A stretch of DNA of 57,126 bases from Thermoproteota archaeon (GTDB lineage Archaea; Korarchaeota; Korarchaeia; Korarchaeales; Korarchaeaceae). The number at the start of each line of letters is the position of its first letter. The stretch's first letter is position 1. The stretch lies in NCBI GenBank assembly GCA_027492205.1, contig JAOZFN010000002.1, positions 45,834 to 102,959 of the forward strand, given 5' to 3'. The notes below the pieces were generated by a model. That model did not search any database. It worked only from the letters and a program-made list of their open reading frames with translations, and had not been told where the DNA came from. Below are positions 1-57,126 of this stretch, one piece after another. The translations under genes and the position numbers were made by a program.

Positions 1-761
1 TCCGACAGCGCCGACACCGCGCCGTAGTAGGCGCCGGCGGCCATCGAGAGGGCCTCCTCCACCAGCCCGCGCGTCCTGCCGCTGAGGTAGTCCAGGGCCC
101 CAGAGATCGCCTCGCCGACCTCGCTCAGGGCCCCCCTGACCTCGCCGACCAGCCAACCCACTCCGTTCGCGAAGGCATCGGCGTACTCCCCGAGCACCTC
201 TCCCAAGGAGGAGAGCGCACCCTCGACGGCCTCCTTCGCCTGAGACAGGGCGCCCTTGACCTTGGACCAGGCCGACTTCGCCAGGCCCTCTATCCTGCCG
301 AGGAGTCCACCCGACTCAGCTGAGCCGCCCGAGACTTCGGACGAGCCAGCGTCGGCCGCTCCCGACCCACCGCCCGCCTGGTCGGCCACGACCACGGTCG
401 CGTAGGCGGTCGCCGAGCCCACCAGGCTCCTAGAGGAGTCCCTGCCCTCGGCGAGGGCCCAAACGGTGTAGCTCCCCCTGGCCGGCGGAGTCCACGTGCC
501 CGACCAGCTCGCGCCGCCCGAGTGGAGCGTCCTCGAGAACCCCGGCCCCTGCACGAGCACGGTAAGCTCCACGCGGAGCGAGGGGTCGGAGGACCAGGCG
601 GACGCCGCTATCCTCACGGAGCCTCCCGGCTCGACCGCGGTGGGCGAGACTGAGAGGGACACGTGCACGGGGTTGGAGAGGGCGAGCCCGACCGCAGCCG
701 ACGGAGAGGCGGCCAGCGAGATGAGGAGAGAGGCCAGGAATGTTCTGACCCTCTGACCCAT
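1..761 (-). CDS. secreted protein, Ig-like domain plus amphipathic helices (C-terminus off window)
   Basis: The frame is open from ATG 761 to the window edge (about 253 residues), so the C-terminus is missing. Residues 1-27 look like a signal peptide (MGQRVRTFL, then a hydrophobic stretch). Residues about 30-125 read as one beta-sandwich domain (VSPTAVEPGGSVRI to RGSYTVWALAEG), a pattern common in archaeal surface proteins. A Gly/Ser/Ala linker follows, then long amphipathic helices rich in Ala, Gly and Glu (AKEAVEGALSSLGEVLGEYA). I do not recognise the family. A cell-surface role is inferred only from the signal peptide and domain style. AT-rich DNA at 775-820 could hold its promoter. Confidence 0.7.
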   Translation of the reverse strand, partial: MGQRVRTFLASLLISLAASPSAAVGLALSNPVHVSLSVSPTAVEPGGSVRIAASAWSSDPSLRVELTVLVQGPGFSRTLHSGGASWSGTWTPPARGSYTVWALAEGRDSSRSLVGSATAYATVVVADQAGGGSGAADAGSSEVSGGSAESGGLLGRIEGLAKSAWSKVKGALSQAKEAVEGALSSLGEVLGEYADAFANGVGWLVGEVRGALSEVGEAISGALDYLSGRTRGLVEEALSMAAGAYYGAVSALS

Positions 762-854
762 CTGAGGGCCGACTTTCAAACCAAATTTCTAATAAGATTT
801 GATTGTTCTAATGTCAAACCACCACCAGCGCAAATTTCACGATGGTGATGCGGG

Positions 855-1427
855 TTGGCGGGTGGGAGGTCCTGGCTGGCCGCGCTCATCTCCGCCCTGC
901 AGCCAGGCCTGGGCACGGCCTACGCCGGAGAGAGGAGAAGGGGCCTGGCGATATGGCTCACGTTCTGGGCCCTCGTGGTGGCGGTGGTGGCGCTCGGCTA
1001 CTGGGGGAGGCCGGCGGCCGTCGTCGCGGGGATGTGGTGCATACTCGCCCTGGTCTTCCTCTACCCCTGGTCTATCTTGGACGCCTGGAGGACCGCGAAG
1101 GGCGCCGACTTCAGGCCGAGGCCGTGGGTGGCAGCTCTGCTCTCGCTGTTCCTTCCAGGCCTGGGTCAGGCCTACCTGGGGAGAACCGGGAGGGCTTGGA
1201 AGATCTGGGGATACGTCTCGGCCGCCTGGGTCCTCTTCGTCGTGTCGATGCGTTACGGCCTCCCCGCTGCCGTGACGGACGTGACCGCGCTCCTGGCCCT
1301 CTCCACGGGGATGGCTCCTGTGCTGTCGGCGTACGACGCCTACAAGACTGCGAGGTGCGAGCTTCGGGTTCTGAGTGAGGAGGCTGTTCGATTGGGCCCG
1401 AGGGGGCCTCAGGCGCCGACCACATGA
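855..1427 (+). CDS. membrane protein with two copies of a PGLG-x-YxG module
   Basis: 190-residue integral membrane protein with about five hydrophobic segments. It is an internal duplication: ISALQPGLGTAYAGERRRG near residue 13 and LSLFLPGLGQAYLGRTGRA near residue 96, each followed by transmembrane helices. This SxxxPGLGxxYxG pattern is typical of small TM2/DUF5683-like membrane domains of unknown function. The start is TTG 855, because a stop lies in frame just upstream at 846 and no ATG or GTG precedes the conserved region. It is divergent from the secreted-protein gene to its left. The function is unknown. Confidence 0.7.
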   Translation: MAGGRSWLAALISALQPGLGTAYAGERRRGLAIWLTFWALVVAVVALGYWGRPAAVVAGMWCILALVFLYPWSILDAWRTAKGADFRPRPWVAALLSLFLPGLGQAYLGRTGRAWKIWGYVSAAWVLFVVSMRYGLPAAVTDVTALLALSTGMAPVLSAYDAYKTARCELRVLSEEAVRLGPRGPQAPTT

Positions 1428-1501
1428 TTCGCCACGAGGTCGCTTGTTTCACTGAAATTCGGAAGGAGAAAGGCGAAAAAGGCGAGAAAAGACAGGAGAA
1501 G

Positions 1502-1575
1502 CGGGCCCGGAGGGCTTCGAACCCTCGACCTCCCGGTTAAGAGCCGGGCGCTCTACCATACTGAGCTACGGGCCC
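1502..1575 (-). tRNA. tRNA-Lys (CTT)
   Basis: Full cloverleaf on the minus strand: acceptor GGGCCCG pairs with CGGGCCC, discriminator G, T-loop GTTCGAA, anticodon stem CCCGG/CCGGG and loop CTCTTAA giving anticodon CTT. The 3' CCA is not encoded. No intron is present. Confidence 0.95.
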
Positions 1576-1686
1576 CAACTCGCCTTCGCGGGTCCGGAGA
1601 TAAAAACCTTGCCCCCAGGGCCCTCCGCAGCCGTCCCAAGGAGGCGGCCGCCCCAACCTTAAGCCCTTGCTGGGGCCCCGAGGAGG

Positions 1687-1875
1687 GTGCCCGACCTCAA
1701 TTCGCGGCCAGGCGTGAGCGTGAGAGAGGTCTCAGAGGGGGATCTGGAGGGTCTACTCGAGCTCCACGGGCTGGAGGGGCGGCCCTTCAGCGAGTCCGTT
1801 TCCAGGCGACGACTGGCAGGTCACACTCGGACCGGTGACCGTCCTGAACTTCCCCTTCATCGCTCACGGCCGTAG
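1687..1875 (+). pseudogene. possible GNAT acetyltransferase N-terminal fragment
   Basis: A short open frame from GTG 1687 reads GVSVREVSEGDLEGLLELHG, which resembles the first strand and helix of GNAT acetyltransferases (RimI-like). After about 45 residues the similarity ends in low-complexity Arg/Pro sequence, and no acetyl-CoA binding motif follows. It is best read as a 5' fragment of a decayed acetyltransferase gene, or a chance frame in GC-rich DNA. The rest of 1576-1943 holds nothing else I can support. Confidence 0.25.
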
Positions 1876-1943
1876 CGGCCCTGGCGTGCCTCTATGCTTG
1901 GCCGGGCGTAGCTCCGTGTCCCTTCATACAGAACGATCCCTCC

Positions 1944-2067
1944 CAGAGTGGCGTGGAGATGTAACATAATAGAAGGAAAGTTTCATGAAAGTATTGGAAA
2001 TGTATTAAAGCGCAGAATTTAAATTCGATTATTTAACTAATACTATAGCAGGCGAGAAGCCTGCGGG
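1944..2067 (+). promoter_or_regulatory. shared upstream module, copy 1
   Basis: About 120 bp of AT-rich DNA directly upstream of the signal-peptide gene at 2076. It is almost identical to 6527-6651 and its core recurs inverted at 17487-17540. The core contains GTATTAAAGCGCAGAATTT followed by AAATTCGATTATTTAAC, so the TTTAAA segment is a probable TATA element. The last part (GAAGCCTGCGGG) lies just before the start codon. Conservation of non-coding DNA before non-identical genes suggests common regulation, or a duplicated 5' cassette end. Confidence 0.6.
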
Positions 2068-2075
2068 GTGGAGAT

Positions 2076-2858
2076 ATGGATAAGAGAAGGTGTTTGGCAG
2101 TTTTGGGGATTTTAGGTCTCCTCTCTCCCCTGGTTACAGCCTCTATTATTGCCCAAACCTCAACGCAACCCCTAGACCGTCAAGAGAATCCTCTTAACTT
2201 GGCAGGAATGCTTGATCCATCCGTCGGTCCAGGGGAGGGACAACCACGTATTGGAGTGAGGGGTTCAAAACCAGGGTGTACATAGTTCCGGACTACAACG
2301 TCCCAGACCCAGAAGCGCACTATTATTGGATAGGGTCTCACCTAGCCAATGGATACTGGATCCAAGTCGGCTACCTCACGGCACACGAGCGGCCAAGAGG
2401 TGCGTGGTTTTACTGCTACCTTCCCCCAGCTGGGGGCGATTATGTCGTAAGAAAGGGCCCCGACGGATCAGCAGGCCCCGCCTACACCTACATGTACTAC
2501 TCGGCAATTCACGTGGGCGACGGATACTGGTCGTTTGTCAAGGGGGGGCGATGAGTACTTGGGCACTGAGTTCTTTGACGTGGATTCCACGGGATATCAC
2601 GCACCTGCTTCAATAGCTGAGAAGGGTGGGGAGTACGGGGGTTGGCTTAAGCCCGTTTACTTTAACCCGGCCATCTCGTACAAACCCAGGGGGTCCTCTT
2701 ACTTCAGGCAGGCCGAGCAGGGCTACGCCCACAGGGAGCCCACGGATAACTGCAACCAGAACTACGACATTGTAAGGCTTGGATTTAATTACATCCAAGC
2801 GGGACAGTATACGAATCCCACATGTGATTATGGCGACGGGGAAAAGATTTGGGGGTGA
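2076..2858 (+). pseudogene. family A secreted protein, two frameshifts
   Basis: ATG 2076 starts a clear signal peptide (MDKRRCLAVLGILGLLSPLV). The frame then breaks twice. Near 2234 one extra G in the GGGG run would join the leader to GGTTTYWSEGFKTRVYIV. At 2542-2548 a run of seven G would have to be six to join YWSFVKGG to DEYLGTEFFDVDSTGYH. The corrected product is about 260 residues with YWIQVGYLTAHE and AWFYCYLP, resembling the WIQxG module of the genes at 4360, 16751 and 19176. Codon use is AT-richer than in neighbours. The stop overlaps the next start (TGATG). It is either decayed, or intact and mis-sequenced. Confidence 0.6.
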
Positions 2859-3475
2859 TGCTCATGGGGCGGTCTAGCCTCCTACTGTTGACCGCGGCCT
2901 CCATCTCCCTCTTGGCCTTAGGTCTCTGGATCCAGTACCCATTCGGCTCCGCCAGCCCGGAGGCCACGAAGGCGCCTCCCACCATCCCGCCGGAGGACAT
3001 ACCCGAGACCCCCATATCCCTGCTGACGACCGGCGTCGAGGGATTCCCCAGCGTGGTGAGGCAGGGCGAGGCGGTCTCCTTCGTCGTCAAGGTCTACTGC
3101 TTCAAGCCGGAGTGCGACTTCAGGCCCGAGATAACGCTAACGCGGCTCAGGGACCTCCCCCCTCCTGAGGAGCTGACCCCAGGCAAGTTCCCCGGACCCC
3201 TGGAGGTGAACCTCTCCGCCGCGGAGTCGGTAGAGGGCGAGGCACTCGAGCTGGTCGCCGGGGAGGGGGACTCCACGATCACGCTGGCGATTCGGCCCTC
3301 CCCGGGGTTCACCCTGAGGGAAGGAGAGGTGAAAGTCCTCAACGCCACGCTGGAGGTGGGCCAAGCAGTCGCCCCAGGCCGCTACAGGATAAACGTGATA
3401 ATGAGGGGCGCCCTCTCGAAGCCGGGCACGCTGATCGAGACGTACGACTTCGAGGTGGTCCCGGGCCGAGGGTAG
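2858..3475 (+). CDS. secreted or membrane-anchored Ig-like protein
   Basis: Start ATG 2858 overlaps the stop of the upstream gene (TGATG), suggesting translational coupling. Residues about 5-27 are hydrophobic (SSLLLLTAASISLLALGLW), a signal peptide or N-terminal anchor. A Pro-rich linker (APPTIPPEDIPETP) precedes a single domain of about 150 residues that ends APGRYRINVIMRG and ETYDFEVVPGRG. This layout suggests an extracellular beta-sandwich domain of the type found in archaeal surface proteins. It has one Cys pair (CFKPEC). Short remnants of similar tails occur at 8329-8376 and 23587-23745. The function is unknown. Confidence 0.7.
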   Translation: MLMGRSSLLLLTAASISLLALGLWIQYPFGSASPEATKAPPTIPPEDIPETPISLLTTGVEGFPSVVRQGEAVSFVVKVYCFKPECDFRPEITLTRLRDLPPPEELTPGKFPGPLEVNLSAAESVEGEALELVAGEGDSTITLAIRPSPGFTLREGEVKVLNATLEVGQAVAPGRYRINVIMRGALSKPGTLIETYDFEVVPGRG

Positions 3476-3544
3476 CGGCCTCCAACCCTCCCCCATTTTT
3501 GAGGGGAGAGTGCGCCTGAGAGCACCGATCTAATGGCACAGGAA

Positions 3545-3666
3545 CTCAGGGGGCCTTCGAGACCCCCTACTACCACGACTGGGTTGCTGAGGGTGAGGTG
3601 GTCTGGCTGGGCAACTACGACGAGGGGGGCGACGGCTGGGCCACGAGGGTAAGGTATGATGGTTAA
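3545..3666 (+). pseudogene. 3' fragment of a family E gene
   Basis: The translation ends AFETPYYHDWVAEGEVVWLG then NYDEGGDGWATRVRYDG and a stop. It matches the C-termini of the Trp-rich genes at 6663 and 12138. No upstream part of the gene is present, so this is a truncated copy. It preserves the family's presumed original C-terminus (NYDEGG.GWA...DG), which shows that the longer tail of the 6663 gene comes from frameshifts. Confidence 0.6.
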
Positions 3667-3681
3667 CTCGCAAACCCTTCT

Positions 3682-3705
3682 CTCAACTTTTGGTTTTTCT
3701 TTAGG
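3682..3705 (+). terminator. possible T-rich terminator
   Basis: Three T runs (TTTT, TTTTT, TTT) directly after the family E fragment match the oligo-T pattern of archaeal intrinsic termination. The same place after the intact copy (7645-7651) also has a T run. Confidence 0.35.
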
Positions 3706-3720
3706 ATTCTATATAAAGAA

Positions 3721-3731
3721 GTTATTAATCT
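3721..3731 (+). promoter_or_regulatory. TATA box of the leaderless family C gene at 3751
   Basis: GTTATTAATC is centred about 26 nt before GTG 3751, the spacing expected for a leaderless archaeal transcript. A similar TTATT element sits about 27 nt before the GTG of three other family C copies (7721, 11369, 12052). Confidence 0.5.
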
Positions 3732-3750
3732 AACCTGATTAGCCATCAGC

Positions 3751-4224
3751 GTGCCCTGGAGGGAAACCACGGTCTTCTTCTACCTCTGGCTCGCCCTTCT
3801 CCTGTTCCTGTCGCTGAGGGTGCTGGCGATCGAGTCTGGCCTGGCGCACTATCCGTACCTCAACCCGCTCGAGGTGACTTATCAGCTTACGGTGATCCTG
3901 TTCCTCCCTCCCGCGGTCGCGGCCCTGGCGTCCCTCTCCCTCCCAGTTAGGGGCGAGCCCCTAGCGGCCTTCCTCCTGGGGTTCTCGACGTACGCGCTCT
4001 CTCCAGCGCCGGGAGCCCCGCTCGCTCCTGCGCTCTGTCTCGCCCGACGCTGCACCCTAGGGGGGTGGCTGTACGCCGCCCTCGCTCTGGCCCTGAACCT
4101 GCTCTGGGGCCTAGGCTGCGCGCTCCTGGCCAGGTCAGAGGACCCCAGGGATGTCGGAGCCGCCGTGGGATTCTTCCTCTTGTTCGGCGGGTGGCTGGTC
4201 TCCTTCACGTTCCTGCCCAGCTGA
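3751..4224 (+). CDS. family C membrane protein
   Basis: 157 residues with four to five hydrophobic segments and almost no soluble loops. The family signature is an N-terminal PWRETTVFFYLWLALLLF, a central LPPAVAALASLSLPVRGEPL and a C-terminal ALNLLWGLGCALLARSEDP. Paralogs are at 7721-8113, 10909-11369 and 11552-12052, with remnants at 8117 and 13265. The start is GTG 3751 with a TATA box 26 nt upstream. No catalytic motif is visible. The function is unknown; repeated proximity to secreted families A, B and E suggests a common envelope role. Confidence 0.65.
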   Translation: MPWRETTVFFYLWLALLLFLSLRVLAIESGLAHYPYLNPLEVTYQLTVILFLPPAVAALASLSLPVRGEPLAAFLLGFSTYALSPAPGAPLAPALCLARRCTLGGWLYAALALALNLLWGLGCALLARSEDPRDVGAAVGFFLLFGGWLVSFTFLPS

Positions 4225-4359
4225 GTCCTCTTCTCGCTAAGAGAACCAGAACCTCTATTCTCTACTATCTCGTCCATCTAGAGCGCGCAAGTGTAAGGGT
4301 TAAAGGAAAAATTGGAAAGACATAGATAATAGATGATCGCGAGCTTTAGACAAAGTTAG

Positions 4360-5037
4360 GTGGTATGCCTAGTTTATTTGCTTACTCTTAGCTTCAGCGG
4401 TATTGTCCTGGAGGTATATTCCACTCCCTCATGGTATTACGGATCTAACTGCGAACTTACTACCTGCATCGATAGAATCGACAGACAGGGCGTATCTGGC
4501 TATATCTATATCTATACCTACAGTCCGTCGGGGATCTACTGTTCGAGTTACGATAAAACGGCTAGGTACCTACTAATTCAGAACGGCGGGTGGATACAAG
4601 CTGGCTGGGGTAAGGGATACTCGCCCGCTGGTTGCTTAACAGAGCCCACATTTTATGCGGAACATAGGAGAGGGACAACTTACGGGTACTACGTTCTAGG
4701 AGCAGCTTCTTCAGGGTTTCATCACATCCGGATATGGTTTGACCAAGCTATAAATAAATGGAAGATAATCATCGATGGTGTTACTAAGCTCAGATTACCC
4801 GCCGGTTCTGGGCCAAATTATGAGAAAGGTTTTGCGCGTGGCGTATCTGAGATATCTTGCGACTCTAACTGCGGATGTAGGATAAATGCTTACAGCCACT
4901 TCAAACTTTTACATTATTTCAGCATACCCAACTGCGGAGGTTGGTGCCTTTGGGATGTGCTATCAAAGCATGAGAGCGGCACGTGCTTCTACGTTCAGAA
5001 AGTAACGAACTATGAATTTTACGTCAAGAGAGGTTGA
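4360..5037 (+). CDS. family A secreted protein (WIQAG domain)
   Basis: 225-residue secreted protein, intact. Residues 1-21 form a signal peptide (VYLLTLSFSGIVLEV). The mature part is rich in Tyr, Cys, Gly and Trp, with GGWIQAGWGKGYSP, IRIWFDQAINKWKIIIDG and a C-terminal NYEFYVKRG. The same landmarks occur in the copies at 16751 and 19176. The WIQ.G and KW...DG motifs suggest a beta-sandwich, lectin-like fold, but this is inference. The eight or more Cys residues suggest disulfides outside the cell. The gene is distinctly AT-richer than its neighbours (many TTA, ATA and TAT codons), hinting at foreign origin. The family B gene follows after 6 nt. GTG 4360 follows an AGGTG-like ribosome site. 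Confidence 0.7.
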   Translation: MVCLVYLLTLSFSGIVLEVYSTPSWYYGSNCELTTCIDRIDRQGVSGYIYIYTYSPSGIYCSSYDKTARYLLIQNGGWIQAGWGKGYSPAGCLTEPTFYAEHRRGTTYGYYVLGAASSGFHHIRIWFDQAINKWKIIIDGVTKLRLPAGSGPNYEKGFARGVSEISCDSNCGCRINAYSHFKLLHYFSIPNCGGWCLWDVLSKHESGTCFYVQKVTNYEFYVKRG

Positions 5038-5043
5038 TGCGGC

Positions 5044-6358
5044 ATGGCTGATGGTCGCAGGTTACTCTTAATCGCACTTGCGTTCTCTCTAATCGCGCTG
5101 GCTTGCCTGCTTCACGGTGCGCGCCAGAGTTCGGAGATCGGCAGGAGGCCGTCTCCGACGTCATCAGCTCCTAAGTCCACGACCCAACCCTCTGAATCCT
5201 CGGAGTCACAGCCGTCCAATGACTCCGAGAAAGAGCCTCCCTGGCTTCAGCTAAACGACTCGGCTCTGGAGGCCCTCGGAAAGTCCTGCCCAGAGGCCCC
5301 CTGGGTACCCCCGCTGGAGACGGGCTTCATCCTGCCAGCCAACGAGGCGATGCCTGCCCTGGCGGATCTGGGAGTCAGGCTCCCATCCTACTCAGGAGGG
5401 ATGAGGCTCGTTGGGATCCTAGTGATAGGGGCGGGAAACCACAGCCAAGCGGCGAATCAGCTGAGAGTGGCGGAGAAGCAGGGAGTTCCCGAAGTGTTCG
5501 CGGGGGTCTACGCGTTCCCAGGTAGGAACGTGACCCTCGCGATCCCCTACGTCACCTACGCGATGAGTGGTCCAGAGATGGTTCTGAGGGCGGGCAGGGG
5601 CAAGATGAACCTGGAGCAGGGCTACGACGGCACGATCAGGGGCTGCCCCTACCGGATCACGCCCTTCCTAGGCAGGATCACGTGCACGACGACCGCGTCC
5701 CTCTACTTCGGGGTCCCAGATCTGGAGCCGGGACACGCAGAGATCCAGGTGGGAGACCTATACTACACGGTGGAGGCCTACCTCCCGGAGGGGGGAGCTG
5801 TACAGGGTGATCGAGTCCATCGTCCCCCCCGAGGGCTGCCCCGAGTCGACCCTGAGGCCGGAGGTCTACAGAGTTCAGGGGTACCTCGTCTCGCTGGAGG
5901 AGGCCATGGAGGCGCTGGAGAGGGAGCTGGATAGGCACAGTGCGGCGGGCGAGCCAGTGCCGGAGGGCGCTGGCCTGGTGCTCCCGACGTACGTGCCGGA
6001 TGGGCTGAGGCTCGAGGCGGCGATGGTGAGGGAGATAGGGGCGGGGGAGTGGGCCGTCAGGGAGGTAATCCTGGCCTACGCGGACCACCCGTGCGCGGTG
6101 TACAACGTCCCGGCACCCTGGGTTCCCGACGCCCAGAACCTGACGATCTGGGTGGAGGCTCTGTCTGAGGGCGGGCTAGTCCCTCCGGAGTCTGCAGACG
6201 AGATCGTGATCGACGGTGTGACGGTATACGTGTGGCCCAGGGTCGAGTACTACCCAGCCAGGGTGGAGTTTTGGTTCAAGGGGCTCGCCTACACGATCCA
6301 GGGGTACTACCCGCTAGACGAGGTCCTGAGGGTGGCCGAGTCGATAATAGGTGGGTAG
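5044..6358 (+). pseudogene. family B secreted protein, single-base frameshift
   Basis: Two abutting frames together match the intact family B gene at 8380. Frame 1 (from 5044) has an N-terminal hydrophobic segment (LLLIALAFSLIALACLL), a Ser/Pro/Thr linker and a first domain ending GDLYYTVEAYLPEG. Frame 2 supplies a second domain (LPTYVPDGLRLEAAMV to LAYTIQGYYPLDEVLRVAES). Removing one G from the run of six at 5790-5795 joins them as YLPEGELYRVIESI. Each domain resembles DUF4367 (LP.YLPEG at the start; Y.IQGYYPL.E.L..A.S at the end). It lies 6 nt after a family A gene. It is either a pseudogene, or intact with a base-call error or slippage. Confidence 0.65.
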
Positions 6359-6460
6359 CGAGGGCCCTCGGAGCCGACGGGGGTTCATTTCGTTGACTTG
6401 CTTTCCGATGGACCCTAAGGAATTTTTTTAGATAGATGGAGAACAGGGAATTAAGCTCTT
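6341..6460. repeat. conserved downstream region of family B genes, copy 1
   Basis: The end of the family B gene and about 100 bp after it (ATAATAGGTGGGTAGCG, then GATGGAGAAC and GGGAATTAAG) recur at 9541-9659 after the other family B copy. The similarity extends past the stop, so the duplication unit included the 3' flank. Confidence 0.5.
6422..6430 (+). terminator. possible oligo-T terminator
   Basis: ATTTTTTTA lies about 65 nt after the family B stop codon, consistent with archaeal T-tract termination. No hairpin is evident. Confidence 0.35.
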
Positions 6461-6526
6461 ACCGACCTTGATTTTGTTATCGCCACCCGCGCGCTCCGCG
6501 GTCGCGGGGGGCCACTCTCCCTACGC

Positions 6527-6651
6527 CAGAGTGGCGTGGAGATGTAACATAATAGAAGAAAAGTTTTCATAAAAGTGTTGGAAATGTATTAAAGCGCAGA
6601 ATTTAAATTCGATTATTTAACTAATATTGTAGCGGTCGAAAAGCCTGCGGG
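6527..6651 (+). promoter_or_regulatory. shared upstream module, copy 2
   Basis: Near-identical to 1944-2067: CAGAGTGGCGTGGAGATGT, the AT-rich centre with AATTTAAATTCGATTATTT, and AAGCCTGCGGG. Differences are scattered single bases. The downstream gene here is a different family (E, not A), so the module is shared independently of the coding sequence. Confidence 0.6.
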
Positions 6652-6662
6652 AAGGTGGGTGC

Positions 6663-7652
6663 ATGCCGAGTATGCATCTCCCACCGGGCCGGGGCATGGC
6701 CCTGGGGGTCCTGCTCCTGTGCCTCACCCTGACCGCGGCCGCCTACCCAGCCATATCTGCGGCCCATCCGGCCCAGGGCGTTGGTCCCTACGACGAGTGG
6801 CTGAGGGAGCACAGGGTGACGGCGGAGGCGAGGCTCGTCCTCACCTACGACGGTAGGCTTCTCCGCTACAGGAAGGTCCTCGAGGGCCCAGGGCCTCTCC
6901 ACAAGCTCGGAGTGGAGAGGCTGGTCGGCGAGGAGGTGGCCGTAGAGGTCGCGGAGGGAGAGCTGGAGGAGATAGCAACTAGCCTGGGGCTGAGCGCGGA
7001 GGAGGCGAGCAGGCTCAAGTCGGGAGGGACAGTCGAGGTCTTGAGCGTCCCGTACGCTGGCACGTGCATGCCAGACGACGTCCCCCCGACTTGGTGGGAC
7101 CAGTACCCGTACCCGAAGTACAGCTGGGAGAGGTTCGAGACGGGGAGCGGGTGGGTCTACTACTGCACCGCAGACCCAATGAACCTGGTGTGGTACCGAG
7201 GGGACGGACAGGACTTCACGTGGCTGAGCCCGATCATATGGGAGCTCGCCCACGACGGCTGGACTCCCACGTGGCCTGAGGCCACAAACTACGTCTGCGA
7301 GCCCGTCTACGGCTGGGAGGCGCGGCAGGACGGTTGGGGCAGTCCCCACCCCGCGAGCGACTACGACCGCTACCACGTGAGGCTCTGGAGGGTCCACAAG
7401 TGGGGGTACGGCGGGGTCGATGTCATAGGGCAGGCCCACGTGGACAAGCGGGTTTGGTGGTGGCATGAGGCGATTCTGTTTGAGGAGGCTGAAGAAGTGG
7501 TCTCAAAGGCCTTCAAGTATCCTACTTACGGCTACTGGAGCTGGGTGGTTGAGGGGGAGGTCGTCTGGCTGGGCAACTACGACGAGGGGGCGACGCTGGG
7601 CCACCAGGATAAGGTACGAGGGATAACTCGCAAACTCTCTCTCCTTTTTTAG
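6663..7652 (+). CDS. family E Trp-rich secreted protein, altered C-terminus
   Basis: 329 residues with a signal peptide (MALGVLLLCLTLTAAAYPA). A charged helical region (residues about 40-130) precedes a Trp/Tyr-rich domain with ADPMNLVWYRG, LAHDGWTPTWPEA, YDRYHVRLWRV and WWWHEAILFEEAEE. The DPxNL, GW and RxHxRLW elements resemble the LssY C-terminal domain, a tentative assignment. Relative to the copies ending at 3666 and 12138, two single-base losses after NYDEG (near 7590 and 7596) replace GGDGWA..DG with ATLGHQDKVRG and a 20-residue tail. The ATG sits at nearly the same distance from the upstream module as in the 2076 gene. Probably extracellular. Confidence 0.65.
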   Translation: MPSMHLPPGRGMALGVLLLCLTLTAAAYPAISAAHPAQGVGPYDEWLREHRVTAEARLVLTYDGRLLRYRKVLEGPGPLHKLGVERLVGEEVAVEVAEGELEEIATSLGLSAEEASRLKSGGTVEVLSVPYAGTCMPDDVPPTWWDQYPYPKYSWERFETGSGWVYYCTADPMNLVWYRGDGQDFTWLSPIIWELAHDGWTPTWPEATNYVCEPVYGWEARQDGWGSPHPASDYDRYHVRLWRVHKWGYGGVDVIGQAHVDKRVWWWHEAILFEEAEEVVSKAFKYPTYGYWSWVVEGEVVWLGNYDEGATLGHQDKVRGITRKLSLLF

Positions 7653-7720
7653 TGGATGAAATCGGGCTTCTCTGGTTCTCTGGAAAGAGACTTATTGCTT
7701 TGGTCCGCCCAGCCATTAAC

Positions 7721-8113
7721 GTGCCCTGGAGGGACGAGCCGGGGTTCTTCTACACCTGGCTGGCGCTCATAGCCCTCCTCGCGCTGGGCGTCACGGGCGT
7801 AGACCCCATCCTCCGGGATCTGTCCTACGTCTTGACGATCCTCTACGTCCCCCCGGCGGTCTCGGCCGTGGCTTGCCTCACAGGGCCAATCAGGAGGAGG
7901 CCAGCCCTCGCCCTCCTCCTGGGTCTCCTCACCTACCTCTTCGCCCCCTTCGGGGTGATCCGCTGGGGCCTCGTGGGGCTCGCCCTGAGCCTCCCCTTCG
8001 CCCTCGGGTCAGCGCTCGTTGCTAGGTCCGAGAGGCCCTGGGACCTGAGCGCGCTCCTAGGCTACTCTCTGCTCCTCCTCGCGTGGCGGGTGCCCTTCCT
8101 CATGGTGGACTGA
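7721..8113 (+). CDS. family C membrane protein
   Basis: 130 residues and almost entirely hydrophobic. It shares PWRDEPGFFYTWLALIALL, LYVPPAVSAVACLTGPIRR and ALGSALVARSERPWDL with the other family C copies. I chose GTG 7721 because the homologous start is used in the paralogs and ACTTATTGC lies about 27 nt upstream, giving a leaderless transcript. It follows the family E gene, the same order as the E fragment and C gene at 3545-4224, so an E-C pair was duplicated as a unit. The function is unknown. Confidence 0.6.
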   Translation: MPWRDEPGFFYTWLALIALLALGVTGVDPILRDLSYVLTILYVPPAVSAVACLTGPIRRRPALALLLGLLTYLFAPFGVIRWGLVGLALSLPFALGSALVARSERPWDLSALLGYSLLLLAWRVPFLMVD

Positions 8114-8116
8114 GAG

Positions 8117-8227
8117 CCGCTGCAGGCCCCCCACAACCTCGTGATGCTCGCCGCCTCCGCCGGGCTGGAGGCGCTGGCGCTGGCCGTGAGCCTGACCCTT
8201 CCAATGGTTAGCGCTCTTCGAGGGTGA
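8117..8227 (+). pseudogene. family C remnant
   Basis: The short frame LQAPHNLVMLAASAGLEALAL matches PYNIVMLAVSSIWGLGCALL of the family C gene at 11552, with no N-terminal half. It shows that another family C copy once lay here. Confidence 0.35.
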
Positions 8228-8328
8228 CATCCCGACCGGCAGCCGCGTGCAGGTACGGTGAGACCCCAGATCGGCGCGAAGGCGCGGTCGGCGGCCCTGG
8301 CTGACTTTTTTAGCCTCGGATCGAGACG

Positions 8329-8376
8329 TCTCAGATCGAGGCGTACGAGTTCGAAGCGATCCTGGGTCAGGGGTGA
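8329..8376 (+). pseudogene. remnant tail of an Ig-like secreted protein
   Basis: The final residues SQIEAYEFEAILGQG and a stop match the end of the protein at 2858-3475 (LIETYDFEVVPGRG). Only this tail survives. It lies 3 nt before the next gene, mirroring how the Ig-like gene sits within the duplicated clusters. Confidence 0.35.
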
Positions 8377-8379
8377 GGG

Positions 8380-9558
8380 TTGAGAGGAAAGAGCCAACTC
8401 TTGCTCGCGGCGCTCCTAGTCGGGCTGGCACTCCTCGGAGTGCGGTGGGCTCAGCGCGAGGAGCCAGAGCCGTCGATCCCCTCGTGGAGCCCGCCGCCCT
8501 TCTGGCCTGAGCTGAACGCCAGCGAGCTCGCGAGGGTCGGAGGGGCCTGCCAGATCTGGGGCGCCCCTCCGGAGCAGTGCGGCTACGCCCTCGCGCCGGC
8601 CGACGTCGCGCTGGGGGTTCTGGCGCCTGCTGGCTACCGGGTACCGAAAGAGGGCCCGGGAGGCTTGAGGCTCCTGGGCGCCGCTGTGCTCTGCGCCAGA
8701 TCCCCAGAGGAAGCTGTGCGGGCTCTTGAGATGGCCAGGGATCGCGAGGATGTCATGCACACGATCTACTTCGAGTACACGATCGGCGGAAGGCCCGTCT
8801 CTGAGCACGTCTCGGCGAGCCCCCTCAGGGGAGGGCCGGACGCCGTGGTAGGGGTCTACAGGGGCTCCATGCACCCGGAGCAGGGCTACGACGGCACGAT
8901 CAGGGGCTGCCCCTACGCGGTGGTTAGGCGGTTCACGGGAGAGGTCGGCTGCGGGTACTCCGGCGAGGTCGCCGACCTCCTCCCGGCCGTGGCCCAGGTC
9001 CAGGTTGGCGACCTGGTCTACACCGTTCGGGCCTACCTGCCGGACGACCTGCTGGCGGAGTTCCTGGACCTCCTGGTGCCCGAGGAGGGATGCACAATCG
9101 AGGTCTTCAGGCCGGAGGTGATGGAGGTCTCGGGCGAGCCCATGGGGCCAGACGAGATCCCGAAGGTCATGGGAGAGAGCGTCAGGCTGCCCGCGTACCT
9201 GCCGGAGGGCCTCACGCTGAGGGGGGTGCTCGTGGAGTCTCTCGGCGGGAAGGAGAGGAGGACGATCCTGATAGTCTACGCGGACCACCCCTGCAGGTTC
9301 TACAACTTGCCGGCCCCCTGGCTGCCGGACGCTCCGAACCTGACGATCTGGATTGACAGGCTCCCGGAGGGACACGCCGCATTTCCGGCGAGCGTGAGAG
9401 AGATCGCACTGGGCAACGTGACCGTCTACGTCTGGCCTGAGGTACCCCTGAACCCGACCAGGGTCGAATTCTGGGTGGGCGACCTGTTCTACTCGGTGCA
9501 GGGGTACTACCCGCTCGAGGAGATCCTAAGGGTGGCCGCTTCGATAATAGGTGGGTAG
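8380..9558 (+). CDS. family B secreted protein, two DUF4367-like domains
   Basis: 392 residues, the intact reference copy of family B. An N-terminal hydrophobic anchor or signal (LLLAALLVGLALLGVRWA) is followed by two related domains. Domain 1 ends VGDLVYTVRAYLPDDLLAEF; domain 2 runs from LPAYLPEGLTLRGVLVE to VGDLFYSVQGYYPLEEILRV. The LP.YLPEG start and Y.V.GYYPLEEIL.VA.S end resemble DUF4367, found in secreted or anti-sigma-like proteins, by pattern only. A segment EQGYDGTIRGCPY is strictly conserved in the 5044 copy. The start is TTG 8380 after GGGTGAGGG. No enzyme motif is visible. Confidence 0.7.
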   Translation: MRGKSQLLLAALLVGLALLGVRWAQREEPEPSIPSWSPPPFWPELNASELARVGGACQIWGAPPEQCGYALAPADVALGVLAPAGYRVPKEGPGGLRLLGAAVLCARSPEEAVRALEMARDREDVMHTIYFEYTIGGRPVSEHVSASPLRGGPDAVVGVYRGSMHPEQGYDGTIRGCPYAVVRRFTGEVGCGYSGEVADLLPAVAQVQVGDLVYTVRAYLPDDLLAEFLDLLVPEEGCTIEVFRPEVMEVSGEPMGPDEIPKVMGESVRLPAYLPEGLTLRGVLVESLGGKERRTILIVYADHPCRFYNLPAPWLPDAPNLTIWIDRLPEGHAAFPASVREIALGNVTVYVWPEVPLNPTRVEFWVGDLFYSVQGYYPLEEILRVAASIIGG

Positions 9559-9659
9559 CGGGGGCCCTGGAGCCGGCAGGGAGTTGCCTTGTTCGACTCA
9601 CTCTCCAGCACCCTAGGTCGATGGAGAACGGAGGGATGTGATCGGGGAATTAAGAACTT
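9541..9659. repeat. conserved downstream region of family B genes, copy 2
   Basis: Matches 6341-6460 across the stop codon and into the non-coding flank. Here the 5' end of the membrane-protein gene at 9638 lies within the repeat (GATGGAGAAC, then GGGAATTAAG). Confidence 0.5.
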
Positions 9660-10396
9660 TTATTATCATGGTATTTCCTGTTGTGTTTTTTATTTTTATC
9701 TTATCCGCGACGTACGCTAGGAATAGGGGGTATCAAGTGAGTGAGGATGGGTTAAGCCTATTCCATCTAATCATGGCCGCATGGCTGGTCGCCATACCCA
9801 TTCCCTTACTGCTCTGGCTTAGAGTTGGGGTGAGAGGCCCCGCCCCCCTGGCGCTCCTCCTCTGCACCCACGTGGTAGCCGCGCCCCTCGCTGCCTCGGT
9901 CGCCCGCTCGAGGTCAATCCCGATAGGAGGGAGGGCTTTTTACACCTCCTTAACGCTGTGGCTGGCCACCCTGGCTGTCTCTCCCATCTACTGGGCCTAC
10001 AGGTACGGCTTCGGCGCCTGCCGACTCCCTCCGACAGTGTGCCCATCCTACGACCTGCTGCAGCCTATCGTTGCGGCGTCTTGGACGCTCTGGCTCCTCC
10101 TAGCCACCCACAGGGACCTCTACGGGAGGCCCCTGACCGCGGGAGTCTTGGCGGGCCCCGCGCTCTTCTCCGCCCTCGCGTCCCAGGGCCTCGTCGACTT
10201 CACCCTGGGCCGCGGGAACCTCGAGGCCGCCCTATTCTTCCTCATCTGGGGGGGAATCCCCGGCATGGCCTTCGGGCTCTCGGCTTCAATGCTCACGGGC
10301 ATCCTCGGGGAGGAGAGGAGGGGGATCGGGGCCCTGCTCGCGGCAGTCACTGTGGCGTGGGCCCTGGCACTTTACTGGGGCGCCCTGGCCGCCTGA
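9638..10396 (+). CDS. family D-like polytopic membrane protein
   Basis: 252 residues with about seven hydrophobic helices (MVFPVVFFIFILSATYA; LIMAAWLVAIPIPLLLWL; LWLATLAVSPIYWAYRYGF). It shares the YDLLQPI...LW and ALFSAL elements with the shorter proteins at 12666 and 14896 (LLQPIVCLIWLEALL; ALFSALSSP), so it is probably an extended relative. The first 200 bp are AT-rich and the rest GC-rich, suggesting a mosaic gene. GTG 9638 is the start. No transporter signature is recognised. Confidence 0.6.
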   Translation: MIGELRTFIIMVFPVVFFIFILSATYARNRGYQVSEDGLSLFHLIMAAWLVAIPIPLLLWLRVGVRGPAPLALLLCTHVVAAPLAASVARSRSIPIGGRAFYTSLTLWLATLAVSPIYWAYRYGFGACRLPPTVCPSYDLLQPIVAASWTLWLLLATHRDLYGRPLTAGVLAGPALFSALASQGLVDFTLGRGNLEAALFFLIWGGIPGMAFGLSASMLTGILGEERRGIGALLAAVTVAWALALYWGALAA

Positions 10397-10639
10397 CCCG
10401 TGGCCAGGCTAGGCTGAGCCTCCTCATGGACCGCGACTGGGGGCTCTACCGTCGCGAGCAGCATCGCCGACTCGGGACTTCTTCGCGCGCCGCATGGCTG
10501 GTCCCTATACCCATCACCTAACTTCTGACTTCCATAGCAACATCAGAAGTCGGCGGGCTGCTACGAGAGATGCTGGATATCCTGCTCTTGGCGTCCAGGA
10601 GGAGACAGTCTCTTGCCCCTCCTGGCTGGGGTGCGTGCC
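10397..10639. other. no gene; short duplicated remnant
   Basis: No credible gene. The only notable feature is GCATGGCTGGTCCCTATACC near 10492, which matches the family D-like gene around 9780 and encodes AAWLVPIPI, so it is a scrap of another copy. Confidence 0.4.
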
Positions 10640-10790
10640 TCACGCCTCAATGTGGTCTCCGATGAACCTGCCGTACCAGCGCTCGAACTCCTCCGGCGTG
10701 ACTATGTGGATCTCGAAGGGCGTGTAGTCTCCGATCTCCCTGGCTATCTCAACCCTCAGCCCTGGCCCTCAGGAAGTCGGCCCCCTCCAG
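10640..10790 (-). pseudogene. C-terminal fragment of an MNT-type nucleotidyltransferase
   Basis: The minus-strand frame ends IAREIGDYTPFEIHIVTPEE and RWYGRFIGDHIEA, then a stop. The FEIHIVTPEEF and RW....I elements are typical of the C-terminus of archaeal MNT nucleotidyltransferases, the partners of HEPN proteins. The catalytic GSxxxG and DxD region is absent, so only the 3' part survives. Confidence 0.4.
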
Positions 10791-10908
10791 TCCCAAGCTG
10801 ATCTACCTTCTGAGGCGCCTGGGCGATAAAAAAATCGTGGCGGTTCCGATACCTGGGGAGATCCTGGACTCGTGGGGCCCTCGCCATCCACGTACCAGAA
10901 TTAGGATT

Positions 10909-11369
10909 CTAGTCGATCAATAGGGTCAGACCATATCGCCAAGTGAGGAACAGGACTGGATAGGCGGGGAGGGCCCTGAGGTCCCAGGGCCTCCTTGACG
11001 AGGCGAGGAGGGCGCAGCCTAGGCCCCAGAGCAGGTTCAGGGCCAGGGCTAGGGAGACGTGGGGCAGCTCAACGAGCCGCACCGGCGGGCGAGGCAGGCC
11101 AGGAGGCCGAGCGGGGCCCCGGGCACGAGTGAGGCAGAGTATGTGTAGATGCCGAGGGTGAAGGCCGCCAGGGGCTCTCCCCTGAGGGGCCCGGAGAGGG
11201 AGGCCAGGGTGGCAACCACCAGTGGGACGTACAGCATGATGGAGAGATAGTAAACGGCCTCCAAGAAGGGGTCGCGCAACCTGAACTCGAGGGCCAGGCG
11301 GGCCGCGGTCAATAGAGCGGCGAGCGCCAGCCAGGTGTAGAAGGACCCGGGCTCGTCCCTCCAGGGCAC
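10909..11369 (-). pseudogene. family C membrane protein, frameshifted
   Basis: The N-terminal half from GTG 11369 (PWRDEPGSFYTWLALAALL; YVPLVVATLASLSGPLRGEPL) and the C-terminal half (LALALNLLWGLGCALLASS) are in different frames. The break is near 11080, just after ACLARRC. The sum matches the gene at 3751 along its whole length. TCTTATTGC lies about 27 nt before the GTG, as in the other copies. It is a recently broken copy or contains a base-call error. Confidence 0.6.
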
Positions 11370-11551
11370 GTCGGGAGGGGGGGCCGCCGGGCAATAAGAC
11401 GTCCCCGGGGGCTGGTTCCGCTCCAAACCGATGGAACGGATCGCGCCCCAATGAGTCGCCACAGGCTTGCCTCAACCGCCTGGTCTACCGATCGGAGAGG
11501 AGAGCCCAGGTCATTGAGACTCAGGAGGACGGAGAGCCGAGACGGGGGCCC

Positions 11552-12052
11552 CTAGTCCATCAGGCCGCCGAGGGAGAACCACCACGTGAGGAACAGGATG
11601 GCGTAGCCCACGAGGGCCCAAAGGTCGCCTGGGTCTCTCGACTTGGCCAGGAGGGCGCACCCCAGGCCCCAGATGGAGGAGACGGCAAGCATGACGATGT
11701 TGTAGGGCGGCCTGGCGCGCAGCCAGCTGAACGGGCTCAGGGAGAACGTGAGGAACCCGAGGATGAAGGCCGCCGCAGGCTCGCCCCTCAGGGGCCTCGA
11801 CAGGGAAGCCAGGGCGGCTACGAGGGGAGGGACGAACAGGAGGTTGGACAGCTCGTACGCGAGCCTGAGGGACTCGGGGACCGTGAAGAGGAGCCCGGGA
11901 GGGTGGTACTCCGGGTCGCCCGTCAGGGTCCAGGCGACTCCCATGGCGGTCCTGCACCTGGCGAGGAGGCTCGCCAGGGGAGGGGCGATGGCCATGAAGA
12001 GGAGCAGGGCGAGCCAGGTGTAGAGGAAGGCCGAGGTGTCTCTCCAGCCCAC
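11552..12052 (-). CDS. family C membrane protein
   Basis: 166 residues. It starts at GTG 12052 (GWRDTSAFLYTWLALLLF) and has the family landmarks LFVPPLVAALASLSRPLRG and SSIWGLGCALLAKSRDPGDL. A longer loop between helices 1 and 2 distinguishes it from the other copies. AGCTTATTACTTC lies about 28 nt upstream, fitting a leaderless start. It lies tandem with the frameshifted copy. The function is unknown. Confidence 0.6.
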   Translation of the reverse strand: MGWRDTSAFLYTWLALLLFMAIAPPLASLLARCRTAMGVAWTLTGDPEYHPPGLLFTVPESLRLAYELSNLLFVPPLVAALASLSRPLRGEPAAAFILGFLTFSLSPFSWLRARPPYNIVMLAVSSIWGLGCALLAKSRDPGDLWALVGYAILFLTWWFSLGGLMD

Positions 12053-12137
12053 GCGGATCTGAAAGCGGGCCGAAGTAATAAGCTTGACCGAAGTTCCTAA
12101 GTTTTTTCAGAAAAAGTGAGGAAGAAGGCGGCTGAGG

Positions 12138-12602
12138 TTACCCGTCGTGCCTTATGATGTCGGCCCAGCCGTTACCTCCCTCGTCGTAGTTGCCCAGCCA
12201 GACGACCTCCCCCTCAACCACCCAGCTCCAGTAGCCGTAAGTAGGATACTTGAAGGCCTTTGAGACCACTTCTTCAGCCTCCTCAAACAGAATCGCCTCA
12301 TGCCACCACCAAACCCGCTTGTCCACGTGGGCCTGCCCTATGACATCGACCCCGCCGTACCCCCACTTGTGGACCCTCCAGAGCCTCACGTGGTAGCGGT
12401 CGTAGTCGCTCGCGGGGTAGTCCTTATCCCTGCTATCCTGATGTGCCTCCCAGCCGTAGACGGGCTCGCAGACGTAGTTTGTGGCCTCAGGCCACGTGCA
12501 GGTCCTCCCGCAGTGCGAGCCCTCCATGGTGATCTGGCTCAGCCAGGTGAGGCCTTGGCCGCCCGCGCGTCTCGCGCGGGGGCGAGGGACACCGAGCTTC
12601 AC
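12138..12602 (-). pseudogene. family E gene, 5'-truncated
   Basis: From about 12551 the translation matches the second half of the 6663 gene nearly residue for residue (WPEATNYVCEPVYGWEA; YDRYHVRLWRVHKWGYGG; WWWHEAILFEEAEEVVSKA) and keeps the ending NYDEGGNGWADIIRHDG. The signal peptide and N-terminal 180 residues are missing, and the 50 bp before the match are unrelated low-complexity sequence. The near identity implies a recent duplication or conversion. Confidence 0.65.
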
Positions 12603-12665
12603 CTGGTTCGGCGAGCTACCGTGGTTGACTCGAGGACAGGTCTCAGCACAGGCTCGGCCTGGAGA

Positions 12666-13154
12666 TTAATCCCAGACCAACATGAACGTGAAAAGAGCCA
12701 CGGCGACTGCGACGAGGGCTGTCAACACATATCCAGCCTCCCTCCTTCCCTCTCCAAGGAGGCCTGACGCCACGGCGGCGCCGAGGCCCCAGGCCAGGGA
12801 GAGCGCGGCGACAATCCTGAACAGCGGGCTGCCGAGCACCCTGCGCAGGAACTCCGATATCCCCAGAACCGGGAGCAGGGGCAAGCCGGGGCCGAGGTAG
12901 GGGGAGGACAGCGCGGAGAACAGGGCGAGGGAACCGAGGGCGAAGGACAGGAGCGGCCTTCCCCTTAGCCACCCAGAGGATGCGGCCAAGAGGGCCTCGA
13001 GCCAGATCAAGCAGACAATCGGCTGGAGGAGCCTCCCCAGCCCCACGAGGAAGATCGGGCAGTCCCGCCAACCGCAGGCCAGGGCCCAGGCGAGTGGCGG
13101 TAGCAGAATCGTGAGCGCCCAGGCGGCCGGCTGGCGGCGGTTCACCTCACGCAC
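12666..13154 (-). CDS. family D membrane protein
   Basis: 162 residues with four to five hydrophobic helices. It begins QPAAWALTILLPPLAWALAC and includes LEALLAASSGWLRGRPLLSF, ALSLAWGLGAAVASGLLGEG and a C-terminal VLTALVAVAVALFTFML. It is clearly paralogous to 14896-15393, including the CGWRDC/CGLHDC pair near residue 27. The start is GTG 13154. No functional motif is seen. It precedes a truncated family E gene on the same strand. Confidence 0.6.
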   Translation of the reverse strand: MREVNRRQPAAWALTILLPPLAWALACGWRDCPIFLVGLGRLLQPIVCLIWLEALLAASSGWLRGRPLLSFALGSLALFSALSSPYLGPGLPLLPVLGISEFLRRVLGSPLFRIVAALSLAWGLGAAVASGLLGEGRREAGYVLTALVAVAVALFTFMLVWD

Positions 13155-13264
13155 CGCCTCTACTCACCTCAGAAGGCACTAAAGTGTTAGCCAAGAATCT
13201 CCACCCATCCAGCCTGAGTTTGATGCCGATTCCCCCCTAGGTCAGTCTTTGTGATCTCGAGAAC

Positions 13265-13370
13265 GACCTTCTCATGCCAAGCTGGAGGTCCCGAAGAGGC
13301 GAAGAGGGCGCAGCCGAGCCCTCAGAGCGTCGCCAGGGCCAGAGCGAGGGCTCTGGAGGCAACCCTGCCT
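13265..13370 (-). pseudogene. family C remnant
   Basis: The minus-strand reading VASRALALALATL, then after a stop GLGCALFASSGPPA, matches the family C segment LALALNLLWGLGCALLASS. No other part of the gene remains. Confidence 0.3.
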
Positions 13371-13532
13371 ACCATCCCGGCGAAACTATACCCGGTGGCT
13401 GATAAAGGGGCGCGGGAGGCTACGGGTCCTAAGTGTATATCCGGGTCGTCCGCGGCTACGGACGTAACCGACAGGTTCCGGGCGCAGCCCGCGCGACACG
13501 GGAGAACTACATGTTACCATCTCTCCCAACTA

Positions 13533-13542
13533 TTTATATATT
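13533..13542 (+). promoter_or_regulatory. TATA box for the AAA ATPase gene
   Basis: TTTATATATT is centred about 26 nt upstream of GTG 13564, so the transcript should be leaderless. A TACTTGATAGTCAAAGTATC stretch between them forms an imperfect inverted repeat (GATA..../TATC) that could bind a regulator. Confidence 0.55.
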
Positions 13543-13563
13543 ACTTGATAGTCAAAGTATCAA

Positions 13564-14775
13564 GTGCCGACAGATGTCCTGCCCCTCCTCAACCCCTGGT
13601 GGTTGGGTGAGGAGAGCCCCGTGCTCAGGGAGTGGAGGAGGAGGAGGATCAGGTGGAGGCCCGCCTGGCTCGATCGAATAAGCCTGGAGCCCTACTCCCT
13701 CAACATCCTGATCGGACCGAGGCTCGTGGGCAAGACGACCGGCATCCACCTGCTAATAGACGAGCTCCTGAGGCGAGTTAGGCCGGAGGCGATCCTCTAC
13801 CTCAACCTCGACCTGACCCCGGATCCAGACTCGCTGAGGGCCATGCTGGAGGAGTACCACTCCTTCAGGAGGGCCTCCGGCGTGAGGTCCAGCTACCTGT
13901 TCTTGGACGAGGTGACGAGCCTGAGGGGGTGGTGGAGGGTCATTAAGGGGTACGTGGACGCGGGCTTCTTCTCGAGGGACGTGCTGGTGCTGACCGGCTC
14001 CTCGTCGCTTAGGCTGAGGGGGGAGGCCGAGCTGTTCCCGGGCAGGATGGGCTCGGGCAGGGAGGTGGTGGCCTGGCCCCTCTCCTTTAGGGAGTTCCTC
14101 CGGGTCAGGGGCGTGGAGGTCATGACTACGGGGGACCTGGACAGGGACGTGGCCAGGCTCCTCCCCAAGTCTGGGGAGATAAGGGAGCTGTTCCTGGACT
14201 ATCTGGAGGTCGGCGGGTTCCCCCTCTCCGTGAACCGGGACCCCAGGGCGGTGGAGTACACGGTGAGGTCGCTAGAGGGAGAGATCCTCAGGGCCGGCCG
14301 GGACCCCCAGCTCGCCAGGGGGGTCATCTCCTCCATACTGAGGAAGGCCCCCTCCCCCGTGTCCTACGCCTCCATAGGCTCCGACCTCTCCGTGTCCCAC
14401 AGGACCGTCAGGGAGTACGTGGAGGTGCTGAGGGCCCTGATGGTCCTGGGCAGCGCGATGCTGAGGAGGGGCGGCAGGGTGGTGTGGCGGAAGGAGAGGA
14501 AGTTCTTCTTCCTGGATCCCTTCACGGCAGGGGCCATGTCCATATGGACCATGACCGACTTCCTGGAGGGGGCCCTGTACGAGTGGGTGGTCCAGGCCCA
14601 CCTCCTCAGGAGGTTCGGCGAGGTCTTCTACTACCGGAACTCGCACGAGGTCGACGCCCTCGCGGACGGCCTGAGGGTGGAGGTCAAGGCGGGGAAACCC
14701 CACAGGAGGTATCCGAGGGGCGTCAGGATCCTCGACGAGGAGAACATTCACCTGTTCCTGGCGGTCGTGGCGTGA
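13564..14775 (+). CDS. AAA-family ATPase with DUF4143 C-terminal domain
   Basis: 403 residues. Walker A is GPRLVGKTT near residue 52 and Walker B is SSYLFLDEV near residue 112, followed by a sensor-like LVLTGSSSLRL. The middle (LSFREFLRVRGVEV) and a winged-helix stretch (SYASIGSDLSVSHRTVREYV) are as in AAA_14 proteins. The C-terminal DUF4143 region ends FYYRNSHEVDALADGLRVEV, with the D..... EVK pattern of a restriction-endonuclease-like fold. Such ATPases are abundant and mobile in archaea, and their cellular role is not settled. The start is GTG with a leaderless promoter. The gene is complete and in normal codon use. Confidence 0.85.
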   Translation: MPTDVLPLLNPWWLGEESPVLREWRRRRIRWRPAWLDRISLEPYSLNILIGPRLVGKTTGIHLLIDELLRRVRPEAILYLNLDLTPDPDSLRAMLEEYHSFRRASGVRSSYLFLDEVTSLRGWWRVIKGYVDAGFFSRDVLVLTGSSSLRLRGEAELFPGRMGSGREVVAWPLSFREFLRVRGVEVMTTGDLDRDVARLLPKSGEIRELFLDYLEVGGFPLSVNRDPRAVEYTVRSLEGEILRAGRDPQLARGVISSILRKAPSPVSYASIGSDLSVSHRTVREYVEVLRALMVLGSAMLRRGGRVVWRKERKFFFLDPFTAGAMSIWTMTDFLEGALYEWVVQAHLLRRFGEVFYYRNSHEVDALADGLRVEVKAGKPHRRYPRGVRILDEENIHLFLAVVA

Positions 14776-14895
14776 CACCTCCCCGCGCCCCCGAGTCGTC
14801 GCGCGGTCGAGGTAGGAAACGGGCGGACTGAGGTCTCAGAGAATTCCCGCCAGCCACACGCGCCCCCGGGGGGAGTCGGCGCGCCCCAGGAGTCT

Positions 14896-15393
14896 TCACA
14901 GTGGGGTGATCAGGAAGATGAACAGGCCGGCGGCCAGGGCCGCCAGGGCAGTGATGACGTATCCCTGCTCCCTCCGCCCCCTCTCCATCCCGATCAGCCC
15001 GGATGCCACCGCGGCGCCGAACCCCCAGGCGACCGAGAGTACGGCCGGAGGGAGGAAGAGGCCGGCGAGGTATTCGAGGGGCCAGCGGCTCCCATATGCA
15101 AGGGCCTTGTGCAAGAACGTGGCCGAGGCTGGGGACATGAGGACGGAGTAGAGCGCCGAGGAGCCCAGCGCAAAGGCCAAGAGGGGCCGCCCCCTGAGCC
15201 AGCCCGAGGACGCTGCGAGGAGGGCCTCGAGCCATAGGAGGCCCAGTATGGGCTGAAAGAATCCGAGGACATCCTCGAAGAAGGTCGTGCAGTCGTGCAG
15301 GCCGCACGTAAGGGCCCAGGCCGCTGGGGGGAGGGCGATCGTCAGGGCCCAGGCCACGGGCAAGCGGCCTGCTGGTTGTCCCCTGTGAGCCAT
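14896..15393 (-). CDS. family D membrane protein
   Basis: 165 residues from ATG 15393, chosen because a TTTTTTTATGCC element lies about 25 nt upstream (leaderless). Landmarks shared with 12666-13154: PVAWALTIALPPAAWALTCG, LEALLAASSGWLRGRPLLAF and VAWGFGAAVASGLIG. Four or five transmembrane helices. The function is unknown. Confidence 0.6.
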   Translation of the reverse strand: MAHRGQPAGRLPVAWALTIALPPAAWALTCGLHDCTTFFEDVLGFFQPILGLLWLEALLAASSGWLRGRPLLAFALGSSALYSVLMSPASATFLHKALAYGSRWPLEYLAGLFLPPAVLSVAWGFGAAVASGLIGMERGRREQGYVITALAALAAGLFIFLITPL

Positions 15394-15548
15394 CTCGTCA
15401 CCACTCCAAGGCATAAAAAAAGCGTGGGGGGCTGGAGGTCAACGCTTGAGGTAATAAGACGGGTCTAGGGCTTCTAAACATCAGAAAAAGGTTAGGCGAG
15501 GGGGGCTCAGGCCGTTCGTCGTACCCTAATGGTGGCTCAGCAGCTCGC

Positions 15549-16754
15549 TCACTCCCCTGGCGGAGCCGTCGAGCCAAGCGCTATTATCTCGCGGGCAACT
15601 TCCAGGAGGTCCTTGATGGGGTAGTAGCCCTGGATCTCGTAGTGCAGCCCTCCGAACCAGAAGGTGACGCCGTTCGGTAGGTAGGCCCCCTCGGGCCAGA
15701 CGTAGACCTTTACCCCGTCGACCTCGACCGAGTACTGGAACCACTCCATGGCCGTGGCGTTGACCGGGAGGGTGTCAATCAGGACGGTCAGGTTTGGCGC
15801 TCGCGGGTCCCACGGGGCGGGGGGCGAGTAGGGGCCGCACTCGTGGTCGCAGTAGAACAGGGTGACCTCCCTCAGAGACTCGCCAGCCAGGGTGTCCTGC
15901 ACCGCCAACCTTAGCTCCAGGCCGTCTAACAGAACCTTCGGCAGGCTGAGGTTGAGGCCGAAGACGTCAGAGACCTCCTGAATCGGTATCACCCGCCCGC
16001 TCACCCTGCGGACCTCGGGCCTCACGTCCTCCGGCCTGCACCCGGACTCGGGTATCATGGACTCCGCCATCCTGACAAGCTCCCCCGTCGGCAGCAGGCC
16101 CCAGATCGTGTAGGTCAGGTTGCCCACCTCGAACGTGACCACGGCCGGCAGGGTCGTCCACCGGCGCGTCCAGTAGTCCACGCCCTCCCCCGGGGAGCCG
16201 ACCTTCATGGGGCACCCCCGAACCAGGGTCACGTTCCCCCTCCTGACGAGCCTCCCCCAGTCCATGCGCACGACCACGTCCGGCCCCGGGAGGAGCCTGG
16301 AGACCTTCCCGTGGACCGAGACGTTCTTGCCCTCGAGGGCGTACTCTAGGGCGATCAGCTCGGGGTCATCCAGCGCTCCCTGCCTCGCGCCCTCCATCCC
16401 GTAGTAGCAGGCGACGCCCAAGAACCTCAGGCCCTCCGGCACATATGTCGGGAGGACCCCTCCGTGCCTCCTCCAGGCCTCCAGTCCCATCTCGGTCGGT
16501 ATGAGGTCCCAGTAGTCCTCGTCGCGGGGACCCCAGATCGGGACTATAGATCCGGGCTCGATCGACGAGTTACCGCTCGGTGGAGTAACCTGAGCGGGCT
16601 GGAGCGGGGGCGCTGTAGACCTGGGCCCGATGGATGGGCTCTCGACCGGCGGAGCCGCATGCTGGTGCTGAAATCGAGGGTAGAGGAACACGAGCAAGAT
16701 TAGGGATGCAACTACGGCCATGAAGACCACAATTTTTCCGCGCATATCCCTCAT
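15549..16754 (-). CDS. family B secreted protein
   Basis: 401 residues from ATG 16754, which overlaps the stop of the preceding family A gene (ATGA). An N-terminal hydrophobic segment (KIVVFMAVVASLILLVFLYP) and a Pro/Ser-rich linker lead to two domains. Domain 1 runs from LPTYVPEGLRFLGVACY to VGNLTYTIWGLLPTGELV; domain 2 ends FGGLHYEIQGYYPIKDLLEV. It keeps the RGCP segment of the family. The sequence is diverged from the 8380 copy but intact. Likely anchored outside the membrane. The coupled A-B order repeats that at 4360/5044 and 19176/19850. Confidence 0.7.
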   Translation of the reverse strand: MRDMRGKIVVFMAVVASLILLVFLYPRFQHQHAAPPVESPSIGPRSTAPPLQPAQVTPPSGNSSIEPGSIVPIWGPRDEDYWDLIPTEMGLEAWRRHGGVLPTYVPEGLRFLGVACYYGMEGARQGALDDPELIALEYALEGKNVSVHGKVSRLLPGPDVVVRMDWGRLVRRGNVTLVRGCPMKVGSPGEGVDYWTRRWTTLPAVVTFEVGNLTYTIWGLLPTGELVRMAESMIPESGCRPEDVRPEVRRVSGRVIPIQEVSDVFGLNLSLPKVLLDGLELRLAVQDTLAGESLREVTLFYCDHECGPYSPPAPWDPRAPNLTVLIDTLPVNATAMEWFQYSVEVDGVKVYVWPEGAYLPNGVTFWFGGLHYEIQGYYPIKDLLEVAREIIALGSTAPPGE

Positions 16755-17433
16755 CCCCTCACGACGTAAAACTCCCAATTAGCTATTTTGTTGACTTTGT
16801 AGTAGTCAGAGCCGTCTACCGGATAGAAGGCGTCCCACCAGCCTCCGTACTCACCCTCGTAGTACCACAGGTCGTAGAAGTGGCCGCTCATGTCAGGATA
16901 GACCGCATTAGCGCTGGATTCAGAGTAAGAAAGGGCTTTTCCATTATCGTCATCCATGGCAACTCCGCTTGGCAAAGTGTGGACTAGGGAGCCGTCGAGG
17001 TAGAATTCCCATCTTCTCTCGTCTATATCAAAGGCGAGGGCAAATCTGTGAGATGTCGTGGATACCTCCCCTATAACAATGCAATTGTACGCACGACTCT
17101 CGTTTACCTTCACATAGTCTATGTAGGCCGTTGGAGAGTTTAAGTATCCGCATACTGGGTTATACCCCTTCCCCCATCCGAAGCCTATGAATCCAGAGCC
17201 ATCCTTTATGCCAAAGTAGCGCGCCGTGAACTCTCCAGAGGGGACGTAGGGGTTAGAAACTGATATATACCCGTTTACGCCTGTTCTGTGAAGCCGACTG
17301 GTGCAGAGGCTTGTAGCACAGTTTTTCCCACCAACATCAATCGGAGGACCAACAGCCGCAGATATGATAAAAATACCTGTTAAAGTTATAAGTAGTGTTG
17401 AAATAGGATCAATAACATCTTCTTGTAGGACAT
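16751..17433 (-). pseudogene. family A secreted protein, frameshift in the signal peptide
   Basis: A strong ribosome site GGAGGTGAT precedes ATG 17433 (SYKKMLLILF), but the frame stops after 15 codons. One extra T in the TTT run near 17386 restores STLLITLTGIFIISAAVGPP and then an uninterrupted mature domain to the stop at 16751. That domain has GFIGFGWGKGYNP, RFALAFDIDERRWEFYLDG and the C-terminal NWEFYVVRG shared with the 4360 gene. The coding sequence is AT-rich. With the correction the protein is about 227 residues, the normal family size. Confidence 0.6.
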
Positions 17434-17486
17434 TTTTATCACCTCCATAGCATCTCCGCCTTGGCTACAATAATCACGAAATGTTC

Positions 17487-17540
17487 CGCTTTTAAATTCT
17501 GCGCTTTAACACTTTTCTAATACTTTTATGAAACTTTTTT
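17487..17540 (-). promoter_or_regulatory. shared upstream module, copy 3 (inverted, core only)
   Basis: Read on the minus strand: AAAGTTTCATAAAAGTATTA, GTGTTAAAGCGCAGAATTTAAA. This matches the core of copies 1 and 2. It lies about 55-105 bp upstream of the family A gene starting at 17433, oriented toward it. The flanks (CAGAGTGGCGTGG and GAAGCCTGCGGG) of the other copies are absent, which limits the conserved core to about 55 bp. Confidence 0.55.
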
Positions 17541-17654
17541 TGGGAAGAACGATTTAGCCAGCGAGTATGATGAGAAAAGCATTACAAGCAGGGTATTTAG
17601 GATGCCTAGTTGGAAGGAGGGGGATCCTGGGAGGGGCTGCGGAGGGTTCGGGCC

Positions 17655-17789
17655 TCAGCTGGGGTATCCAGTCAAGGCTAGAACGAGGCCAAGCGTGAAG
17701 AGAAGGGAGAGCCCTGCAGAAAAACTAGTAGCTCCCGGCAGAGAGACCTGCCCCATCGGTGGTCTCGGGGGTAACCTCTCCACTTCCAC
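17655..17789 (-). CDS. possible small membrane-anchored peptide
   Basis: A 44-codon frame begins with GTG immediately after the MNT stop codon. It ends ATSFSAGLSLLFTLGLVLAL and TGYPS, a single hydrophobic helix. The placement right behind the nucleotidyltransferase could indicate coupling, but it may equally be the C-terminal anchor remnant of a lost surface protein. I see no homology to judge by. Confidence 0.25.
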   Translation of the reverse strand: MEVERLPPRPPMGQVSLPGATSFSAGLSLLFTLGLVLALTGYPS

Positions 17790-18107
17790 TTACACCCTGA
17801 TCAGCCTCCCCCTCCTAGCATACAGCTTCAGCATCCTAGGCGGCTGAATGTGGACCTCGAAGGGATCCCCCACGCCCGCGAGCCACAGCTCCTTGAGCAG
17901 CTCTGCGGGCTCGGCGGTGGTAACCACGAGCACATCTATGTCGCTTGACAGCGTGTGGGTCCCCTCGGCGACGGACCCGAACAGGTACATCTCGGCCCCT
18001 GGGTCGATCCTCCTGACTACCTCTTTAATCAGATCGAGATACTTCCGCAGGTTTCTGAATACCTCCCGCCTCCTCCTGGCCTCCTCGATCAGCAGGTCAC
18101 GAGACAA
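17790..18107 (-). CDS. MNT-type nucleotidyltransferase (antitoxin-like)
   Basis: 105 residues. The nucleotidyltransferase signature is YLFGSVAEGTHTLSSDIDVL (residues about 41-60), with the GS motif and the paired Asp of DID, followed by FEVHIQPP. MNT proteins of this kind pair with HEPN ribonucleases; in characterised systems MNT neutralises HEPN by adenylylation. The gene overlaps the end of the HEPN gene by 11 bp, the usual order here being HEPN then MNT. The start ATG is clear. Confidence 0.8.
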   Translation of the reverse strand: MSRDLLIEEARRRREVFRNLRKYLDLIKEVVRRIDPGAEMYLFGSVAEGTHTLSSDIDVLVVTTAEPAELLKELWLAGVGDPFEVHIQPPRMLKLYARRGRLIRV

Positions 18108-18463
18108 CCCTCATCACCTCCTCGACCACGGCCATCAGCCTCTCGGCGTCCTCCCTCCTGAACTCTCTGGGAACGTACCTGGAGGTTATGTAGGCATCCT
18201 CAAGCGCGCCGAGTTCCAGCATGAACCTCCTCAGGACCCCTCGCGCGGCCTCGGCGGAGTCTGGCGACGCCTCTGCCAGCATCTCCAGCAGCCTCCTAAG
18301 GCTGTGGGTTCTCGGGTAGTCCACCCCGCTCTCAAGGAGCCTCGCCTTGAGGAACATCTGCAGGGACTGCTCCAGGCTGAACACGGCCAGCCCGTAGAAT
18401 CCCCTGTCCAGCTGGAGCCGGGCCGTCTCCAGGAACTCCCTCGACCTCTTCCCTCTTCGACAT
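18097..18463 (-). pseudogene. HEPN-domain protein, frameshift near the N-terminus
   Basis: From about 18437 the frame reads EFLETARLQLDRGFYGLAVF, EQSLQMFLKARLLESGVDYP, RTHSLRRLLEML and a C-terminal helix, a typical HEPN four-helix domain. The only good start, ATG 18463 (MSKREEVE), is in another frame and joins if one base is dropped from CCC at 18438-18440 (GGG to GG). The family's catalytic Rx4-6H motif is not obvious; the AEASP...RYVPREF region is where it would lie. It is either a single-base error or an inactivated toxin beside an intact MNT. Confidence 0.65.
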
Positions 18464-18599
18464 CCCGAGTCATCTACCCCCGGGGTCCCCTGATCCCACC
18501 TACGATCGGTCGAATTCAGCTTCCACGGACGGCATTCTGGGCCTGAGCGGACCCCCGCGTTTCTTTATGCCCACAATAATTATTTTCGCGCGAATCTGT

Positions 18600-18891
18600 C
18601 CCGGCCGCGTCGCTGGAGGCGGCCCTCGTCATGAGGTCCGCCGGGCTCGACGACTCAAGCATTGCGAGGGCCCTGGGCGCCACGCAGACAGTCATCTCCA
18701 TGTTCGCCAGGGTGGAGTCCCCGGCGTTAAGCCTCTCCCACGCCGCCCTGGCCGCCGAGCTGAGGGATAGGTACGGCCTGGGATTCTTTGACTCCGTCCA
18801 CGCGGCCGTGGCGCTGGCCGGGAGGCTGGTCTATGTGGGCTCAGGACGAGAGCGTGAGGAGAGCCATCGAATCGCGCGCGAGGCGGGGTAG
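18600..18891 (+). pseudogene. remnant of a PIN-domain toxin gene
   Basis: The segment AALAAELRDRYGLGFFDSVHAAVALA has the late PIN motif (yGL.FFDs.HaA.A) of VapC toxins. The N-terminal Asp motif and the final lvS.D strand are missing or scrambled (LVYVGSGRERE). AT-rich DNA at 18560-18590 could be the old promoter. Confidence 0.4.
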
Positions 18892-18928
18892 ATCAGACCT
18901 GCCCGCGGCCCGCCACCCTCAGCCGTCG

Positions 18929-19072
18929 TCCGGCGAGTGGGTCCCCCCGCCGGAGCCCATACCGGGGGAGCGGCTCTCACTCCGGGAGGCCCTCGACAGG
19001 GCCCAGTTTGAACTGCTCGCGCCCAGCGTGATACCGCCCGACCTTGAGCTGGCGGGCGTCTGGTACTCCTCT
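18929..19072 (+). repeat. partial duplication of the 19850 gene, copy 1
   Basis: About 144 bp nearly identical to 19988-20131. It encodes GEWVPPPEPIPGERLSLREA and ends at WYSS. The first 100 bp match perfectly by eye; differences are confined to the GTGATACCGCCCGACC stretch. The copy lacks a start and is cut off on both sides, so it is a recent truncated duplicate. Confidence 0.75.
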
Positions 19073-19142
19073 TCAACCCGTCGTTCGTTGCAAGCTGGTG
19101 GGATGATCTGGGAGTTAGATGCTACCCGCGCACAGAACGCAA

Positions 19143-19152
19143 ACATTTATAA
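19143..19152 (+). promoter_or_regulatory. TATA box of the family A gene at 19176
   Basis: CATTTATAAC is centred about 27 nt before ATG 19176, fitting a leaderless transcript. This supports ATG 19176 over any upstream in-frame start. Confidence 0.55.
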
Positions 19153-19175
19153 CACTATTACAGCCTTTACTCGCA

Positions 19176-19853
19176 ATGGAGTCACTTGCACCACGTAATC
19201 CTTCAATCATCGTCGCTTTTTTGGTCCTGATCACTCTTGTCGCCGCGCTCCCGTTTCTCGTATCGCAGAGTAGTGGCTCTGCTGGCACATACCATGTTTG
19301 GGTGAAGCAATGGGGGAACGTATATGGAGTCAGAGGGTACAGCAAAGTTACCAATGACGATGTCCTTCCGCCGGGCTCCGGAGGAGTTGCTTCGGTATTC
19401 TGCCTGATGATGACAAATTATGGTTGGGTTCAAGTAGGATTTACGAAGGGAGACACCTTGCGGGAAGGTTATTGTTCTACTCCCTGCTTCTACGTTGAAT
19501 CTCGAACAATCTGCGGGGATTATTATGCCATCCTTGGACCAGCTGAGGTAGGCTCTACTCACGAGTATAGAATATTTGCAGTATATCCCTATCACCGGTG
19601 GCATGTGACTCTCGATGGTAGATTGATATTTAGTGAGAGTTGCATACCATCCTACGATGGTTATGCCAAAGTATTTTCCGAGAGCAAGGACTCTCTAAAT
19701 AGAATAAACTACCATCATTACTGGGGCCTGATGTATGCAAAAAACCTGTACTTGACATGGGTGTACTTTGACGATACCTCAAGCGGCGCCGATTATCCAT
19801 ACCATATTCTGAAGATTAGCGACAGAGAGTTTTACGCGTATGGTGGAGGGTGA
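19176..19853 (+). CDS. family A secreted protein
   Basis: 225 residues from the leaderless ATG 19176. The signal peptide includes SIIVAFLVLITLVAALPFLV. Family landmarks: NYGWVQVGFTKGDT, EYRIFAVYPYHRWHVTLDG and the end ISDREFYAYGGG. Six Cys residues suggest disulfides, consistent with export. The gene is AT-richer than its surroundings. Its stop overlaps the start of the following B-like gene (GTGA). Fold and ligand are unknown; a lectin-like beta-sandwich is a guess from the alternating aromatic pattern. Confidence 0.7.
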   Translation: MESLAPRNPSIIVAFLVLITLVAALPFLVSQSSGSAGTYHVWVKQWGNVYGVRGYSKVTNDDVLPPGSGGVASVFCLMMTNYGWVQVGFTKGDTLREGYCSTPCFYVESRTICGDYYAILGPAEVGSTHEYRIFAVYPYHRWHVTLDGRLIFSESCIPSYDGYAKVFSESKDSLNRINYHHYWGLMYAKNLYLTWVYFDDTSSGADYPYHILKISDREFYAYGGG

Positions 19854-20671
19854 CAGGAGTGAGGCCCCTTACGTTGGCCGTCTGCCTCCTCCTCGCCTTT
19901 GCTGTCGCTGGATTGGGCGTGTTCTCGACATATAAAAGCCATGGGCGGTATGAATCAAACCAATCGGCGGCTCCTCAGCCTCACGTCTCCGGCGAGTGGG
20001 TCCCCCCGCCGGAGCCCATACCGGGGGAGCGGCTCTCACTCCGGGAGGCCCTCGACAGGGCCCAGTTTGAACTGCTCGCGCCCAGCGTGACCCCGCCGGG
20101 CCTTGAGCTGGCGGGCGTCTGGTACTCCTCTGAGGACGGGCGGGTTACGGTACACCTCGTCTACGCCCCTGGTGGGATAGAAGAGGGTGGGATCATCAGT
20201 GTACCCGAGGTGATCCTGTCCGGTGGGATGGTCATAATAGAGATTCATCACCCAGATCTCCCGCCGGAGGCGTCTGAGTCGCTGATGGAGGGATTCAGGA
20301 GGCGAGCTCAGAACCCTCCCAAGGATCCGCTGGAGCTGCTGGCCAAGAGGAATCCGGCAGCTCCTTTGGATCAGGTAGTGAACTTTACCGTGACCAATGA
20401 GCCTGGAGCGACCACCTACAGGTACCGGTTCAGGGATGGGACCTGGGCCGTCTTGACCGTCCCGGACGCCCAGGACCTCCTCCTGGAGGTGGGCGGCAGG
20501 CCTGTTTACGCTCACCTCATGAGGGGGGAGAGCCCTAGCCACCCGCACTTCTGGCACCAGGTCACGTTCTTCTCGGATGACTGGAAGACCCAGTACCTCG
20601 TGCTGGCCAGCCCCAAGATCCCGGCGGGAGTCGTGATGGATGTGGTCAGGTCCATGCTCTCTGGGGGGTAG
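19850..20671 (+). CDS. family B-related secreted protein
   Basis: 273 residues from GTG 19850, overlapping the family A stop. A signal or anchor (LTLAVCLLLAFAVAGLGVF) is followed by FELLAPSVTPPGLELAGVWY, GRVTVHLVYAPGG and a C-terminal SDDWKTQYLVLASPKIPAGV. This matches the general DUF4367-like scheme of family B (P.gLeLagV; Y.....i....v....rSml.GG) with one domain rather than two. Part of its 5' region is duplicated at 18929. It occupies the B position of an A-B operon. Confidence 0.6.
   Translation: MTGVRPLTLAVCLLLAFAVAGLGVFSTYKSHGRYESNQSAAPQPHVSGEWVPPPEPIPGERLSLREALDRAQFELLAPSVTPPGLELAGVWYSSEDGRVTVHLVYAPGGIEEGGIISVPEVILSGGMVIIEIHHPDLPPEASESLMEGFRRRAQNPPKDPLELLAKRNPAAPLDQVVNFTVTNEPGATTYRYRFRDGTWAVLTVPDAQDLLLEVGGRPVYAHLMRGESPSHPHFWHQVTFFSDDWKTQYLVLASPKIPAGVVMDVVRSMLSGG
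19988..20131 (+). repeat. partial duplication, copy 2 (within the 19850 gene)
   Basis: Source or sister of the 144-bp repeat at 18929-19072. The offset is 1,059 bp, so the intervening family A gene lies between the two copies. Confidence 0.75.
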
Positions 20672-20887
20672 CTTACTTGGGGTTGCCTCGTCGAGCCTTC
20701 GTCCAACGGCACGTTCGTTGTTCAGGCATGCCCTCCCCCCGGAGAATCCGCCCAGCAACGGCTAGCACTACTTCAGAAAGGCGGGGACGGTTTGGTAGGA
20801 TGTTACGGTTCGGCTATACACAGTACGATAAGCTCCAAAAGGGGTTCTCAATTCAACTCGGCGCCCACAGCAGTCGTCGGGTTCTAC

Positions 20888-20919
20888 TGTCTACACTTTT
20901 AAGCACATAAATGTAGACA
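20888..20919 (+). promoter_or_regulatory. inverted-repeat operator at the vapBC promoter
   Basis: TGTCTACA and TGTAGACA are perfect 8-bp inverted arms separated by 16 bp. The spacer carries CTTTTAAGC, a likely TATA element. The right arm ends 7 nt before ATG 20927. This fits autoregulation by the VapB product. Confidence 0.55.
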
Positions 20920-20926
20920 AAGTGCG

Positions 20927-21154
20927 ATGACCGAGACCGTCGTGTTCAGCGTCAGGATCAGCAGAGAGCTGAGGGAGAGGATGAAGAGGGTCGGGGTGAA
21001 CTGGAGGGCCGAAATAGAGAAGTTCATAGAGGAGAGGCTGAGAGAGGAGGAGTTCAGAGAGACGATCAGGTCCCTGAAGGAGGCGCTGGAGGGAGTTGAG
21101 CCCTCCCGTGAACCCGCCTGGGAGGCAATCAGGGAGTCCAGGGAGGGCAGGTAG
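20927..21154 (+). CDS. vapB: VapB-type antitoxin
   Basis: 75 residues. The N-terminus VVFSVRISRELRERMKRVGV with NWRAEIEKFIEERL is the ribbon-helix-helix pattern of archaeal VapB antitoxins, followed by a charged helix that would bind the toxin. It has its own promoter with an inverted repeat. The stop TAG is followed at once by the toxin start, so the two are co-translated. Confidence 0.85.
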   Translation: MTETVVFSVRISRELRERMKRVGVNWRAEIEKFIEERLREEEFRETIRSLKEALEGVEPSREPAWEAIRESREGR

Positions 21155-21571
21155 TTGTTCGTGGTGGACGCCTCGGTCTTCTCGAGCCTGATGATAAAGG
21201 ACGAGTTCTTCGAGAGGGCCGAGTCCTTCCTGGTCTCTCATGACAGGTCGGAGCTCGTCACGGTGGACCTGGCCTTCGTGGAGACCGCAAACGCCCTCTG
21301 GAGGCATGTTCACGTGCTCAAGAGGATACCCGAAGAGAGCTACAGGAGGCTCAGGACCCTCGTGGTGCCCCTGATCGAGAGCAGCGTGGGAGAGGTGGTG
21401 GAGGTGAGGAGACTCATACCGGAGGCCCTGGACAACGCCTACAGGTATGGAATCACGGTCTATGACTCGGCCTACGTCACTCTTGCCCTCAGGAGGGGTT
21501 TCAAGCTGATCAGCTTCGACGCGAAGTTGAGGGATGCGCTGAGGGAAATCGACATGGTGATATCCCCCTGA
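21155..21571 (+). CDS. vapC: VapC toxin (PIN-domain ribonuclease)
   Basis: 138 residues. PIN landmarks: FVVDASVF (first catalytic Asp), DLAFVETANALWRH (Glu), YGITVYDSAYVTLAL (Asp) and KLISFDAKLRDA (last Asp). All four acidic positions are present, so it should be an active Mg-dependent endoribonuclease controlled by the upstream VapB. The start is TTG 21155, directly after the vapB stop. It is intact, unlike several TA relatives in the window. Confidence 0.9.
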   Translation: MFVVDASVFSSLMIKDEFFERAESFLVSHDRSELVTVDLAFVETANALWRHVHVLKRIPEESYRRLRTLVVPLIESSVGEVVEVRRLIPEALDNAYRYGITVYDSAYVTLALRRGFKLISFDAKLRDALREIDMVISP

Positions 21572-21692
21572 CCTCTCACGCGGGGGGCCACGGAACTTCG
21601 CGCGGCCGCGCGCTCGCGCGTGCTCAGGGCGTGCGCGTTGCGATCTGGGGGACATATCCAGGTGGAACCTCCCACTCTATACGATCCCACCA

Positions 21693-21931
21693 ATGGAGTG
21701 CGAGGTCAGGCTCGAGAGGGGGGCCGGATCCTGATCCCGGCCAGGGTCAGGAGGCTCCTCGGGCTGAGAGAGGGGTCCATATTGATCCCCAAAGTGGCGG
21801 GAGACTCCCTGATATTGAGCGTGTGTGACGATCTAATTCTAGCGGCTCAGATGAGGAGAATCGGCATAGAGGAGGTTCTGTCGAACGACGGCGACTCCGA
21901 CCTGATACCGTGGGTCAGGAGGGACTTCTAA
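21693..21931 (+). pseudogene. AbrB/SpoVT-type antitoxin, frameshifted
   Basis: ATG 21693 starts MECEVRLERG; the next frame continues GRILIPARVRRLLGLREGS, the AbrB swapped-hairpin motif, to a stop at 21931. The join lies in a run of six G at 21718-21723; seven (or four) would keep the frame. The C-terminal part (LILAAQMRRIGIEEVLSNDG) is intact. No PIN partner follows, so it is an orphan antitoxin. Confidence 0.5.
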
Positions 21932-22040
21932 ATTCACCCGGGGGGCGAATTAAGCGATATCGACCTTCCACGATAAAACAGCCAAGACGAGACCGCTCCC
22001 GGCCTCGCGTGGCAATAGGGGCTGAATCTGACGGGCGAGC

Positions 22041-23051
22041 TCACCGCCTCCTCATAAGCAGGAAGCTCAATACCGCCAGCGCGGCGACCACGAAGGCCAG
22101 CGAGAGGTTTCGGTAAAGCTGTTCTCCCGCGCTTCCCTCGGTCCGCGCCAACTTAACCTCCACGAGCCTCAGCCCGAACTCCTTCGAGCCTGGCTTGGGC
22201 GCGGAGCGGATTACCACGATGCCGAGCCTCTGACGCAGGTAGTCGTCGGCGTACCCGCTGGGGGCCTCGAGGAACGCTCCGGTCTCGGAGTCGTAAAGTA
22301 CGAGCAGCGGGACAGCCATCACCCGGCCGGGCTCGTAGAGAGAGAGATTGGCGACCCCAATCACGACCTCAGAGGACTCCAACCCGTCTCTCCTAAGCGG
22401 GCTCTTGAGCTCCAACCTGCTAAGGTTCCAGACAACCTCCGTGCCGTCGGTCCAGTTGAAGATAGCCACCCCCGTGACCCACCCAGACCGGGGAACCCCC
22501 TCAGGATCTATCCAGAGTAGGAACCTCCCCCAGGGCTCCCCGCTCTCGTCCACAATCACACCGCGCGACGGGTCCAGGAGGATCTCCTCCTCACGTCCCA
22601 GCTGAAATAGTCCACGGAGTAGAACGGTTTTCCCCCTCGCGCTCACGGAATCCAAGGATAGGATCTCGACCCTCCTAACGAAGGAGAAGTCTCGGCTCTC
22701 CGCCAGCTCCGCCGCCTCCCTCCCCTCATAGAGGACGGCGGTGGCGTTCACACTGAACCACACCCTCAGCCTGGCGAGCTCCCCATCAAACCCGATTAGC
22801 TCCCACCCATAGACTCCCTCGACGCTGCCGCCCTCCTCCTCCCTCCCAACGGCCGCCGACAGCTTCTCTGCGTCAGTCTCTATGACTCCGCCGTCGTCTA
22901 AGAGGATTGTGGTGGTTTCCCGAGCTCCCCCAAACGCTATGACTGCCCTCTCTACAGGCAGGTATCTTTCATCGGGCGGCAGGCTTACCGTCAGGGCCGA
23001 CCCTGCCAGTGCTACCAGCGCAAGAACTCCGGCAGCTCGGGCTATATTCAC
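22041..23051 (-). CDS. family H membrane-anchored exported protein
   Basis: 336 residues. A signal peptide (RAAGVLALVALAGSALTVSL) begins the protein and a C-terminal transmembrane helix with a basic tail (LAFVVAALAVLSFLLMRRR) ends it, so the bulk is extracellular and anchored. The body is beta-rich (LARLRVWFSVN; RFLLWIDPEGVPRSG; LLVLYDSETGAFLEAPSG). The same sequence of features occurs in the protein at 51653-52627. It starts at GTG 23051, 9 nt after the stop of the small secreted gene, so the two form an operon. The function is unknown. Confidence 0.7.
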   Translation of the reverse strand: MNIARAAGVLALVALAGSALTVSLPPDERYLPVERAVIAFGGARETTTILLDDGGVIETDAEKLSAAVGREEEGGSVEGVYGWELIGFDGELARLRVWFSVNATAVLYEGREAAELAESRDFSFVRRVEILSLDSVSARGKTVLLRGLFQLGREEEILLDPSRGVIVDESGEPWGRFLLWIDPEGVPRSGWVTGVAIFNWTDGTEVVWNLSRLELKSPLRRDGLESSEVVIGVANLSLYEPGRVMAVPLLVLYDSETGAFLEAPSGYADDYLRQRLGIVVIRSAPKPGSKEFGLRLVEVKLARTEGSAGEQLYRNLSLAFVVAALAVLSFLLMRRR

Positions 23052-23060
23052 GCCTCACCC

Positions 23061-23468
23061 TCACCCCCATATAGCAACGAAAGCGCGTGCGTCGTATGGT
23101 TTAACCTCTCCCCAGGGGAGGTACACGTCGGTCCAGGCCTCGGTCCAGCCGCCGAAGGATGAGTGATCGCCGGTATAGTAGCAAACTACGGTGGCATACT
23201 CGAAGCCTTCATTTCTTCCACATTCGGCCCAGTGCCGCCAGTTGAAGTATACCCCCCTAACCGGATCGTAATTCGCGGATACGCATGCGACAACCCAAGA
23301 GTAAGTACCTTCATCTCTCTTGCAGTTGACGACTGGTATGGACAGGGGCTCCACCTCACCTGACTCCCTTGAATCTGCCAAGGCCTGAGACACTATAGCG
23401 GTCGACAGCAGGAAGATGAGAACGACGAACTTGAGTTCGAGGTGTGGAGAGGTTCCTGGGAACCTCAC
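23061..23468 (-). CDS. family G small secreted protein
   Basis: 135 residues from GTG 23468, preceded by GGGGAAG and, about 36 nt upstream, a TTATAA element. The signal peptide is KFVVLIFLLSTAIVSQALA. The mature part has KRDEGTYSWVVACVSANYD, four to five Cys and a C-terminal YDARAFVAIWG. The gene at 51246 shares the DEG, AxVxxxSNxYD and YDAxA..... WG elements and also precedes a family H gene. It is therefore the first member of a duplicated two-gene cassette. Confidence 0.65.
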   Translation of the reverse strand: MRFPGTSPHLELKFVVLIFLLSTAIVSQALADSRESGEVEPLSIPVVNCKRDEGTYSWVVACVSANYDPVRGVYFNWRHWAECGRNEGFEYATVVCYYTGDHSSFGGWTEAWTDVYLPWGEVKPYDARAFVAIWG

Positions 23469-23469
23469 A

Positions 23470-23542
23470 TCTTCCCCAAATACAGACAAAGCTTTGTGCG
23501 TTATAAGCCTTTAGTTCTTCATTTTCTTGAAGAACGAGCGGG
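23470..23542 (-). pseudogene. C-terminal remnant of a family G gene
   Basis: The frame ENEELKAYNAQSFVCIWG matches the end of the intact family G protein (VKPYDARAFVAIWG). It lies just upstream of the intact gene, and its DNA now forms part of that gene's promoter region (TTATAA inside the AYN codons). This is evidence for tandem duplication of family G. Confidence 0.4.
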
Positions 23543-23586
23543 GACTCTCGCCCGTGGGGTGGGAGGGCGCCCCCTGATGGCCCTGG

Positions 23587-23745
23587 AGGAGGGGTGGTCC
23601 CTCGTCGTCGAGTTTGGGCTCCGCGTTCCCGAGAGAGCCACGCCAGGCCGGTGGAGTTCGAGGCGATCGTACCCAACGTGCAGGGCCACATCGGCTATTA
23701 CGCGTTCAGGGTGTCTCTAGAGTCAGGGCCACCGCGGAGGTCGTA
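23587..23745 (+). pseudogene. remnant of an Ig-like surface protein
   Basis: The reading LVVEFGLRVPERATPGR and, in another frame, VEFEAIVPNVQGHIGYYAF form the closing strands of an Ig-like domain like that of 2858-3475. Both ends and the reading frame are lost. Confidence 0.25.
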
Positions 23746-23757
23746 CCCTGAAGGTCG

Positions 23758-24486
23758 TCAGGAGGCCGCAGAGAGCGCCCGCCTGAACCTCTCCTCCAGC
23801 TCGGACCTGGCCCTCTCCAACCTGCTCTCGACCTCCCGAATCTCCGCCTCGACCTCTTTTGCCTTCACTGGTATCCAGTCCTCCAGCGGGACTCCCCTCG
23901 TCTCGTGGAGGTAGAGGCGAGCCCTGAAGATCTCCGACTGATCGCGGAGCTTCTTCAGCCTCCTCTCTAGCCTGGCGATCTCTTTTGCCAGCCTGGCGCC
24001 AGACCCCCCGGCGACCAAGAGCCACGAGTCCACTACGCCTTTGGGCGGAACCGACCTCAGATCGGCCACGGCATCACAAAGGGCCTCACAGGCCACTCGC
24101 TCGGCCTCTCCGAGTCGGGGCTGGGGTATGAAGCTTAAGAGAAGGAACAGGATCAGGAGCCCCACATCCAAGGGCCTCACGGGGAGTTCTACCCCCTCCG
24201 CAAACCTCGATGCGACCTCTGAAATCAGCCAGGCGGCCAGGACTCCGACGAGCCCGCCCAGGACGGCCCACCAACCTAGCCTGAGTCTGACTCCCCCCTC
24301 GCGAACGAGAGGCTCGTAGAGGAGAAAGTGAGCAGATCCAGACCTCCTGATGGCGAAGATCGCCAGGGAGAGTAGGGCTGCTGATGAGCAGAGCCCGCAC
24401 CCCACCTCCGAGAGCCAAATTATCGAGAAGTAGGCGAGCGTCAGTGTGAACGTGAGAGCCGCTCCCGCTGCTCTCGGGTTCATCAT
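23758..24486 (-). CDS. membrane protein with C-terminal coiled coil
   Basis: 242 residues. The first half holds four hydrophobic helices (TFTLTLAYFSIIWLSEVG; SAALLSLAIFAIRR; LGWWAVLGGLVGVLAAWLI; VGLLILFLLLSFIP). The second half is cytoplasmic and charged, with a helical coiled-coil stretch (LAKEIARLERRLKKLRDQSE; EVEAEIREVESRLERARSEL). Starts are ATG ATG at 24486. I do not recognise the family. It lies between the secreted island and the housekeeping block. Confidence 0.6.
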   Translation of the reverse strand: MMNPRAAGAALTFTLTLAYFSIIWLSEVGCGLCSSAALLSLAIFAIRRSGSAHFLLYEPLVREGGVRLRLGWWAVLGGLVGVLAAWLISEVASRFAEGVELPVRPLDVGLLILFLLLSFIPQPRLGEAERVACEALCDAVADLRSVPPKGVVDSWLLVAGGSGARLAKEIARLERRLKKLRDQSEIFRARLYLHETRGVPLEDWIPVKAKEVEAEIREVESRLERARSELEERFRRALSAAS

Positions 24487-24533
24487 TATCCATTCCGGGA
24501 GACTCCGAATAAGATTTTCCCTGTGATCGGTGG

Positions 24534-25664
24534 CTAGACGGAGGCCCTCCTGACCGCCTCCCTCACGGCCTCCATCGGATCCTTGTAGACCTCTATGCCC
24601 GCCTCTCTGAGTATCTCGGCCCCCTCCTCCGCCCTAAACCCCTCGAGCCTGACGACCAGGGATTCGGGCCCCAGCCCGAGGTTGGCGACGGCCTCGGCTA
24701 TCCCCCGGGCAACGTCCTCGCCGCTGGTGATCCCGCACAGGGCGTTCACCAGCACGACCTTGACGTTGGGGTTCGACGTGATGACCCTCATCGCCGACTC
24801 CACAGCCTTCGCCGACGCCCCTCCGCCCACGTCGCAGAAGTTCGCCGGCCTGCCCCCGGCCTCGGCCACGAGGTCCATGGTCGCCATCGCCAGGCCCGCC
24901 CCGTTGGCCATCGTGCCCACTTCGCCGTCGAGCTCCACGTAGGTCACGCCAGCCTCCTCAGCCATCCTCTCCCTGGGGTTGGCCGAGTGAGCCCTCTTTG
25001 AGAACTGCGGGTGCCTGAAGAGGGAGTTGTCGTCTACCTCGGCCCTCGCGTCCAGCGCCAGGATCCTCCCGTCCTCCGCAACGGCGAGCGGGTTGATCTC
25101 CGCCATCAGGAGGTCGTACCTCTCCACCAGGTCCCAGAACGCCGATATCACCCTGGCGAGCTGCTTCGCCACCTCCGGGTCCCTTGAGACGTTCCACGCG
25201 AGCTTCCTGACCTGGAACTGGGCGAGGCCGACGAGGGGATTCACCTCCACCCTGGCCATGGCCTCCGGGTGCAGCGCCGCGGACTCCTCCACGTCCATGC
25301 CTCCGTAGGGGGTGGTCATCAGGACCATCCTCCTGGCCGACCTGTCCAGGATGGTCCCCAGGTAGTGTTCCGCCCCGACCCGGACGGCCTCCTCCACCAG
25401 CACGGACTCCGGCCTGTGCCCCCAGACCTCCATGGAGAGGATGGCCCTGGCCGCCTCCTCAGCCTCCTCGGGAGTGCTCGCCAGCTTTATTCCACCGGCC
25501 TTCCCCCTCTTGCCGACCGGGACCTGGGCCTTGACCGCGACCGGCACGCCGAGCTCACTGGCGACCTCGCGCGCCTCCTCCGGGGTCTTGGCGACCCTCC
25601 CCCTCGGAACGGGGATGCCGACCTCTGCCAGCATGGCCTTGACCTCGTGCTCCAGGAGCCTCAT
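24534..25664 (-). CDS. sucC: succinyl-CoA synthetase, beta subunit (ADP/GDP-forming)
   Basis: 376 residues from ATG 25664; an in-frame TTG 18 nt further upstream is less likely. The ATP-grasp domain includes VPVAVKAQVPVGKRGKAGG, and the nucleotide/Mg region includes AEINPLAV. The C-terminal ligase domain has FCDVGGGASAKAV and VNALCGITSGEDVARGI. It catalyses succinyl-CoA plus ADP and phosphate to succinate plus ATP, with the alpha subunit. That subunit is encoded divergently at 25727, instead of the usual sucCD operon. TTTAATTG in the 62-bp gap may serve as the TATA box on this strand. Confidence 0.93.
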   Translation of the reverse strand: MRLLEHEVKAMLAEVGIPVPRGRVAKTPEEAREVASELGVPVAVKAQVPVGKRGKAGGIKLASTPEEAEEAARAILSMEVWGHRPESVLVEEAVRVGAEHYLGTILDRSARRMVLMTTPYGGMDVEESAALHPEAMARVEVNPLVGLAQFQVRKLAWNVSRDPEVAKQLARVISAFWDLVERYDLLMAEINPLAVAEDGRILALDARAEVDDNSLFRHPQFSKRAHSANPRERMAEEAGVTYVELDGEVGTMANGAGLAMATMDLVAEAGGRPANFCDVGGGASAKAVESAMRVITSNPNVKVVLVNALCGITSGEDVARGIAEAVANLGLGPESLVVRLEGFRAEEGAEILREAGIEVYKDPMEAVREAVRRASV

Positions 25665-25726
25665 CGCCCGGCCCGACGGCAACGAACAATTAAAGCCTGT
25701 AACTCTCCGGCCGGGGAGATGACAAG

Positions 25727-26608
25727 ATGCCCCCGCTCCTGAGGAAGGGAATGAGGGTGATCGTCCAGGGCATAACCGGCCGCCAGGGCAGGACCCACGC
25801 CAGGCTCATGCTGGACTACGGGACCGAGATCGTGGCCGGCGTCACCCCCGGGAAGGGTGGGCAGGAGGTCGAGGGCGTCCCGGTCTTCGACTCCGTCGAG
25901 GAAGCCGTGGGCGAAGTGGGGACGGTGGACGCCTCGGTGATATTCGTGCCGGCCCCGTTCGCCTACGACGCTGTGATGGAGGCCCTGGAGGCCGGCATAG
26001 GGCTGCTGGTCGTGATAACCGAGCACATACCCGTCCACGACGCCGCCAAGTTCGTCGAGTACGCGAGGCTCAAGGGCGCCACGATAGTCGGGCCCAACAC
26101 CCCAGGCGCCATAGCCCCGGGAGAGGGCGTCAAGCTGGGGATAATGCCGGGGGACGTGTTCGCGCCCGGGGGCGTGGGCATAGTCTCAAGGAGCGGAACA
26201 CTGACCTACGAGATAGCCCTCTCGCTCAAGAGGCGCGGGATGGGGACGCCCCTGACCGTGGGGATAGGCGGGGACCCCGTGACCGGCCTGAGCTTCACGG
26301 ACGTGCTGGAGATGTTCAGGGAAGACGAGGAGACCGAGGCGGTAGTTCTGGTCGGCGAGATCGGCGGGAGGGCCGAGGAGGACGCCGCGGAGTACGTGAT
26401 GAGGATCGGCTACCCCAAGCCCGTGGTCGCGTACGTCGCCGGCCGGACGGCTCCTCCCGGCAGGAGGATGGGGCACGCCGGGGCCATAATCTCCGGGGGC
26501 AGAGGGACCTACGACTCCAAGCTCAGAGCCCTGAACGAGGCTGGGATACCTGTGGCCAAGACTCCGTTCGAGATCCCGGACCTACTGGCCGGCCTCCTCA
26601 GGCGCTGA
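25727..26608 (+). CDS. sucD: succinyl-CoA synthetase, alpha subunit
   Basis: 293 residues. A CoA-binding Rossmann domain ([20 protein letters not shown]) is followed by the ligase domain with [13 protein letters not shown] and the phospho-histidine motif [13 protein letters not shown] (His in GHAGA). The length is normal. ATG 25727 follows GGGGAGATGAC. It acts with SucC in the TCA cycle or in acetate/succinate metabolism. Its 3' end overlaps the convergent regulator gene by 27 bp. Confidence 0.94.
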
Positions 26609-26950
26609 GGGCTCCTCCCCACTGCCCTCTGCCCCCTCACCCTCGTCCTCGGGTTCCGTCTGGGGCTGAGCCTCAGACTCCAGAGCGGGGGATTCACCCT
26701 CGGAGGACTCCCTCCAGGACCAGCCACCCCCTCCCCTCTCTTCCTCCTCTCCCCGGCCTGTCAGCCTGTAGAAGGTGTACCCTCCGTGCCTGAAGGACTC
26801 CACGGCCCCCTCAGCCTCAAGCTTCGCCAGCGCCCTCTTGATCTCCCTCAGGCCGTAGGGGAGCCTCTGGAGGAGGATCCTCAAGTGAACGGTCTCCTCG
26901 CTCTCCAGCAGCCTCATTATCTGCTGGGAGACCTCGTCAACTCTGGACAT
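26582..26950 (-). CDS. winged-helix protein with acidic C-terminal tail
   Basis: 122 residues from ATG 26950; GTG two codons upstream is the alternative. Residues 1-70 form a winged helix ([50 protein letters not shown]). The remaining 50 residues are Glu, Gly, Ser and Pro rich and probably disordered. The domain resembles archaeal DNA-binding regulators or DNA-associated factors. Convergent with sucD and divergent from L40e. Confidence 0.65.
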
Positions 26951-27019
26951 TCCCACCGTTATCGGGCCGGGCTAATATTTATGAATCGCAAGGGGGGCCG
27001 GCTCGGGGAGGTCTTCGAC

Positions 27020-27184
27020 TTGCCCATCGAGGATCCGATAAAGCGACGCATCGCCCAGAAGGCCCTGCTCAGCTACAAGATCTGCAGGCGCTGCGGGGCC
27101 CGAAACCCCATAAGCGCCACCAAGTGCAGGCGCTGCAGGAGCAAGAACCTCAGGCTGAAGAGGACCAAGCTCGCCAGGAGGTGA
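27020..27184 (+). CDS. rpl40e: large-subunit ribosomal protein L40e
   Basis: 54 residues. CRRCGARNP and [13 protein letters not shown] give the four-Cys zinc ribbon of archaeal L40e. I chose TTG 27020 ([13 protein letters not shown]) because GGGGAGGTC lies at ribosome-site distance, the TATA-like CTAATATTTA at 26972 would place transcription start downstream of the in-frame ATG 26981, and the family normally begins near MPI.DP. The tRNA-Arg gene follows closely. Confidence 0.9.
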
Positions 27185-27220
27185 GCCCAACTTAAAATAG
27201 CCCGGGCGCCATGTAGGCCC

Positions 27221-27299
27221 GGGCCCGTAGCTCAGAATGGATCAGAGCGCCGGCCTGCGGAGCCGGAGGTCGCGGGTTCAAGTCCCGCCGGGCCCGCCA
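27221..27299 (+). tRNA. tRNA-Arg (GCG)
   Basis: Cloverleaf with acceptor GGGCCCG/CGGGCCC, anticodon stem CCGGC/GCCGG and loop CTGCGGA giving GCG. CCA is encoded. TTAAAATA about 25 nt upstream is a likely TATA box. Confidence 0.95.
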
Positions 27300-27366
27300 C
27301 TCCCCTCAGCCTACTCGCGGCTCCGCCACAAACCTTTTATGACCTGACCGCCTGTCCTATGGCGGT

Positions 27367-27444
27367 GCGGCCGTGGTCTAGCCTGGACTAGGATTGGGGC
27401 CCCCCGAGCCCCAGACCCGGGTTCAAATCCCGGCGGCCGCACCA
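27367..27444 (+). tRNA. tRNA-Gly (CCC) with C33
   Basis: Acceptor GCGGCCG/CGGCCGC, A73, encoded CCA, T-loop GTTCAAAT. Anticodon stem GGGGC/GCCCC encloses the loop CCCCCGA, so the anticodon is CCC and position 33 is C instead of the near-universal U. The identity as Gly also fits the archaeal tRNA-Gly body. TTTTATG upstream is a probable TATA box. Confidence 0.9.
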
Positions 27445-28707
27445 TCACCTAATTCTCCCACTCCTCACGCCTGCCTCATCTCTCTCCTTACGGGTGAGCT
27501 CGAACAGGAGCTTCATGGACCTCTCCTCGCCCTCCGACGGCTTGACGGACCTCCTGGCGGCCATCCTCTCGTACGTCCTTATCGCAGACTCCAGCTCCAG
27601 CTCCACCTTGCCCCATCCTAGGGTGACGGCGTAGATGGTGAATGGGGGAACGTCCTCCAGCACGAACCCGTGTAGGTGGCTCGCTGCCCCGGCGAAGAGG
27701 CCGGTGTAGAGCATGGCCCCTATCGCTGTCTTGGCGTGGTCCCCCAGGAAGGAGCCGAGCTTTATCGTGCCGGTCCCGAGCCTCCTACCCGAGACAGTCT
27801 TCCTAATCTCACCGTAGGTGTTCTTGAGGTCCGACGTGGCCGTGCCTGCGCCGACGTTCACCCACCTCCCGACGTAGCTGTGGCCCACGTAGCCGTAGTG
27901 GGCCTTGTTGCTGTACCCGAGTATGACGGAGTCTGCCAGCTCCCCGCCAACCTTGCAGACCGGGCCCACGTAGGAGTTGGAGATTTGGGCCCCTGGGAGG
28001 ATGGCGGACCTCGGGCCCACGTGGAGGGGGCCGGAGAGGGAGACGTGGGGCCCCACGGCGACGCCGTCCGATATGCGGATCGGGCCCCCCCTCACGTCCA
28101 GGACGGCCGGGCCCTCGAACTCGACCCCTTCGCCGAGCGAGAGCATCTTCGGGTTCCCCAGGACCCTCACGCTCTCCGGTACCCTGGAGGATCCCTCGAC
28201 GCTCACCGGCTCCCTCAGGGCCTCCAGGGAGGTGCGGAGCAGGTCCCAGGGGTAAGATATCACCCTAGCTCCCTCGAGAACCCTGAAGCTCTCCGCAGAG
28301 GCGTGGAGCGCCTCTCCTACGCCTGAGACCCCGCCCCGCTCCGCAGAGAGCGTGGAATCTGCCTCCTCGGCCCTCAACCTGGCGCAGAGCACCGTCCCGT
28401 CCGGAGCGGCGAGCGCCTCTCCCACGTCCAGCGAGAGCGCAAGCCTCGCCTCCTCCTCCCCCATCACCCACCTCGAGTTGACCGCCAAGACCCCCTCGTC
28501 CGCCCCGCGGAGGGGGGGCGCCTCGGAGTCCCGCGCCTTGGGCACGAGGTGCGGCCTGACGAGGCTGGCGGTCTCGCCGTCGTGTCTCAAGAGCCTCCTG
28601 ACCCTCTCTAGGATGGTCTCCCTACCGATCACTAGCTCGTGGACCGGAGTGAGGTCGGCCGGGGGCCTGAGCAGGGCGGCGCCCTCGTCCTCGAAGAGCA
28701 GGAGCAT
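27445..28707 (-). CDS. GlmU-like sugar-1-P nucleotidyltransferase/acyltransferase
   Basis: 420 residues. The N-terminal region (LLLFEDEGAALLRPPADLTP then HELVIGRETILERV) resembles the degenerate nucleotidyltransferase half of the alternative GlmU family. The C-terminal half is a left-handed beta-helix of hexapeptides (VGPHVSLSGPLHVGPRSAIL) with SVILGYSNKAHYGYVGHSYV and WVNVGAGTATSDLKNTYGEI, the acetyl-transfer end. It likely makes or modifies a UDP-amino sugar for surface glycans. The canonical GxGxRM signature is absent from the N-terminus, so nucleotidyl transfer is uncertain. It ends against tRNA-Gly. Confidence 0.75.
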   Translation of the reverse strand: MLLLFEDEGAALLRPPADLTPVHELVIGRETILERVRRLLRHDGETASLVRPHLVPKARDSEAPPLRGADEGVLAVNSRWVMGEEEARLALSLDVGEALAAPDGTVLCARLRAEEADSTLSAERGGVSGVGEALHASAESFRVLEGARVISYPWDLLRTSLEALREPVSVEGSSRVPESVRVLGNPKMLSLGEGVEFEGPAVLDVRGGPIRISDGVAVGPHVSLSGPLHVGPRSAILPGAQISNSYVGPVCKVGGELADSVILGYSNKAHYGYVGHSYVGRWVNVGAGTATSDLKNTYGEIRKTVSGRRLGTGTIKLGSFLGDHAKTAIGAMLYTGLFAGAASHLHGFVLEDVPPFTIYAVTLGWGKVELELESAIRTYERMAARRSVKPSEGEERSMKLLFELTRKERDEAGVRSGRIR

Positions 28708-28778
28708 CCAGAACCCCCACCCGAGACTCTTTAAAACGCGACTAGGCTGACCAGAACGAGGTGTAGCGAAAATTGGCC

Positions 28779-30008
28779 ATGACCTACGAGATGTACGAGT
28801 TCAGGAAGCTGCTGAAGGAGCTGCGGCAGAAGCGGGGTAGGGGGACGGAGCTCATCTCGCTCTACATCCCCCCGGGGAGGCCCGTCGCCGACGTGATGCG
28901 CTACCTGAGGAAGGAGTACGACCAGGCGGGGAACATAAAGGACAAGCTGACCAGGAAGAACGTGCAGAGCGCCTTAGAGAGCATAATGCAGAGGCTGAAG
29001 CTCTACAGGAAGGTGCCGCCCAACGGGCTCGTCATTTTCTGCGGCGCCATCCCCCAGGGCGCCGACAGGGGGACAGAGAAGATCGAGATCTACGTGATCG
29101 AGCCCCCCGAGCCCGTCCCATCCTTCAGGTACGTCTGCGACCACGAGTTCTACCTGGAGCCCCTGGAGGACATGGCCAGGGAGAAGAAGGCCTACGGCCT
29201 CATAGTGATGGACAGGGGCGGTGGGCTGGTGGCCCTCCTCAGGGGGAGCACCTACCAGATCCTGGAGTGGGTCACCGCCGACATCCCCCCGAAGCACAGC
29301 GCCGGAGGCCAGTCGCAGAGGAGGTTCGAGAGGATAAGGGAGGAGAGGGTGCACGACTTCTTCAAGAGGCTCGGGGCCAGGGCGAGCAAGGCCCTCCTCC
29401 CCTACCTGGACGAGCTGGAGGGCATAATCATAGGCGGGCCCGGCGACGCCAGGGAGAAGTTCGAGGAGGGCAACTTCATGGACTACAGGCTTCAGCAGAG
29501 GGTCGTGGCCAACCTCCCCCTGTCCTACACGGAGGAGCAGGGCCTGAGGGAGCTCATCATCAAGGCCCAGGACTACATGAGGGAGGCCTCCCTGTACGAG
29601 GAGAGGAGGAAGGTCGAGAAGCTGCTCACGATGCTGGCCACCAGGCCCGGGGCCGTGGCCTACGGCGTGGAGGAGGTGGTCAGGGCGCTCCAGGCCGGCG
29701 CCGCGGAGGAGGTCTTGGTGCTGGAGGATGTGGACTACGAGTACGTGGTCAGAACCTGCCAGAACTGCGGGCACCGGGAGTCCGAGATCGGGAGGTCCTC
29801 TAAGGCCCAGTCCAAGGGGTGGACGTGCCCAAAGTGCGGCGCGACGACCTTCACCGAGGAGAGGACCCACATAATCGAGTACGTGGGTGAGCTGGCCAAG
29901 CAGAGCGCGGCGAAGGTCTCCATAGTCAACCCCAAGTCCGAGTGGGGCGAGCAGCTCGCCGCCCTGGGAGGGATAGCGGCCCTGCTCAGGTACGAGTTCT
30001 CCGCATAG
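28779..30008 (+). CDS. prf1: peptide chain release factor aRF1, NIKD variant
   Basis: 409 residues from ATG 28779 (TTG two codons upstream is the alternative). Domain 1 (stop-codon recognition) has YxCxxxF as YVCDHEF near residue 118, but the usual NIKS is GNIKDKLTRKNVQS, that is NIKD at residues 52-55. Domain 2 carries the catalytic GGQ at residues 176-178 (SAGGQSQRRFERI). Domain 3 includes a four-Cys ribbon (TCQNCGHRE and WTCPKCG). It hydrolyses peptidyl-tRNA at all stops. Genes nearby end in TGA, TAG and TAA, so no codon reassignment is evident. Confidence 0.95.
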   Translation: MTYEMYEFRKLLKELRQKRGRGTELISLYIPPGRPVADVMRYLRKEYDQAGNIKDKLTRKNVQSALESIMQRLKLYRKVPPNGLVIFCGAIPQGADRGTEKIEIYVIEPPEPVPSFRYVCDHEFYLEPLEDMAREKKAYGLIVMDRGGGLVALLRGSTYQILEWVTADIPPKHSAGGQSQRRFERIREERVHDFFKRLGARASKALLPYLDELEGIIIGGPGDAREKFEEGNFMDYRLQQRVVANLPLSYTEEQGLRELIIKAQDYMREASLYEERRKVEKLLTMLATRPGAVAYGVEEVVRALQAGAAEEVLVLEDVDYEYVVRTCQNCGHRESEIGRSSKAQSKGWTCPKCGATTFTEERTHIIEYVGELAKQSAAKVSIVNPKSEWGEQLAALGGIAALLRYEFSA

Positions 30009-30046
30009 GCGTAGGCCTTTTATACGCCGGCCCGCCGGTAAGTGGC

Positions 30047-30123
30047 GGGCCGGTAGCTCAGCTCGGTAGAGCGCCCGCCTCGCACGCGGGAGGTCCCGGG
30101 TTCGAATCCCGGCCGGTCCACCA
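30047..30123 (+). tRNA. tRNA-Ala (CGC)
   Basis: Acceptor GGGCCGG/CCGGTCC with one G-T pair, A73 and encoded CCA. Anticodon stem CCCGC/GCGGG and loop CTCGCAC give CGC. TTTTATAC about 25 nt upstream is the TATA box. No intron. Confidence 0.95.
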
Positions 30124-30266
30124 CTTCCAACCTGTTTTCCCAGAGGTCACGCCAGCCCACACGCGTGGGTGAGTTAGGAAGCCATCGTCAGCGCCGAGGA
30201 GACCTTCAATCGCGCCTAATCGCGTCTTTGGTGGCCTCCGGGATCGACTCCGTTGAGAGCAGTTGA

Positions 30267-30343
30267 TGGGGCCGGGGCCGGGATTTGAACCCGGGTCTGG
30301 GGCTCCACAGGCCCCCAGGCTGCCAGGCTGCCCCACCCCGGCC
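30267..30343 (-). tRNA. tRNA-His (GTG)
   Basis: Minus-strand cloverleaf with the extra 5' G (G-1) facing C73, acceptor GCCGGGG/CCCCGGC, encoded CCA, anticodon stem GGGGC/GCCCC and loop CTGTGGA giving GTG. It lies close to the histidyl-tRNA synthetase gene. Confidence 0.94.
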
Positions 30344-30454
30344 AGCCGAGGTGCCGAACGCGTGGGCGCCCGGCCGAGTCTGGTCGCTCGCCTCCTCTAT
30401 ATTAACCTGCGTCCCCACTCCCTCGCGGGGCCGAGAACCAGGGAGAACGGGGGG

Positions 30455-30529
30455 TGGAGCCGGGGCCGGGATTCGAACCCGGGTCTGCGGGTCTGCAGCC
30501 CGCCGCCTATGCCGCTCGGCCACCCCGGC
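30455..30529 (-). tRNA. tRNA-Cys (GCA)
   Basis: Acceptor GCCGGGG/CCCCGGC, U73 (a Cys identity element) and encoded CCA. Anticodon stem GCGGG/CCCGC with loop CTGCAGA gives GCA. No intron. Confidence 0.95.
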
Positions 30530-30567
30530 AGGGTGACATGGGCCCCACAGGTATTAAACGCTAACCG

Positions 30568-31854
30568 TCAGTCAAGCCCGGCCCTGATGAAGTCCAGGAG
30601 TTCCCGCTCCGGCACCTCGACCTGCTCCCAGCTCTCCAGGTCCTTGACGACGTAGACGCCCCTCTCTACCTCCTTCGGCCCGAGGAAGATCACGTACCTC
30701 CAGCCGGTCCGGTCTGCGTACTCCGCCTGCCTGGAAAGAGACCTGCCCCCCCTCAGGTCGAGGTCCGCCCTGATGCCGGCCGCCCTGAGGGACTCGACGA
30801 GGACGAACGCCCTCCTGCGGAGATCGTCGGAGACCACGGCCACGAAGACGCCCGTCCTCTCCCCCTTCCCTCTCACTCCCTTTTCCCTCACCGCGTCGAC
30901 GATCCTGTCCAGCCCCAGGGACAGGCCGGTCGCCGGGGTGGGTGGGCCGCCGTACTCGGCTACGAGTTCGTCGTACCTCCCTCCCCCGCCCAGGGCGTAC
31001 GGAATGTCCTCCACGAACGCCTCGAAGACCGTGCCGGTGTAGTAGGCCAGCCCCCTCACGAGGAACGGCGCGAGCCTGACCCTCATGCCGACGGCCCTGG
31101 CCGCGTCGTAGACCTCCTCCAGGTTCTTGAGGGCCTTCACGCTGCCCTCAAATCCTCTGAGGGATGGCTCCAGCTCGGAGGGGTCCTCGCCCTCAACGTC
31201 AGCCAGGCCCATGAGCCTAGACGCCCTCTCCTCTCCCAGCAACTCCGCGAGCCCCGCCTCGACCTCGGACCTCTCGACCTTGCCGAGCTTGTCCATCCAC
31301 GTGAGGACCCTCGACTGCCTTTCCCCCGAGACGCCCCAGGCCTCCAGCATGGACTTCACTATGCCCACATTGTTGAGCCTGATCAGCGCCTCATCCCCGA
31401 GGCCGACGTCCCTCAGCGTGTTCCAGGCCAGCGACATGATCTCGGCGTCGGACTCGGGCGTCGAGGCCCCTATCAGCTCCGCGCCCGCCTGCCAGAACTC
31501 CCTGTACCTCATCCTCTGGGGCTCGTCGTACCTGAACACGTTGCCCACGTAGTACCACTTCACGGGGAGCTTGAACTCTCCCCCCGTGGCGGCGAACAGC
31601 CTCGCCAGGGAGGCCGTGAACTCCGGCCTGAGCGCGACCCTCCTGCCGGCCTTGTCCGCGAACACGAACATGCTCTCCTCGATCTGCTCCCCCTCTTTCT
31701 CCTCGTAGAGCTCGAAGGGCTCCACGGTGGGCGTGAGTACCTCTCTATATCCTGCCCTCTCAAACACGGCCCTGGCCCTCGACTCGACCCACCTGAAGTC
31801 CTCTAGGTAGTCTGGGAGCAGATCCCTGAAGCCCCTGAGCGTTCTCACGGGCAT
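30568..31854 (-). CDS. hisS: histidyl-tRNA synthetase
   Basis: 428 residues, class II. Motif 1 region near GYREVLTPTVEPFELY; motif 2 as VFRYDEPQRMRYREFWQAGA; HisA as GLAYYTGTVFEAF and GGGGRYDELV; motif 3 as ATGLSLGLDRIVDAV. The C-terminal anticodon-binding domain ends ERELLDFIRAGLD. It charges the tRNA-His encoded 225 bp away. ATG 31854 is the start. The length is typical for archaeal HisRS. Confidence 0.95.
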   Translation of the reverse strand: MPVRTLRGFRDLLPDYLEDFRWVESRARAVFERAGYREVLTPTVEPFELYEEKEGEQIEESMFVFADKAGRRVALRPEFTASLARLFAATGGEFKLPVKWYYVGNVFRYDEPQRMRYREFWQAGAELIGASTPESDAEIMSLAWNTLRDVGLGDEALIRLNNVGIVKSMLEAWGVSGERQSRVLTWMDKLGKVERSEVEAGLAELLGEERASRLMGLADVEGEDPSELEPSLRGFEGSVKALKNLEEVYDAARAVGMRVRLAPFLVRGLAYYTGTVFEAFVEDIPYALGGGGRYDELVAEYGGPPTPATGLSLGLDRIVDAVREKGVRGKGERTGVFVAVVSDDLRRRAFVLVESLRAAGIRADLDLRGGRSLSRQAEYADRTGWRYVIFLGPKEVERGVYVVKDLESWEQVEVPERELLDFIRAGLD

Positions 31855-31880
31855 AGGCTCACGGGCCGCAGTTCGCCAAA

Positions 31881-31893
31881 GCTTATATAACGC
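31881..31893 (+). promoter_or_regulatory. TATA box of the tRNA-Arg (CCT) gene
   Basis: GCTTATATAACGC is centred about 29 nt before the tRNA 5' end, the expected archaeal spacing. Confidence 0.5.
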
Positions 31894-31916
31894 TTAGGAC
31901 AGGTAAGGGATCGGCT

Positions 31917-32012
31917 GGGCCCGTAGCTCAGCATGGATCAGAGCGGCGGCCTCCTACGGCCGTGGCCGGGGCAAGCCGCAGGTCGGGGGTTCGAGTCCCC
32001 CCGGGCCCGCCA
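31917..32012 (+). tRNA. tRNA-Arg (CCT) with a 17-nt intron
   Basis: Acceptor GGGCCCG/CGGGCCC, G73 and encoded CCA. The anticodon stem GCGGC (31946-31950) pairs with GCCGC (31975-31979). The loop CTCCTA...A is interrupted after position 37 by a 17-nt intron at 31957-31973 (CGGCCGTGGCCGGGGCA). The anticodon is CCT. Canonical 37/38 position implies an archaeal splicing endonuclease recognising a bulge-helix-bulge. Confidence 0.93.
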
Positions 32013-32062
32013 CCCGCCCTGGCCAACCTATTTTATCGGGGCCTCGACTGGTTGTCGAGAAG

Positions 32063-33103
32063 ATGCTCAGAAATTGGATGCCGCTGCTGGCGCTGCTGCT
32101 GGCCGCCTCGATCGCGGCGCCCGCCGCGGCTCAGGCTCAGCCTCCGGGCGGGCAGTTCGAGGCCATAGTGGTCAGGGGCGACATCTACGCCGACTGGACG
32201 GTGGCCGCGGCCTACGGCCTCCACAGGGACATCCCCGTGATCACGCTGATACCGGGCATCAACGACGACGAGGTCGTCAGCATGGTCCTCGGCCTGACGT
32301 CGTTCGACGAGACGCCGAGGGTCATGGTGGTCGGCGACAGGAGGGCGGTTCCGGAGGACTTCGTGATCAGGCTGGAGTCCCGGGGGGTGGCGGTCAGCAG
32401 GTTCGGGGGGCCGACCAGATTCGACACGGCCATCTACGTCACCACCCAGCTCTGGGGAGACGCGGACACGCTGATCGTGGTGGACGGAACCAGGCCGGAG
32501 CTCTACTTCCCCGCCCTCCTGTGGTCGCGGCAGTACTCAGCCCCCATCGTCTACTCGAGCGAGGGCCACCTCCCCGACTCCTTCTGGGCCTCTGCGGGCA
32601 CATACCTCCCCAACTTGGAGAGGGTGATCCTCGTCGGCGACCCTCTCTCCGAGGACGAGCTGGCCAGGCTCTCCTCCTCGTACCAGGTGGTCAGGGTGTC
32701 GCCCACCGAGGCGCCGACCGAGTGGCCGAGGAGGGGGCGCCTGAGCGCCGTGGCTTCGGTTCTGCTGACGCCGGGCACGGCGGTGGGAGCCGCCCTGGGG
32801 GCGGCCCTCGCGTACCTCCTGGCCTCGCGGGCGAGGGGACGGGAGACTCCCCTCGACCTGCTGGAGGGGTTCCTCACGGCAGACGAGAGGGCCATATTCT
32901 CGGCGGTGGTGGAGAGGGGGCAGATAACCCAGGACAGGCTCCCGGAACTCACGGGCTTCTCCAAGCCGAAGGTGAGCAGGCTGGTCGCGGAGCTCATCGA
33001 CAGGGGCCTGATCGAGAGGGAGCGGATGGGAAAGACCTACGTGCTCTATCCCGCCAAGATTTTTAAGGCCGGGGAGTGGAGCCCCAGGGTCGGAGAGGGC
33101 TGA
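32063..33103 (+). CDS. membrane protein: CWB2-like exported domain, TM helix, cytosolic winged helix
   Basis: 346 residues. A signal peptide (LLALLLAASIAAPAAAQAQ) is followed by about 200 residues matching the cell-wall-binding repeat 2 style (IVVRGDIYADWTVAAAYGL; VMVVGDRRAVPEDF; SRFGGPTRFDTAIYV; RVILVGDPLSEDEL). A transmembrane helix lies near residues 231-258 (LLTPGTAVGAALGAALAYLL). The rest is a MarR-like winged helix (LTADERAIFSAVVERGQITQ; TGFSKPKVSRLVAELIDRGL; YVLYPAKIF). This topology suggests a one-component transmembrane transcription regulator sensing the surface. ATTTTATC 30 nt upstream of ATG is its TATA box. Confidence 0.8.
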   Translation: MLRNWMPLLALLLAASIAAPAAAQAQPPGGQFEAIVVRGDIYADWTVAAAYGLHRDIPVITLIPGINDDEVVSMVLGLTSFDETPRVMVVGDRRAVPEDFVIRLESRGVAVSRFGGPTRFDTAIYVTTQLWGDADTLIVVDGTRPELYFPALLWSRQYSAPIVYSSEGHLPDSFWASAGTYLPNLERVILVGDPLSEDELARLSSSYQVVRVSPTEAPTEWPRRGRLSAVASVLLTPGTAVGAALGAALAYLLASRARGRETPLDLLEGFLTADERAIFSAVVERGQITQDRLPELTGFSKPKVSRLVAELIDRGLIERERMGKTYVLYPAKIFKAGEWSPRVGEG

Positions 33104-33106
33104 AAG

Positions 33107-33310
33107 ATGGCGCAGGAGGTCGGAGTCAATAAGCCTCCAGCCGTGGAGGAACTCTACTGTACGTCGTGCGGCAGGAGGGTGACCTACGAGAGGGGGGTCG
33201 TCAAGTTCCCGTGCCCCAACTGCGGCGAGTACCTCATAGTCCGGTGCAGGATCTGCAGGAAGCAGGCGAACGAGTACGTCTGCCCCAACTGCGGGTTCGT
33301 CGGTCCGTGA
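33107..33310 (+). CDS. small zinc-ribbon protein linked to aEF-1beta
   Basis: 67 residues with four CxxC knuckles: [27 protein letters not shown] and [11 protein letters not shown]. This two-zinc ribbon protein is widely conserved in archaea, often directly before the elongation factor 1-beta gene as here. It probably acts in translation. It begins 3 nt after the stop of the membrane regulator, so the three genes may share a transcript. Confidence 0.85.
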
Positions 33311-33340
33311 CCGGTGGGAGGGTTCGGGTTGGCCCGCGTT

Positions 33341-33598
33341 ATGGCGCAGTTCAGGGTCCTGGTCGATCCGGGCGCGGATCCGGAGGAGGTCGCCGGCAAG
33401 ATCCGGGAGTCCCTGGAGCCCCTGGGGGTCCAGCTGATGGACAGGAGGCAGGCCGAGCTTGCCTTCGGGATAGTGTCCCTGACGATCCTGCTCTCCACCC
33501 CCGAGGAGGAGGGCATAACCGACAAGGTTGAGGAGGCCCTCTCCAGCGTCCCGGGCGTGAGCTCGGTCGAGCTGGAGACCATGTCCAGGGGCGGGTGA
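33341..33598 (+). CDS. ef1b: translation elongation factor aEF-1beta
   Basis: 85 residues from ATG 33341. FRVLVDPGADPEEVAGKIRE, RQAELAFGIVSLTILLST and EEALSSVPGVSSVELETMSR match the guanine-exchange domain of archaeal EF-1beta, which regenerates aEF-1A-GTP. The length is normal. An in-frame GTG 27 nt upstream is less likely, as the family begins near the MAQFRV strand. Confidence 0.92.
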   Translation: MAQFRVLVDPGADPEEVAGKIRESLEPLGVQLMDRRQAELAFGIVSLTILLSTPEEEGITDKVEEALSSVPGVSSVELETMSRGG

Positions 33599-33631
33599 TC
33601 GGGTCTGCCCCTCGAGCTACCCCTCACGCAC

Positions 33632-33859
33632 GTGGTGTACGAAGAGGTCAAGAAGAGGAGGGGGACCGTCACGGACAGGGAGCTCTACGAGGCGCTGAGG
33701 TCCAAGGATCCGACGCTCTCGCTGGACCAGCTGGAGCGGGCCCTGATGAGGCTCGAGGTGGCGGGCGTGATAAGGGTGTCCAGCGGGGGCAAGGGCGGGA
33801 CGCTGGTCATAGAGGTCGCGGAGGGCGAGCACGCCTACCTGACGCCCGACGAGGAGTGA
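33632..33859 (+). CDS. conserved archaeal winged-helix protein
   Basis: 75 residues: VYEEVKKRRGTVTDRELYEA, SLDQLERALMRLEVAGVIRV and a short acidic tail. It is a compact winged helix of a type conserved in archaea near translation genes. The conserved region seems to extend upstream (LPLELPLTHVVYEEV), where only CTG or ATC starts exist, so the true start may be up to 30 nt earlier than GTG 33632. The role is unknown. Confidence 0.65.
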   Translation: MVYEEVKKRRGTVTDRELYEALRSKDPTLSLDQLERALMRLEVAGVIRVSSGGKGGTLVIEVAEGEHAYLTPDEE

Positions 33860-33893
33860 GCGTCCGAGGGACTCCTTCGACGTATTGTCCCTG

Positions 33894-34919
33894 TCAGAAC
33901 CAGGCCTCCAGCCCGCCGCCGGCGTGCATCTTATAGGCCTCAGTTATCTCGTCTATGACCTTCCTGACCCTCTTCTCGGAGAACTCGTGCTCATCTACCA
34001 TGAACTTCAGGAGACCCTCGGCGTCCGGCCTCTTCAGGGTCACATCGTATTCGTCCGTCACCGGCGGGCTCAGGAAGAACTCGTAGATTTCCCTCAGCGG
34101 GACGTCAAACTCCCACTTGACCGCCCTCTCGACCTCCTCCACCGTGCGATGGCTCCTCACGATCTCCAGCGCTCTCTTGGGTCCCACGCCCCTCACGCCG
34201 CCGGGGTTGTAATCGGTGCCGACGAGGATGCCCAAGAGGATCAGCTGCTCCCTGGTGATCCCCAGCGACTCGAGGGTCTCCCTGAGGGAGATGACCTCGG
34301 GCCTAACCTCGACGTACACGTCCTTCCCGGGGAGCTTCCTCTTCCCCGTTATCGTCACGTTCCTCACGAGCCTTGGAGAGCCGAAGAGCAGGGAGTCGTA
34401 GTCCTGGCTGGCGGCGGCCCAGACGTCCCCTTTAGCCGCCATGTGCGCCGCCTGGGCCTCCCCCTCGCTGGGCGCCTGGACCCAGGGGACCCCCATGAGC
34501 TCTAGTATCCTCTTGGCATCCTCGACCATCTCGTCCGTGAGCTCCAGCGCCGCCTGGGCGTACTTCCGCATCTCCTCCACGTCGCCCCTCTCAGCGGCCT
34601 CAGCCCACTTTTCCCTGGCTGCTTCCCTCCTGGCGGCCCGCTCCTCCAGCTCCCTCTTCTTGAACTCCGGAGGCTCACCGTCGAACACGTAGACCGGGGT
34701 TATCCCCAGCGCGAGCAGATTGGCGGTCCTGTAGAATATACCTGAGTGCACGGAGGTGATCTCTCCCCTGCTGGTCATGAGCGGAGTGCCGTCAGGCTGT
34801 CTGACCTTCGCCAGAAACTGGTAGAGGGCATTGTAGGCGTCGAGGGCCAGCCTCCTACCGCCGAGGTCCTTGAGGTCTACTTCCCTCCCCACCACGATGT
34901 CGCCGAGCTTGACCCCCAT
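33894..34919 (-). CDS. fen: flap endonuclease 1
   Basis: 341 residues, full length. The N region is [20 protein letters not shown] with [13 protein letters not shown]; the first acidic site is [11 protein letters not shown]; the I region is [20 protein letters not shown] with [13 protein letters not shown] and [20 protein letters not shown] (helix-hairpin-helix). All catalytic Asp/Glu positions are present. It removes 5' flaps in Okazaki maturation and repair. The C-terminal PCNA-binding motif is GGLEAWF, keeping L..WF but lacking the usual Gln. Confidence 0.95.
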
Positions 34920-34980
34920 CCCGGGTCATCCATTGGCGGGGCCGCGAGAAACTTAAATCAACGGTTCGGCCGTTCGAGAG

Positions 34981-36054
34981 GTGCGGATAGTCCTCCTGGG
35001 CCCCTACTACCCAGACGTAGGCGGAGTCCAGGTCTACAATACCATGCTGGCTGGCGAGCTTGCTAGGAGGGGGCACGAGGTCACGGTAGTCTCTTACGGC
35101 TGGGCCAGGTCGAGATGGGGGGAGAGGGTGATCCGGCTCCCGACCCCGAGAGTCCCCGGGATTAGGGGGACTAGCTTCATGGCCGCCTCCGCGCTGAGGC
35201 TGGCCGCGAGCCTGGGGGATGCGGACGCTGTGGTCGCGCAGTACGCCAAGACCTCCGGGGTGGCGGCCTGGATCGGCCGCGCACTGGGTGGACCTCCCTA
35301 CGTCCCGGTCTTCCACGGGACCGACGCACTCGTCGGGATGGGGGCCTGGCTATTGCGGCGCGCGTGCAGGTCCGCCCCGGCCGTTGCGGCAGTGAGCTCC
35401 CACCTAGCCGACATCGTGAGGGAGAGGTTCGGGGTCGAACCCAGGGTTATCCGCGGGGGCGTGGACATCGAGACCTTCAGGTCCCTCCCGGGGAGGGAGG
35501 ATGTTAGAGAGGGGATGGGGATTCCGGCCGACGCTCAGGTGGTGGGGATCGTGGGCTCCCTAGTTCCGGTGAGGGACCCGGAGCTCGCCCTCAGGGCGGC
35601 CCTCTCCCACCCCGACGCCCTGGTCCTCGTGGCCGGGGACGGGCCCCTCAGGCCCAAGCTGAAGGAGCTGGCCAGGCGTGAGGGGGCTGGGAGGGTGATG
35701 TTCCTGGGCAAGGTCCCCCACGAGAGGATTCCGCTGGTGCTGAGGGCCTGCGACCTGACCCTCCACACCCCGAGGTGGGAGGGCTTCGGCCTGACCGCCC
35801 TCGAGTCGATGGCCGCCGGCACGCCGCCCCTGGCCGCCAGGGTTGGCGCCCTGCCGGAGTTCGTGAAGGACGGCCACACCGGGTTCTTGGCCGACAGGTC
35901 CCTGGAGGCCCTCTCGGAGAGACTGAGGGAGGTCCTCTCAGACCGCGACGCGCTGGAACGCGTCTCCAGGGAGGCGAGGGAGTTCGCTCTGTCCAGGGGG
36001 TGGGACGCCGTCGCTAGGGAGTTCGAGTCCCTGCTGGAGGAGGTGGTGTCGTGA
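34981..36054 (+). CDS. GT4-family glycosyltransferase
   Basis: 357 residues, GT-B fold. The N-terminal LGPYYPDVGGVQVYNTMLAG and HGTDALVG lie in the acceptor domain; the C-terminal domain has VGIVGSLVPVRDPELALRAA, VLVAGDGPLRPKL and the E-x7-E motif in WEGFGLTALESMAAGTPPLA. It transfers a sugar from a nucleotide donor, probably into a surface glycan or glycolipid; donor and acceptor are unknown. GTG 34981 lies about 27 nt after AACTTAAATC, so it is leaderless. Pth2 begins inside its stop codon. Confidence 0.88.
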   Translation: MRIVLLGPYYPDVGGVQVYNTMLAGELARRGHEVTVVSYGWARSRWGERVIRLPTPRVPGIRGTSFMAASALRLAASLGDADAVVAQYAKTSGVAAWIGRALGGPPYVPVFHGTDALVGMGAWLLRRACRSAPAVAAVSSHLADIVRERFGVEPRVIRGGVDIETFRSLPGREDVREGMGIPADAQVVGIVGSLVPVRDPELALRAALSHPDALVLVAGDGPLRPKLKELARREGAGRVMFLGKVPHERIPLVLRACDLTLHTPRWEGFGLTALESMAAGTPPLAARVGALPEFVKDGHTGFLADRSLEALSERLREVLSDRDALERVSREAREFALSRGWDAVAREFESLLEEVVS

Positions 36055-36422
36055 CGGCCGACAGGTTCGCCTACAAGCAGGTCATAGCGGTGAGGAAGGA
36101 CCTGAAGATGAGCCCCGGCAAGCTGGCGGTACAGGTGGCCCACGCGGCCTGCATGGCCGCCGAGATGGCCATGAAGAGGTGCCCCGACGTCTACGAGGCC
36201 TGGAAGAGGGAGGGGGCCAAGAAGGTGGTGGTCGCCGTCGGCTCCGAGGAGGAACTCCTCGAGGTCTACAATCAGGCCGAGAGGCTGGGCCTGCCGAGGA
36301 GCATCGTCAGGGATGCGGGGCTGACTGAGCTGCCTCCCGGGACGCTCACCGCGGCCGCCGTTGGTCCCCACAGGGCTGGCGAGGTCGACAAGGTCACTGG
36401 GAGGCTCCCTCTGCTGAGGTGA
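36051..36422 (+). CDS. pth2: peptidyl-tRNA hydrolase, Pth2 type
   Basis: 123 residues. KQVIAVRKDLKMSPGKLAVQ with VAHAACMAA is the Pth2 signature, and LPRSIVRDAGLTELPPGTLT with AAAVGPHRAGEVDKVTG completes the fold. It rescues tRNAs from dropped peptidyl-tRNA. GTG 36051 overlaps the glycosyltransferase stop, and its own stop overlaps the truD start, forming a tight operon. Confidence 0.95.
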   Translation: MTADRFAYKQVIAVRKDLKMSPGKLAVQVAHAACMAAEMAMKRCPDVYEAWKREGAKKVVVAVGSEEELLEVYNQAERLGLPRSIVRDAGLTELPPGTLTAAAVGPHRAGEVDKVTGRLPLLR

Positions 36423-37570
36423 CGAGGGGAGTGGCGAATCCTCCCGAGCTGGACGTCCGGACCGGCATGCTGGCCTACGCGAGGCCCGACTGGGATCCCC
36501 TCCCTGGGCGCCTGAGGGAGAGACTCCCGGACTTCTTGGTAGACGAGGTGTGGCGCGGCGCCTCCGCCTTGATGGCGGCCGCGAGCCTCGAGTCCCCCGA
36601 GGTCCAAGAGGGGCCCCACGCGGTCTTCTCCGTCATCAAGGTGGGGCTCACCACCGAGGAGGCCGCCGGGCTGCTGGCGAGGACCCTCAGGATACCCACG
36701 AGCAGGGTGTCCTACGCGGGGCTCAAGGACAGGAGGTCCGTCTCGGCTCAGTTCATGAGCGCCCCCCTCGGCAGGCCCCCAGAGGTCGTGAGCGCCCCGA
36801 GGGTGAGAGCCAAGTTCGTCTGTAGGTCGACGGAGCCGGTCTACAGGGGGTCTAATGACCTGAACAGGTTCACCCTGAGGGTAAGGGGGACGGAGCTCCG
36901 TGAGCTCTCGCGCAGGCTGACGGAGCTCTCCCGAGGCTTCCCCAACTTCTTCTCCTACCAGAGGTTCGGGGACAGGCCGCCGCTCAACCACGAGATCGGC
37001 CTGCTGGTGCTCAGGAGGGAATTCGACCGGGCGGCGAGGCTCCTAGCGGGAAAGGGCGGGAGGGGTTACGAGTCCAGAGTGGCGGAAGCGCTGGGTCGAG
37101 GGGCAGGGGGCCTGGAGGCCCTGAGGGCGATCCCACGCAGGGCCCTGGAGATGATGCTGCACTCTTACCAGGCCTATGTGTTCAACCTCATCCTCTCTAG
37201 GAGGCTCCGCGACGGAGGGCTCTTACCGCGCCCCGGGGACAGGGTGGTCTCCCTCCCCGGGGGCGGCGAGTCGCTCGCCCTCCCACTGCCTGGCTCCGGC
37301 CCCGACGCCTACCACGGCCCTGCAGGCGAGGAGGCCCTGGAGATCCTCCGCGGCGACGGGTTGTCGCCCGAGAGCTTCCGCCTCCCCGAGCTGGGCCTGA
37401 ACCTGGCCGGCGGGCTGAGACCCGCCTGGGTTCCGGTGAGAGGCCTGAGGCTCTGGGAGAGGGGAGACTCGCTCCTGGCGTCCTTTGCCCTCGATCGGGG
37501 ATCTTACGCGACCTCCCTGATGAGGGAGGCCCTGCTCCCGCGTGACCCTGCCTCTCAGGGGTTCCTGTGA
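36419..37570 (+). CDS. truD: tRNA pseudouridine synthase D
   Basis: 383 residues. The catalytic segment is VSYAGLKDRRSVSAQFMS, with the conserved Asp of GLKDR; PNFFSYQRFGDRPPLNHEIG is the family's second signature. LEMMLHSYQAYVFNLILSRR marks the start of the C-terminal TRUD region. It converts U13 of tRNAs to pseudouridine. Start GTG 36419 overlaps the pth2 stop (GTGA). The length is in the usual archaeal range. Confidence 0.95.
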   Translation: MTRGVANPPELDVRTGMLAYARPDWDPLPGRLRERLPDFLVDEVWRGASALMAAASLESPEVQEGPHAVFSVIKVGLTTEEAAGLLARTLRIPTSRVSYAGLKDRRSVSAQFMSAPLGRPPEVVSAPRVRAKFVCRSTEPVYRGSNDLNRFTLRVRGTELRELSRRLTELSRGFPNFFSYQRFGDRPPLNHEIGLLVLRREFDRAARLLAGKGGRGYESRVAEALGRGAGGLEALRAIPRRALEMMLHSYQAYVFNLILSRRLRDGGLLPRPGDRVVSLPGGGESLALPLPGSGPDAYHGPAGEEALEILRGDGLSPESFRLPELGLNLAGGLRPAWVPVRGLRLWERGDSLLASFALDRGSYATSLMREALLPRDPASQGFL

Positions 37571-38028
37571 TCCACGTCCGCATCTTCCCTCAGGGGCCGC
37601 ACAGTCAGGGTGAGCCCAGCACCGGCCTTGAGGGCCATCACCATGCTCCTCGGCACGTCCGCCGCCGCTGCCTCCGCTAGGACTGCCAGGGTACGGTCGT
37701 CCACGTAGTCTGACCTCCTGATCACGATGCTCCTCTCGCTGGCGAGAGTCAGCCTGGGGTCTCCCCTGGCCCGAAACGAGAACGCCTCCCTGCCTCCCTC
37801 CCCCTCCACCTCCAGCTCGATTAGCACCCACCCTCCGGACCTGAGGTGCTCCCTGAGCCAATCCGGGACGTCCGAGCAGGCCGCGTCGGCCTCTATCGCC
37901 AGGATGCAGTCCCCCCTCTCGGTCAGGTAGTCGTCCCTAGTCACCTCCATGGTCGTGTGGTGCCTGGCCCTCACGTTGGGGTGGCCCTTGGCCCTGACCA
38001 CGAAGGCCGCCTCGAAGTCAAACCTCAA
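37555..38028 (-). CDS. DUF371 family protein
   Basis: 157 residues from TTG 38028, the first start before the conserved block. AKGHPNVRARHHTTMEVTRD with YLTERGDCILAIEADAA and SIVIRRSDYVDDRTLAVLAE match the archaeal DUF371 family, with its conserved GHpNV.A.H.TT motif. The biochemical role is not established. It overlaps the 3' end of truD by 16 bp on the opposite strand and is divergent from the methyltransferase gene. Confidence 0.82.
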   Translation of the reverse strand: MRFDFEAAFVVRAKGHPNVRARHHTTMEVTRDDYLTERGDCILAIEADAACSDVPDWLREHLRSGGWVLIELEVEGEGGREAFSFRARGDPRLTLASERSIVIRRSDYVDDRTLAVLAEAAAADVPRSMVMALKAGAGLTLTVRPLREDADVDHRNP

Positions 38029-38112
38029 CTCTAAAGCCTCCCCGAACCCTTCACCCGCGCGGGGGAGGAAACCCTGGAGGAGGAGCGCGCCGGGCTCGTA
38101 AAAAGGCTGGAG

Positions 38113-38777
38113 ATGCTGGGTGTGATCCGCACCCCCGAGGTAAGGAGGGCGGCCCTCACAGTCCCGAGGGAGGAGTTCGTCCCTGAGCACCTCAGGAGGG
38201 ACGCCTACCGGGACACCCCCCTCCCGATAGGCGAGGGGCAGACCATCAGCGCGCCACACGGCCACTAAGGGCCGGGCGACACATGGTGTTCATGATGGAC
38301 GAGCTCCTCGCCCTGAGGAGGGGGATGGTGGTGTTCGAGGTGGGCGCCGGGAGCGGGTACCACGCCGCGACCGTGGCGGAGATAGTCGCCCCCGCTGAAG
38401 AGGACCCAGCCGAGTGGGGGCACGTCTACTCCGCCGAGATAGTCCCCTCGCTTGCCAGGAAGGCCTGGTCGAACCTCAGGCGCGCGGGCTACTCAGACAG
38501 GGTCACGGTCCTGGCCATGGACGGGAGCGCCGGCTTCCCGCTCGGGGTCAGGCCGGACAGGATACTGGTAACGGCCGCCGCTCCGGGGCCACCGAGGCCC
38601 CTCTTAGACCAGCTCAAGGTCGGCGGGAGGATGGTGGTCCCGGTAGGTGAGCCGTCTTGGTGGGGCGGGCAGGTGCTCGTCGTGATCGACAAGGAGGACG
38701 AGGGCAGGTTCAGGCAGACGGAGATAACCCCCGTCGCGTTCGTGCCCCTGAGGGGGAAGTACGGATGGCCAAGCTGA
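38113..38777 (+). CDS. pcm: protein-L-isoaspartate O-methyltransferase, interrupted by 23 nt
   Basis: The first part (ATG 38113: [20 protein letters not shown] and [10 protein letters not shown]) runs into GH and a stop at 38266. The second part, from 38283 ([20 protein letters not shown] and [11 protein letters not shown], then [12 protein letters not shown] and [14 protein letters not shown]), is intact. In homologues SAPHM is continuous, so exactly 23 nt (38260-38282) interrupt the gene. The enzyme methylates isoaspartyl residues for protein repair. The start may be slightly upstream, since homologues have about 20 more residues, but no ATG, GTG or TTG is in frame there. The Bud32 gene overlaps its end. 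Confidence 0.85.
38260..38282 (+). other. 23-nt insertion in the pcm gene
   Basis: GGCCACTAAGGGCCGGGCGA followed by CAC, flanked by ACAC on both sides, so the exact boundary is ambiguous by four bases. It introduces a stop and shifts the frame. GGCC at both ends of ACTAAG can pair, and CGCC upstream can pair with GGCG inside. I could not fit a canonical bulge-helix-bulge. Confidence 0.6.
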
Positions 38778-39403
38778 TCCACAGAGGGGCGGAGGCCGAG
38801 GTCTACGAGGCAGACGCCTGGGGCATGCCCGCGGTTGAGAAGAGGAGGATCGAGAAGTCCTACAGGCACCCGGAGCTGGACTGGAGGATAAGGACCTCGA
38901 GGACCAGGCTCGAGGCCAAGATACTGATGAGGCTAAAGGAGCACGGGGTCAGATGCCCCGCCGTGCTGGATGTCTGGGGAGACACGCTGCTGCTGGAGAG
39001 GGTGTCCGGCCCAACCTTGCTCGACCTACTGTCCCGAGGACGGAGAGAGAAGGAGGGCGAGGGACTCGCCGGGGTGATGGAGGACCTGGGCCGGCAGGTG
39101 GGCCTCATGCACTCCGCCGGGGTCGTCCACAACGACCTGACCCCGCTCAACGTGGTCGTGACGGGGGGGAGGACCTGCCTCATTGACTTCGGACTGGGGG
39201 AGTTCTCCAGGAGCGAGGAGGATATGGCCGTCGACCTCCACGTCCTGAAGAAGTCTCTGGAGGCCTTGTTCCCTGAAACGGCCGGGGAGCTCTTTGAGCG
39301 CTTCCTGAGGGGGTACAGGGACACCGCCCCCAGGCCCGACGCGACCATGGCCAGGCTCGAGGCCGTGGAGAGGAGGGGGCGGTACAGGAGCTGGATCGGG
39401 TGA
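38765..39403 (+). CDS. bud32: KEOPS kinase/ATPase Bud32
   Basis: 212 residues from ATG 38765, which overlaps the methyltransferase stop. An atypical protein-kinase fold: HRGAEAEVYEADAWGMPAVE (nucleotide loop and Lys), a family stretch KRRIEKSYRHPELDWRIR, catalytic loop VVHNDLTPLNVVV, metal-binding LIDFGLGEFS, and EDMAVDLHVLKKSLE. It works with Kae1 and Cgi121 in t6A tRNA modification. Here Kae1 is not fused. Length and C-terminus (RRGRYRSWIG) are normal. Confidence 0.93.
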   Translation: MAKLIHRGAEAEVYEADAWGMPAVEKRRIEKSYRHPELDWRIRTSRTRLEAKILMRLKEHGVRCPAVLDVWGDTLLLERVSGPTLLDLLSRGRREKEGEGLAGVMEDLGRQVGLMHSAGVVHNDLTPLNVVVTGGRTCLIDFGLGEFSRSEEDMAVDLHVLKKSLEALFPETAGELFERFLRGYRDTAPRPDATMARLEAVERRGRYRSWIG

Positions 39404-39433
39404 GAGCCGACGATCGGTGAGGGGGGTGATCCC

Positions 39434-40018
39434 GTGGTAGTTGGGGGGGTGGACAGGATCAGGTTCGTCACCCACAACAGACACAAGTTCCGGGAGGCGA
39501 GGACCATCCTCGCGCGATTCGGGCTCGAGGTCGAGTGGGTCGAGATGGAGTACCCAGAGGTCCAGGCCGACGCCCTGGAGGAGGTGGCCCTGTTCTCGGC
39601 CAGGTGGCTCCTCGACCGGGTGGACCCCCCCTTCTTCATAGAGGACGCCGGCCTGTTCATAGACGCCCTCAGGGGGTTCCCAGGCCCCTACTCGTCCTTC
39701 GCCTTCAGGACCATAGGGAACGAGGGGATACTCAAGCTGATGGACGGGGTCTTGGACAGGGGGGCCAGCTTCAAGTCGGTGGTGGCCGTCGCCCTCGACA
39801 GGAACTCCGAGCCGACGGTGCTGGTCGGCGAGACCCCGGGCAGGATAGCGGAGTCCATCAGGGGAGGGGGGTGGGGGTTCGACCCGATCTTCGAGCCCCT
39901 CGAGCCGGGCGGCCTCACGTACGGGGAACTGGGGGAGGACAAGAACAGGTACTCGCACCGATACAGGGCCCTCAGGCGGCTCGGCGAGTGGCTCTCCGAG
40001 GGGCGCAAGCCTTTATAA
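39434..40018 (+). CDS. rdgB: XTP/dITP pyrophosphatase (RdgB/HAM1)
   Basis: 194 residues. [18 protein letters not shown] is the substrate-binding start, [20 protein letters not shown] holds the catalytic Asp/Glu, and [12 protein letters not shown] and [16 protein letters not shown] complete the signature. It hydrolyses non-canonical purine NTPs. The start is GTG 39434; the first residues (VVGGVD) precede the conserved strand by only five positions. It sits between bud32 and S15. Confidence 0.93.
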
Positions 40019-40059
40019 CGGGGAGGGACCGAGAGGCGGGAAGGAAACGGGTGATAAGG

Positions 40060-40515
40060 TTGGCCAGGATGCACAGCAGGAAGCGGGGCAAGTCAGAGTC
40101 CACCAGGCCCCCGGCCAGCGTCCCGCTCGACTGGGTCTCCCTGAGCAGGGAGGAGATAGAGGAGATAATCGTCAAGCTCGGCAAGCGAGGCGTCCCTCCC
40201 AGCCAGATAGGCATGATCCTGAGGGACGTCTACGGCGTCCCTCTCGTCAGGAGGGTCCTCGGCAAGAAGCTGACCAAGGTGCTGGAGGAGCACGACGCGG
40301 CCCCCGAGATCCCCGAGGACCTCCAGGCCCTGATAAGGAGGGCCCTCAGGATAAGGAGGCACCTTGAGACCCACAGGAAGGACCTCCACTCAAGGAGGGG
40401 GCTCCAGCTCATCGAGTCCAAGATCCACAGGCTGGCGAAGTACTACAGGAGGGTAGGCAAGCTCCCGCCCGACTGGAAGTACGACCCGAAGAGGGCCGAG
40501 CTGCTTGCAAGCTGA
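40060..40515 (+). CDS. rps15: small-subunit ribosomal protein S15
   Basis: 151 residues from TTG 40060 ([14 protein letters not shown]), chosen because archaeal S15 begins MARMH and GGTGA lies at ribosome-site distance; ATG 40069 would lose three conserved residues. [40 protein letters not shown] and [20 protein letters not shown] match the archaeal/eukaryotic uS15 form. The stop overlaps the start of the DHH gene. Confidence 0.95.
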
Positions 40516-41911
40516 GCCCTCTGAGAGGTTCAGGCTGCTGGTAGAGGGGGCGGCGAGCGGCCCGGCCCCGGCCCTGCGGGGGGCCAGGGGGCCGGCCAGA
40601 CTGCTCTCCCACATCGACGCCGACGGCATCAGCTCGGCGTCCGTCCTGGCCTGGCTGCTCTTGGAGCTCGGGATACCCTTCCACGCCTCCTTCGTCAAGA
40701 GGTTCCCTGAGAACCCGGCCAAGGAGCTCGGGGAGTCCTACGAGCTCCTCATAGTGTCCGACATGGGCTCGGGGTACAGGGAGCGCCTCTCCGGCGCGGC
40801 CTCGCGGGCCAGGGTCGTCGTGGTCGACCACCACGAGCCCGTCGGCGAGACCCCGGAGGGCGTGGAGGAACTGAATCCGCACGATCTGGGGATCGACGGC
40901 GGGCAGGAGGTTTCGGCCGCGGGCGTGGCGTACGCCCTCCTCCGGGCGACGCTCCCCGAGGGGCCCCGCCCGGCGCATCTCGCCCTGCTGGGGGCCATAG
41001 GGGATGTGCAATCGAGGAACGGCTTTACCGGGGTGAACCGAGAGATACTGAGGCAGGCGAAGGAGATGGGCCTCGTTGAGGCCCGCACGGAGATCAGGCT
41101 CTTCGGGGGACCGGAGTACCCCCTCCTCCTGGCCCTGGAGAGGACGGTCGACCCGCCGATACCCGGCGTGTCCGGGAGTTCCTCCGGCGCCCTCGAGATG
41201 CTCGAGAGCCTGGGCATCCCCCCGAAGACGGGAGATCGCATGACTACGCTCTCAGACCTGACGGAGGAGCAGAGGCGCGCCCTGCTGAGCGAGATCGTGA
41301 AGAGGCTCGCGGCAAGGGGCCAGGGGGCATCGCCAGACCAGCTCCTCGGGACGGTCTACACCCTCCTCACCGAGCCCCCGGGCTCGCCGCTGAGGGACCT
41401 CGGCACCTTCGCCACCGTGCTGAACGCGTGCGGAAGGATGGGCCGCGCGGACGTGGGCCTCGCCCTCGGCCTGGGCAGGAGGGGTCGCGCCCTTGAGGCG
41501 GCCAATCGGGTGCTCTTCGAGTACAGGAGAGAGCTGGCTCAGTTCCTTGACGTGCTGAGCGAAGTTCAGCGGGTCGAGGGTGGAATGCTATTCGTCGATG
41601 GAAGGGGGAGGCTGAGGGACACGCTCACGAGCCCGGTGGCCTCTATAGCGGCGAGGTCCCCGCCGGAGGAGGGGCTGCTGCTGGTGGCCGTCGCGGCGGA
41701 GGAGTCAGAGGACCCCGGCCGCGTCAAGCTCTCCCTGAGGCTCACTCGGGAGGGCAGGGAGTCTGGCCTGGACGCCGGAGAACTCGCCTCGAGGGCGGCC
41801 GCAGAACTGGGAGGGGAGGGGGGCGGCCACTCGGCCGCGGCGGGCCTCTCGATCCCCGCATCGGAACTCCAGAGGCTCACGGCGCTGCTCGCCGAGTCGA
41901 CGAGGCGGTGA
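40505..41911 (+). CDS. DHH-family phosphoesterase (archaeal RecJ-like)
   Basis: 468 residues. The DHH domain has [16 protein letters not shown] (motif I), LIVSDMGSG (II), [10 protein letters not shown] (III) and LLGAIGDVQ (IV). The C-terminal DHHA1 domain has [16 protein letters not shown]. All metal-ligand Asp/His residues are present. This arrangement fits the archaeal RecJ/GAN group of 5'-3' single-strand exonucleases, some of which bind GINS. TTG 40505 overlaps the S15 stop, so the two are co-translated. Confidence 0.88.
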
Positions 41912-41941
41912 GCCGGAGCCCTGATCTGGCTCGTAACCGGA

Positions 41942-42295
41942 TCAGGAGCCAGCTCCACTGGAACTGAGCCCTTCTATCAGCTGCCTGAGTTCCGTCCGGA
42001 CCTCTCGCTCCTCCTCTTGGTACTTCTTCAGGATGGACTCGGTGGCCTCCACGTTGAGCTTGAGTTCCTCGAGGGCCTCATCCCTCCTCCTGGGGACCAT
42101 GATGTGCCCGGCCCTCTCGTACACGGTCTCGACGTTCTCGAGCTTCTCGAGCCTCTGGAGTGCCTGCTTCATGGACTGGAGGGACGCCGCGAGGGTCGCT
42201 ATCTGGTTCCTGAGGAGCTCCAGCCTCTCCAGGAGTTGCCTGTACCTCGCCTCCGCGTACCCGGTCTCCTCCCTGGACTCCGACAAGCGGTTCAC
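41942..42295 (-). CDS. pfdB: prefoldin subunit beta
   Basis: 117 residues from GTG 42295. Two long coiled-coil helices (YRQLLERLELLRNQIATLAA and ALEELKLNVEATESILKKYQ) flank the beta-hairpin motif VETVYERAGHIMVPRRRDEA, equivalent to the vYk.vG.ilv hairpin of prefoldin beta. With the alpha subunit it forms the hexameric chaperone that holds unfolded proteins. The upstream Cgi121 gene is on the same strand; the pair is common in archaea. Confidence 0.88.
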   Translation of the reverse strand: MNRLSESREETGYAEARYRQLLERLELLRNQIATLAASLQSMKQALQRLEKLENVETVYERAGHIMVPRRRDEALEELKLNVEATESILKKYQEEEREVRTELRQLIEGLSSSGAGS

Positions 42296-42353
42296 CTGGC
42301 GGCCGACTCCCCCACAGTCTAAAACGTTGGCGCCGCGCCCGCCGGTCGGTCTG

Positions 42354-42818
42354 TCACCTGTCGAGCTCCACCCTGGCCGAGGCCTCCATCGCCAGCGCCT
42401 CGAGCGAGCCCGTGCAGGTTCCCCCCGAGATGGACCCGGCCCCGAGGGCCTCCAAGACCTCACCTGCGTCTGGATAGTCCATGCGGATGGCTCTGGCCGA
42501 GTAGACGCGCTCCAAGACCCCGCGAGGATCTTGGGACACGCAGACGAGCGTGCAGCGGTCTCCCTCTGGCCTGGCCAGGCTGATGGCGCGGGAGACTTGC
42601 CTCGTACCCGTGAGACAGACGAGGAACTCGGTCCTCGGGGTCTTCCCGATCGCCGAGCCCGCTCCGAAGGATCTGAGGGCCCTTCTGACGGCCATGGCCG
42701 CGTGCCTCGCTGACGCGACGAGCCTCCAGTTGACCGCCACCGCCAGCTCCGCCCCCGCATCCAGCGCCAGGCGCTCGAGCCGAGAGGGGTCCCCCTCGCC
42801 AAGCTCGAGCGGCATCAC
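42354..42818 (-). CDS. cgi121: KEOPS subunit Cgi121
   Basis: 154 residues if it starts at GTG 42818, which has GGAG seven bases upstream. VNWRLVASARHAAMAVRRAL and SAIGKTPRTEFLVCLTGTRQ with VSRAISLARPEGDRCTLVCV match Cgi121/TPRKB. The subunit binds Bud32 (38765) and tRNA in t6A synthesis. The frame remains open upstream to 42929, but a T-rich TATA-like element at 42908-42918 argues that the message begins below it. The N-terminus is therefore the least certain part. Confidence 0.85.
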   Translation of the reverse strand: MMPLELGEGDPSRLERLALDAGAELAVAVNWRLVASARHAAMAVRRALRSFGAGSAIGKTPRTEFLVCLTGTRQVSRAISLARPEGDRCTLVCVSQDPRGVLERVYSARAIRMDYPDAGEVLEALGAGSISGGTCTGSLEALAMEASARVELDR

Positions 42819-42971
42819 TAGGACGCTCCGCCCCTCCTCTAATTGAACAATGTCGGAGTACGTACCTCTACTGCCCCCCCTCCTTGACCCCCGGGGGCCG
42901 TCAGACGGATCTAAAAAACAGGTCGTCACCGCTTCCCTCGGCGTCTAGGGCCTGAGGGTGGTCAAACAAAA

Positions 42972-43308
42972 ATGGCCCGTCACGCGTGGATTCTCGCCGC
43001 TCTTGGTTTTGTCCTAGGGTATACCGTCGAGAAGATCGTGAAGGCTACAACATGGGGAGGATGGGGTCCTTGATGCGGAATCCGACTCTGGGGGCTGGGT
43101 GGATGTTCCGACGGACCCCCCGATCTCCAGCGCGCTGCCGCCTGGACCCTGTCCTAATCTAATTGGCCCCGACCCGAGCCTCAAGGGGGGTCAGGGTGGG
43201 TCATGGCCTCAATGCAAGACAGATTTGCCACGCCTACGCGGACTTTCTCAAAGTGTAAAGTCCGTGGAGGCGATTGCGGAAGATGAACCGCGAGGCACAG
43301 TCAACTAG
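42972..43308 (+). pseudogene. possible small membrane/secreted protein, frameshifted
   Basis: ATG 42972 begins MARHAWILAALGFVLGYTVE, a plausible signal or anchor, which stops after 33 codons. A shifted frame continues DAESDSGGWVDVPTDPP, SSALPPGPCPNLIGPDPS and onward to 43308. Composition suggests an exported protein of about 110 residues needing one frame correction near 43055. No family is recognised and no clear promoter is seen, so this is weak. Confidence 0.3.
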
Positions 43309-43329
43309 GGGCGAGGAGACTCCAACTGA

Positions 43330-43920
43330 TCAAAGGAGGCTGGCTCTTCTCAGGGCTTCCTCTATCCTGGAGAGCCTCTTCTCGATCTCCCCAAATCTCG
43401 CCTCCATGTACTTCCTAAGGTCCAATCTTAGGAGCCTTATCTCCTCTCTAGTCTTCTTTCCCTCGTCTCTAATGGCCTCTAGGATCTTCTCCCCCAGCTC
43501 GACGCTCCTGGCGCTCAGCTCGACGCTCTTCTCCCCCAGCTCGACGCTCCTGGCGCTCAGCTCGACGCTCTTCTCCCCCAGCTCGACGCTCCTGTAGAGC
43601 AGCCTCGCCGCGACGTCCAGCCTCTCAAACAGCTCCTCCTGCCACTCGCCCCTCCTGATCTCAAAATAGCTGAACTCCCCGGTGGCGGGCCCCCACTCCA
43701 CCTCGATGTCCTCAACGAATATCGGGTACCTCCTGATCTTTATCATCTCTAGAAACTCTCTGAGCTTCTCCTCCTCACCCTCGGCCACTATTCTCACGTC
43801 GTAGGGCTTGAGATTCTCCACGTAGCCCGTTATCCCCAACTTCCTAGCTATCCTCTGAACCTCGTCCCTGTAGCCCACGCGCTGGACCTCTCCCCTGACG
43901 GTGGCCGTTACCCGCTTCAC
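43330..43920 (-). CDS. acyP: acylphosphatase with repetitive coiled-coil extension
   Basis: 196 residues. Residues 1-90 are an acylphosphatase: VRGEVQRVGYRDEVQRIARK with the phosphate-loop Arg, and GITGYVENLKPYDVRIV with the catalytic Asn; family proteins normally stop here. Residues about 95-196 form a helical extension with near-exact 14-residue repeats (SVELGEKSVELSAR, twice, then SVELGEK), followed by a charged coil (LRLDLRKYMEARFGEIEKRL). The repeat is also visible as 42-bp DNA units. Acylphosphatase hydrolyses acyl phosphates; the coil suggests oligomerisation or tethering. Start GTG 43920. Confidence 0.85.
   Translation of the reverse strand: MKRVTATVRGEVQRVGYRDEVQRIARKLGITGYVENLKPYDVRIVAEGEEEKLREFLEMIKIRRYPIFVEDIEVEWGPATGEFSYFEIRRGEWQEELFERLDVAARLLYRSVELGEKSVELSARSVELGEKSVELSARSVELGEKILEAIRDEGKKTREEIRLLRLDLRKYMEARFGEIEKRLSRIEEALRRASLL
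43498..43592. repeat. 42-bp tandem repeat inside the acylphosphatase gene
   Basis: The unit CTCGACGCTCCTGGCGCTCAG plus CTCGACGCTCTTCTCCCCCAG occurs about 2.3 times with no visible differences. Each half-unit is itself related (CTCGACGCTC). It encodes the SVELSAR/SVELGEK repeats and could vary in copy number. Confidence 0.75.
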
Positions 43921-44079
43921 AAGAGATCATGCCGAGCGAGTCGTCAAAAAGGTTTGTCGAGGCTAAGCCTCGCGACTAACGCCAATAGCCGTCGGCAGGC
44001 TTGGGTTTTTAGGCCGCGTGGGCTGAGCCATTCATGAAAAAGCTTACATCTATATGATTATAGTAGGAAGAAAATATCC

Positions 44080-44202
44080 GTGCTGACGCTTCTCGTCAAG
44101 AACGTGCCCGAGGATTTGATGAGAGTGTTCAGGCGGTTCATGGCGGAGCTCGGCTGCAGAACCTGGGTCGGGCGTCGCGCGCCACCTCCAGAGTCTTCCT
44201 AG
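44080..44202 (+). pseudogene. truncated VapB-like antitoxin
   Basis: GTG 44080 begins VLTLLVKNVPEDLMRVFRRF, an archaeal RHH antitoxin N-terminus, but the frame degenerates into RTWVGRRAPPPESS and stops. TATATGATTA lies about 25 nt upstream, so the original promoter survives. Its 3' end runs into the opposite-strand PIN remnant. Confidence 0.45.
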
Positions 44203-44453
44203 CGTAATCACCACTCAGAGAGTAGAGGGAGAGGGCATGGGCCTCCAGGGCCTCCCGAACCTGGGCCATCTCATCCTCCGTGAACAGCCCCCTCGTAGCG
44301 CAAGGCGTTGAGCACCTCGAACGTGATGAGCTCCGGAGCGATTATCTCGATCTTCCCATCGATGTACCTGTCCCTCAACCTCAGCGCCCTCTCGGAGCCC
44401 TCCTCCTCAACTAACCACTTCACCACGACGCTCGCGTCAACGACCGCCTCCAT
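44138..44453 (-). pseudogene. VapC toxin, frameshifted and 3'-truncated
   Basis: ATG 44453 starts MEAVVDASVVVKWLVEEEGS, the first PIN Asp motif, continuing IIAPELITFEVLNALRYEG with the conserved Glu. A run of five C at 44288-44292 (G on the coding strand) shifts the frame; with four it would continue LFTEDEMAQVREALEAHALS. Beyond about 44180 the PIN C-terminal half is missing and the sequence meets the unrelated antitoxin remnant. Confidence 0.55.
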
Positions 44454-44695
44454 ACCTCTCATCCCTGAACTTCCTGACTATCTCCTCGGCCCTCGCCTCT
44501 CCCCTGCCCTTCTTCCTCAACCTCTCATTGAGCAGGACGGCCCTCGCGAGATTCTTCCTCCTCTCCTCAGCGATCTTGCCCCCTTATGGCGTTCCTGATG
44601 AACTCGCTCCAGCCTATCCTGATCCGCTCCATTATCCTCTTGGTCTCCTCGTCGATCCTTAACAGTACAGTAACTACCGTACATACATCGTTCAC
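44437..44695 (-). pseudogene. VapB antitoxin, frameshifted
   Basis: GTG 44695 leads to VTVLLRIDEETKRIMERIRI then WSEFIRNAIRG. One base too many in the C5 run at 44579-44583 breaks the frame; with four it continues KIAEERRKNLARAVLLNERL and ends at 44437, overlapping the toxin start by 17 bp as in normal vapBC operons. TTATATCGG upstream is the probable TATA box. Confidence 0.55.
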
Positions 44696-44807
44696 TCGCG
44701 ATGCCTCCGATATAAGCCCGTGCGCCGTGGAGAACGCCGTGCGGGACGGGCTCTCCAAACGACCAGCCCCGAGCTTCATCGCGCGCACGAGATGCGGGCC
44801 CCCGCGC

Positions 44808-45248
44808 TCATCGACCGGAGGTCCCGAGGGATCGAGCGAGGTCCCTGGGGTCCACTCTCCTCAGGCCAGGCACGGAGTCGTACGCCGCGTCTGTGGATAC
44901 GACCGTCCTGTCGGGGTCCATGAGGAGGGCCGTTGCCGCGTAGTAGGCGTCGAAGATGGAGCTCAGCCCGTACTCCACCATCAGCGTGAGGGCCGTCAGG
45001 GAGACCTCCGCCGTGGACGGGAGCCACTCTATCCCCCCAATCATGAGGAGAGATGCGATCTTGGCGAGGAGGGTCTCAAGATCGATCCCCAGCTTCACTC
45101 CCAGGTAGTACAACTCGCGGAGGGACTCGCTGCTGGCGCACAGGCTCAGCTCGCCGGACTCGGCCGCCTCAAGTATCGCCTCCGACGGGCGCTTGAGCCA
45201 GTCGCTCTCCTTGACGTGCGCCACCAGCACGTCAGTCTCTATGAGCAC
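44808..45248 (-). CDS. PIN-domain toxin (VapC family)
   Basis: 146 residues: MLIETDVLVAHVKESDWLKR (first Asp), SSESLRELYYLG (Glu), YGLSSIFDAYYAATALL (Asp) and TVVSTDAAYDSVPGLRRVDP (final Asp). All catalytic acids are present. It begins inside the end of the AbrB-type antitoxin gene (17-bp overlap), a coupled pair. It is closely similar in layout to the toxin at 48135. Confidence 0.88.
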   Translation of the reverse strand: MLIETDVLVAHVKESDWLKRPSEAILEAAESGELSLCASSESLRELYYLGVKLGIDLETLLAKIASLLMIGGIEWLPSTAEVSLTALTLMVEYGLSSIFDAYYAATALLMDPDRTVVSTDAAYDSVPGLRRVDPRDLARSLGTSGR

Positions 45249-45495
45249 GCTCCCCCCTCCTGGCCATCTTCTCTCCCAACTCCTCGAGAGCCCTGGCCTG
45301 GGCCAGCCTCCTCAGCTCCCCCCTCCCGAACCTGGTCTTCAACCAGGACGAGCTGGCCTCCCTCGGCCTCGGGGGTACGGGAATGAGGACGATCCTCCTG
45401 CCGGCAGGTATAACGATGACGCTCTCTCCCGGCCTCACGAGCCCCTTTGGGAGCTTCACTCTCTCCCTGTCATCCACCCTGACCACGTACGCCAA
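45232..45495 (-). CDS. AbrB-type antitoxin
   Basis: 87 residues. The swapped-hairpin domain reads YVVRVDDRERVKLPKGLVRP with GESVIVIPAGRRIVLIPVP, followed by a charged helical tail that should bind the toxin. AATATAACTG-like AT-rich DNA just upstream may hold the promoter. Intact. Confidence 0.8.
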   Translation of the reverse strand: MAYVVRVDDRERVKLPKGLVRPGESVIVIPAGRRIVLIPVPPRPREASSSWLKTRFGRGELRRLAQARALEELGEKMARRGERAHRD

Positions 45496-45629
45496 CTTAT
45501 CCCCAGATATGTTAATTCGTCCCCAATGATATAACTGCTTCCCCCAACGGAGGTGGGCGGGTCAGCCGATCCGCCCCTCATGGCGGGATGCTACCACTGG
45601 ACGTGTAGTCTTGTGACCTCTGTCGGCAT

Positions 45630-45719
45630 CTTGACGTCTTCGGGGAGCTGGAGGGCTACGGGGACGGGAAGAGGTGGGAGGAGGCGCTGGAGGAGTGCAG
45701 GAGGAGGGGACTGCTATAG
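45630..45719 (+). pseudogene. short orphan 3' fragment
   Basis: A frame ending LDVFGELEGYGDGKRWEEAL and EECRRRGLL is protein-like and charged, reminiscent of antitoxin C-terminal helices, but has no start. The rest of 45496-45801 shows no gene. Confidence 0.25.
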
Positions 45720-45801
45720 CCGAACCCGGGCTTGGCATTGGTCCACTGACGAACGATCCCGCACAGCGCTTCTCCCTCAGGCCGAGGGGTCTACACCCGC
45801 G

Positions 45802-45948
45802 TTACCCCTCCCCGACCCTCTTGGCGAGCTCTATCAGCCTCCTTATGATGTCGTCGTAGGTCTCCCCCTTCTTCCCGAGTTCCTTCAACATCTCCCTCGT
45901 CTCCTTCGATATCTGGATCGTGGTCAGCTCCCTCCTGGGCTTGGGCAT
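45802..45948 (-). CDS. orphan antitoxin-like protein, 48 aa
   Basis: ATG 45948 encodes MPKPRRELTTIQISKETREM, then LKELGKKGETYDDIIRRLIE and LAKRVGEG. The TTIQISKETREML...G...TYDDII.RL pattern is that of small archaeal VapB-like antitoxins, which are often only 45-80 residues. No PIN gene follows downstream on the minus strand, so it is solitary. AT-rich sequence at 45955-45990 fits a promoter. Confidence 0.6.
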   Translation of the reverse strand: MPKPRRELTTIQISKETREMLKELGKKGETYDDIIRRLIELAKRVGEG

Positions 45949-46049
45949 CTTCGCTATTTGATGGACATGTGTTTTAAATCTAATTATGTGAAACTTTTAT
46001 TTTCAAATAATGCTTATATTAAACTGTCGTCTCCCTATAGACGAGGCCC

Positions 46050-47111
46050 ATGTCGACGGAGCGGCCTGGGAGCGCCAGACAGACCCCCGGAGGCAGGCGC
46101 ATTCCCCACGACCTCAGAATCGAACTCTACCTCCTCGTCAGAGAACTCCACGAGAGCGGAGTCAGCTACAGAAAGATCCAGAGGGTCATAGAGAACGAGT
46201 ACGGCGTGAAGATAAGCAGGTCCAACATATCGTACTGGGTTCGCGGGCTGCATTCTCCCCTGAAAGAGCCCTACAACAGGCCGAACCTCCGCGCAAAGGA
46301 GCTGTCTTGGATAGCCGGAATGCTCGCCGGAGACGGCTCCATAAAGGTCAACAGGAAGGGCCGGTTCCTGACGCTGAAGGTCAGGGACAGGGAGCTGGCG
46401 GAAGTCGCCGCGAGGAGGCTGGCCGTCGTGATGGGCAGGGACAGGCCCTACGCGGTCAACAGGCTTGGGGACGGGAGGTACTACGTTCAGGTCCAGTCCA
46501 GGGAGCTCGTGGACCACCTGAGTGTGAGGGAGAACGTCCTCCTACACCTGGAGAGGAACCCCAGGGAGTTCATTCAAGCGTTCTTCGACTGCGATGGAGG
46601 TGTCACAGGCGCCATTCTCAGTTCTGGCAGATTCTCCTACGGTTTGTTCGCGATAAACACAGATAAGGGTCTTCTCACAAGCGTTTCGCGGGAGCTACTC
46701 AAACTGGGGGTACGCGGCAGATTATACCTGCAGCACCATGCTGGTAAGAGTGTAGTCACCAGCAAGGGGGTCGCCAGGGCCTCGAGGGATTGCTTTGCAT
46801 TGCGCGTTAAAGATGTAGCGAGTATTTTGAGATATTCGAAGGAGGTTGGATTCGACGTGCCTAGAAAGCAGGAGAAGCTGAGAGACCTTGTTTACGTACT
46901 AACCACATACGGAACGGGGATCCGGGCCTCAGTTGAGTGGATTCGGCGGTATGAGTATGTTGAAGGCTCCGGACGCGAGAGGTGGTTCCGCAGAGATAGG
47001 ATGTTAGATTTGGAATCTGCGGTGGACGAACTCCACGCTCACTTGAGGAGGTTCGCTGATAGGATAAGGTCAAAAAATTCATCAAATTTCACATTTTCGT
47101 TAAAAATTTAA
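46050..47111 (+). CDS. free-standing LAGLIDADG homing endonuclease
   Basis: 353 residues. An N-terminal helix-turn-helix (LRIELYLLVRELHESGVSYR and IENEYGVKISRSNISYWVRG) is followed by two LAGLIDADG helices: LSWIAGMLAGDGSIKV near residue 95 and FIQAFFDCDGGVTGA near residue 176. Each has one acidic active-site residue. Not inside another gene or intron. The first half is GC-rich and the second half clearly AT-richer, suggesting a mosaic. TTATATTAAAC lies about 35 nt before ATG 46050. It ends 5 bp from the initiator tRNA gene on the other strand. Confidence 0.85.
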   Translation: MSTERPGSARQTPGGRRIPHDLRIELYLLVRELHESGVSYRKIQRVIENEYGVKISRSNISYWVRGLHSPLKEPYNRPNLRAKELSWIAGMLAGDGSIKVNRKGRFLTLKVRDRELAEVAARRLAVVMGRDRPYAVNRLGDGRYYVQVQSRELVDHLSVRENVLLHLERNPREFIQAFFDCDGGVTGAILSSGRFSYGLFAINTDKGLLTSVSRELLKLGVRGRLYLQHHAGKSVVTSKGVARASRDCFALRVKDVASILRYSKEVGFDVPRKQEKLRDLVYVLTTYGTGIRASVEWIRRYEYVEGSGRERWFRRDRMLDLESAVDELHAHLRRFADRIRSKNSSNFTFSLKI

Positions 47112-47116
47112 ATAGA

Positions 47117-47191
47117 TAGCGGGGGGTGGATTTGAACCACCGACCTCCGGGTTATGAGCCCGGCGGGCTGACCAGGCTGCCCCACCCCGCT
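47117..47191 (-). tRNA. initiator tRNA-Met (CAT)
   Basis: Anticodon loop CTCATAA with stem CCGGG/CCCGG ending in three G-C pairs, and a 5' A1-U72 terminal pair (AGCGGGG/CCCCGCT), the marks of an initiator. T-loop GTTCAAAT. CCA is not encoded. TTTATATACC about 45 nt upstream may be its TATA box. Confidence 0.92.
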
Positions 47192-47293
47192 GCCTCGCCC
47201 CGCCAGTCAGACTTTTCTGCCGAGCCGGTATATAAACTTCAGGTGGTCCGCGCGAGCGCCTCGCCGCCCCGCCTCCCCCGCCGGGGGAGGTCC

Positions 47294-47711
47294 CTAACCC
47301 TCCTCACGGGTCCCTCTGTCGAGATCCCGCCTGAGTTCCTCGACGCCCGCCGGGACCTTTGGCAAGACTCCCTTGGAGTCGAGGTGAGCTCTGCAGATCC
47401 CGTACTCGTGTTTGGGGTTGCTCCCCCCGCCCCTTCCTCCCCCACGACTTCACGAACCTCTCCTCTGGGATGCCCAGCCGCCCGCTCCACCGTCTCCTGG
47501 CCTCCTCCCCGTCGGTGCCCTCCGGCGGGTGGAGTCTCGCCTTTGGCCCGTCTGGGCTGACTTCGCAGTGCGCCTCTGGCCACCTGATGAAGGCCCTTAT
47601 CATCACAGGATTGGGGGAGGTCAGGGCCACCCTGCATCTCCCGCTCGTGTACCTGTCGCCCCTCGCACCAGTGCGGAATAGACCTTCCCTCTCACTCGGC
47701 ACGGCGGCCAC
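47294..47711 (-). pseudogene. degraded LAGLIDADG-like/HTH-associated protein
   Basis: The frame CRVALTSPNPVMIRAFIRWP, RLHPPEGTDGEEARRRWSGR and LGIPEERFVKSWGRKGRG, then after a frame change in a G-rich run near 47427 KHEYGICRAHLDSKGVLPKV. This order (DNA-contact strand, EGTDEEEA..W...LGIP..RF.K.. K....Y GICR) resembles stand-alone archaeal LAGLIDADG-type proteins with an N-terminal HTH, here missing. The family name is tentative. Confidence 0.4.
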
Positions 47712-47719
47712 CCCTGGTG

Positions 47720-48113
47720 ACTGACGTCGACGCGTGGAGGGAGCTGAGGGACCTAGTCCTGGACCTGTCGCTCAGGTACGACGCGCCCGTGAGGCGACCT
47801 TCATGACGCTCGACGACCTCCTGGTCAACCTGGCCGCCGGGACCCCCCTCATCCTGGGGGCCTAGAGGGGCTACGAGATCCTGCTGGATAGGGCGGGGCT
47901 GGAGAGCATCCTGTCCGTCCAGGGGAGGAGGTGCTGAGGGAGTGGAGGTACGACGAGGTGGCCTGGGCTTGGGTGAGGTCAGGTGTAGGGAGGCGCTCGC
48001 CCACCTAGAGGCCGCCAGGGGCCAGCTGGAGGATGCGGAGCTGGCGAGGGAGGTCCTGAAACTCTGCGAGAGGGGATTGTCCCTCTCCGATCCAGGAGGC
48101 GGTGAATTCTGAC
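47720..48113 (+). pseudogene. decayed MNT nucleotidyltransferase and HEPN pair
   Basis: Pieces in different frames: WRELRDLVLDLSLRYDAPV, TFMTLDDLLVNLAAGTPLIL and GYEILLDRAGLESIL resemble an MNT C-terminus. REALAHLEAARGQLEDAELA and KLCERGLSLSD resemble a HEPN end and match the remnant at 52780-53021 (ELCERGMSLAS). Several stops interrupt them. Confidence 0.4.
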
Positions 48114-48134
48114 CGCCTCCGTGGATGTGGGCCA

Positions 48135-48539
48135 TCACAGCGTCCTGGGATCTACCCTGACGAGCCCCGGAATCCTGTCGTATGCCTCGTCGAACGACAG
48201 GATCTTCCCGTCCAGGCCCAGGGCCTCGGCCGCGTAGTGGGAGTCGAAGAAGGAGAGGCCGAACCTCCGCCTCAGGTACACGCTGGTGACCACAACCTCC
48301 GGTGTGAGGGGGACGTACCTCACGTTCGGGAGGGCCAGCAGGGCTGCCAGGTCGTGTAGGAGCCTCTCCTCCCTCCCCTGAGATCTGTAGATGAGTTCCA
48401 TCTCGATCAGCCCCACGCTGGACAGGTCCACGCCGAGTTCTCCGGCCCTGATCTTCTCGAAAATCCCGCGGGCGACCTCGTGGTTCTTATCCCTCTCGTT
48501 CATGTAGGCGAATATGACGTCGTTCTCCATGAGAACCAA
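48135..48539 (-). CDS. PIN-domain toxin (VapC family)
   Basis: 134 residues: NDVIFAYMNERDKNHEVARG (first Asp), VGLIEMELIYRSQGRE (Glu), FGLSFFDSHYAAEALGLDGK (Asp) and ILSFDEAYDRIPGLVRVDP (final Asp). All acidic residues are kept. The start is TTG 48539, 3 nt after the antitoxin stop, or ATG 48530. It ends beside decayed MNT/HEPN sequence. Confidence 0.87.
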   Translation of the reverse strand: MVLMENDVIFAYMNERDKNHEVARGIFEKIRAGELGVDLSSVGLIEMELIYRSQGREERLLHDLAALLALPNVRYVPLTPEVVVTSVYLRRRFGLSFFDSHYAAEALGLDGKILSFDEAYDRIPGLVRVDPRTL

Positions 48540-48542
48540 GGC

Positions 48543-48779
48543 TCAGCCCCCCAGGGCTTCCTCCTCCGCCAGAGCCTCGGCCTCCCTCCTGAGTTCGCTG
48601 AACGGCTTCTCCACGCTGAATGCTCCCTCGAGCGCCTCGAACGGGTCCTCGGGGAGCGGGATTATTTTGACGTGGTCCCCGGCGTTTATGATTAGGACCT
48701 TCCTTCCAATCTTCAGCGAAGTTCTGATTCTCTTCGGGATGGTTATCCTACCCTTGTCGTCGAGCTCGACTACGCTCAT
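48543..48779 (-). CDS. AbrB-type antitoxin
   Basis: 78 residues from ATG 48779: MSVVELDDKGRITIPKRIRT with IGRKVLIINAGDHVKIIPLP is a classic AbrB/MazE domain, then a charged helix to LAEEEALGG. The start follows GGAGGCCGGGGAGGGG. TTTTATATTTCCC at about 48812-48824 is the TATA box. It pairs with the toxin at 48135. Confidence 0.85.
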   Translation of the reverse strand: MSVVELDDKGRITIPKRIRTSLKIGRKVLIINAGDHVKIIPLPEDPFEALEGAFSVEKPFSELRREAEALAEEEALGG

Positions 48780-49046
48780 CCCCCTCCCCGGCCTCCTGAT
48801 GCTTGGTGGGAAATATAAAAGGATAACACAATATAGTGGGACTGATTGGCTCAATAAGTAGGTATCTTCCCACTAGGGGTCGCGGGGCGAGGACCGCGCC
48901 TCTTTGTCAATGCCGAATCGAGCGCGCAGGAACATGCGCCTTCCATCCTCTACTCGTGTGCCTGGGCTTGAATCGACGGTTCTGACTGAGGGAGGTTCTT
49001 GAGGCTTGCGGGGATTGCTCTCCGGCCGGCGCATCACGCGTCGCTC
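48780..49046. other. intergenic, antitoxin promoter only
   Basis: Apart from the TATA element near 48818 for the minus-strand antitoxin I see no gene, RNA or repeat. Confidence 0.5.
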
Positions 49047-49553
49047 TCACGCGGAAATCTGCGTAGGTTCGCTTGTTCTCGGTTCACCTCCCCTCGAAGG
49101 CCCCATCCTTAAGGGCGATCTGCGTCTGTCGAGTCGAGAGAACGCCTCCAGCGCAAACCCCGCGCACGCCGTTGCGAGCGCCAACTTTGAGGTGAGGGTT
49201 CTCCTGGTCTCGATCGGGCCGACCCACGCCTTCACCTCGCAGACCGCGCGCTCGCTCGCCCCGAACTCCACCGCGTATACCGAGCTCTCAGGAATGTCCA
49301 GGGTCAGGGTGCCCCCCGTAGCGGCGCCTGCAGAGGCCACCGTTCGGTTCGTGAGGGCGGAGTAAACCCTGACCGCAACCGGGCACTCCGCCCTCACGTT
49401 CAAGACGTACCGGCCGGCCCTCAGGGTCAGGAGCTCCACGGCCGGGTCCTCTGACACCGTCAGCTCCACGGAGGTCCCCGACCAGCTTGCACCCACTAGG
49501 GTGCCCAGGTACACGACCAGCCCCAGCGTGAGGATCGCCGCGCCTGCCCTCAT
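49047..49553 (-). CDS. exported or membrane protein of the ABC operon
   Basis: 168 residues. An N-terminal hydrophobic segment (AAILTLGLVVYLGTLVGASW), a beta-rich middle (RAGRYVLNVRAECPVAVRVY; GTLTLDIPESSVYAVEF) and a second hydrophobic segment (LTSKLALATACAGFALEAF) before a basic tail. The middle probably lies outside the membrane. It is the third gene after the ATPase and permease, 3 nt downstream of the latter, so it likely belongs to the same transporter system. Confidence 0.6.
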   Translation of the reverse strand: MRAGAAILTLGLVVYLGTLVGASWSGTSVELTVSEDPAVELLTLRAGRYVLNVRAECPVAVRVYSALTNRTVASAGAATGGTLTLDIPESSVYAVEFGASERAVCEVKAWVGPIETRRTLTSKLALATACAGFALEAFSRLDRRRSPLRMGPSRGGEPRTSEPTQISA

Positions 49554-49555
49554 GG

Positions 49556-50272
49556 TCAGTCGACCTCCAACCTACTCAACACAATTTCCAGCAGACCCAG
49601 GCACGCGAGGGTGATGGAGAGCGAGGAGAGGATCGCCGGCAGGGGAGAGCCGACGGCGAGGGCCTCGGGATAAGCCCAGGGCAGGGCGTACCTGACGCGG
49701 CCCTCCGGCTCGAGCCTGGCAAGGACTATCCAAGGGGCCGCCGAGAAGGCCATGGCCGCTACGAAGTTCCTCTTCAGCGACGCCGATGCGAGAAGGGACC
49801 ACGCGACCGCTGGAAGGGCTTGAAGGGTTATGGAAGCGATTATCACCCACAGGGGAACCCATGAGAGGTCCTCCTCAACGAGGGACGCCGTCCAGAGCGC
49901 CGCGGAGTACGCGGCCGGGGCGACCGCTACGGCCAGCGCCGAGAGGAGCTTGGAGTAGAAGTACGACCTCCTGGAGACGGGATAGGAAAGGAGAGTTTGC
50001 GCCATTCCACTGTTGAAATCGGAGAAGGTGGAGTACGACACGTAGCCGGCGATGGTCAGGCAGAGGACGAGGTAGAGGCGGCTGACGGCCCCGGCGGCCA
50101 TCATGTTGACTAGCCCGCGGGCGAGTTCCGTGATGGGGGCGCCTCCCACGCCTTCCATCGACCCGACCACCGGGGTGAGCCAGGGCTGAGCCGAGACGAA
50201 TGCGACGATGGCCCCCAACGCCGGAGAGCCCAGCTTGCTCAGTTCGATCTCAACGAGGTGGATCAGCCTCAT
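49556..50272 (-). CDS. ABC-2 type transporter permease
   Basis: 238 residues with about six transmembrane helices (LYLVLCLTIAGYVSYSTFSD; LLSALAVAVAPAAYSAALW; LWVIIASITLQALPAVAWSL). The segment GMAQTLLSYPVSRRSYFYSK is the cytoplasmic coupling region typical of ABC-2 permeases (L..P.sR..y...K). It overlaps the ATPase gene by 23 bp. Together they form an exporter of unknown substrate. Confidence 0.8.
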   Translation of the reverse strand: MRLIHLVEIELSKLGSPALGAIVAFVSAQPWLTPVVGSMEGVGGAPITELARGLVNMMAAGAVSRLYLVLCLTIAGYVSYSTFSDFNSGMAQTLLSYPVSRRSYFYSKLLSALAVAVAPAAYSAALWTASLVEEDLSWVPLWVIIASITLQALPAVAWSLLASASLKRNFVAAMAFSAAPWIVLARLEPEGRVRYALPWAYPEALAVGSPLPAILSSLSITLACLGLLEIVLSRLEVD

Positions 50273-51176
50273 CGCCGACCAGCCTCCTGAACGCCTCCTC
50301 CAAGCTGGGGACAGCGGGGTTGAGGGACCTGAGCTCCACGCCCGATCTCAGACAGGCCGAGGCCGCGTCGAGGGCCAGCCTGGTCGGGGAGTCCGCTCGG
50401 ACGTGGACCGCGCCGCCCCTCGCGTTGGCGTCGTATCCCATCTCGCGGAGCTCGCCCGCCAGCGCCTCCGGATCAGATGCTTCCAGGACCCACGCGTCCC
50501 TCGAAGCCTCGGAGAGGATTTCGTGGATGCTCCCACTCACCAGAACCCTACCCCGGTGGATCAGGGTCACGTGGCCGCAGAGCGACTGAACCTCGGGCAG
50601 GATGTGGGAGGATATGAGGAAGCTCACCCCCTCGCCGGCCATCTCCCTCACGAGGTCCATGAGCTTCAGCCTACCGAGAACGTCCAGGTTGGCGGACGGC
50701 TCGTCCAGAATGACCAGCTCCGGCTCGTGGACTATGGCCTGCCCCAGGCCGAGCCTCTTGAGCATGCCCGCAGAGAGGCTCGAGATCCTCCTGGTGGAGT
50801 GCCCCCGCAGACCCACCCTCTCAAGCGCCTCCGCCGCAGCCCCCTCAGGGTTGGGGACCCCGTACAGCCTGGCGACGATCTCCAGGTACCTCCCGACCTC
50901 CATGCTCTCCGGGTAGGACGGCCTCTCGTGGAGGATGCCCACCTTACTCCTGACCTCCAGGGACTCCTTCCAGCAGTCCGCGCCGAAGGCCCGCACCTCA
51001 CCGCTGGTCGGCCGAATTAGGCCCAGGACGAGCCTGATGAACGTGGTCTTTCCCGCGCCGTTCGGGCCGATCAGCCCCCAGACCCCGCCCCCTATGCTGA
51101 GCGAGAGGCCCGCAAGCGCCTCGACGTCCCCGTACCTCTTGACCAAATTCTCGGCGATTATGAGTTCTCGACTCAC
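50250..51176 (-). CDS. ABC transporter ATP-binding protein
   Basis: 308 residues from GTG 51176, about 29 nt after the ATAAATTTAT element (leaderless); ATG 51200 in frame lies too close to it. Walker A GLIGPNGAGKTTFIRLVLG, Q-loop equivalent VGILHERPSYPESM, signature LSAGMLKRLGLGQAI, Walker B LVILDEPSANLD and H-loop LISSHILPEV. The signature has LSAGM in place of LSGGQ. The C-terminal domain (about 80 residues) is as in exporter ATPases of the CcmA/DRR type. It probably energises the adjacent permease. Confidence 0.9.
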   Translation of the reverse strand: MSRELIIAENLVKRYGDVEALAGLSLSIGGGVWGLIGPNGAGKTTFIRLVLGLIRPTSGEVRAFGADCWKESLEVRSKVGILHERPSYPESMEVGRYLEIVARLYGVPNPEGAAAEALERVGLRGHSTRRISSLSAGMLKRLGLGQAIVHEPELVILDEPSANLDVLGRLKLMDLVREMAGEGVSFLISSHILPEVQSLCGHVTLIHRGRVLVSGSIHEILSEASRDAWVLEASDPEALAGELREMGYDANARGGAVHVRADSPTRLALDAASACLRSGVELRSLNPAVPSLEEAFRRLVGDEADPPR

Positions 51177-51201
51177 TTTGATCTCTCGACGGCGGGCCAT
51201 C

Positions 51202-51211
51202 GATAAATTTA
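51202..51211. promoter_or_regulatory. palindromic bidirectional TATA box
   Basis: ATAAATTTAT is a perfect palindrome placed between the divergent ABC operon (GTG 51176, minus) and the G/H cassette (GTG 51246, plus). One TBP site could serve both directions. Confidence 0.5.
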
Positions 51212-51245
51212 TCTTTTCTTGGGGAGAAGTTTCGGTGAAAAAAGA

Positions 51246-51656
51246 GTGAAGGGAGGAGTGCCCGTCCTGGCCGTGCTCCTGTTGGCCCTGGCGGTCACCT
51301 CGGCGGTGGCGCCCGCTTGGGTGGTGGATGACTACGACTACGGCAGGGATGAGGGGGCTGGGGGCGGCGCCGAGGCATACGTCCACGGCTGGAGCAACAC
51401 CTACGACTACTATCAGCGCCCGTCGTTCGGGGGCAGATGCTGGTACAACTTCGGCGCCAGGCTCTTGGACAGCGGGCGCTCCCACAGGTACGGGCCCAGC
51501 GGGCAGCCGGCGTGGGCCAGGTCCCACCGCTGGGTGAAGGCCCAGCTGCTGTGGCTCCCGCCGTGGTTTCCGGTGGTCACCTACGATGCCTACGCCCGCA
51601 TAAGCCTGCCCCAAGCGACCGAAGTGACGTTCGTCCGCTGGGGGACCAGATCTTGA
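51246..51656 (+). CDS. family G small secreted protein
   Basis: 136 residues from GTG 51246. The signal peptide is GVPVLAVLLLALAVTSAVAP. The mature part, rich in Tyr, Trp and Gly, has YDYGRDEGAGGGAEAYVHGW, SNTYDYYQRPSFGGRCWYNF and a C-terminal TYDAYARISLPQ...RWG. It resembles the gene at 23061 in signal peptide, the DEG and S-N-YD elements and the end. Its stop overlaps the start of the family H gene (TTGA). Divergent from an ABC exporter, suggesting a linked envelope function. Confidence 0.65.
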   Translation: MKGGVPVLAVLLLALAVTSAVAPAWVVDDYDYGRDEGAGGGAEAYVHGWSNTYDYYQRPSFGGRCWYNFGARLLDSGRSHRYGPSGQPAWARSHRWVKAQLLWLPPWFPVVTYDAYARISLPQATEVTFVRWGTRS

Positions 51657-52627
51657 ATTCTGCGGGGCGACGACCTGAACCCGGCTCGTGCCGCCGGAGA
51701 CACGCGGAAGCCGCCCTGGTGGCCCTGATCACGATCTTTCAGGTTGTCGCCCTCACCCCACCCCCCTCTTTTGTTTGTGCCACCCCAGCCTGGATGTCCC
51801 CCGGAGCGTTCGCGGAGTACTCCGGCAGGGGGTACCTCAACCTCTCGAGCGGGGCTGGCACCTGCACAGTCTTTCCACAGTCACTCACCCTGAGGTGGGA
51901 GATCGCCGACCTGAAGAAGGATGCAGCGCTGCTGGCGCTGAGGCTCGAACTCACCCCCCCTCTGAGGCTCAAGGGAGACTGCTACGGGCTGGGGCTGGTT
52001 GAATCCGAAACCCTGGCTAGGGAGGCGGAGCTTGAGGTCGACCTGCCCAGCCGTAGGGCGACCTGGCGTGGCACCGACCTCGGGTTGATCCCTCTCTGGA
52101 TAGAGGGGCTCGTACCAGGAGCCAGGGTTGAGGTCTCGGGTCCGGAGGGTCACGTTCTCACTGGGGTCGTCGGAGATCCGGCCGTGTACGTCAGGGTGGG
52201 CGAGAGGCTCCTTCGCGCGTTCGAAGTGCGAGTGGCCGGGCCGGGCGTGTCAGAGGTGGCGTACGAGTACGACGCCGAGACCGGCATACTCCTGAGGCTG
52301 TTTGAGGGAGAGGTCGACCTGAGGGATTGGCCGTTCCTCGAGTCCCTGGGGATCAGTGGGATCGAGCTGTTCGACTTGGAGTTGACCGAGACCAACGTCG
52401 AGCTCAGCGAGGTTGGCGGCCTCCTGGGTCTAATTCTCGCTGGCCGGTGGATCGCCCTGGCCTCGAAGACGTTGGCGGTGGCCTCCCTGGCAGGCCTGAC
52501 CCTGCTGACAGCGGCCCGCGGAGGGCTGAGGCAGGCCCTCGAGACCCGGGCCGGGAGGCTCCTACTAGCCCTCCTCGTCGCTGCGGCGATCTTCGCGGCC
52601 CTGACGACGCCTCTGGGGGCTGGGTGA
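51653..52627 (+). CDS. family H membrane-anchored exported protein
   Basis: 324 residues from TTG 51653, which overlaps the previous stop and follows GGGGGA; GTG 51719 is an alternative. A signal peptide (AALVALITIFQVVALTPPP) precedes a beta-rich ectodomain (LTLRWEIADLKKDAALLALR; LIPLWIEGLVPGARVEVSG; YEYDAETGILLRLFEGEVD). The C-terminus has two or three transmembrane helices (LAVASLAGLTLLTAARGG; LLLALLVAAAIFAALTTPL). Homologous in order of motifs to 22041-23051. Function unknown. Confidence 0.65.
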   Translation: MNSAGRRPEPGSCRRRHAEAALVALITIFQVVALTPPPSFVCATPAWMSPGAFAEYSGRGYLNLSSGAGTCTVFPQSLTLRWEIADLKKDAALLALRLELTPPLRLKGDCYGLGLVESETLAREAELEVDLPSRRATWRGTDLGLIPLWIEGLVPGARVEVSGPEGHVLTGVVGDPAVYVRVGERLLRAFEVRVAGPGVSEVAYEYDAETGILLRLFEGEVDLRDWPFLESLGISGIELFDLELTETNVELSEVGGLLGLILAGRWIALASKTLAVASLAGLTLLTAARGGLRQALETRAGRLLLALLVAAAIFAALTTPLGAG

Positions 52628-52670
52628 CTGATCTGAGCCCCTGCCCCACCCCGCCGGAAGGGTCCCCCAA

Positions 52671-52698
52671 TGCTCGATGACAGGCCTGTCATCAAGCA
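52671..52698. repeat. 28-bp near-perfect palindrome
   Basis: GATGACAGGCCTGTCATC is a perfect 18-bp palindrome, and TGCT/AGCA extend it after one mismatch. It lies 44 bp after the family H stop. It could be a protein-binding site or a transcript 3' hairpin. Confidence 0.6.
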
Positions 52699-52779
52699 CG
52701 GGCGTCGGAGGAGAGTGCGGGCCATGGCCACCTCTCGTGGGCGCGAAGCCGAGCAGGCGGCACAGGAACTCGCTGGTCC

Positions 52780-53021
52780 TCCACAGGCTCGCGGGGCTGG
52801 TCGAGGGGGAGCTGAGGGAACTGCTAGTAGAGGTGATCAACCTCCTGAAGAGGCTGGAGCCCCATGTGACGATGTCGAGGTACCCGATTCGCAGGGGGCT
52901 CGACCTCCTTCCACCCGAGAGGTTCTACGGGGAGGAGGACGCCAGGGAGGCTCTAGATCTGGCAGGTAGGGTCGTGGAGCTCTGCGAGAGGGGGATGTCG
53001 CTCGCGTCCTCCGGAACGTGA
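52780..53021 (+). pseudogene. HEPN-domain remnant
   Basis: VEGELRELLVEVINLLKRLE, TMSRYPIRRGLDLLPPERFY and GEEDAREALDLAGRVVELCE match the C-terminal helices of archaeal HEPN proteins (...L...Y..SRYP...... Y....A.EAL..A..I). The first helices are absent, and the frame before about 52775 is unrelated low-complexity sequence. No MNT partner is adjacent. Confidence 0.5.
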
Positions 53022-53060
53022 GCCCCCGGACCGCTGCGGCTGGCCTCCACAGGAGGGGAC

Positions 53061-53359
53061 GGGAGAGTGCGGGCCATAGTCCGCCTTCTGTACTCGCGGG
53101 GGGATTGGGCTGAGCGCCCTGCCCCGCTCGCCCGACCAGCTCACGGCGGGGCGGCTTGCACCCCGCGGCGGCCCGCGTTTCACCGGTCCCCCGCGGGTCC
53201 TCTGCCTCCCCGGCGTCACGGCCATCCCCGCGGGGACGTGTCGTTTCTGTGGGCCCCTCAGCCCCTCTCGGGGCTCCCCCTCGCGGGGGCGCGGGGGTCG
53301 GGCATGGGCGGACCTTCCTCAGCCCTCCCGGGCCGAGCCCCCCGGCCCGCTCTCTCCCC
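53061..53359 (-). ncRNA. rnpB: RNase P RNA
   Basis: The ends form a long P1 helix: GGGAGAG and GCGGGCC at the 5' side pair with GGCCCGC and CTCTCCC at the 3' side. Between them are conserved RNase P elements: GAGGAAGGTCCGCCCATGC, CCCACAGAAACGACACGTCC, GGTGAAACGCGGGC and, near the 3' end, GTACAGAAGGCGGACTATGG. The length is about 299 nt, within the archaeal range. A TTTATTTT element about 25 nt upstream gives it its own promoter. It lies directly downstream of 23S rRNA on the same strand. Confidence 0.88.
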
Positions 53360-53394
53360 GCTGAACCTGCACACTGGTGGAAAATAAACTGTCG

Positions 53395-56520
<3,126 letters not shown>

Positions 56521-56691
56521 AACGCGCCGGTCCTTTGCGCGGCGACTGTGCGGGGCGCTCACCGGCCACTCCCGCGGCCTAGCGCCTCGACCCCGAAGGT
56601 GTCGCCTCCGGGGCGTCATCTCACGCCTGTGAGAGAGTCCGGGTGTCCCTCTGCGCGGGCAGGGCGTGGAAGGCCTTGAAATGGGTAAAAG

Positions 56692-57126
<435 letters not shown>

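Follow-up and report, generated by a model that had tools for sequence, protein, structure and literature searches.

Coupled genes for exported and membrane proteins form a lineage-specific island that differs between two closely related Korarchaeales

Glutamic peptidases, RseB-type extracytoplasmic domains and multigene surface families are the described systems that come closest to the locus characterized here. Neprosin (MEROPS G3, PF03080) is a secreted glutamic peptidase whose E188Q mutant is inactive (PMC9343461). Eqolisins (MEROPS G1, PF01828), which occur in some archaea, are beta-sandwich proteins with an [LIV]-Q-x-G motif and a Gln-to-Glu spacing of about 83 residues, the pair being Q53/E136 (spacing 83) in SCP-B (PMC6154417). 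RseB/MucB and DUF4367 (PF14285) domains are extracytoplasmic and membrane tethered. Lineage-specific families of surface or secreted proteins show tandem and inverted copies, remnants, chimeras and species-specific copy number, all of which recur in this island; unlike such families, the island gives no support for programmed switching or the expression of one copy at a time.

The island lies in a 57,126-nt stretch of DNA (the window) from a vent archaeon (Thermoproteota, Korarchaeales), and is known solely from this genome and that of a single close relative, a sister species at 93-95% nucleotide identity. It is made up of recurring families in coupled order, with a shared element upstream of A0, A2 and E, and differs from its counterpart in the sister at repeats. 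Families A to E recur over approximately 20 kb (1944-20671); from 21808 rightward the sister has a collinear, stable block, so the recombining part spans about 1944-20671. There, as in the original prediction, copies point both ways and include intact and frameshifted genes as well as tails. That prediction also counted at least seven recurring families and the repeated orders A-B, E-C and G-H. Protein comparison bore out families A to E and the orders A-B and E-C, whereas the window has a single Ig-like gene and a single G, and the only further trace of H is a 15-residue tail (23517-23473, E 0.05). The predicted copying of modules, not of single genes, is supported by the coupled pairs A-B, E-C and A0-Ig. 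The products are, as anticipated, exported or membrane proteins for which Pfam and NCBIfam hold no family; no matches to well-known unrelated proteins were obtained for the families, and no identical, stable arrangement was seen in the sister.

Our best reading of the locus is that diversifying secreted beta-sandwich, possibly protease-like, proteins and their membrane-tethered partners are remodelled by repeat recombination. Stated in full, it would be a lineage-specific, tandemly remodelled cluster in which an exported protein (A, A0, E) is followed by a membrane-anchored or membrane-embedded partner (B, Ig-like, C), an explanation that we hold tentatively, as slightly less likely than not. 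A single regulator acting at the shared element would jointly activate A0, A2 and E. After export, A would be bound by B on the external side of the membrane and either kept inactive or retained at the cell surface until it is released; C and D would serve as membrane partners of E. The target might be surface proteins of other cells, nutrient protein or the cell's own surface. Variety would arise as repeats recombine or convert and whole pairs are lost or gained, with no programmed switching. We infer A-B binding from gene coupling alone, and B2, which has no A partner, counts against this explanation.

Coupling is seen in the orders A-B, E-C and A0-Ig, which have short spacing or overlap, the genes overlapping in A2/B3, A3/B4 and A0/Ig. 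Paired A and B products each have a single N-terminal hydrophobic segment, and pairwise identities give the same branching order in both families, (A1,A2),A3 and (B1,B3),B4. The E-C pairing turns up at three or four locations, one of them elsewhere on the sister's chromosome. In both species, a promoter element of about 60 bp precedes the non-homologous A0, A2 and E genes (a six-copy alignment with the sister) and was found nowhere else in genome searches; its core, AAGCGCAGAATTTAAA, occurs exactly 3 times vs. 0 expected. The copies lie upstream of A0 (1943-2067, plus strand; 92-98% identical to 6526-6651), upstream of E1 (6526-6651, plus strand) and upstream of A2 (17491-17539, minus strand). 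A1 and A3 lack the element, which also weighs against the proposed explanation.

Family A comprises three homologous genes (A1/A2 E 2e-27, A1/A3 E 1e-9 in the all-against-all protein comparison). A1 (4360-5037, plus strand) has a signal/anchor segment and a predicted beta-sandwich domain with Q80 and E164. In secreted A2 (16751-17392, minus strand), the start of which is uncertain and probably slightly upstream, Gly replaces the Gln of the putative dyad. A3 (19203-19853, plus strand) is likewise secreted and of uncertain start, and its putative dyad is Q105/E188 as numbered in the ORF from 19119. A further secreted protein, A0 (2076-2857, plus strand), carries a WIQVG...E pattern and is intact (270 aa) in the sister, with two single-base frameshifts here. 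Its homology to A1-A3 was rejected, since BLAST and HHalign gave no significant similarity and the likeness amounts to an 11-residue match and the Q/E spacing. That spacing is 84 in A1, 83 in A3 and 85 in A0, and 81-96 in four archaeal eqolisins.

Structure prediction, which the original prediction had proposed for these families, gave a neprosin-like beta-sandwich of low model confidence for A and, for B, an RseB/MucB-like fold at a low TM. The A model (poor, with mean pLDDT 54 and TM ~0.4) has two stacked beta-sheets. Among its 1056 PDB matches, neprosin entries take the first four places (E 1.4e-3 to 5e-3, no match reaching E 1e-3), with alginate lyases, galectins and laminin-G domains ranked after them; no viral structure matched at E 1e-3. 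The earlier statement that the products have no enzyme motif may thus be wrong for A, given the resemblance of its model to glutamic peptidases. The A proteins match no profile in Pfam, NCBIfam or PHROG. PF01828 did not match them even at a maximum E of 10, and its search returned nothing in genomes G000 or G001 and matches in four other archaeal genomes; PF03080 did not match them either; a separate PF03080 search gave no match anywhere and is uninformative by itself. HHalign of A against the four archaeal eqolisins was not significant (probability 0.6%), its best local alignment placing WIQAG on LIQTG, and the WxGxxG-type and A(E/D)W(I/V)xE motifs of those eqolisins are missing in A. Unlike neprosin, A1-A3 have no recognizable pro-domain, and the position of E188, one of the two catalytic glutamates of G3, is Gln or Gly if the motifs correspond. 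Since the E188Q mutant of neprosin is inactive, a Q-E pair in A would need an eqolisin-like mechanism. Moreover, A2 is conserved (dN/dS 0.19) yet has Gly for Gln, so catalysis is not general in A. Sequence profiles leave peptidase membership of A unconfirmed. From the model we infer a beta-sandwich, either glutamic-peptidase-like (neprosin/eqolisin) or more broadly concanavalin-like, and the A proteins may be distant, so far unrecognized relatives of acid proteases. The single weak match in another phylum (G061) was discarded, since the ORF containing it is unrelated and on inspection resembles a CRISPR-ancillary (Csm6-type) protein.

Family B has three full-length copies (B2/B3 E 2e-55, B1 C-half/B2 E 3e-47 in the all-against-all comparison). 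B1 (5044-6358, plus strand) is an anchored, two-repeat RseB/DUF4367-like protein, intact (437 aa) in the sister and here carrying a one-base frameshift at a G run. B2 (8380-9558, plus strand), which no A gene immediately precedes, and B3 (15549-16754, minus strand), which shares a 4-base ATGA overlap with A2, are intact. The shorter, diverged, B-like B4 (19850-20671, plus strand) overlaps A3 by 4 bases and is weakly linked to the other B proteins (19% identity; found by a profile that included B4); a 5' fragment of B4, 87% identical, lies at 18917-19084. With Foldseek, the B model (B2) matched MucB/RseB at E 6e-6 with a low TM (0.2). DUF4367 (PF14285) matched two B proteins in two different repeats at E 0.05-0.1, below the Pfam cut-off, and this weak similarity falls at the end of both repeats. 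On the predicted fold, B would carry a pair of RseB/DUF4367-like domains outside the cytoplasm, held by a membrane tether. Unlike RseB/MucB, however, B is archaeal, has two repeats, and is coupled to a secreted protein without sigma or anti-sigma genes.

The remaining families are membrane or exported proteins. The single-copy Ig-like gene (2849-3475, plus strand) has an N-terminal hydrophobic anchor and overlaps the end of A0. E is present as one intact copy, E1 (6663-7652, plus strand), with a signal segment, an N-region of about 130 residues and a Trp/Tyr-rich C-region; as an 82%-identical C-terminal copy, E2 (12138-12602, minus strand); and as a 39-residue tail (3553-3670, plus strand; 67% over 39 aa to E2). 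Besides a remnant near 13293, the membrane-protein family C has four copies: polytopic C1 (3751-4224, plus strand), C2 (7652-8113, plus strand), which begins at the E1 stop codon, C3 (11552-12052, minus strand), and C4 (10909-11475, minus strand), disrupted here and split in the sister too. The three D copies are polytopic D1 (9638-10396, plus strand), D2 (12666-13154, minus strand) and D3 (14896-15414, minus strand; 58% to D2), all membrane proteins.

Copy number and order vary between the two close relatives (two species, one genome each). An E-C-B block is present in one and absent from the other at the B1/B2 repeat, E1 being missing from the same place in the sister. A3, absent in the sister, lies here between 144-bp direct repeats (18929-19072, 97% to 19988-20131). 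A chimeric C gene also distinguishes the genomes; in place of C1, the sister carries a C2-like gene and a remnant of the C1 3' part. In addition, the sister has an E-C cassette at another chromosomal site, which is empty here. The two species are collinear over most of the 22 kb.

These differences bear on the idea, put forward in the original prediction, of a surface-variation locus. In a contingency form of it, A, E and the Ig-like protein would vary between cells by recombination and G-run slippage, escaping viruses or predators. Exported products, repeats, gene gain and loss and the chimeric C agree with it, as do the A0 and B1 frameshifts, single-base differences of which two of three fall in G runs, both genes being intact in the sister. 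However, the G runs are only 5-7 long, an assembly error in this draft genome could produce single-base differences, the comparison covers one genome per species, some 8 kb (10757-18586) align collinearly at 92%, intact copies are under purifying selection, and no invertase, recombinase, invertible promoter or silent-cassette arrangement was seen. The variable copy number and order stand, while phase or antigenic switching is unsupported for a locus that is nonetheless real and odd, and we regard this explanation as unlikely. Because they are single-base and mostly in G runs, and the sister has both genes intact, the A0 and B1 disruptions are weak evidence of decay. Even so, an old gene-family graveyard with a few useful copies, shaped largely by neutral duplication and decay, could account for the remnants (E tail, C4, B4 fragment, H tail) and for an island dN/dS of 0.2-0.5 (D1 1.3, on little divergence) that is relaxed vs. 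0.07-0.19 in housekeeping genes. Intact copies are under purifying selection between the two species (dN/dS mostly 0.12-0.51; 0.12-0.43 for A1, A2, B3, B1 C-half and B4), and coupled order and promoter element have been kept; we consider this account unlikely as well.

A secreted toxin/immunity (archaeocin-like) cluster, in which A and E are antagonists and B, C and D protect the producer, would fit the recurring E-C pairs, the small membrane protein after an exported one and the patchy presence; it is similarly improbable, given that A-E have zero matches in defence and other profile searches (bacteriocin-specific libraries lying outside the search). Within the preferred reading of exported proteins with membrane partners, and overlapping it in confidence, A might instead have no catalytic role and serve as a concanavalin-like binding protein (adhesin or lectin) that B displays. 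The non-peptidase folds that follow neprosin among the PDB matches and the missing Gln of A2 favor this, against the lead of the neprosin entries as a set and the expected Q and E spacing in A1, A3 and A0; we consider it possible, if somewhat unlikely. Slightly more doubtful is an undescribed archaeal system of secreted glutamic-peptidase-fold proteins, each restrained or positioned by an RseB-like membrane-tethered partner, partly under one shared element, and with recombination between repeats adding, removing and relocating the pairs. Archaeal secreted effectors with membrane partners are a poorly known group. If A is a glutamic peptidase, this rare catalytic class would gain members that escape sequence profiles, and A-B coupling would hint at the way in which an archaeon regulates such an enzyme. 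The sister pair is in itself a directly readable case of archaeal module gain, loss, chimerism and relocation.

A virus or plasmid island was rejected, as no PHROG matched the island proteins, searches with A, B and E matched no viral contigs and no integrase was recognized among the island proteins scanned. The left tRNA-Lys has its 5' side toward the island and is therefore not the usual 3'-end integration site. Third positions of the A genes are strikingly AT-rich (GC3 0.48-0.56, compared with 0.76-0.86 in intact B2, B3 and B4 and 0.87-0.94 in housekeeping genes); a recent foreign origin was rejected because both species have A1 and A2, which diverged in step with their B partners. Lastly, unrelated genes overlooked in the original prediction are interspersed in the island, namely an AAA_14/DUF4143 ATPase, a HEPN/nucleotidyltransferase pair and a PIN/AbrB pair.

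The island recognized in the original prediction is real, but the interpretation offered there was only partly correct: the copying of whole modules, with exported or membrane products, was upheld, while a switching antigen locus was not, and the reading that we favor over that rival is a set of exported/partner pairs that has been remodelled. All-against-all protein comparison of the window bore out the recurrence of families A, B, C, D, and E (1944-20671). The Ig-like gene (2849-3475) and G, likewise listed as recurring, are each unique within the window, and the second occurrence of H is a 15-residue tail only. Judged by hydropathy only, A (~225 residues) is exported with a single N-terminal hydrophobic segment, families C and D consist of small, polytopic membrane proteins, B (~400 residues) has an N-terminal anchor, and E begins with a signal segment. 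B further contains two similar outer repeats, and E an N-region and a C-region rich in Trp/Tyr. Searches of families A-E against Pfam, NCBIfam, and PHROGs gave no match beyond sub-threshold ones.

A1 and B1 are separated by 6 bases, A2 and A3 each share 4 bases with the next gene (B3 and B4, respectively), A0 overlaps the Ig-like gene, and the start of C2 coincides with the stop of E1. By identity, the branching order is alike for A and B copies. Together, the tight spacing and parallel branching indicate that the general plan of the island is an exported protein with a membrane partner, duplicated as one unit; B2, which has no A gene, is the exception. GC3 is 0.48-0.56 in all A genes (2076-2857, 4360-5037, 16751-17392, 19176-19853), below that of intact B genes (0.76-0.86) and housekeeping genes (0.87-0.94), and the codon-usage difference between A and B within coupled pairs is long-lasting. 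An older outlying module, in which a D gene comes after an E remnant, is kept in both species (loci L049:6600-7606 and L050:6750-7732), ~28 kb to the left of where the window begins.

Families A and B are present in one other genome only, the sole same-genus member among 60 relatives searched. A scan of named genomes matched this sister, Thermoproteota archaeon isolate Aegir_M25_B147 (JAOZFH010000063.1; G001:C30). No credible A homologue was found in 23 and 115 genomes of two other phyla, the 115-genome search being without a positive control. Collinearity with the sister (92-96%) extends through the flanks and over most of the island. A block at 6.4-9.3 kb, which spans a ~60-bp shared upstream element together with E1, C2, and the greater part of B2, is absent from the sister, a difference that fits recombination, as loss or gain, between B repeats spaced 3.2 kb apart; as expected from such an event, the 3′ end of the sister's B1 matches B1 and B2 alike. 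A3, which here lies between 144-bp direct repeats (97%), is also absent from the sister, and the C1 site there holds a C2-like gene, then a C1 3′ remnant. Sister contig C11 carries an E-C cassette with its own shared element, and the equivalent site here (C4:62817-67600, flanks 96%) has a PIN-type gene instead. With an identity of only ~73%, E1 and the E of C11 are paralogues.

Intact island copies are maintained, with looser constraint than housekeeping genes: dN/dS between the two genomes was 0.12-0.51 in most island genes vs. 0.07-0.19 in housekeeping genes, and D1 gave 1.3, a value based on very few changes. Frameshifts unique to this genome affect A0 and B1, each through one or two single-base differences, and G runs are the site of two of these three; in H and a PIN gene, frameshifts are confined to the sister. 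The single-base differences may be sequencing artefacts. A PIN/AbrB-type toxin-antitoxin pair (21155-21931) is intact here and split into several frames in the sister. The island has a HEPN/nucleotidyltransferase pair, and a second one, which adjoins D1, is intact in the sister and was not found intact here, where it is seemingly degraded (17790-18384, 10540-10890, and L025:10636-11369). A mid-island AAA_14/DUF4143 ATPase (13564-14775; 97% conserved in the sister, dN/dS 0.15) matches models of the PADLOC candidate PDC-S01.

The shared element, AAAGTTTCAT(A/G)AAAGTATT(A/G)GAAATGTATTAAAGCGCAGAA(T/C)TTAAA, lies upstream of A0, A2, and E (E1), with copies at 1943-2067, 17491-17539, and 6526-6651, respectively; in the sister it also precedes an E located elsewhere on the chromosome. 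Exact matches to its core number three in the window vs. none expected, and no copy outside the island turned up when the whole genome of this archaeon was searched at the DNA level. The 3′ end is a TATA-like TTTAAA preceded by a purine-rich stretch, which suggests a putative promoter and operator.

The predicted structure of A1 is all-beta, with low overall confidence (pLDDT 54; about 65-80 at residues 71-150). The best four PDB matches of this low-confidence model were neprosin entries, followed by alginate lyases and galectins. The catalytic residues of neprosin are E188 and E297 (PMC9343461), and the eqolisin SCP-B has Q and E at the same places (PMC9343461; PMC6154417). W-[IV]-Q-x-G is present in A1, A3, and A0, with Glu at +84, +83, and +85, respectively; A2 has Gly at the putative Gln position. 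The four archaeal eqolisins used for comparison have Q-x-G, preceded by I or L in three, and Glu at +81 to +96, but profile comparison did not support similarity between them and A. The Q...E motif is thus only suggestive of a glutamic-peptidase-like protein, having been spotted after the fold match, and short motifs also arise by chance. A peptidase identity for A is a candidate lead with at best an even chance of being right, and we do not assign A to the G1 or G3 glutamic peptidases. The B2 model matches MucB/RseB, though at low TM, and weak DUF4367 matches in two B proteins agree with this.

The window (C12:45834-102959) comes from a 1.94-Mb archaeal draft genome, and its right end carries archaeal rRNA and RNase P. 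At 49047-52627, ABC transporter genes stand beside those of two exported proteins, one small (51219-51656) and the other larger, with a hydrophobic C-terminal part; similarity of these exported proteins to G and H was not detected. At 31917-32012, ARAGORN called a tRNA-like gene whose anticodon has four bases (ccta), where Rfam also scored a tRNA; it is possibly an intron-bearing or misread tRNA.

Follow-up and report, generated by a model that had tools for sequence, protein, structure and literature searches.

A predicted membrane-bound one-component regulator with a CWB2-type outer domain in archaea

One gene of the window (the entire stretch of 57,126 nucleotides of archaeal DNA analyzed here) very likely encodes, judging from sequence profiles and predicted structure, a membrane-bound one-component regulator whose ectodomain consists of CWB2 modules. 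The protein probably functions as a membrane-bound transcription regulator that responds to a signal from the cell envelope. Membrane regulators of this general kind are already known; what sets this one apart is the CWB2 outer domain as its putative sensor.

Domain architecture of the regulator

The sequence-only reading of this gene combined a signal peptide, an exported CWB2-like domain, a single transmembrane helix, and a cytosolic MarR-like winged helix in one chain, and each of these elements was recovered in the present analysis (Table 1). The encoded protein is 96% identical to its copy in a sister genome. Its N-terminal hydrophobic segment ends in AAAQAQ and is followed by the CWB2 region.

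Table 1. Features of the regulator gene and its surroundings in the window
Feature	Position	Strand	Basis
Upstream tRNA gene, probably tRNA-Arg(CCT) with intron, separate from the regulator ORF	31917..32012	+	ARAGORN (type left open)
TATA-like box	32027..32036	+	Read from sequence
Regulator gene, 346 aa	32063..33103	+	ORF translation, conservation in relatives
Signal peptide or N-terminal anchor, residues 1-25	32063..32137	+	Hydrophobic segment; cleavage is a prediction
CWB2 module 1, residues 34-106	32162..32380	+	hhalign repeat of module 2; predicted fold
CWB2 module 2, residues 107-212, with RFGGPTRFDT motif	32381..32698	+	Profile and predicted fold
Transmembrane helix, about residues 229-256	32747..32830	+	Hydropathy and charge
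DUF7343/MarR-like winged helix, residues 270-330	32870..33052	+	Pfam profiles, predicted fold
Zn-ribbon protein (HVO_2753 family)	33107..33310	+	PF07754
aEF-1beta	33314..33598	+	PF00736
75-aa protein, weak winged-helix-like matches	33632..33859	+	All Pfam matches below cut-off
GT4 glycosyltransferase of the same conserved block	34981..36054	+	Pfam and synteny

The CWB2 assignment appears weak from the single protein but firm from the family profile and the predicted fold. On the window protein alone, the Pfam CWB2 model (PF04122) scores 20.0 bits, under its gathering cut-off of 24.9, and all NCBIfam matches of the protein fall below cut-off. Relatives L068 (53.2 bits), L074 (38.6), and L083 (38.1) exceed the Pfam cut-off, and 27 of the 28 family members in alignment A1 match the model at an E value of 0.01, with the best match at 7.8e-17. 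(L022 and L024 were omitted from this alignment as near-identical to retained rows, some of its rows begin 3' of the tRNA gene and so lack the signal segment, and L032-L034 and L038-L067, which duplicate genes already in the set, were counted once.) Compared with solved structures, the family profile matches Clostridioides difficile Cwp6 with an E value of 9e-37, Cwp8 with 3.9e-33, and the SlpA subunits with 1.4e-20 or better. A structure predicted with the window protein and three relatives as input showed a CWB2 fold in the exported part and a winged-helix fold. Its confidence was fair, with a mean pLDDT of 65 and values mostly between 64 and 92 in these two parts and below 50 in the transmembrane helix and the linkers. 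For the predicted exported part, the best Foldseek matches are Cwp8, Cwp6, and SlpH (6.4e-7), and VIA-align superimposes the predicted structure on Cwp8 over 217 residues with a Z score of 15.4 and an rmsd of 3.6. The two halves of the exported part align to each other (hhalign E value, 1.2e-9), so that two homologous CWB2 modules are present.

The CWB2 proteins of C. difficile are described as relying on three repeats and an Ile-Leu-Leu (ILL) motif, both essential there, to bind the anionic polymer PSII (PMC4973711). Cwp6, Cwp8, and SlpA share the CWB2 fold with the window regulator but differ from it in having three tandem modules with the ILL motif, as against two modules in which PIVY replaces PILL, and in being surface proteins that are anchored to the wall and lack a cytosolic winged helix. 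At the motif site, many relatives of the regulator have APIIYT, and PILL is intact in L029. Given these differences in module number and motif, the clostridial binding mode is not simply transferable to the archaeal protein. A search of the window's own genome with the Pfam CWB2 model gave no match at 0.001, since the domain is too divergent for this model alone; the family profile was used instead. In 6 of 8 genomes of the phylum, the profile found no CWB2 protein besides the regulator, which makes a surface-exposed CWB2 partner unlikely there.

At the C terminus, the window protein exceeds the gathering cut-offs of the Pfam models for DUF7343 (PF24034; 41.8 bits against 27.6), MarR_2 (30.4 against 27), and TrmB; the score for the MarR family proper (PF01047) is 19.5 bits, below the cut-off of 24.6. 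The DUF7343 model is matched by all 28 members of alignment A1 at an E value of 0.01, and the best matches to the predicted structure of about residues 261-339 are winged-helix proteins. Lys and Arg residues are more numerous in the 12 residues after the transmembrane helix than in the 12 before it in 23 of the 28 members, with 2 ties, and because of this bias the winged helix is predicted to lie on the cytosolic side. Conservation in the family is highest in the winged helix (mean pairwise identity, 54.5%) and its recognition helix (61.1%); the CWB2 modules reach 44.5% and 39.8%, the transmembrane helix 25.5%, and the linkers 13.9% and 18.0%. Residues R113, R119, and T122 of the exported part are invariant.

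The same genome encodes a paralogue (L002:745-1905, on contig C6 of G000) that likewise consists of an exported N-terminal part, a hydrophobic segment, and a DUF7343 winged helix; its exported domain is a different one, with no CWB2 match. A similar winged-helix paralogue is present in most genomes of the phylum.

Phyletic distribution and gene neighborhoods

All 29 genomes of the window's phylum match the regulator at 1e-15. The fusion is present in 28 of them, as a full-length gene in 27 and split over two contigs in G028; in G022, which is 63% complete, the paralogous winged helix was the only match. When the sample was widened to 394 archaeal genomes, matches at 1e-20 came from 98, and the search for the same fusion elsewhere in archaea that the sequence-only reading had suggested yielded full-length copies, defined as matches extending from profile position 10 or less to at least 328, in 40 of 365 genomes outside the phylum. 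These copies come from 13 families, 17 of them from family f10, and 2 of the 40 have an internal stop codon. In G026 (C20:35149-36387), a DUF7343-like winged-helix match adjoins a separate CWB2 match, possibly a two-gene version of the fusion.

In the window, the regulator gene ends at a stop codon at 33101-33103, leaving the gap of 3 nt that had been reported before the ATG of the Zn-ribbon gene at 33107. The location next to translation genes, which had seemed odd, is both real and ancient, as indicated by conserved gene order. Of 27 phylum loci, 26 have the Zn-ribbon gene beside the regulator (it is missing in L027), and aEF-1beta was found by tblastn at 24 of the 27 and, in G027, by clustering. 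Downstream of the regulator, all 23 loci of family f1 carry the Zn-ribbon gene, aEF-1beta, and the gene for the 75-aa protein. The FEN1 gene is convergent on this block, and the GT4 glycosyltransferase gene comes after it. The Zn-ribbon/aEF-1beta/FEN1 arrangement also adjoins the regulator in G212, which lies outside the phylum, so that these translation neighbors must be old. The regulator gene may share a transcript with those for the Zn-ribbon protein and aEF-1beta. At least 15 of the 27 phylum genomes have a glycosyltransferase gene approximately 2 to 3.5 kb downstream in the same orientation; given the synteny of the block, these count as one event, not fifteen. The region of the window also contains a sugar nucleotidyltransferase-like gene (27445-28707, minus strand; PF13562), its second sugar-nucleotide gene. 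A LAGLIDADG endonuclease-like ORF (46050-47111; PF14528) ends just before a tRNA-Met gene on the other strand.

Outside the phylum, neighborhoods were compared in 30 of the 40 genomes with full-length copies. A gene for a dehydrogenase of the UDP-glucose/GDP-mannose type lies directly downstream of the regulator, on the same strand, in 10 of these 30 genomes, which belong to five families (G029, G050, G071, G091, G111, G183, G235, G252, G352, and G369). With 63 copies of the dehydrogenase in the 30 genomes together, adjacency by chance is expected to be rare, well under one case by a hand estimate. The dehydrogenase does not adjoin the regulator in the other 20 genomes or in any of 14 phylum genomes tested. 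In G061, the neighbors of the regulator are genes for a GT4 glycosyltransferase, a DUF354 protein, a PF00953 (WecA/MraY type) protein, an epimerase, and a GT2 glycosyltransferase; by clustering, several of these also occur next to it in G039, G101, and G134, the last of which has an O-antigen-polymerase-like gene nearby as well. No sugar genes adjoin the regulator in G051 (CorC-like and ABC transporter genes), G131 (RadC), or G269 (radical SAM), and the neighbors at five f10 loci either encode a CoA-ligase-like and a metallo-beta-lactamase-fold protein or have nothing in common. Overall, the comparative context points to envelope-sugar genes rather than to the surface-protein island of the window, which the regulator had been suggested to control. 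No link to that island was found, and four larger ORFs in that half of the window (44586-45386, 51437-52627, 54122-55291, and 56063-56632; 189-396 aa) have no Pfam match at 1e-4.

The distance from the TATA-like box to the ATG of the regulator would fit a nearly leaderless mRNA. Between the two lies an inverted repeat, CTCGAC-N5-GTCGAG (32043-32059), which is only a lead, because one of its arms is altered in the sister genome. The aligned upstream regions of the f10 copies, inspected by eye for a shared operator, revealed BRE/TATA-type promoter elements only and no palindrome.

A tRNA gene upstream of, or nested in, the regulator frame

In the phylum, a tRNA gene is usually located directly upstream of the regulator; at the place corresponding to that in the window, G002, G004, and G006 carry tRNA-Arg(CCT). 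In genus g3, the reading frame of the regulator remains open through the whole tRNA-Arg gene to an ATG located 6 or 9 nt upstream of it, at all 15 loci counted (L007-L014, L016, and L019-L024; for example, L094:168-300 in genome G007), which are related and not independent. GAGG precedes this upstream ATG at ribosome-binding distance in 13 of the 15 loci. For comparison, 24 other tRNA genes were taken from five of these genomes; an ATG occurs within 9 nt of 4 of them, and GAGG stands in the corresponding zone of 1. From the end of the tRNA to the end of the hydrophobic core, 10 of the 15 loci have no ATG, GTG, or TTG codon; the other five do and might thus be translated from a downstream start.

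The coding sequence in g3 might thus start upstream of tRNA-Arg(GCG) and run through it, with one transcript giving rise to either the tRNA or the regulator mRNA, a proposal that we regard as tentative. Translation from a nonstandard start codon after the tRNA is possible too, and a TATA-like box in L008 and L010-L014, approximately 25 nt 5' of the tRNA, could direct transcripts to begin at the tRNA itself, beyond the upstream ATG. The other arginine tRNAs found in G007 have the anticodons TCG, CCG, TCT, and CCT, and, among the matches similar to the nested tRNA, GCG occurs only at the nested site. Since the window's genome shows this gene order with tRNA and regulator apart, nesting may have arisen from the separate arrangement. 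In G015, the nested tRNA (L024:2466-2544) has the anticodon GCT where close relatives have GCG, and a near-identical second copy was not seen in the genome; this could be either a sequencing error or a real change.

If the frame is translated in this way, processing of the tRNA would compete with production of a membrane regulator whose N terminus is a translated tRNA sequence, an unusual dual use of one RNA. Titles and abstract beginnings in the open-licence literature yielded no described case of a tRNA gene nested within a coding sequence.

Possible functions and comparison with known systems

Transmembrane transcription regulators (TTRs), in which a single chain carries a DNA-binding domain and a transmembrane region and acts from the membrane, have been reported as widespread in bacteria and archaea (PMC10269533). 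The window regulator has the features by which such proteins are recognized, namely, a DNA-binding domain and at least one transmembrane region, with the DNA-binding part, as predicted, in the cytosol. We infer that it would bind DNA and regulate transcription from the membrane. It differs from the regulators of that census by its CWB2 outer domain; the main text of the census contains none of the terms "CW_binding," "cell wall," and "MarR." Another similarity is to ArnR and ArnR1 of Sulfolobus acidocaldarius, archaeal membrane-bound one-component regulators that control surface structures (PMC6396743). The architecture given for them in that source comprises an N-terminal HTH, a HAMP and a sensing domain, and two C-terminal transmembrane helices, with no CWB2 domain, whereas the window regulator has the opposite order, with CWB2 followed by one transmembrane helix and the C-terminal winged helix. 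No paper joining CWB2, archaea, and a winged helix or HTH was found in the open-licence literature, nor was one on CW_binding_2 in archaea with Thermococc- names; to the extent of their titles and abstract beginnings, papers retrieved for CWB2 and archaea dealt with S-layers, strain names, and other topics.

The earlier idea of a one-component regulator that reads the cell surface is thus borne out as far as the architecture goes, by profile, fold, topology, and conservation, and its ligand and targets are proposed here from fold and gene context. Almost certainly, the chain would be inserted with the CWB2 pair outside, one helix in the membrane, and the DUF7343 winged helix in the cytosol. 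The CWB2 pair could then bind an envelope glycan (our best guess for the ligand) or a glycosylated polymer, a step that we regard as tentative. In known structures, the three modules of CWB2 complete each other's sheets (PMC8881574), and a chain with only two modules may for this reason oligomerize on its ligand. Such clustering, as suggested by the fold and the gene context, might in turn unite the winged helices on DNA and alter the transcription of envelope-sugar genes, a step that we consider equally provisional; in the phylum, the regulator's own operon with the Zn-ribbon and aEF-1beta genes would possibly be a target as well. In C. difficile, genes for CWB2 proteins adjoin a glycosyltransferase locus.

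The CWB2 pair might instead be a fixed module that anchors the protein to, or oligomerizes it with, an S-layer or other surface protein while the signal is something else. Anchoring and module-module contacts are what the domain is described as providing in known proteins (PMC4973711, PMC8881574), and the loss of the ILL motif would agree with such a role. This explanation is nevertheless unlikely: in most of the phylum genomes searched, no further CWB2 protein turned up as a possible partner, the transmembrane helix already tethers the chain, and relatives outside the phylum often have sugar-gene neighbors. The tRNA, Zn-ribbon, and aEF-1beta genes that flank the regulator throughout the phylum might suggest that the winged helix binds RNA, ribosomes, or another protein and thereby tethers part of the translation apparatus to the membrane. 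Most relatives outside the phylum, however, lack translation neighbors, and the winged helix matches DNA-binding families above cut-off and is best conserved in its recognition helix, which leaves this possibility improbable. Slightly less probable still is a mechanism in which the signal induces cleavage of the protein within or close to the membrane, so that the winged helix is set free as a soluble fragment and acts on DNA. The single transmembrane helix and the poor conservation of both linkers flanking it would be compatible with cleavage, but no protease partner was found among the neighbors examined, and ArnR and ArnR1 are reported to have bound promoter DNA as purified full-length proteins (PMC6396743).

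In this poorly studied phylum, a near-universal gene, found also in other archaeal families, joins a surface-polymer-binding fold to a DNA-binding domain; many of its relatives adjoin envelope-sugar genes. This provides a concrete hypothesis of how archaea could monitor their own surface coat, which can be tested in a cultivated relative if family f10 corresponds, as we infer, to the Thermococcaceae.
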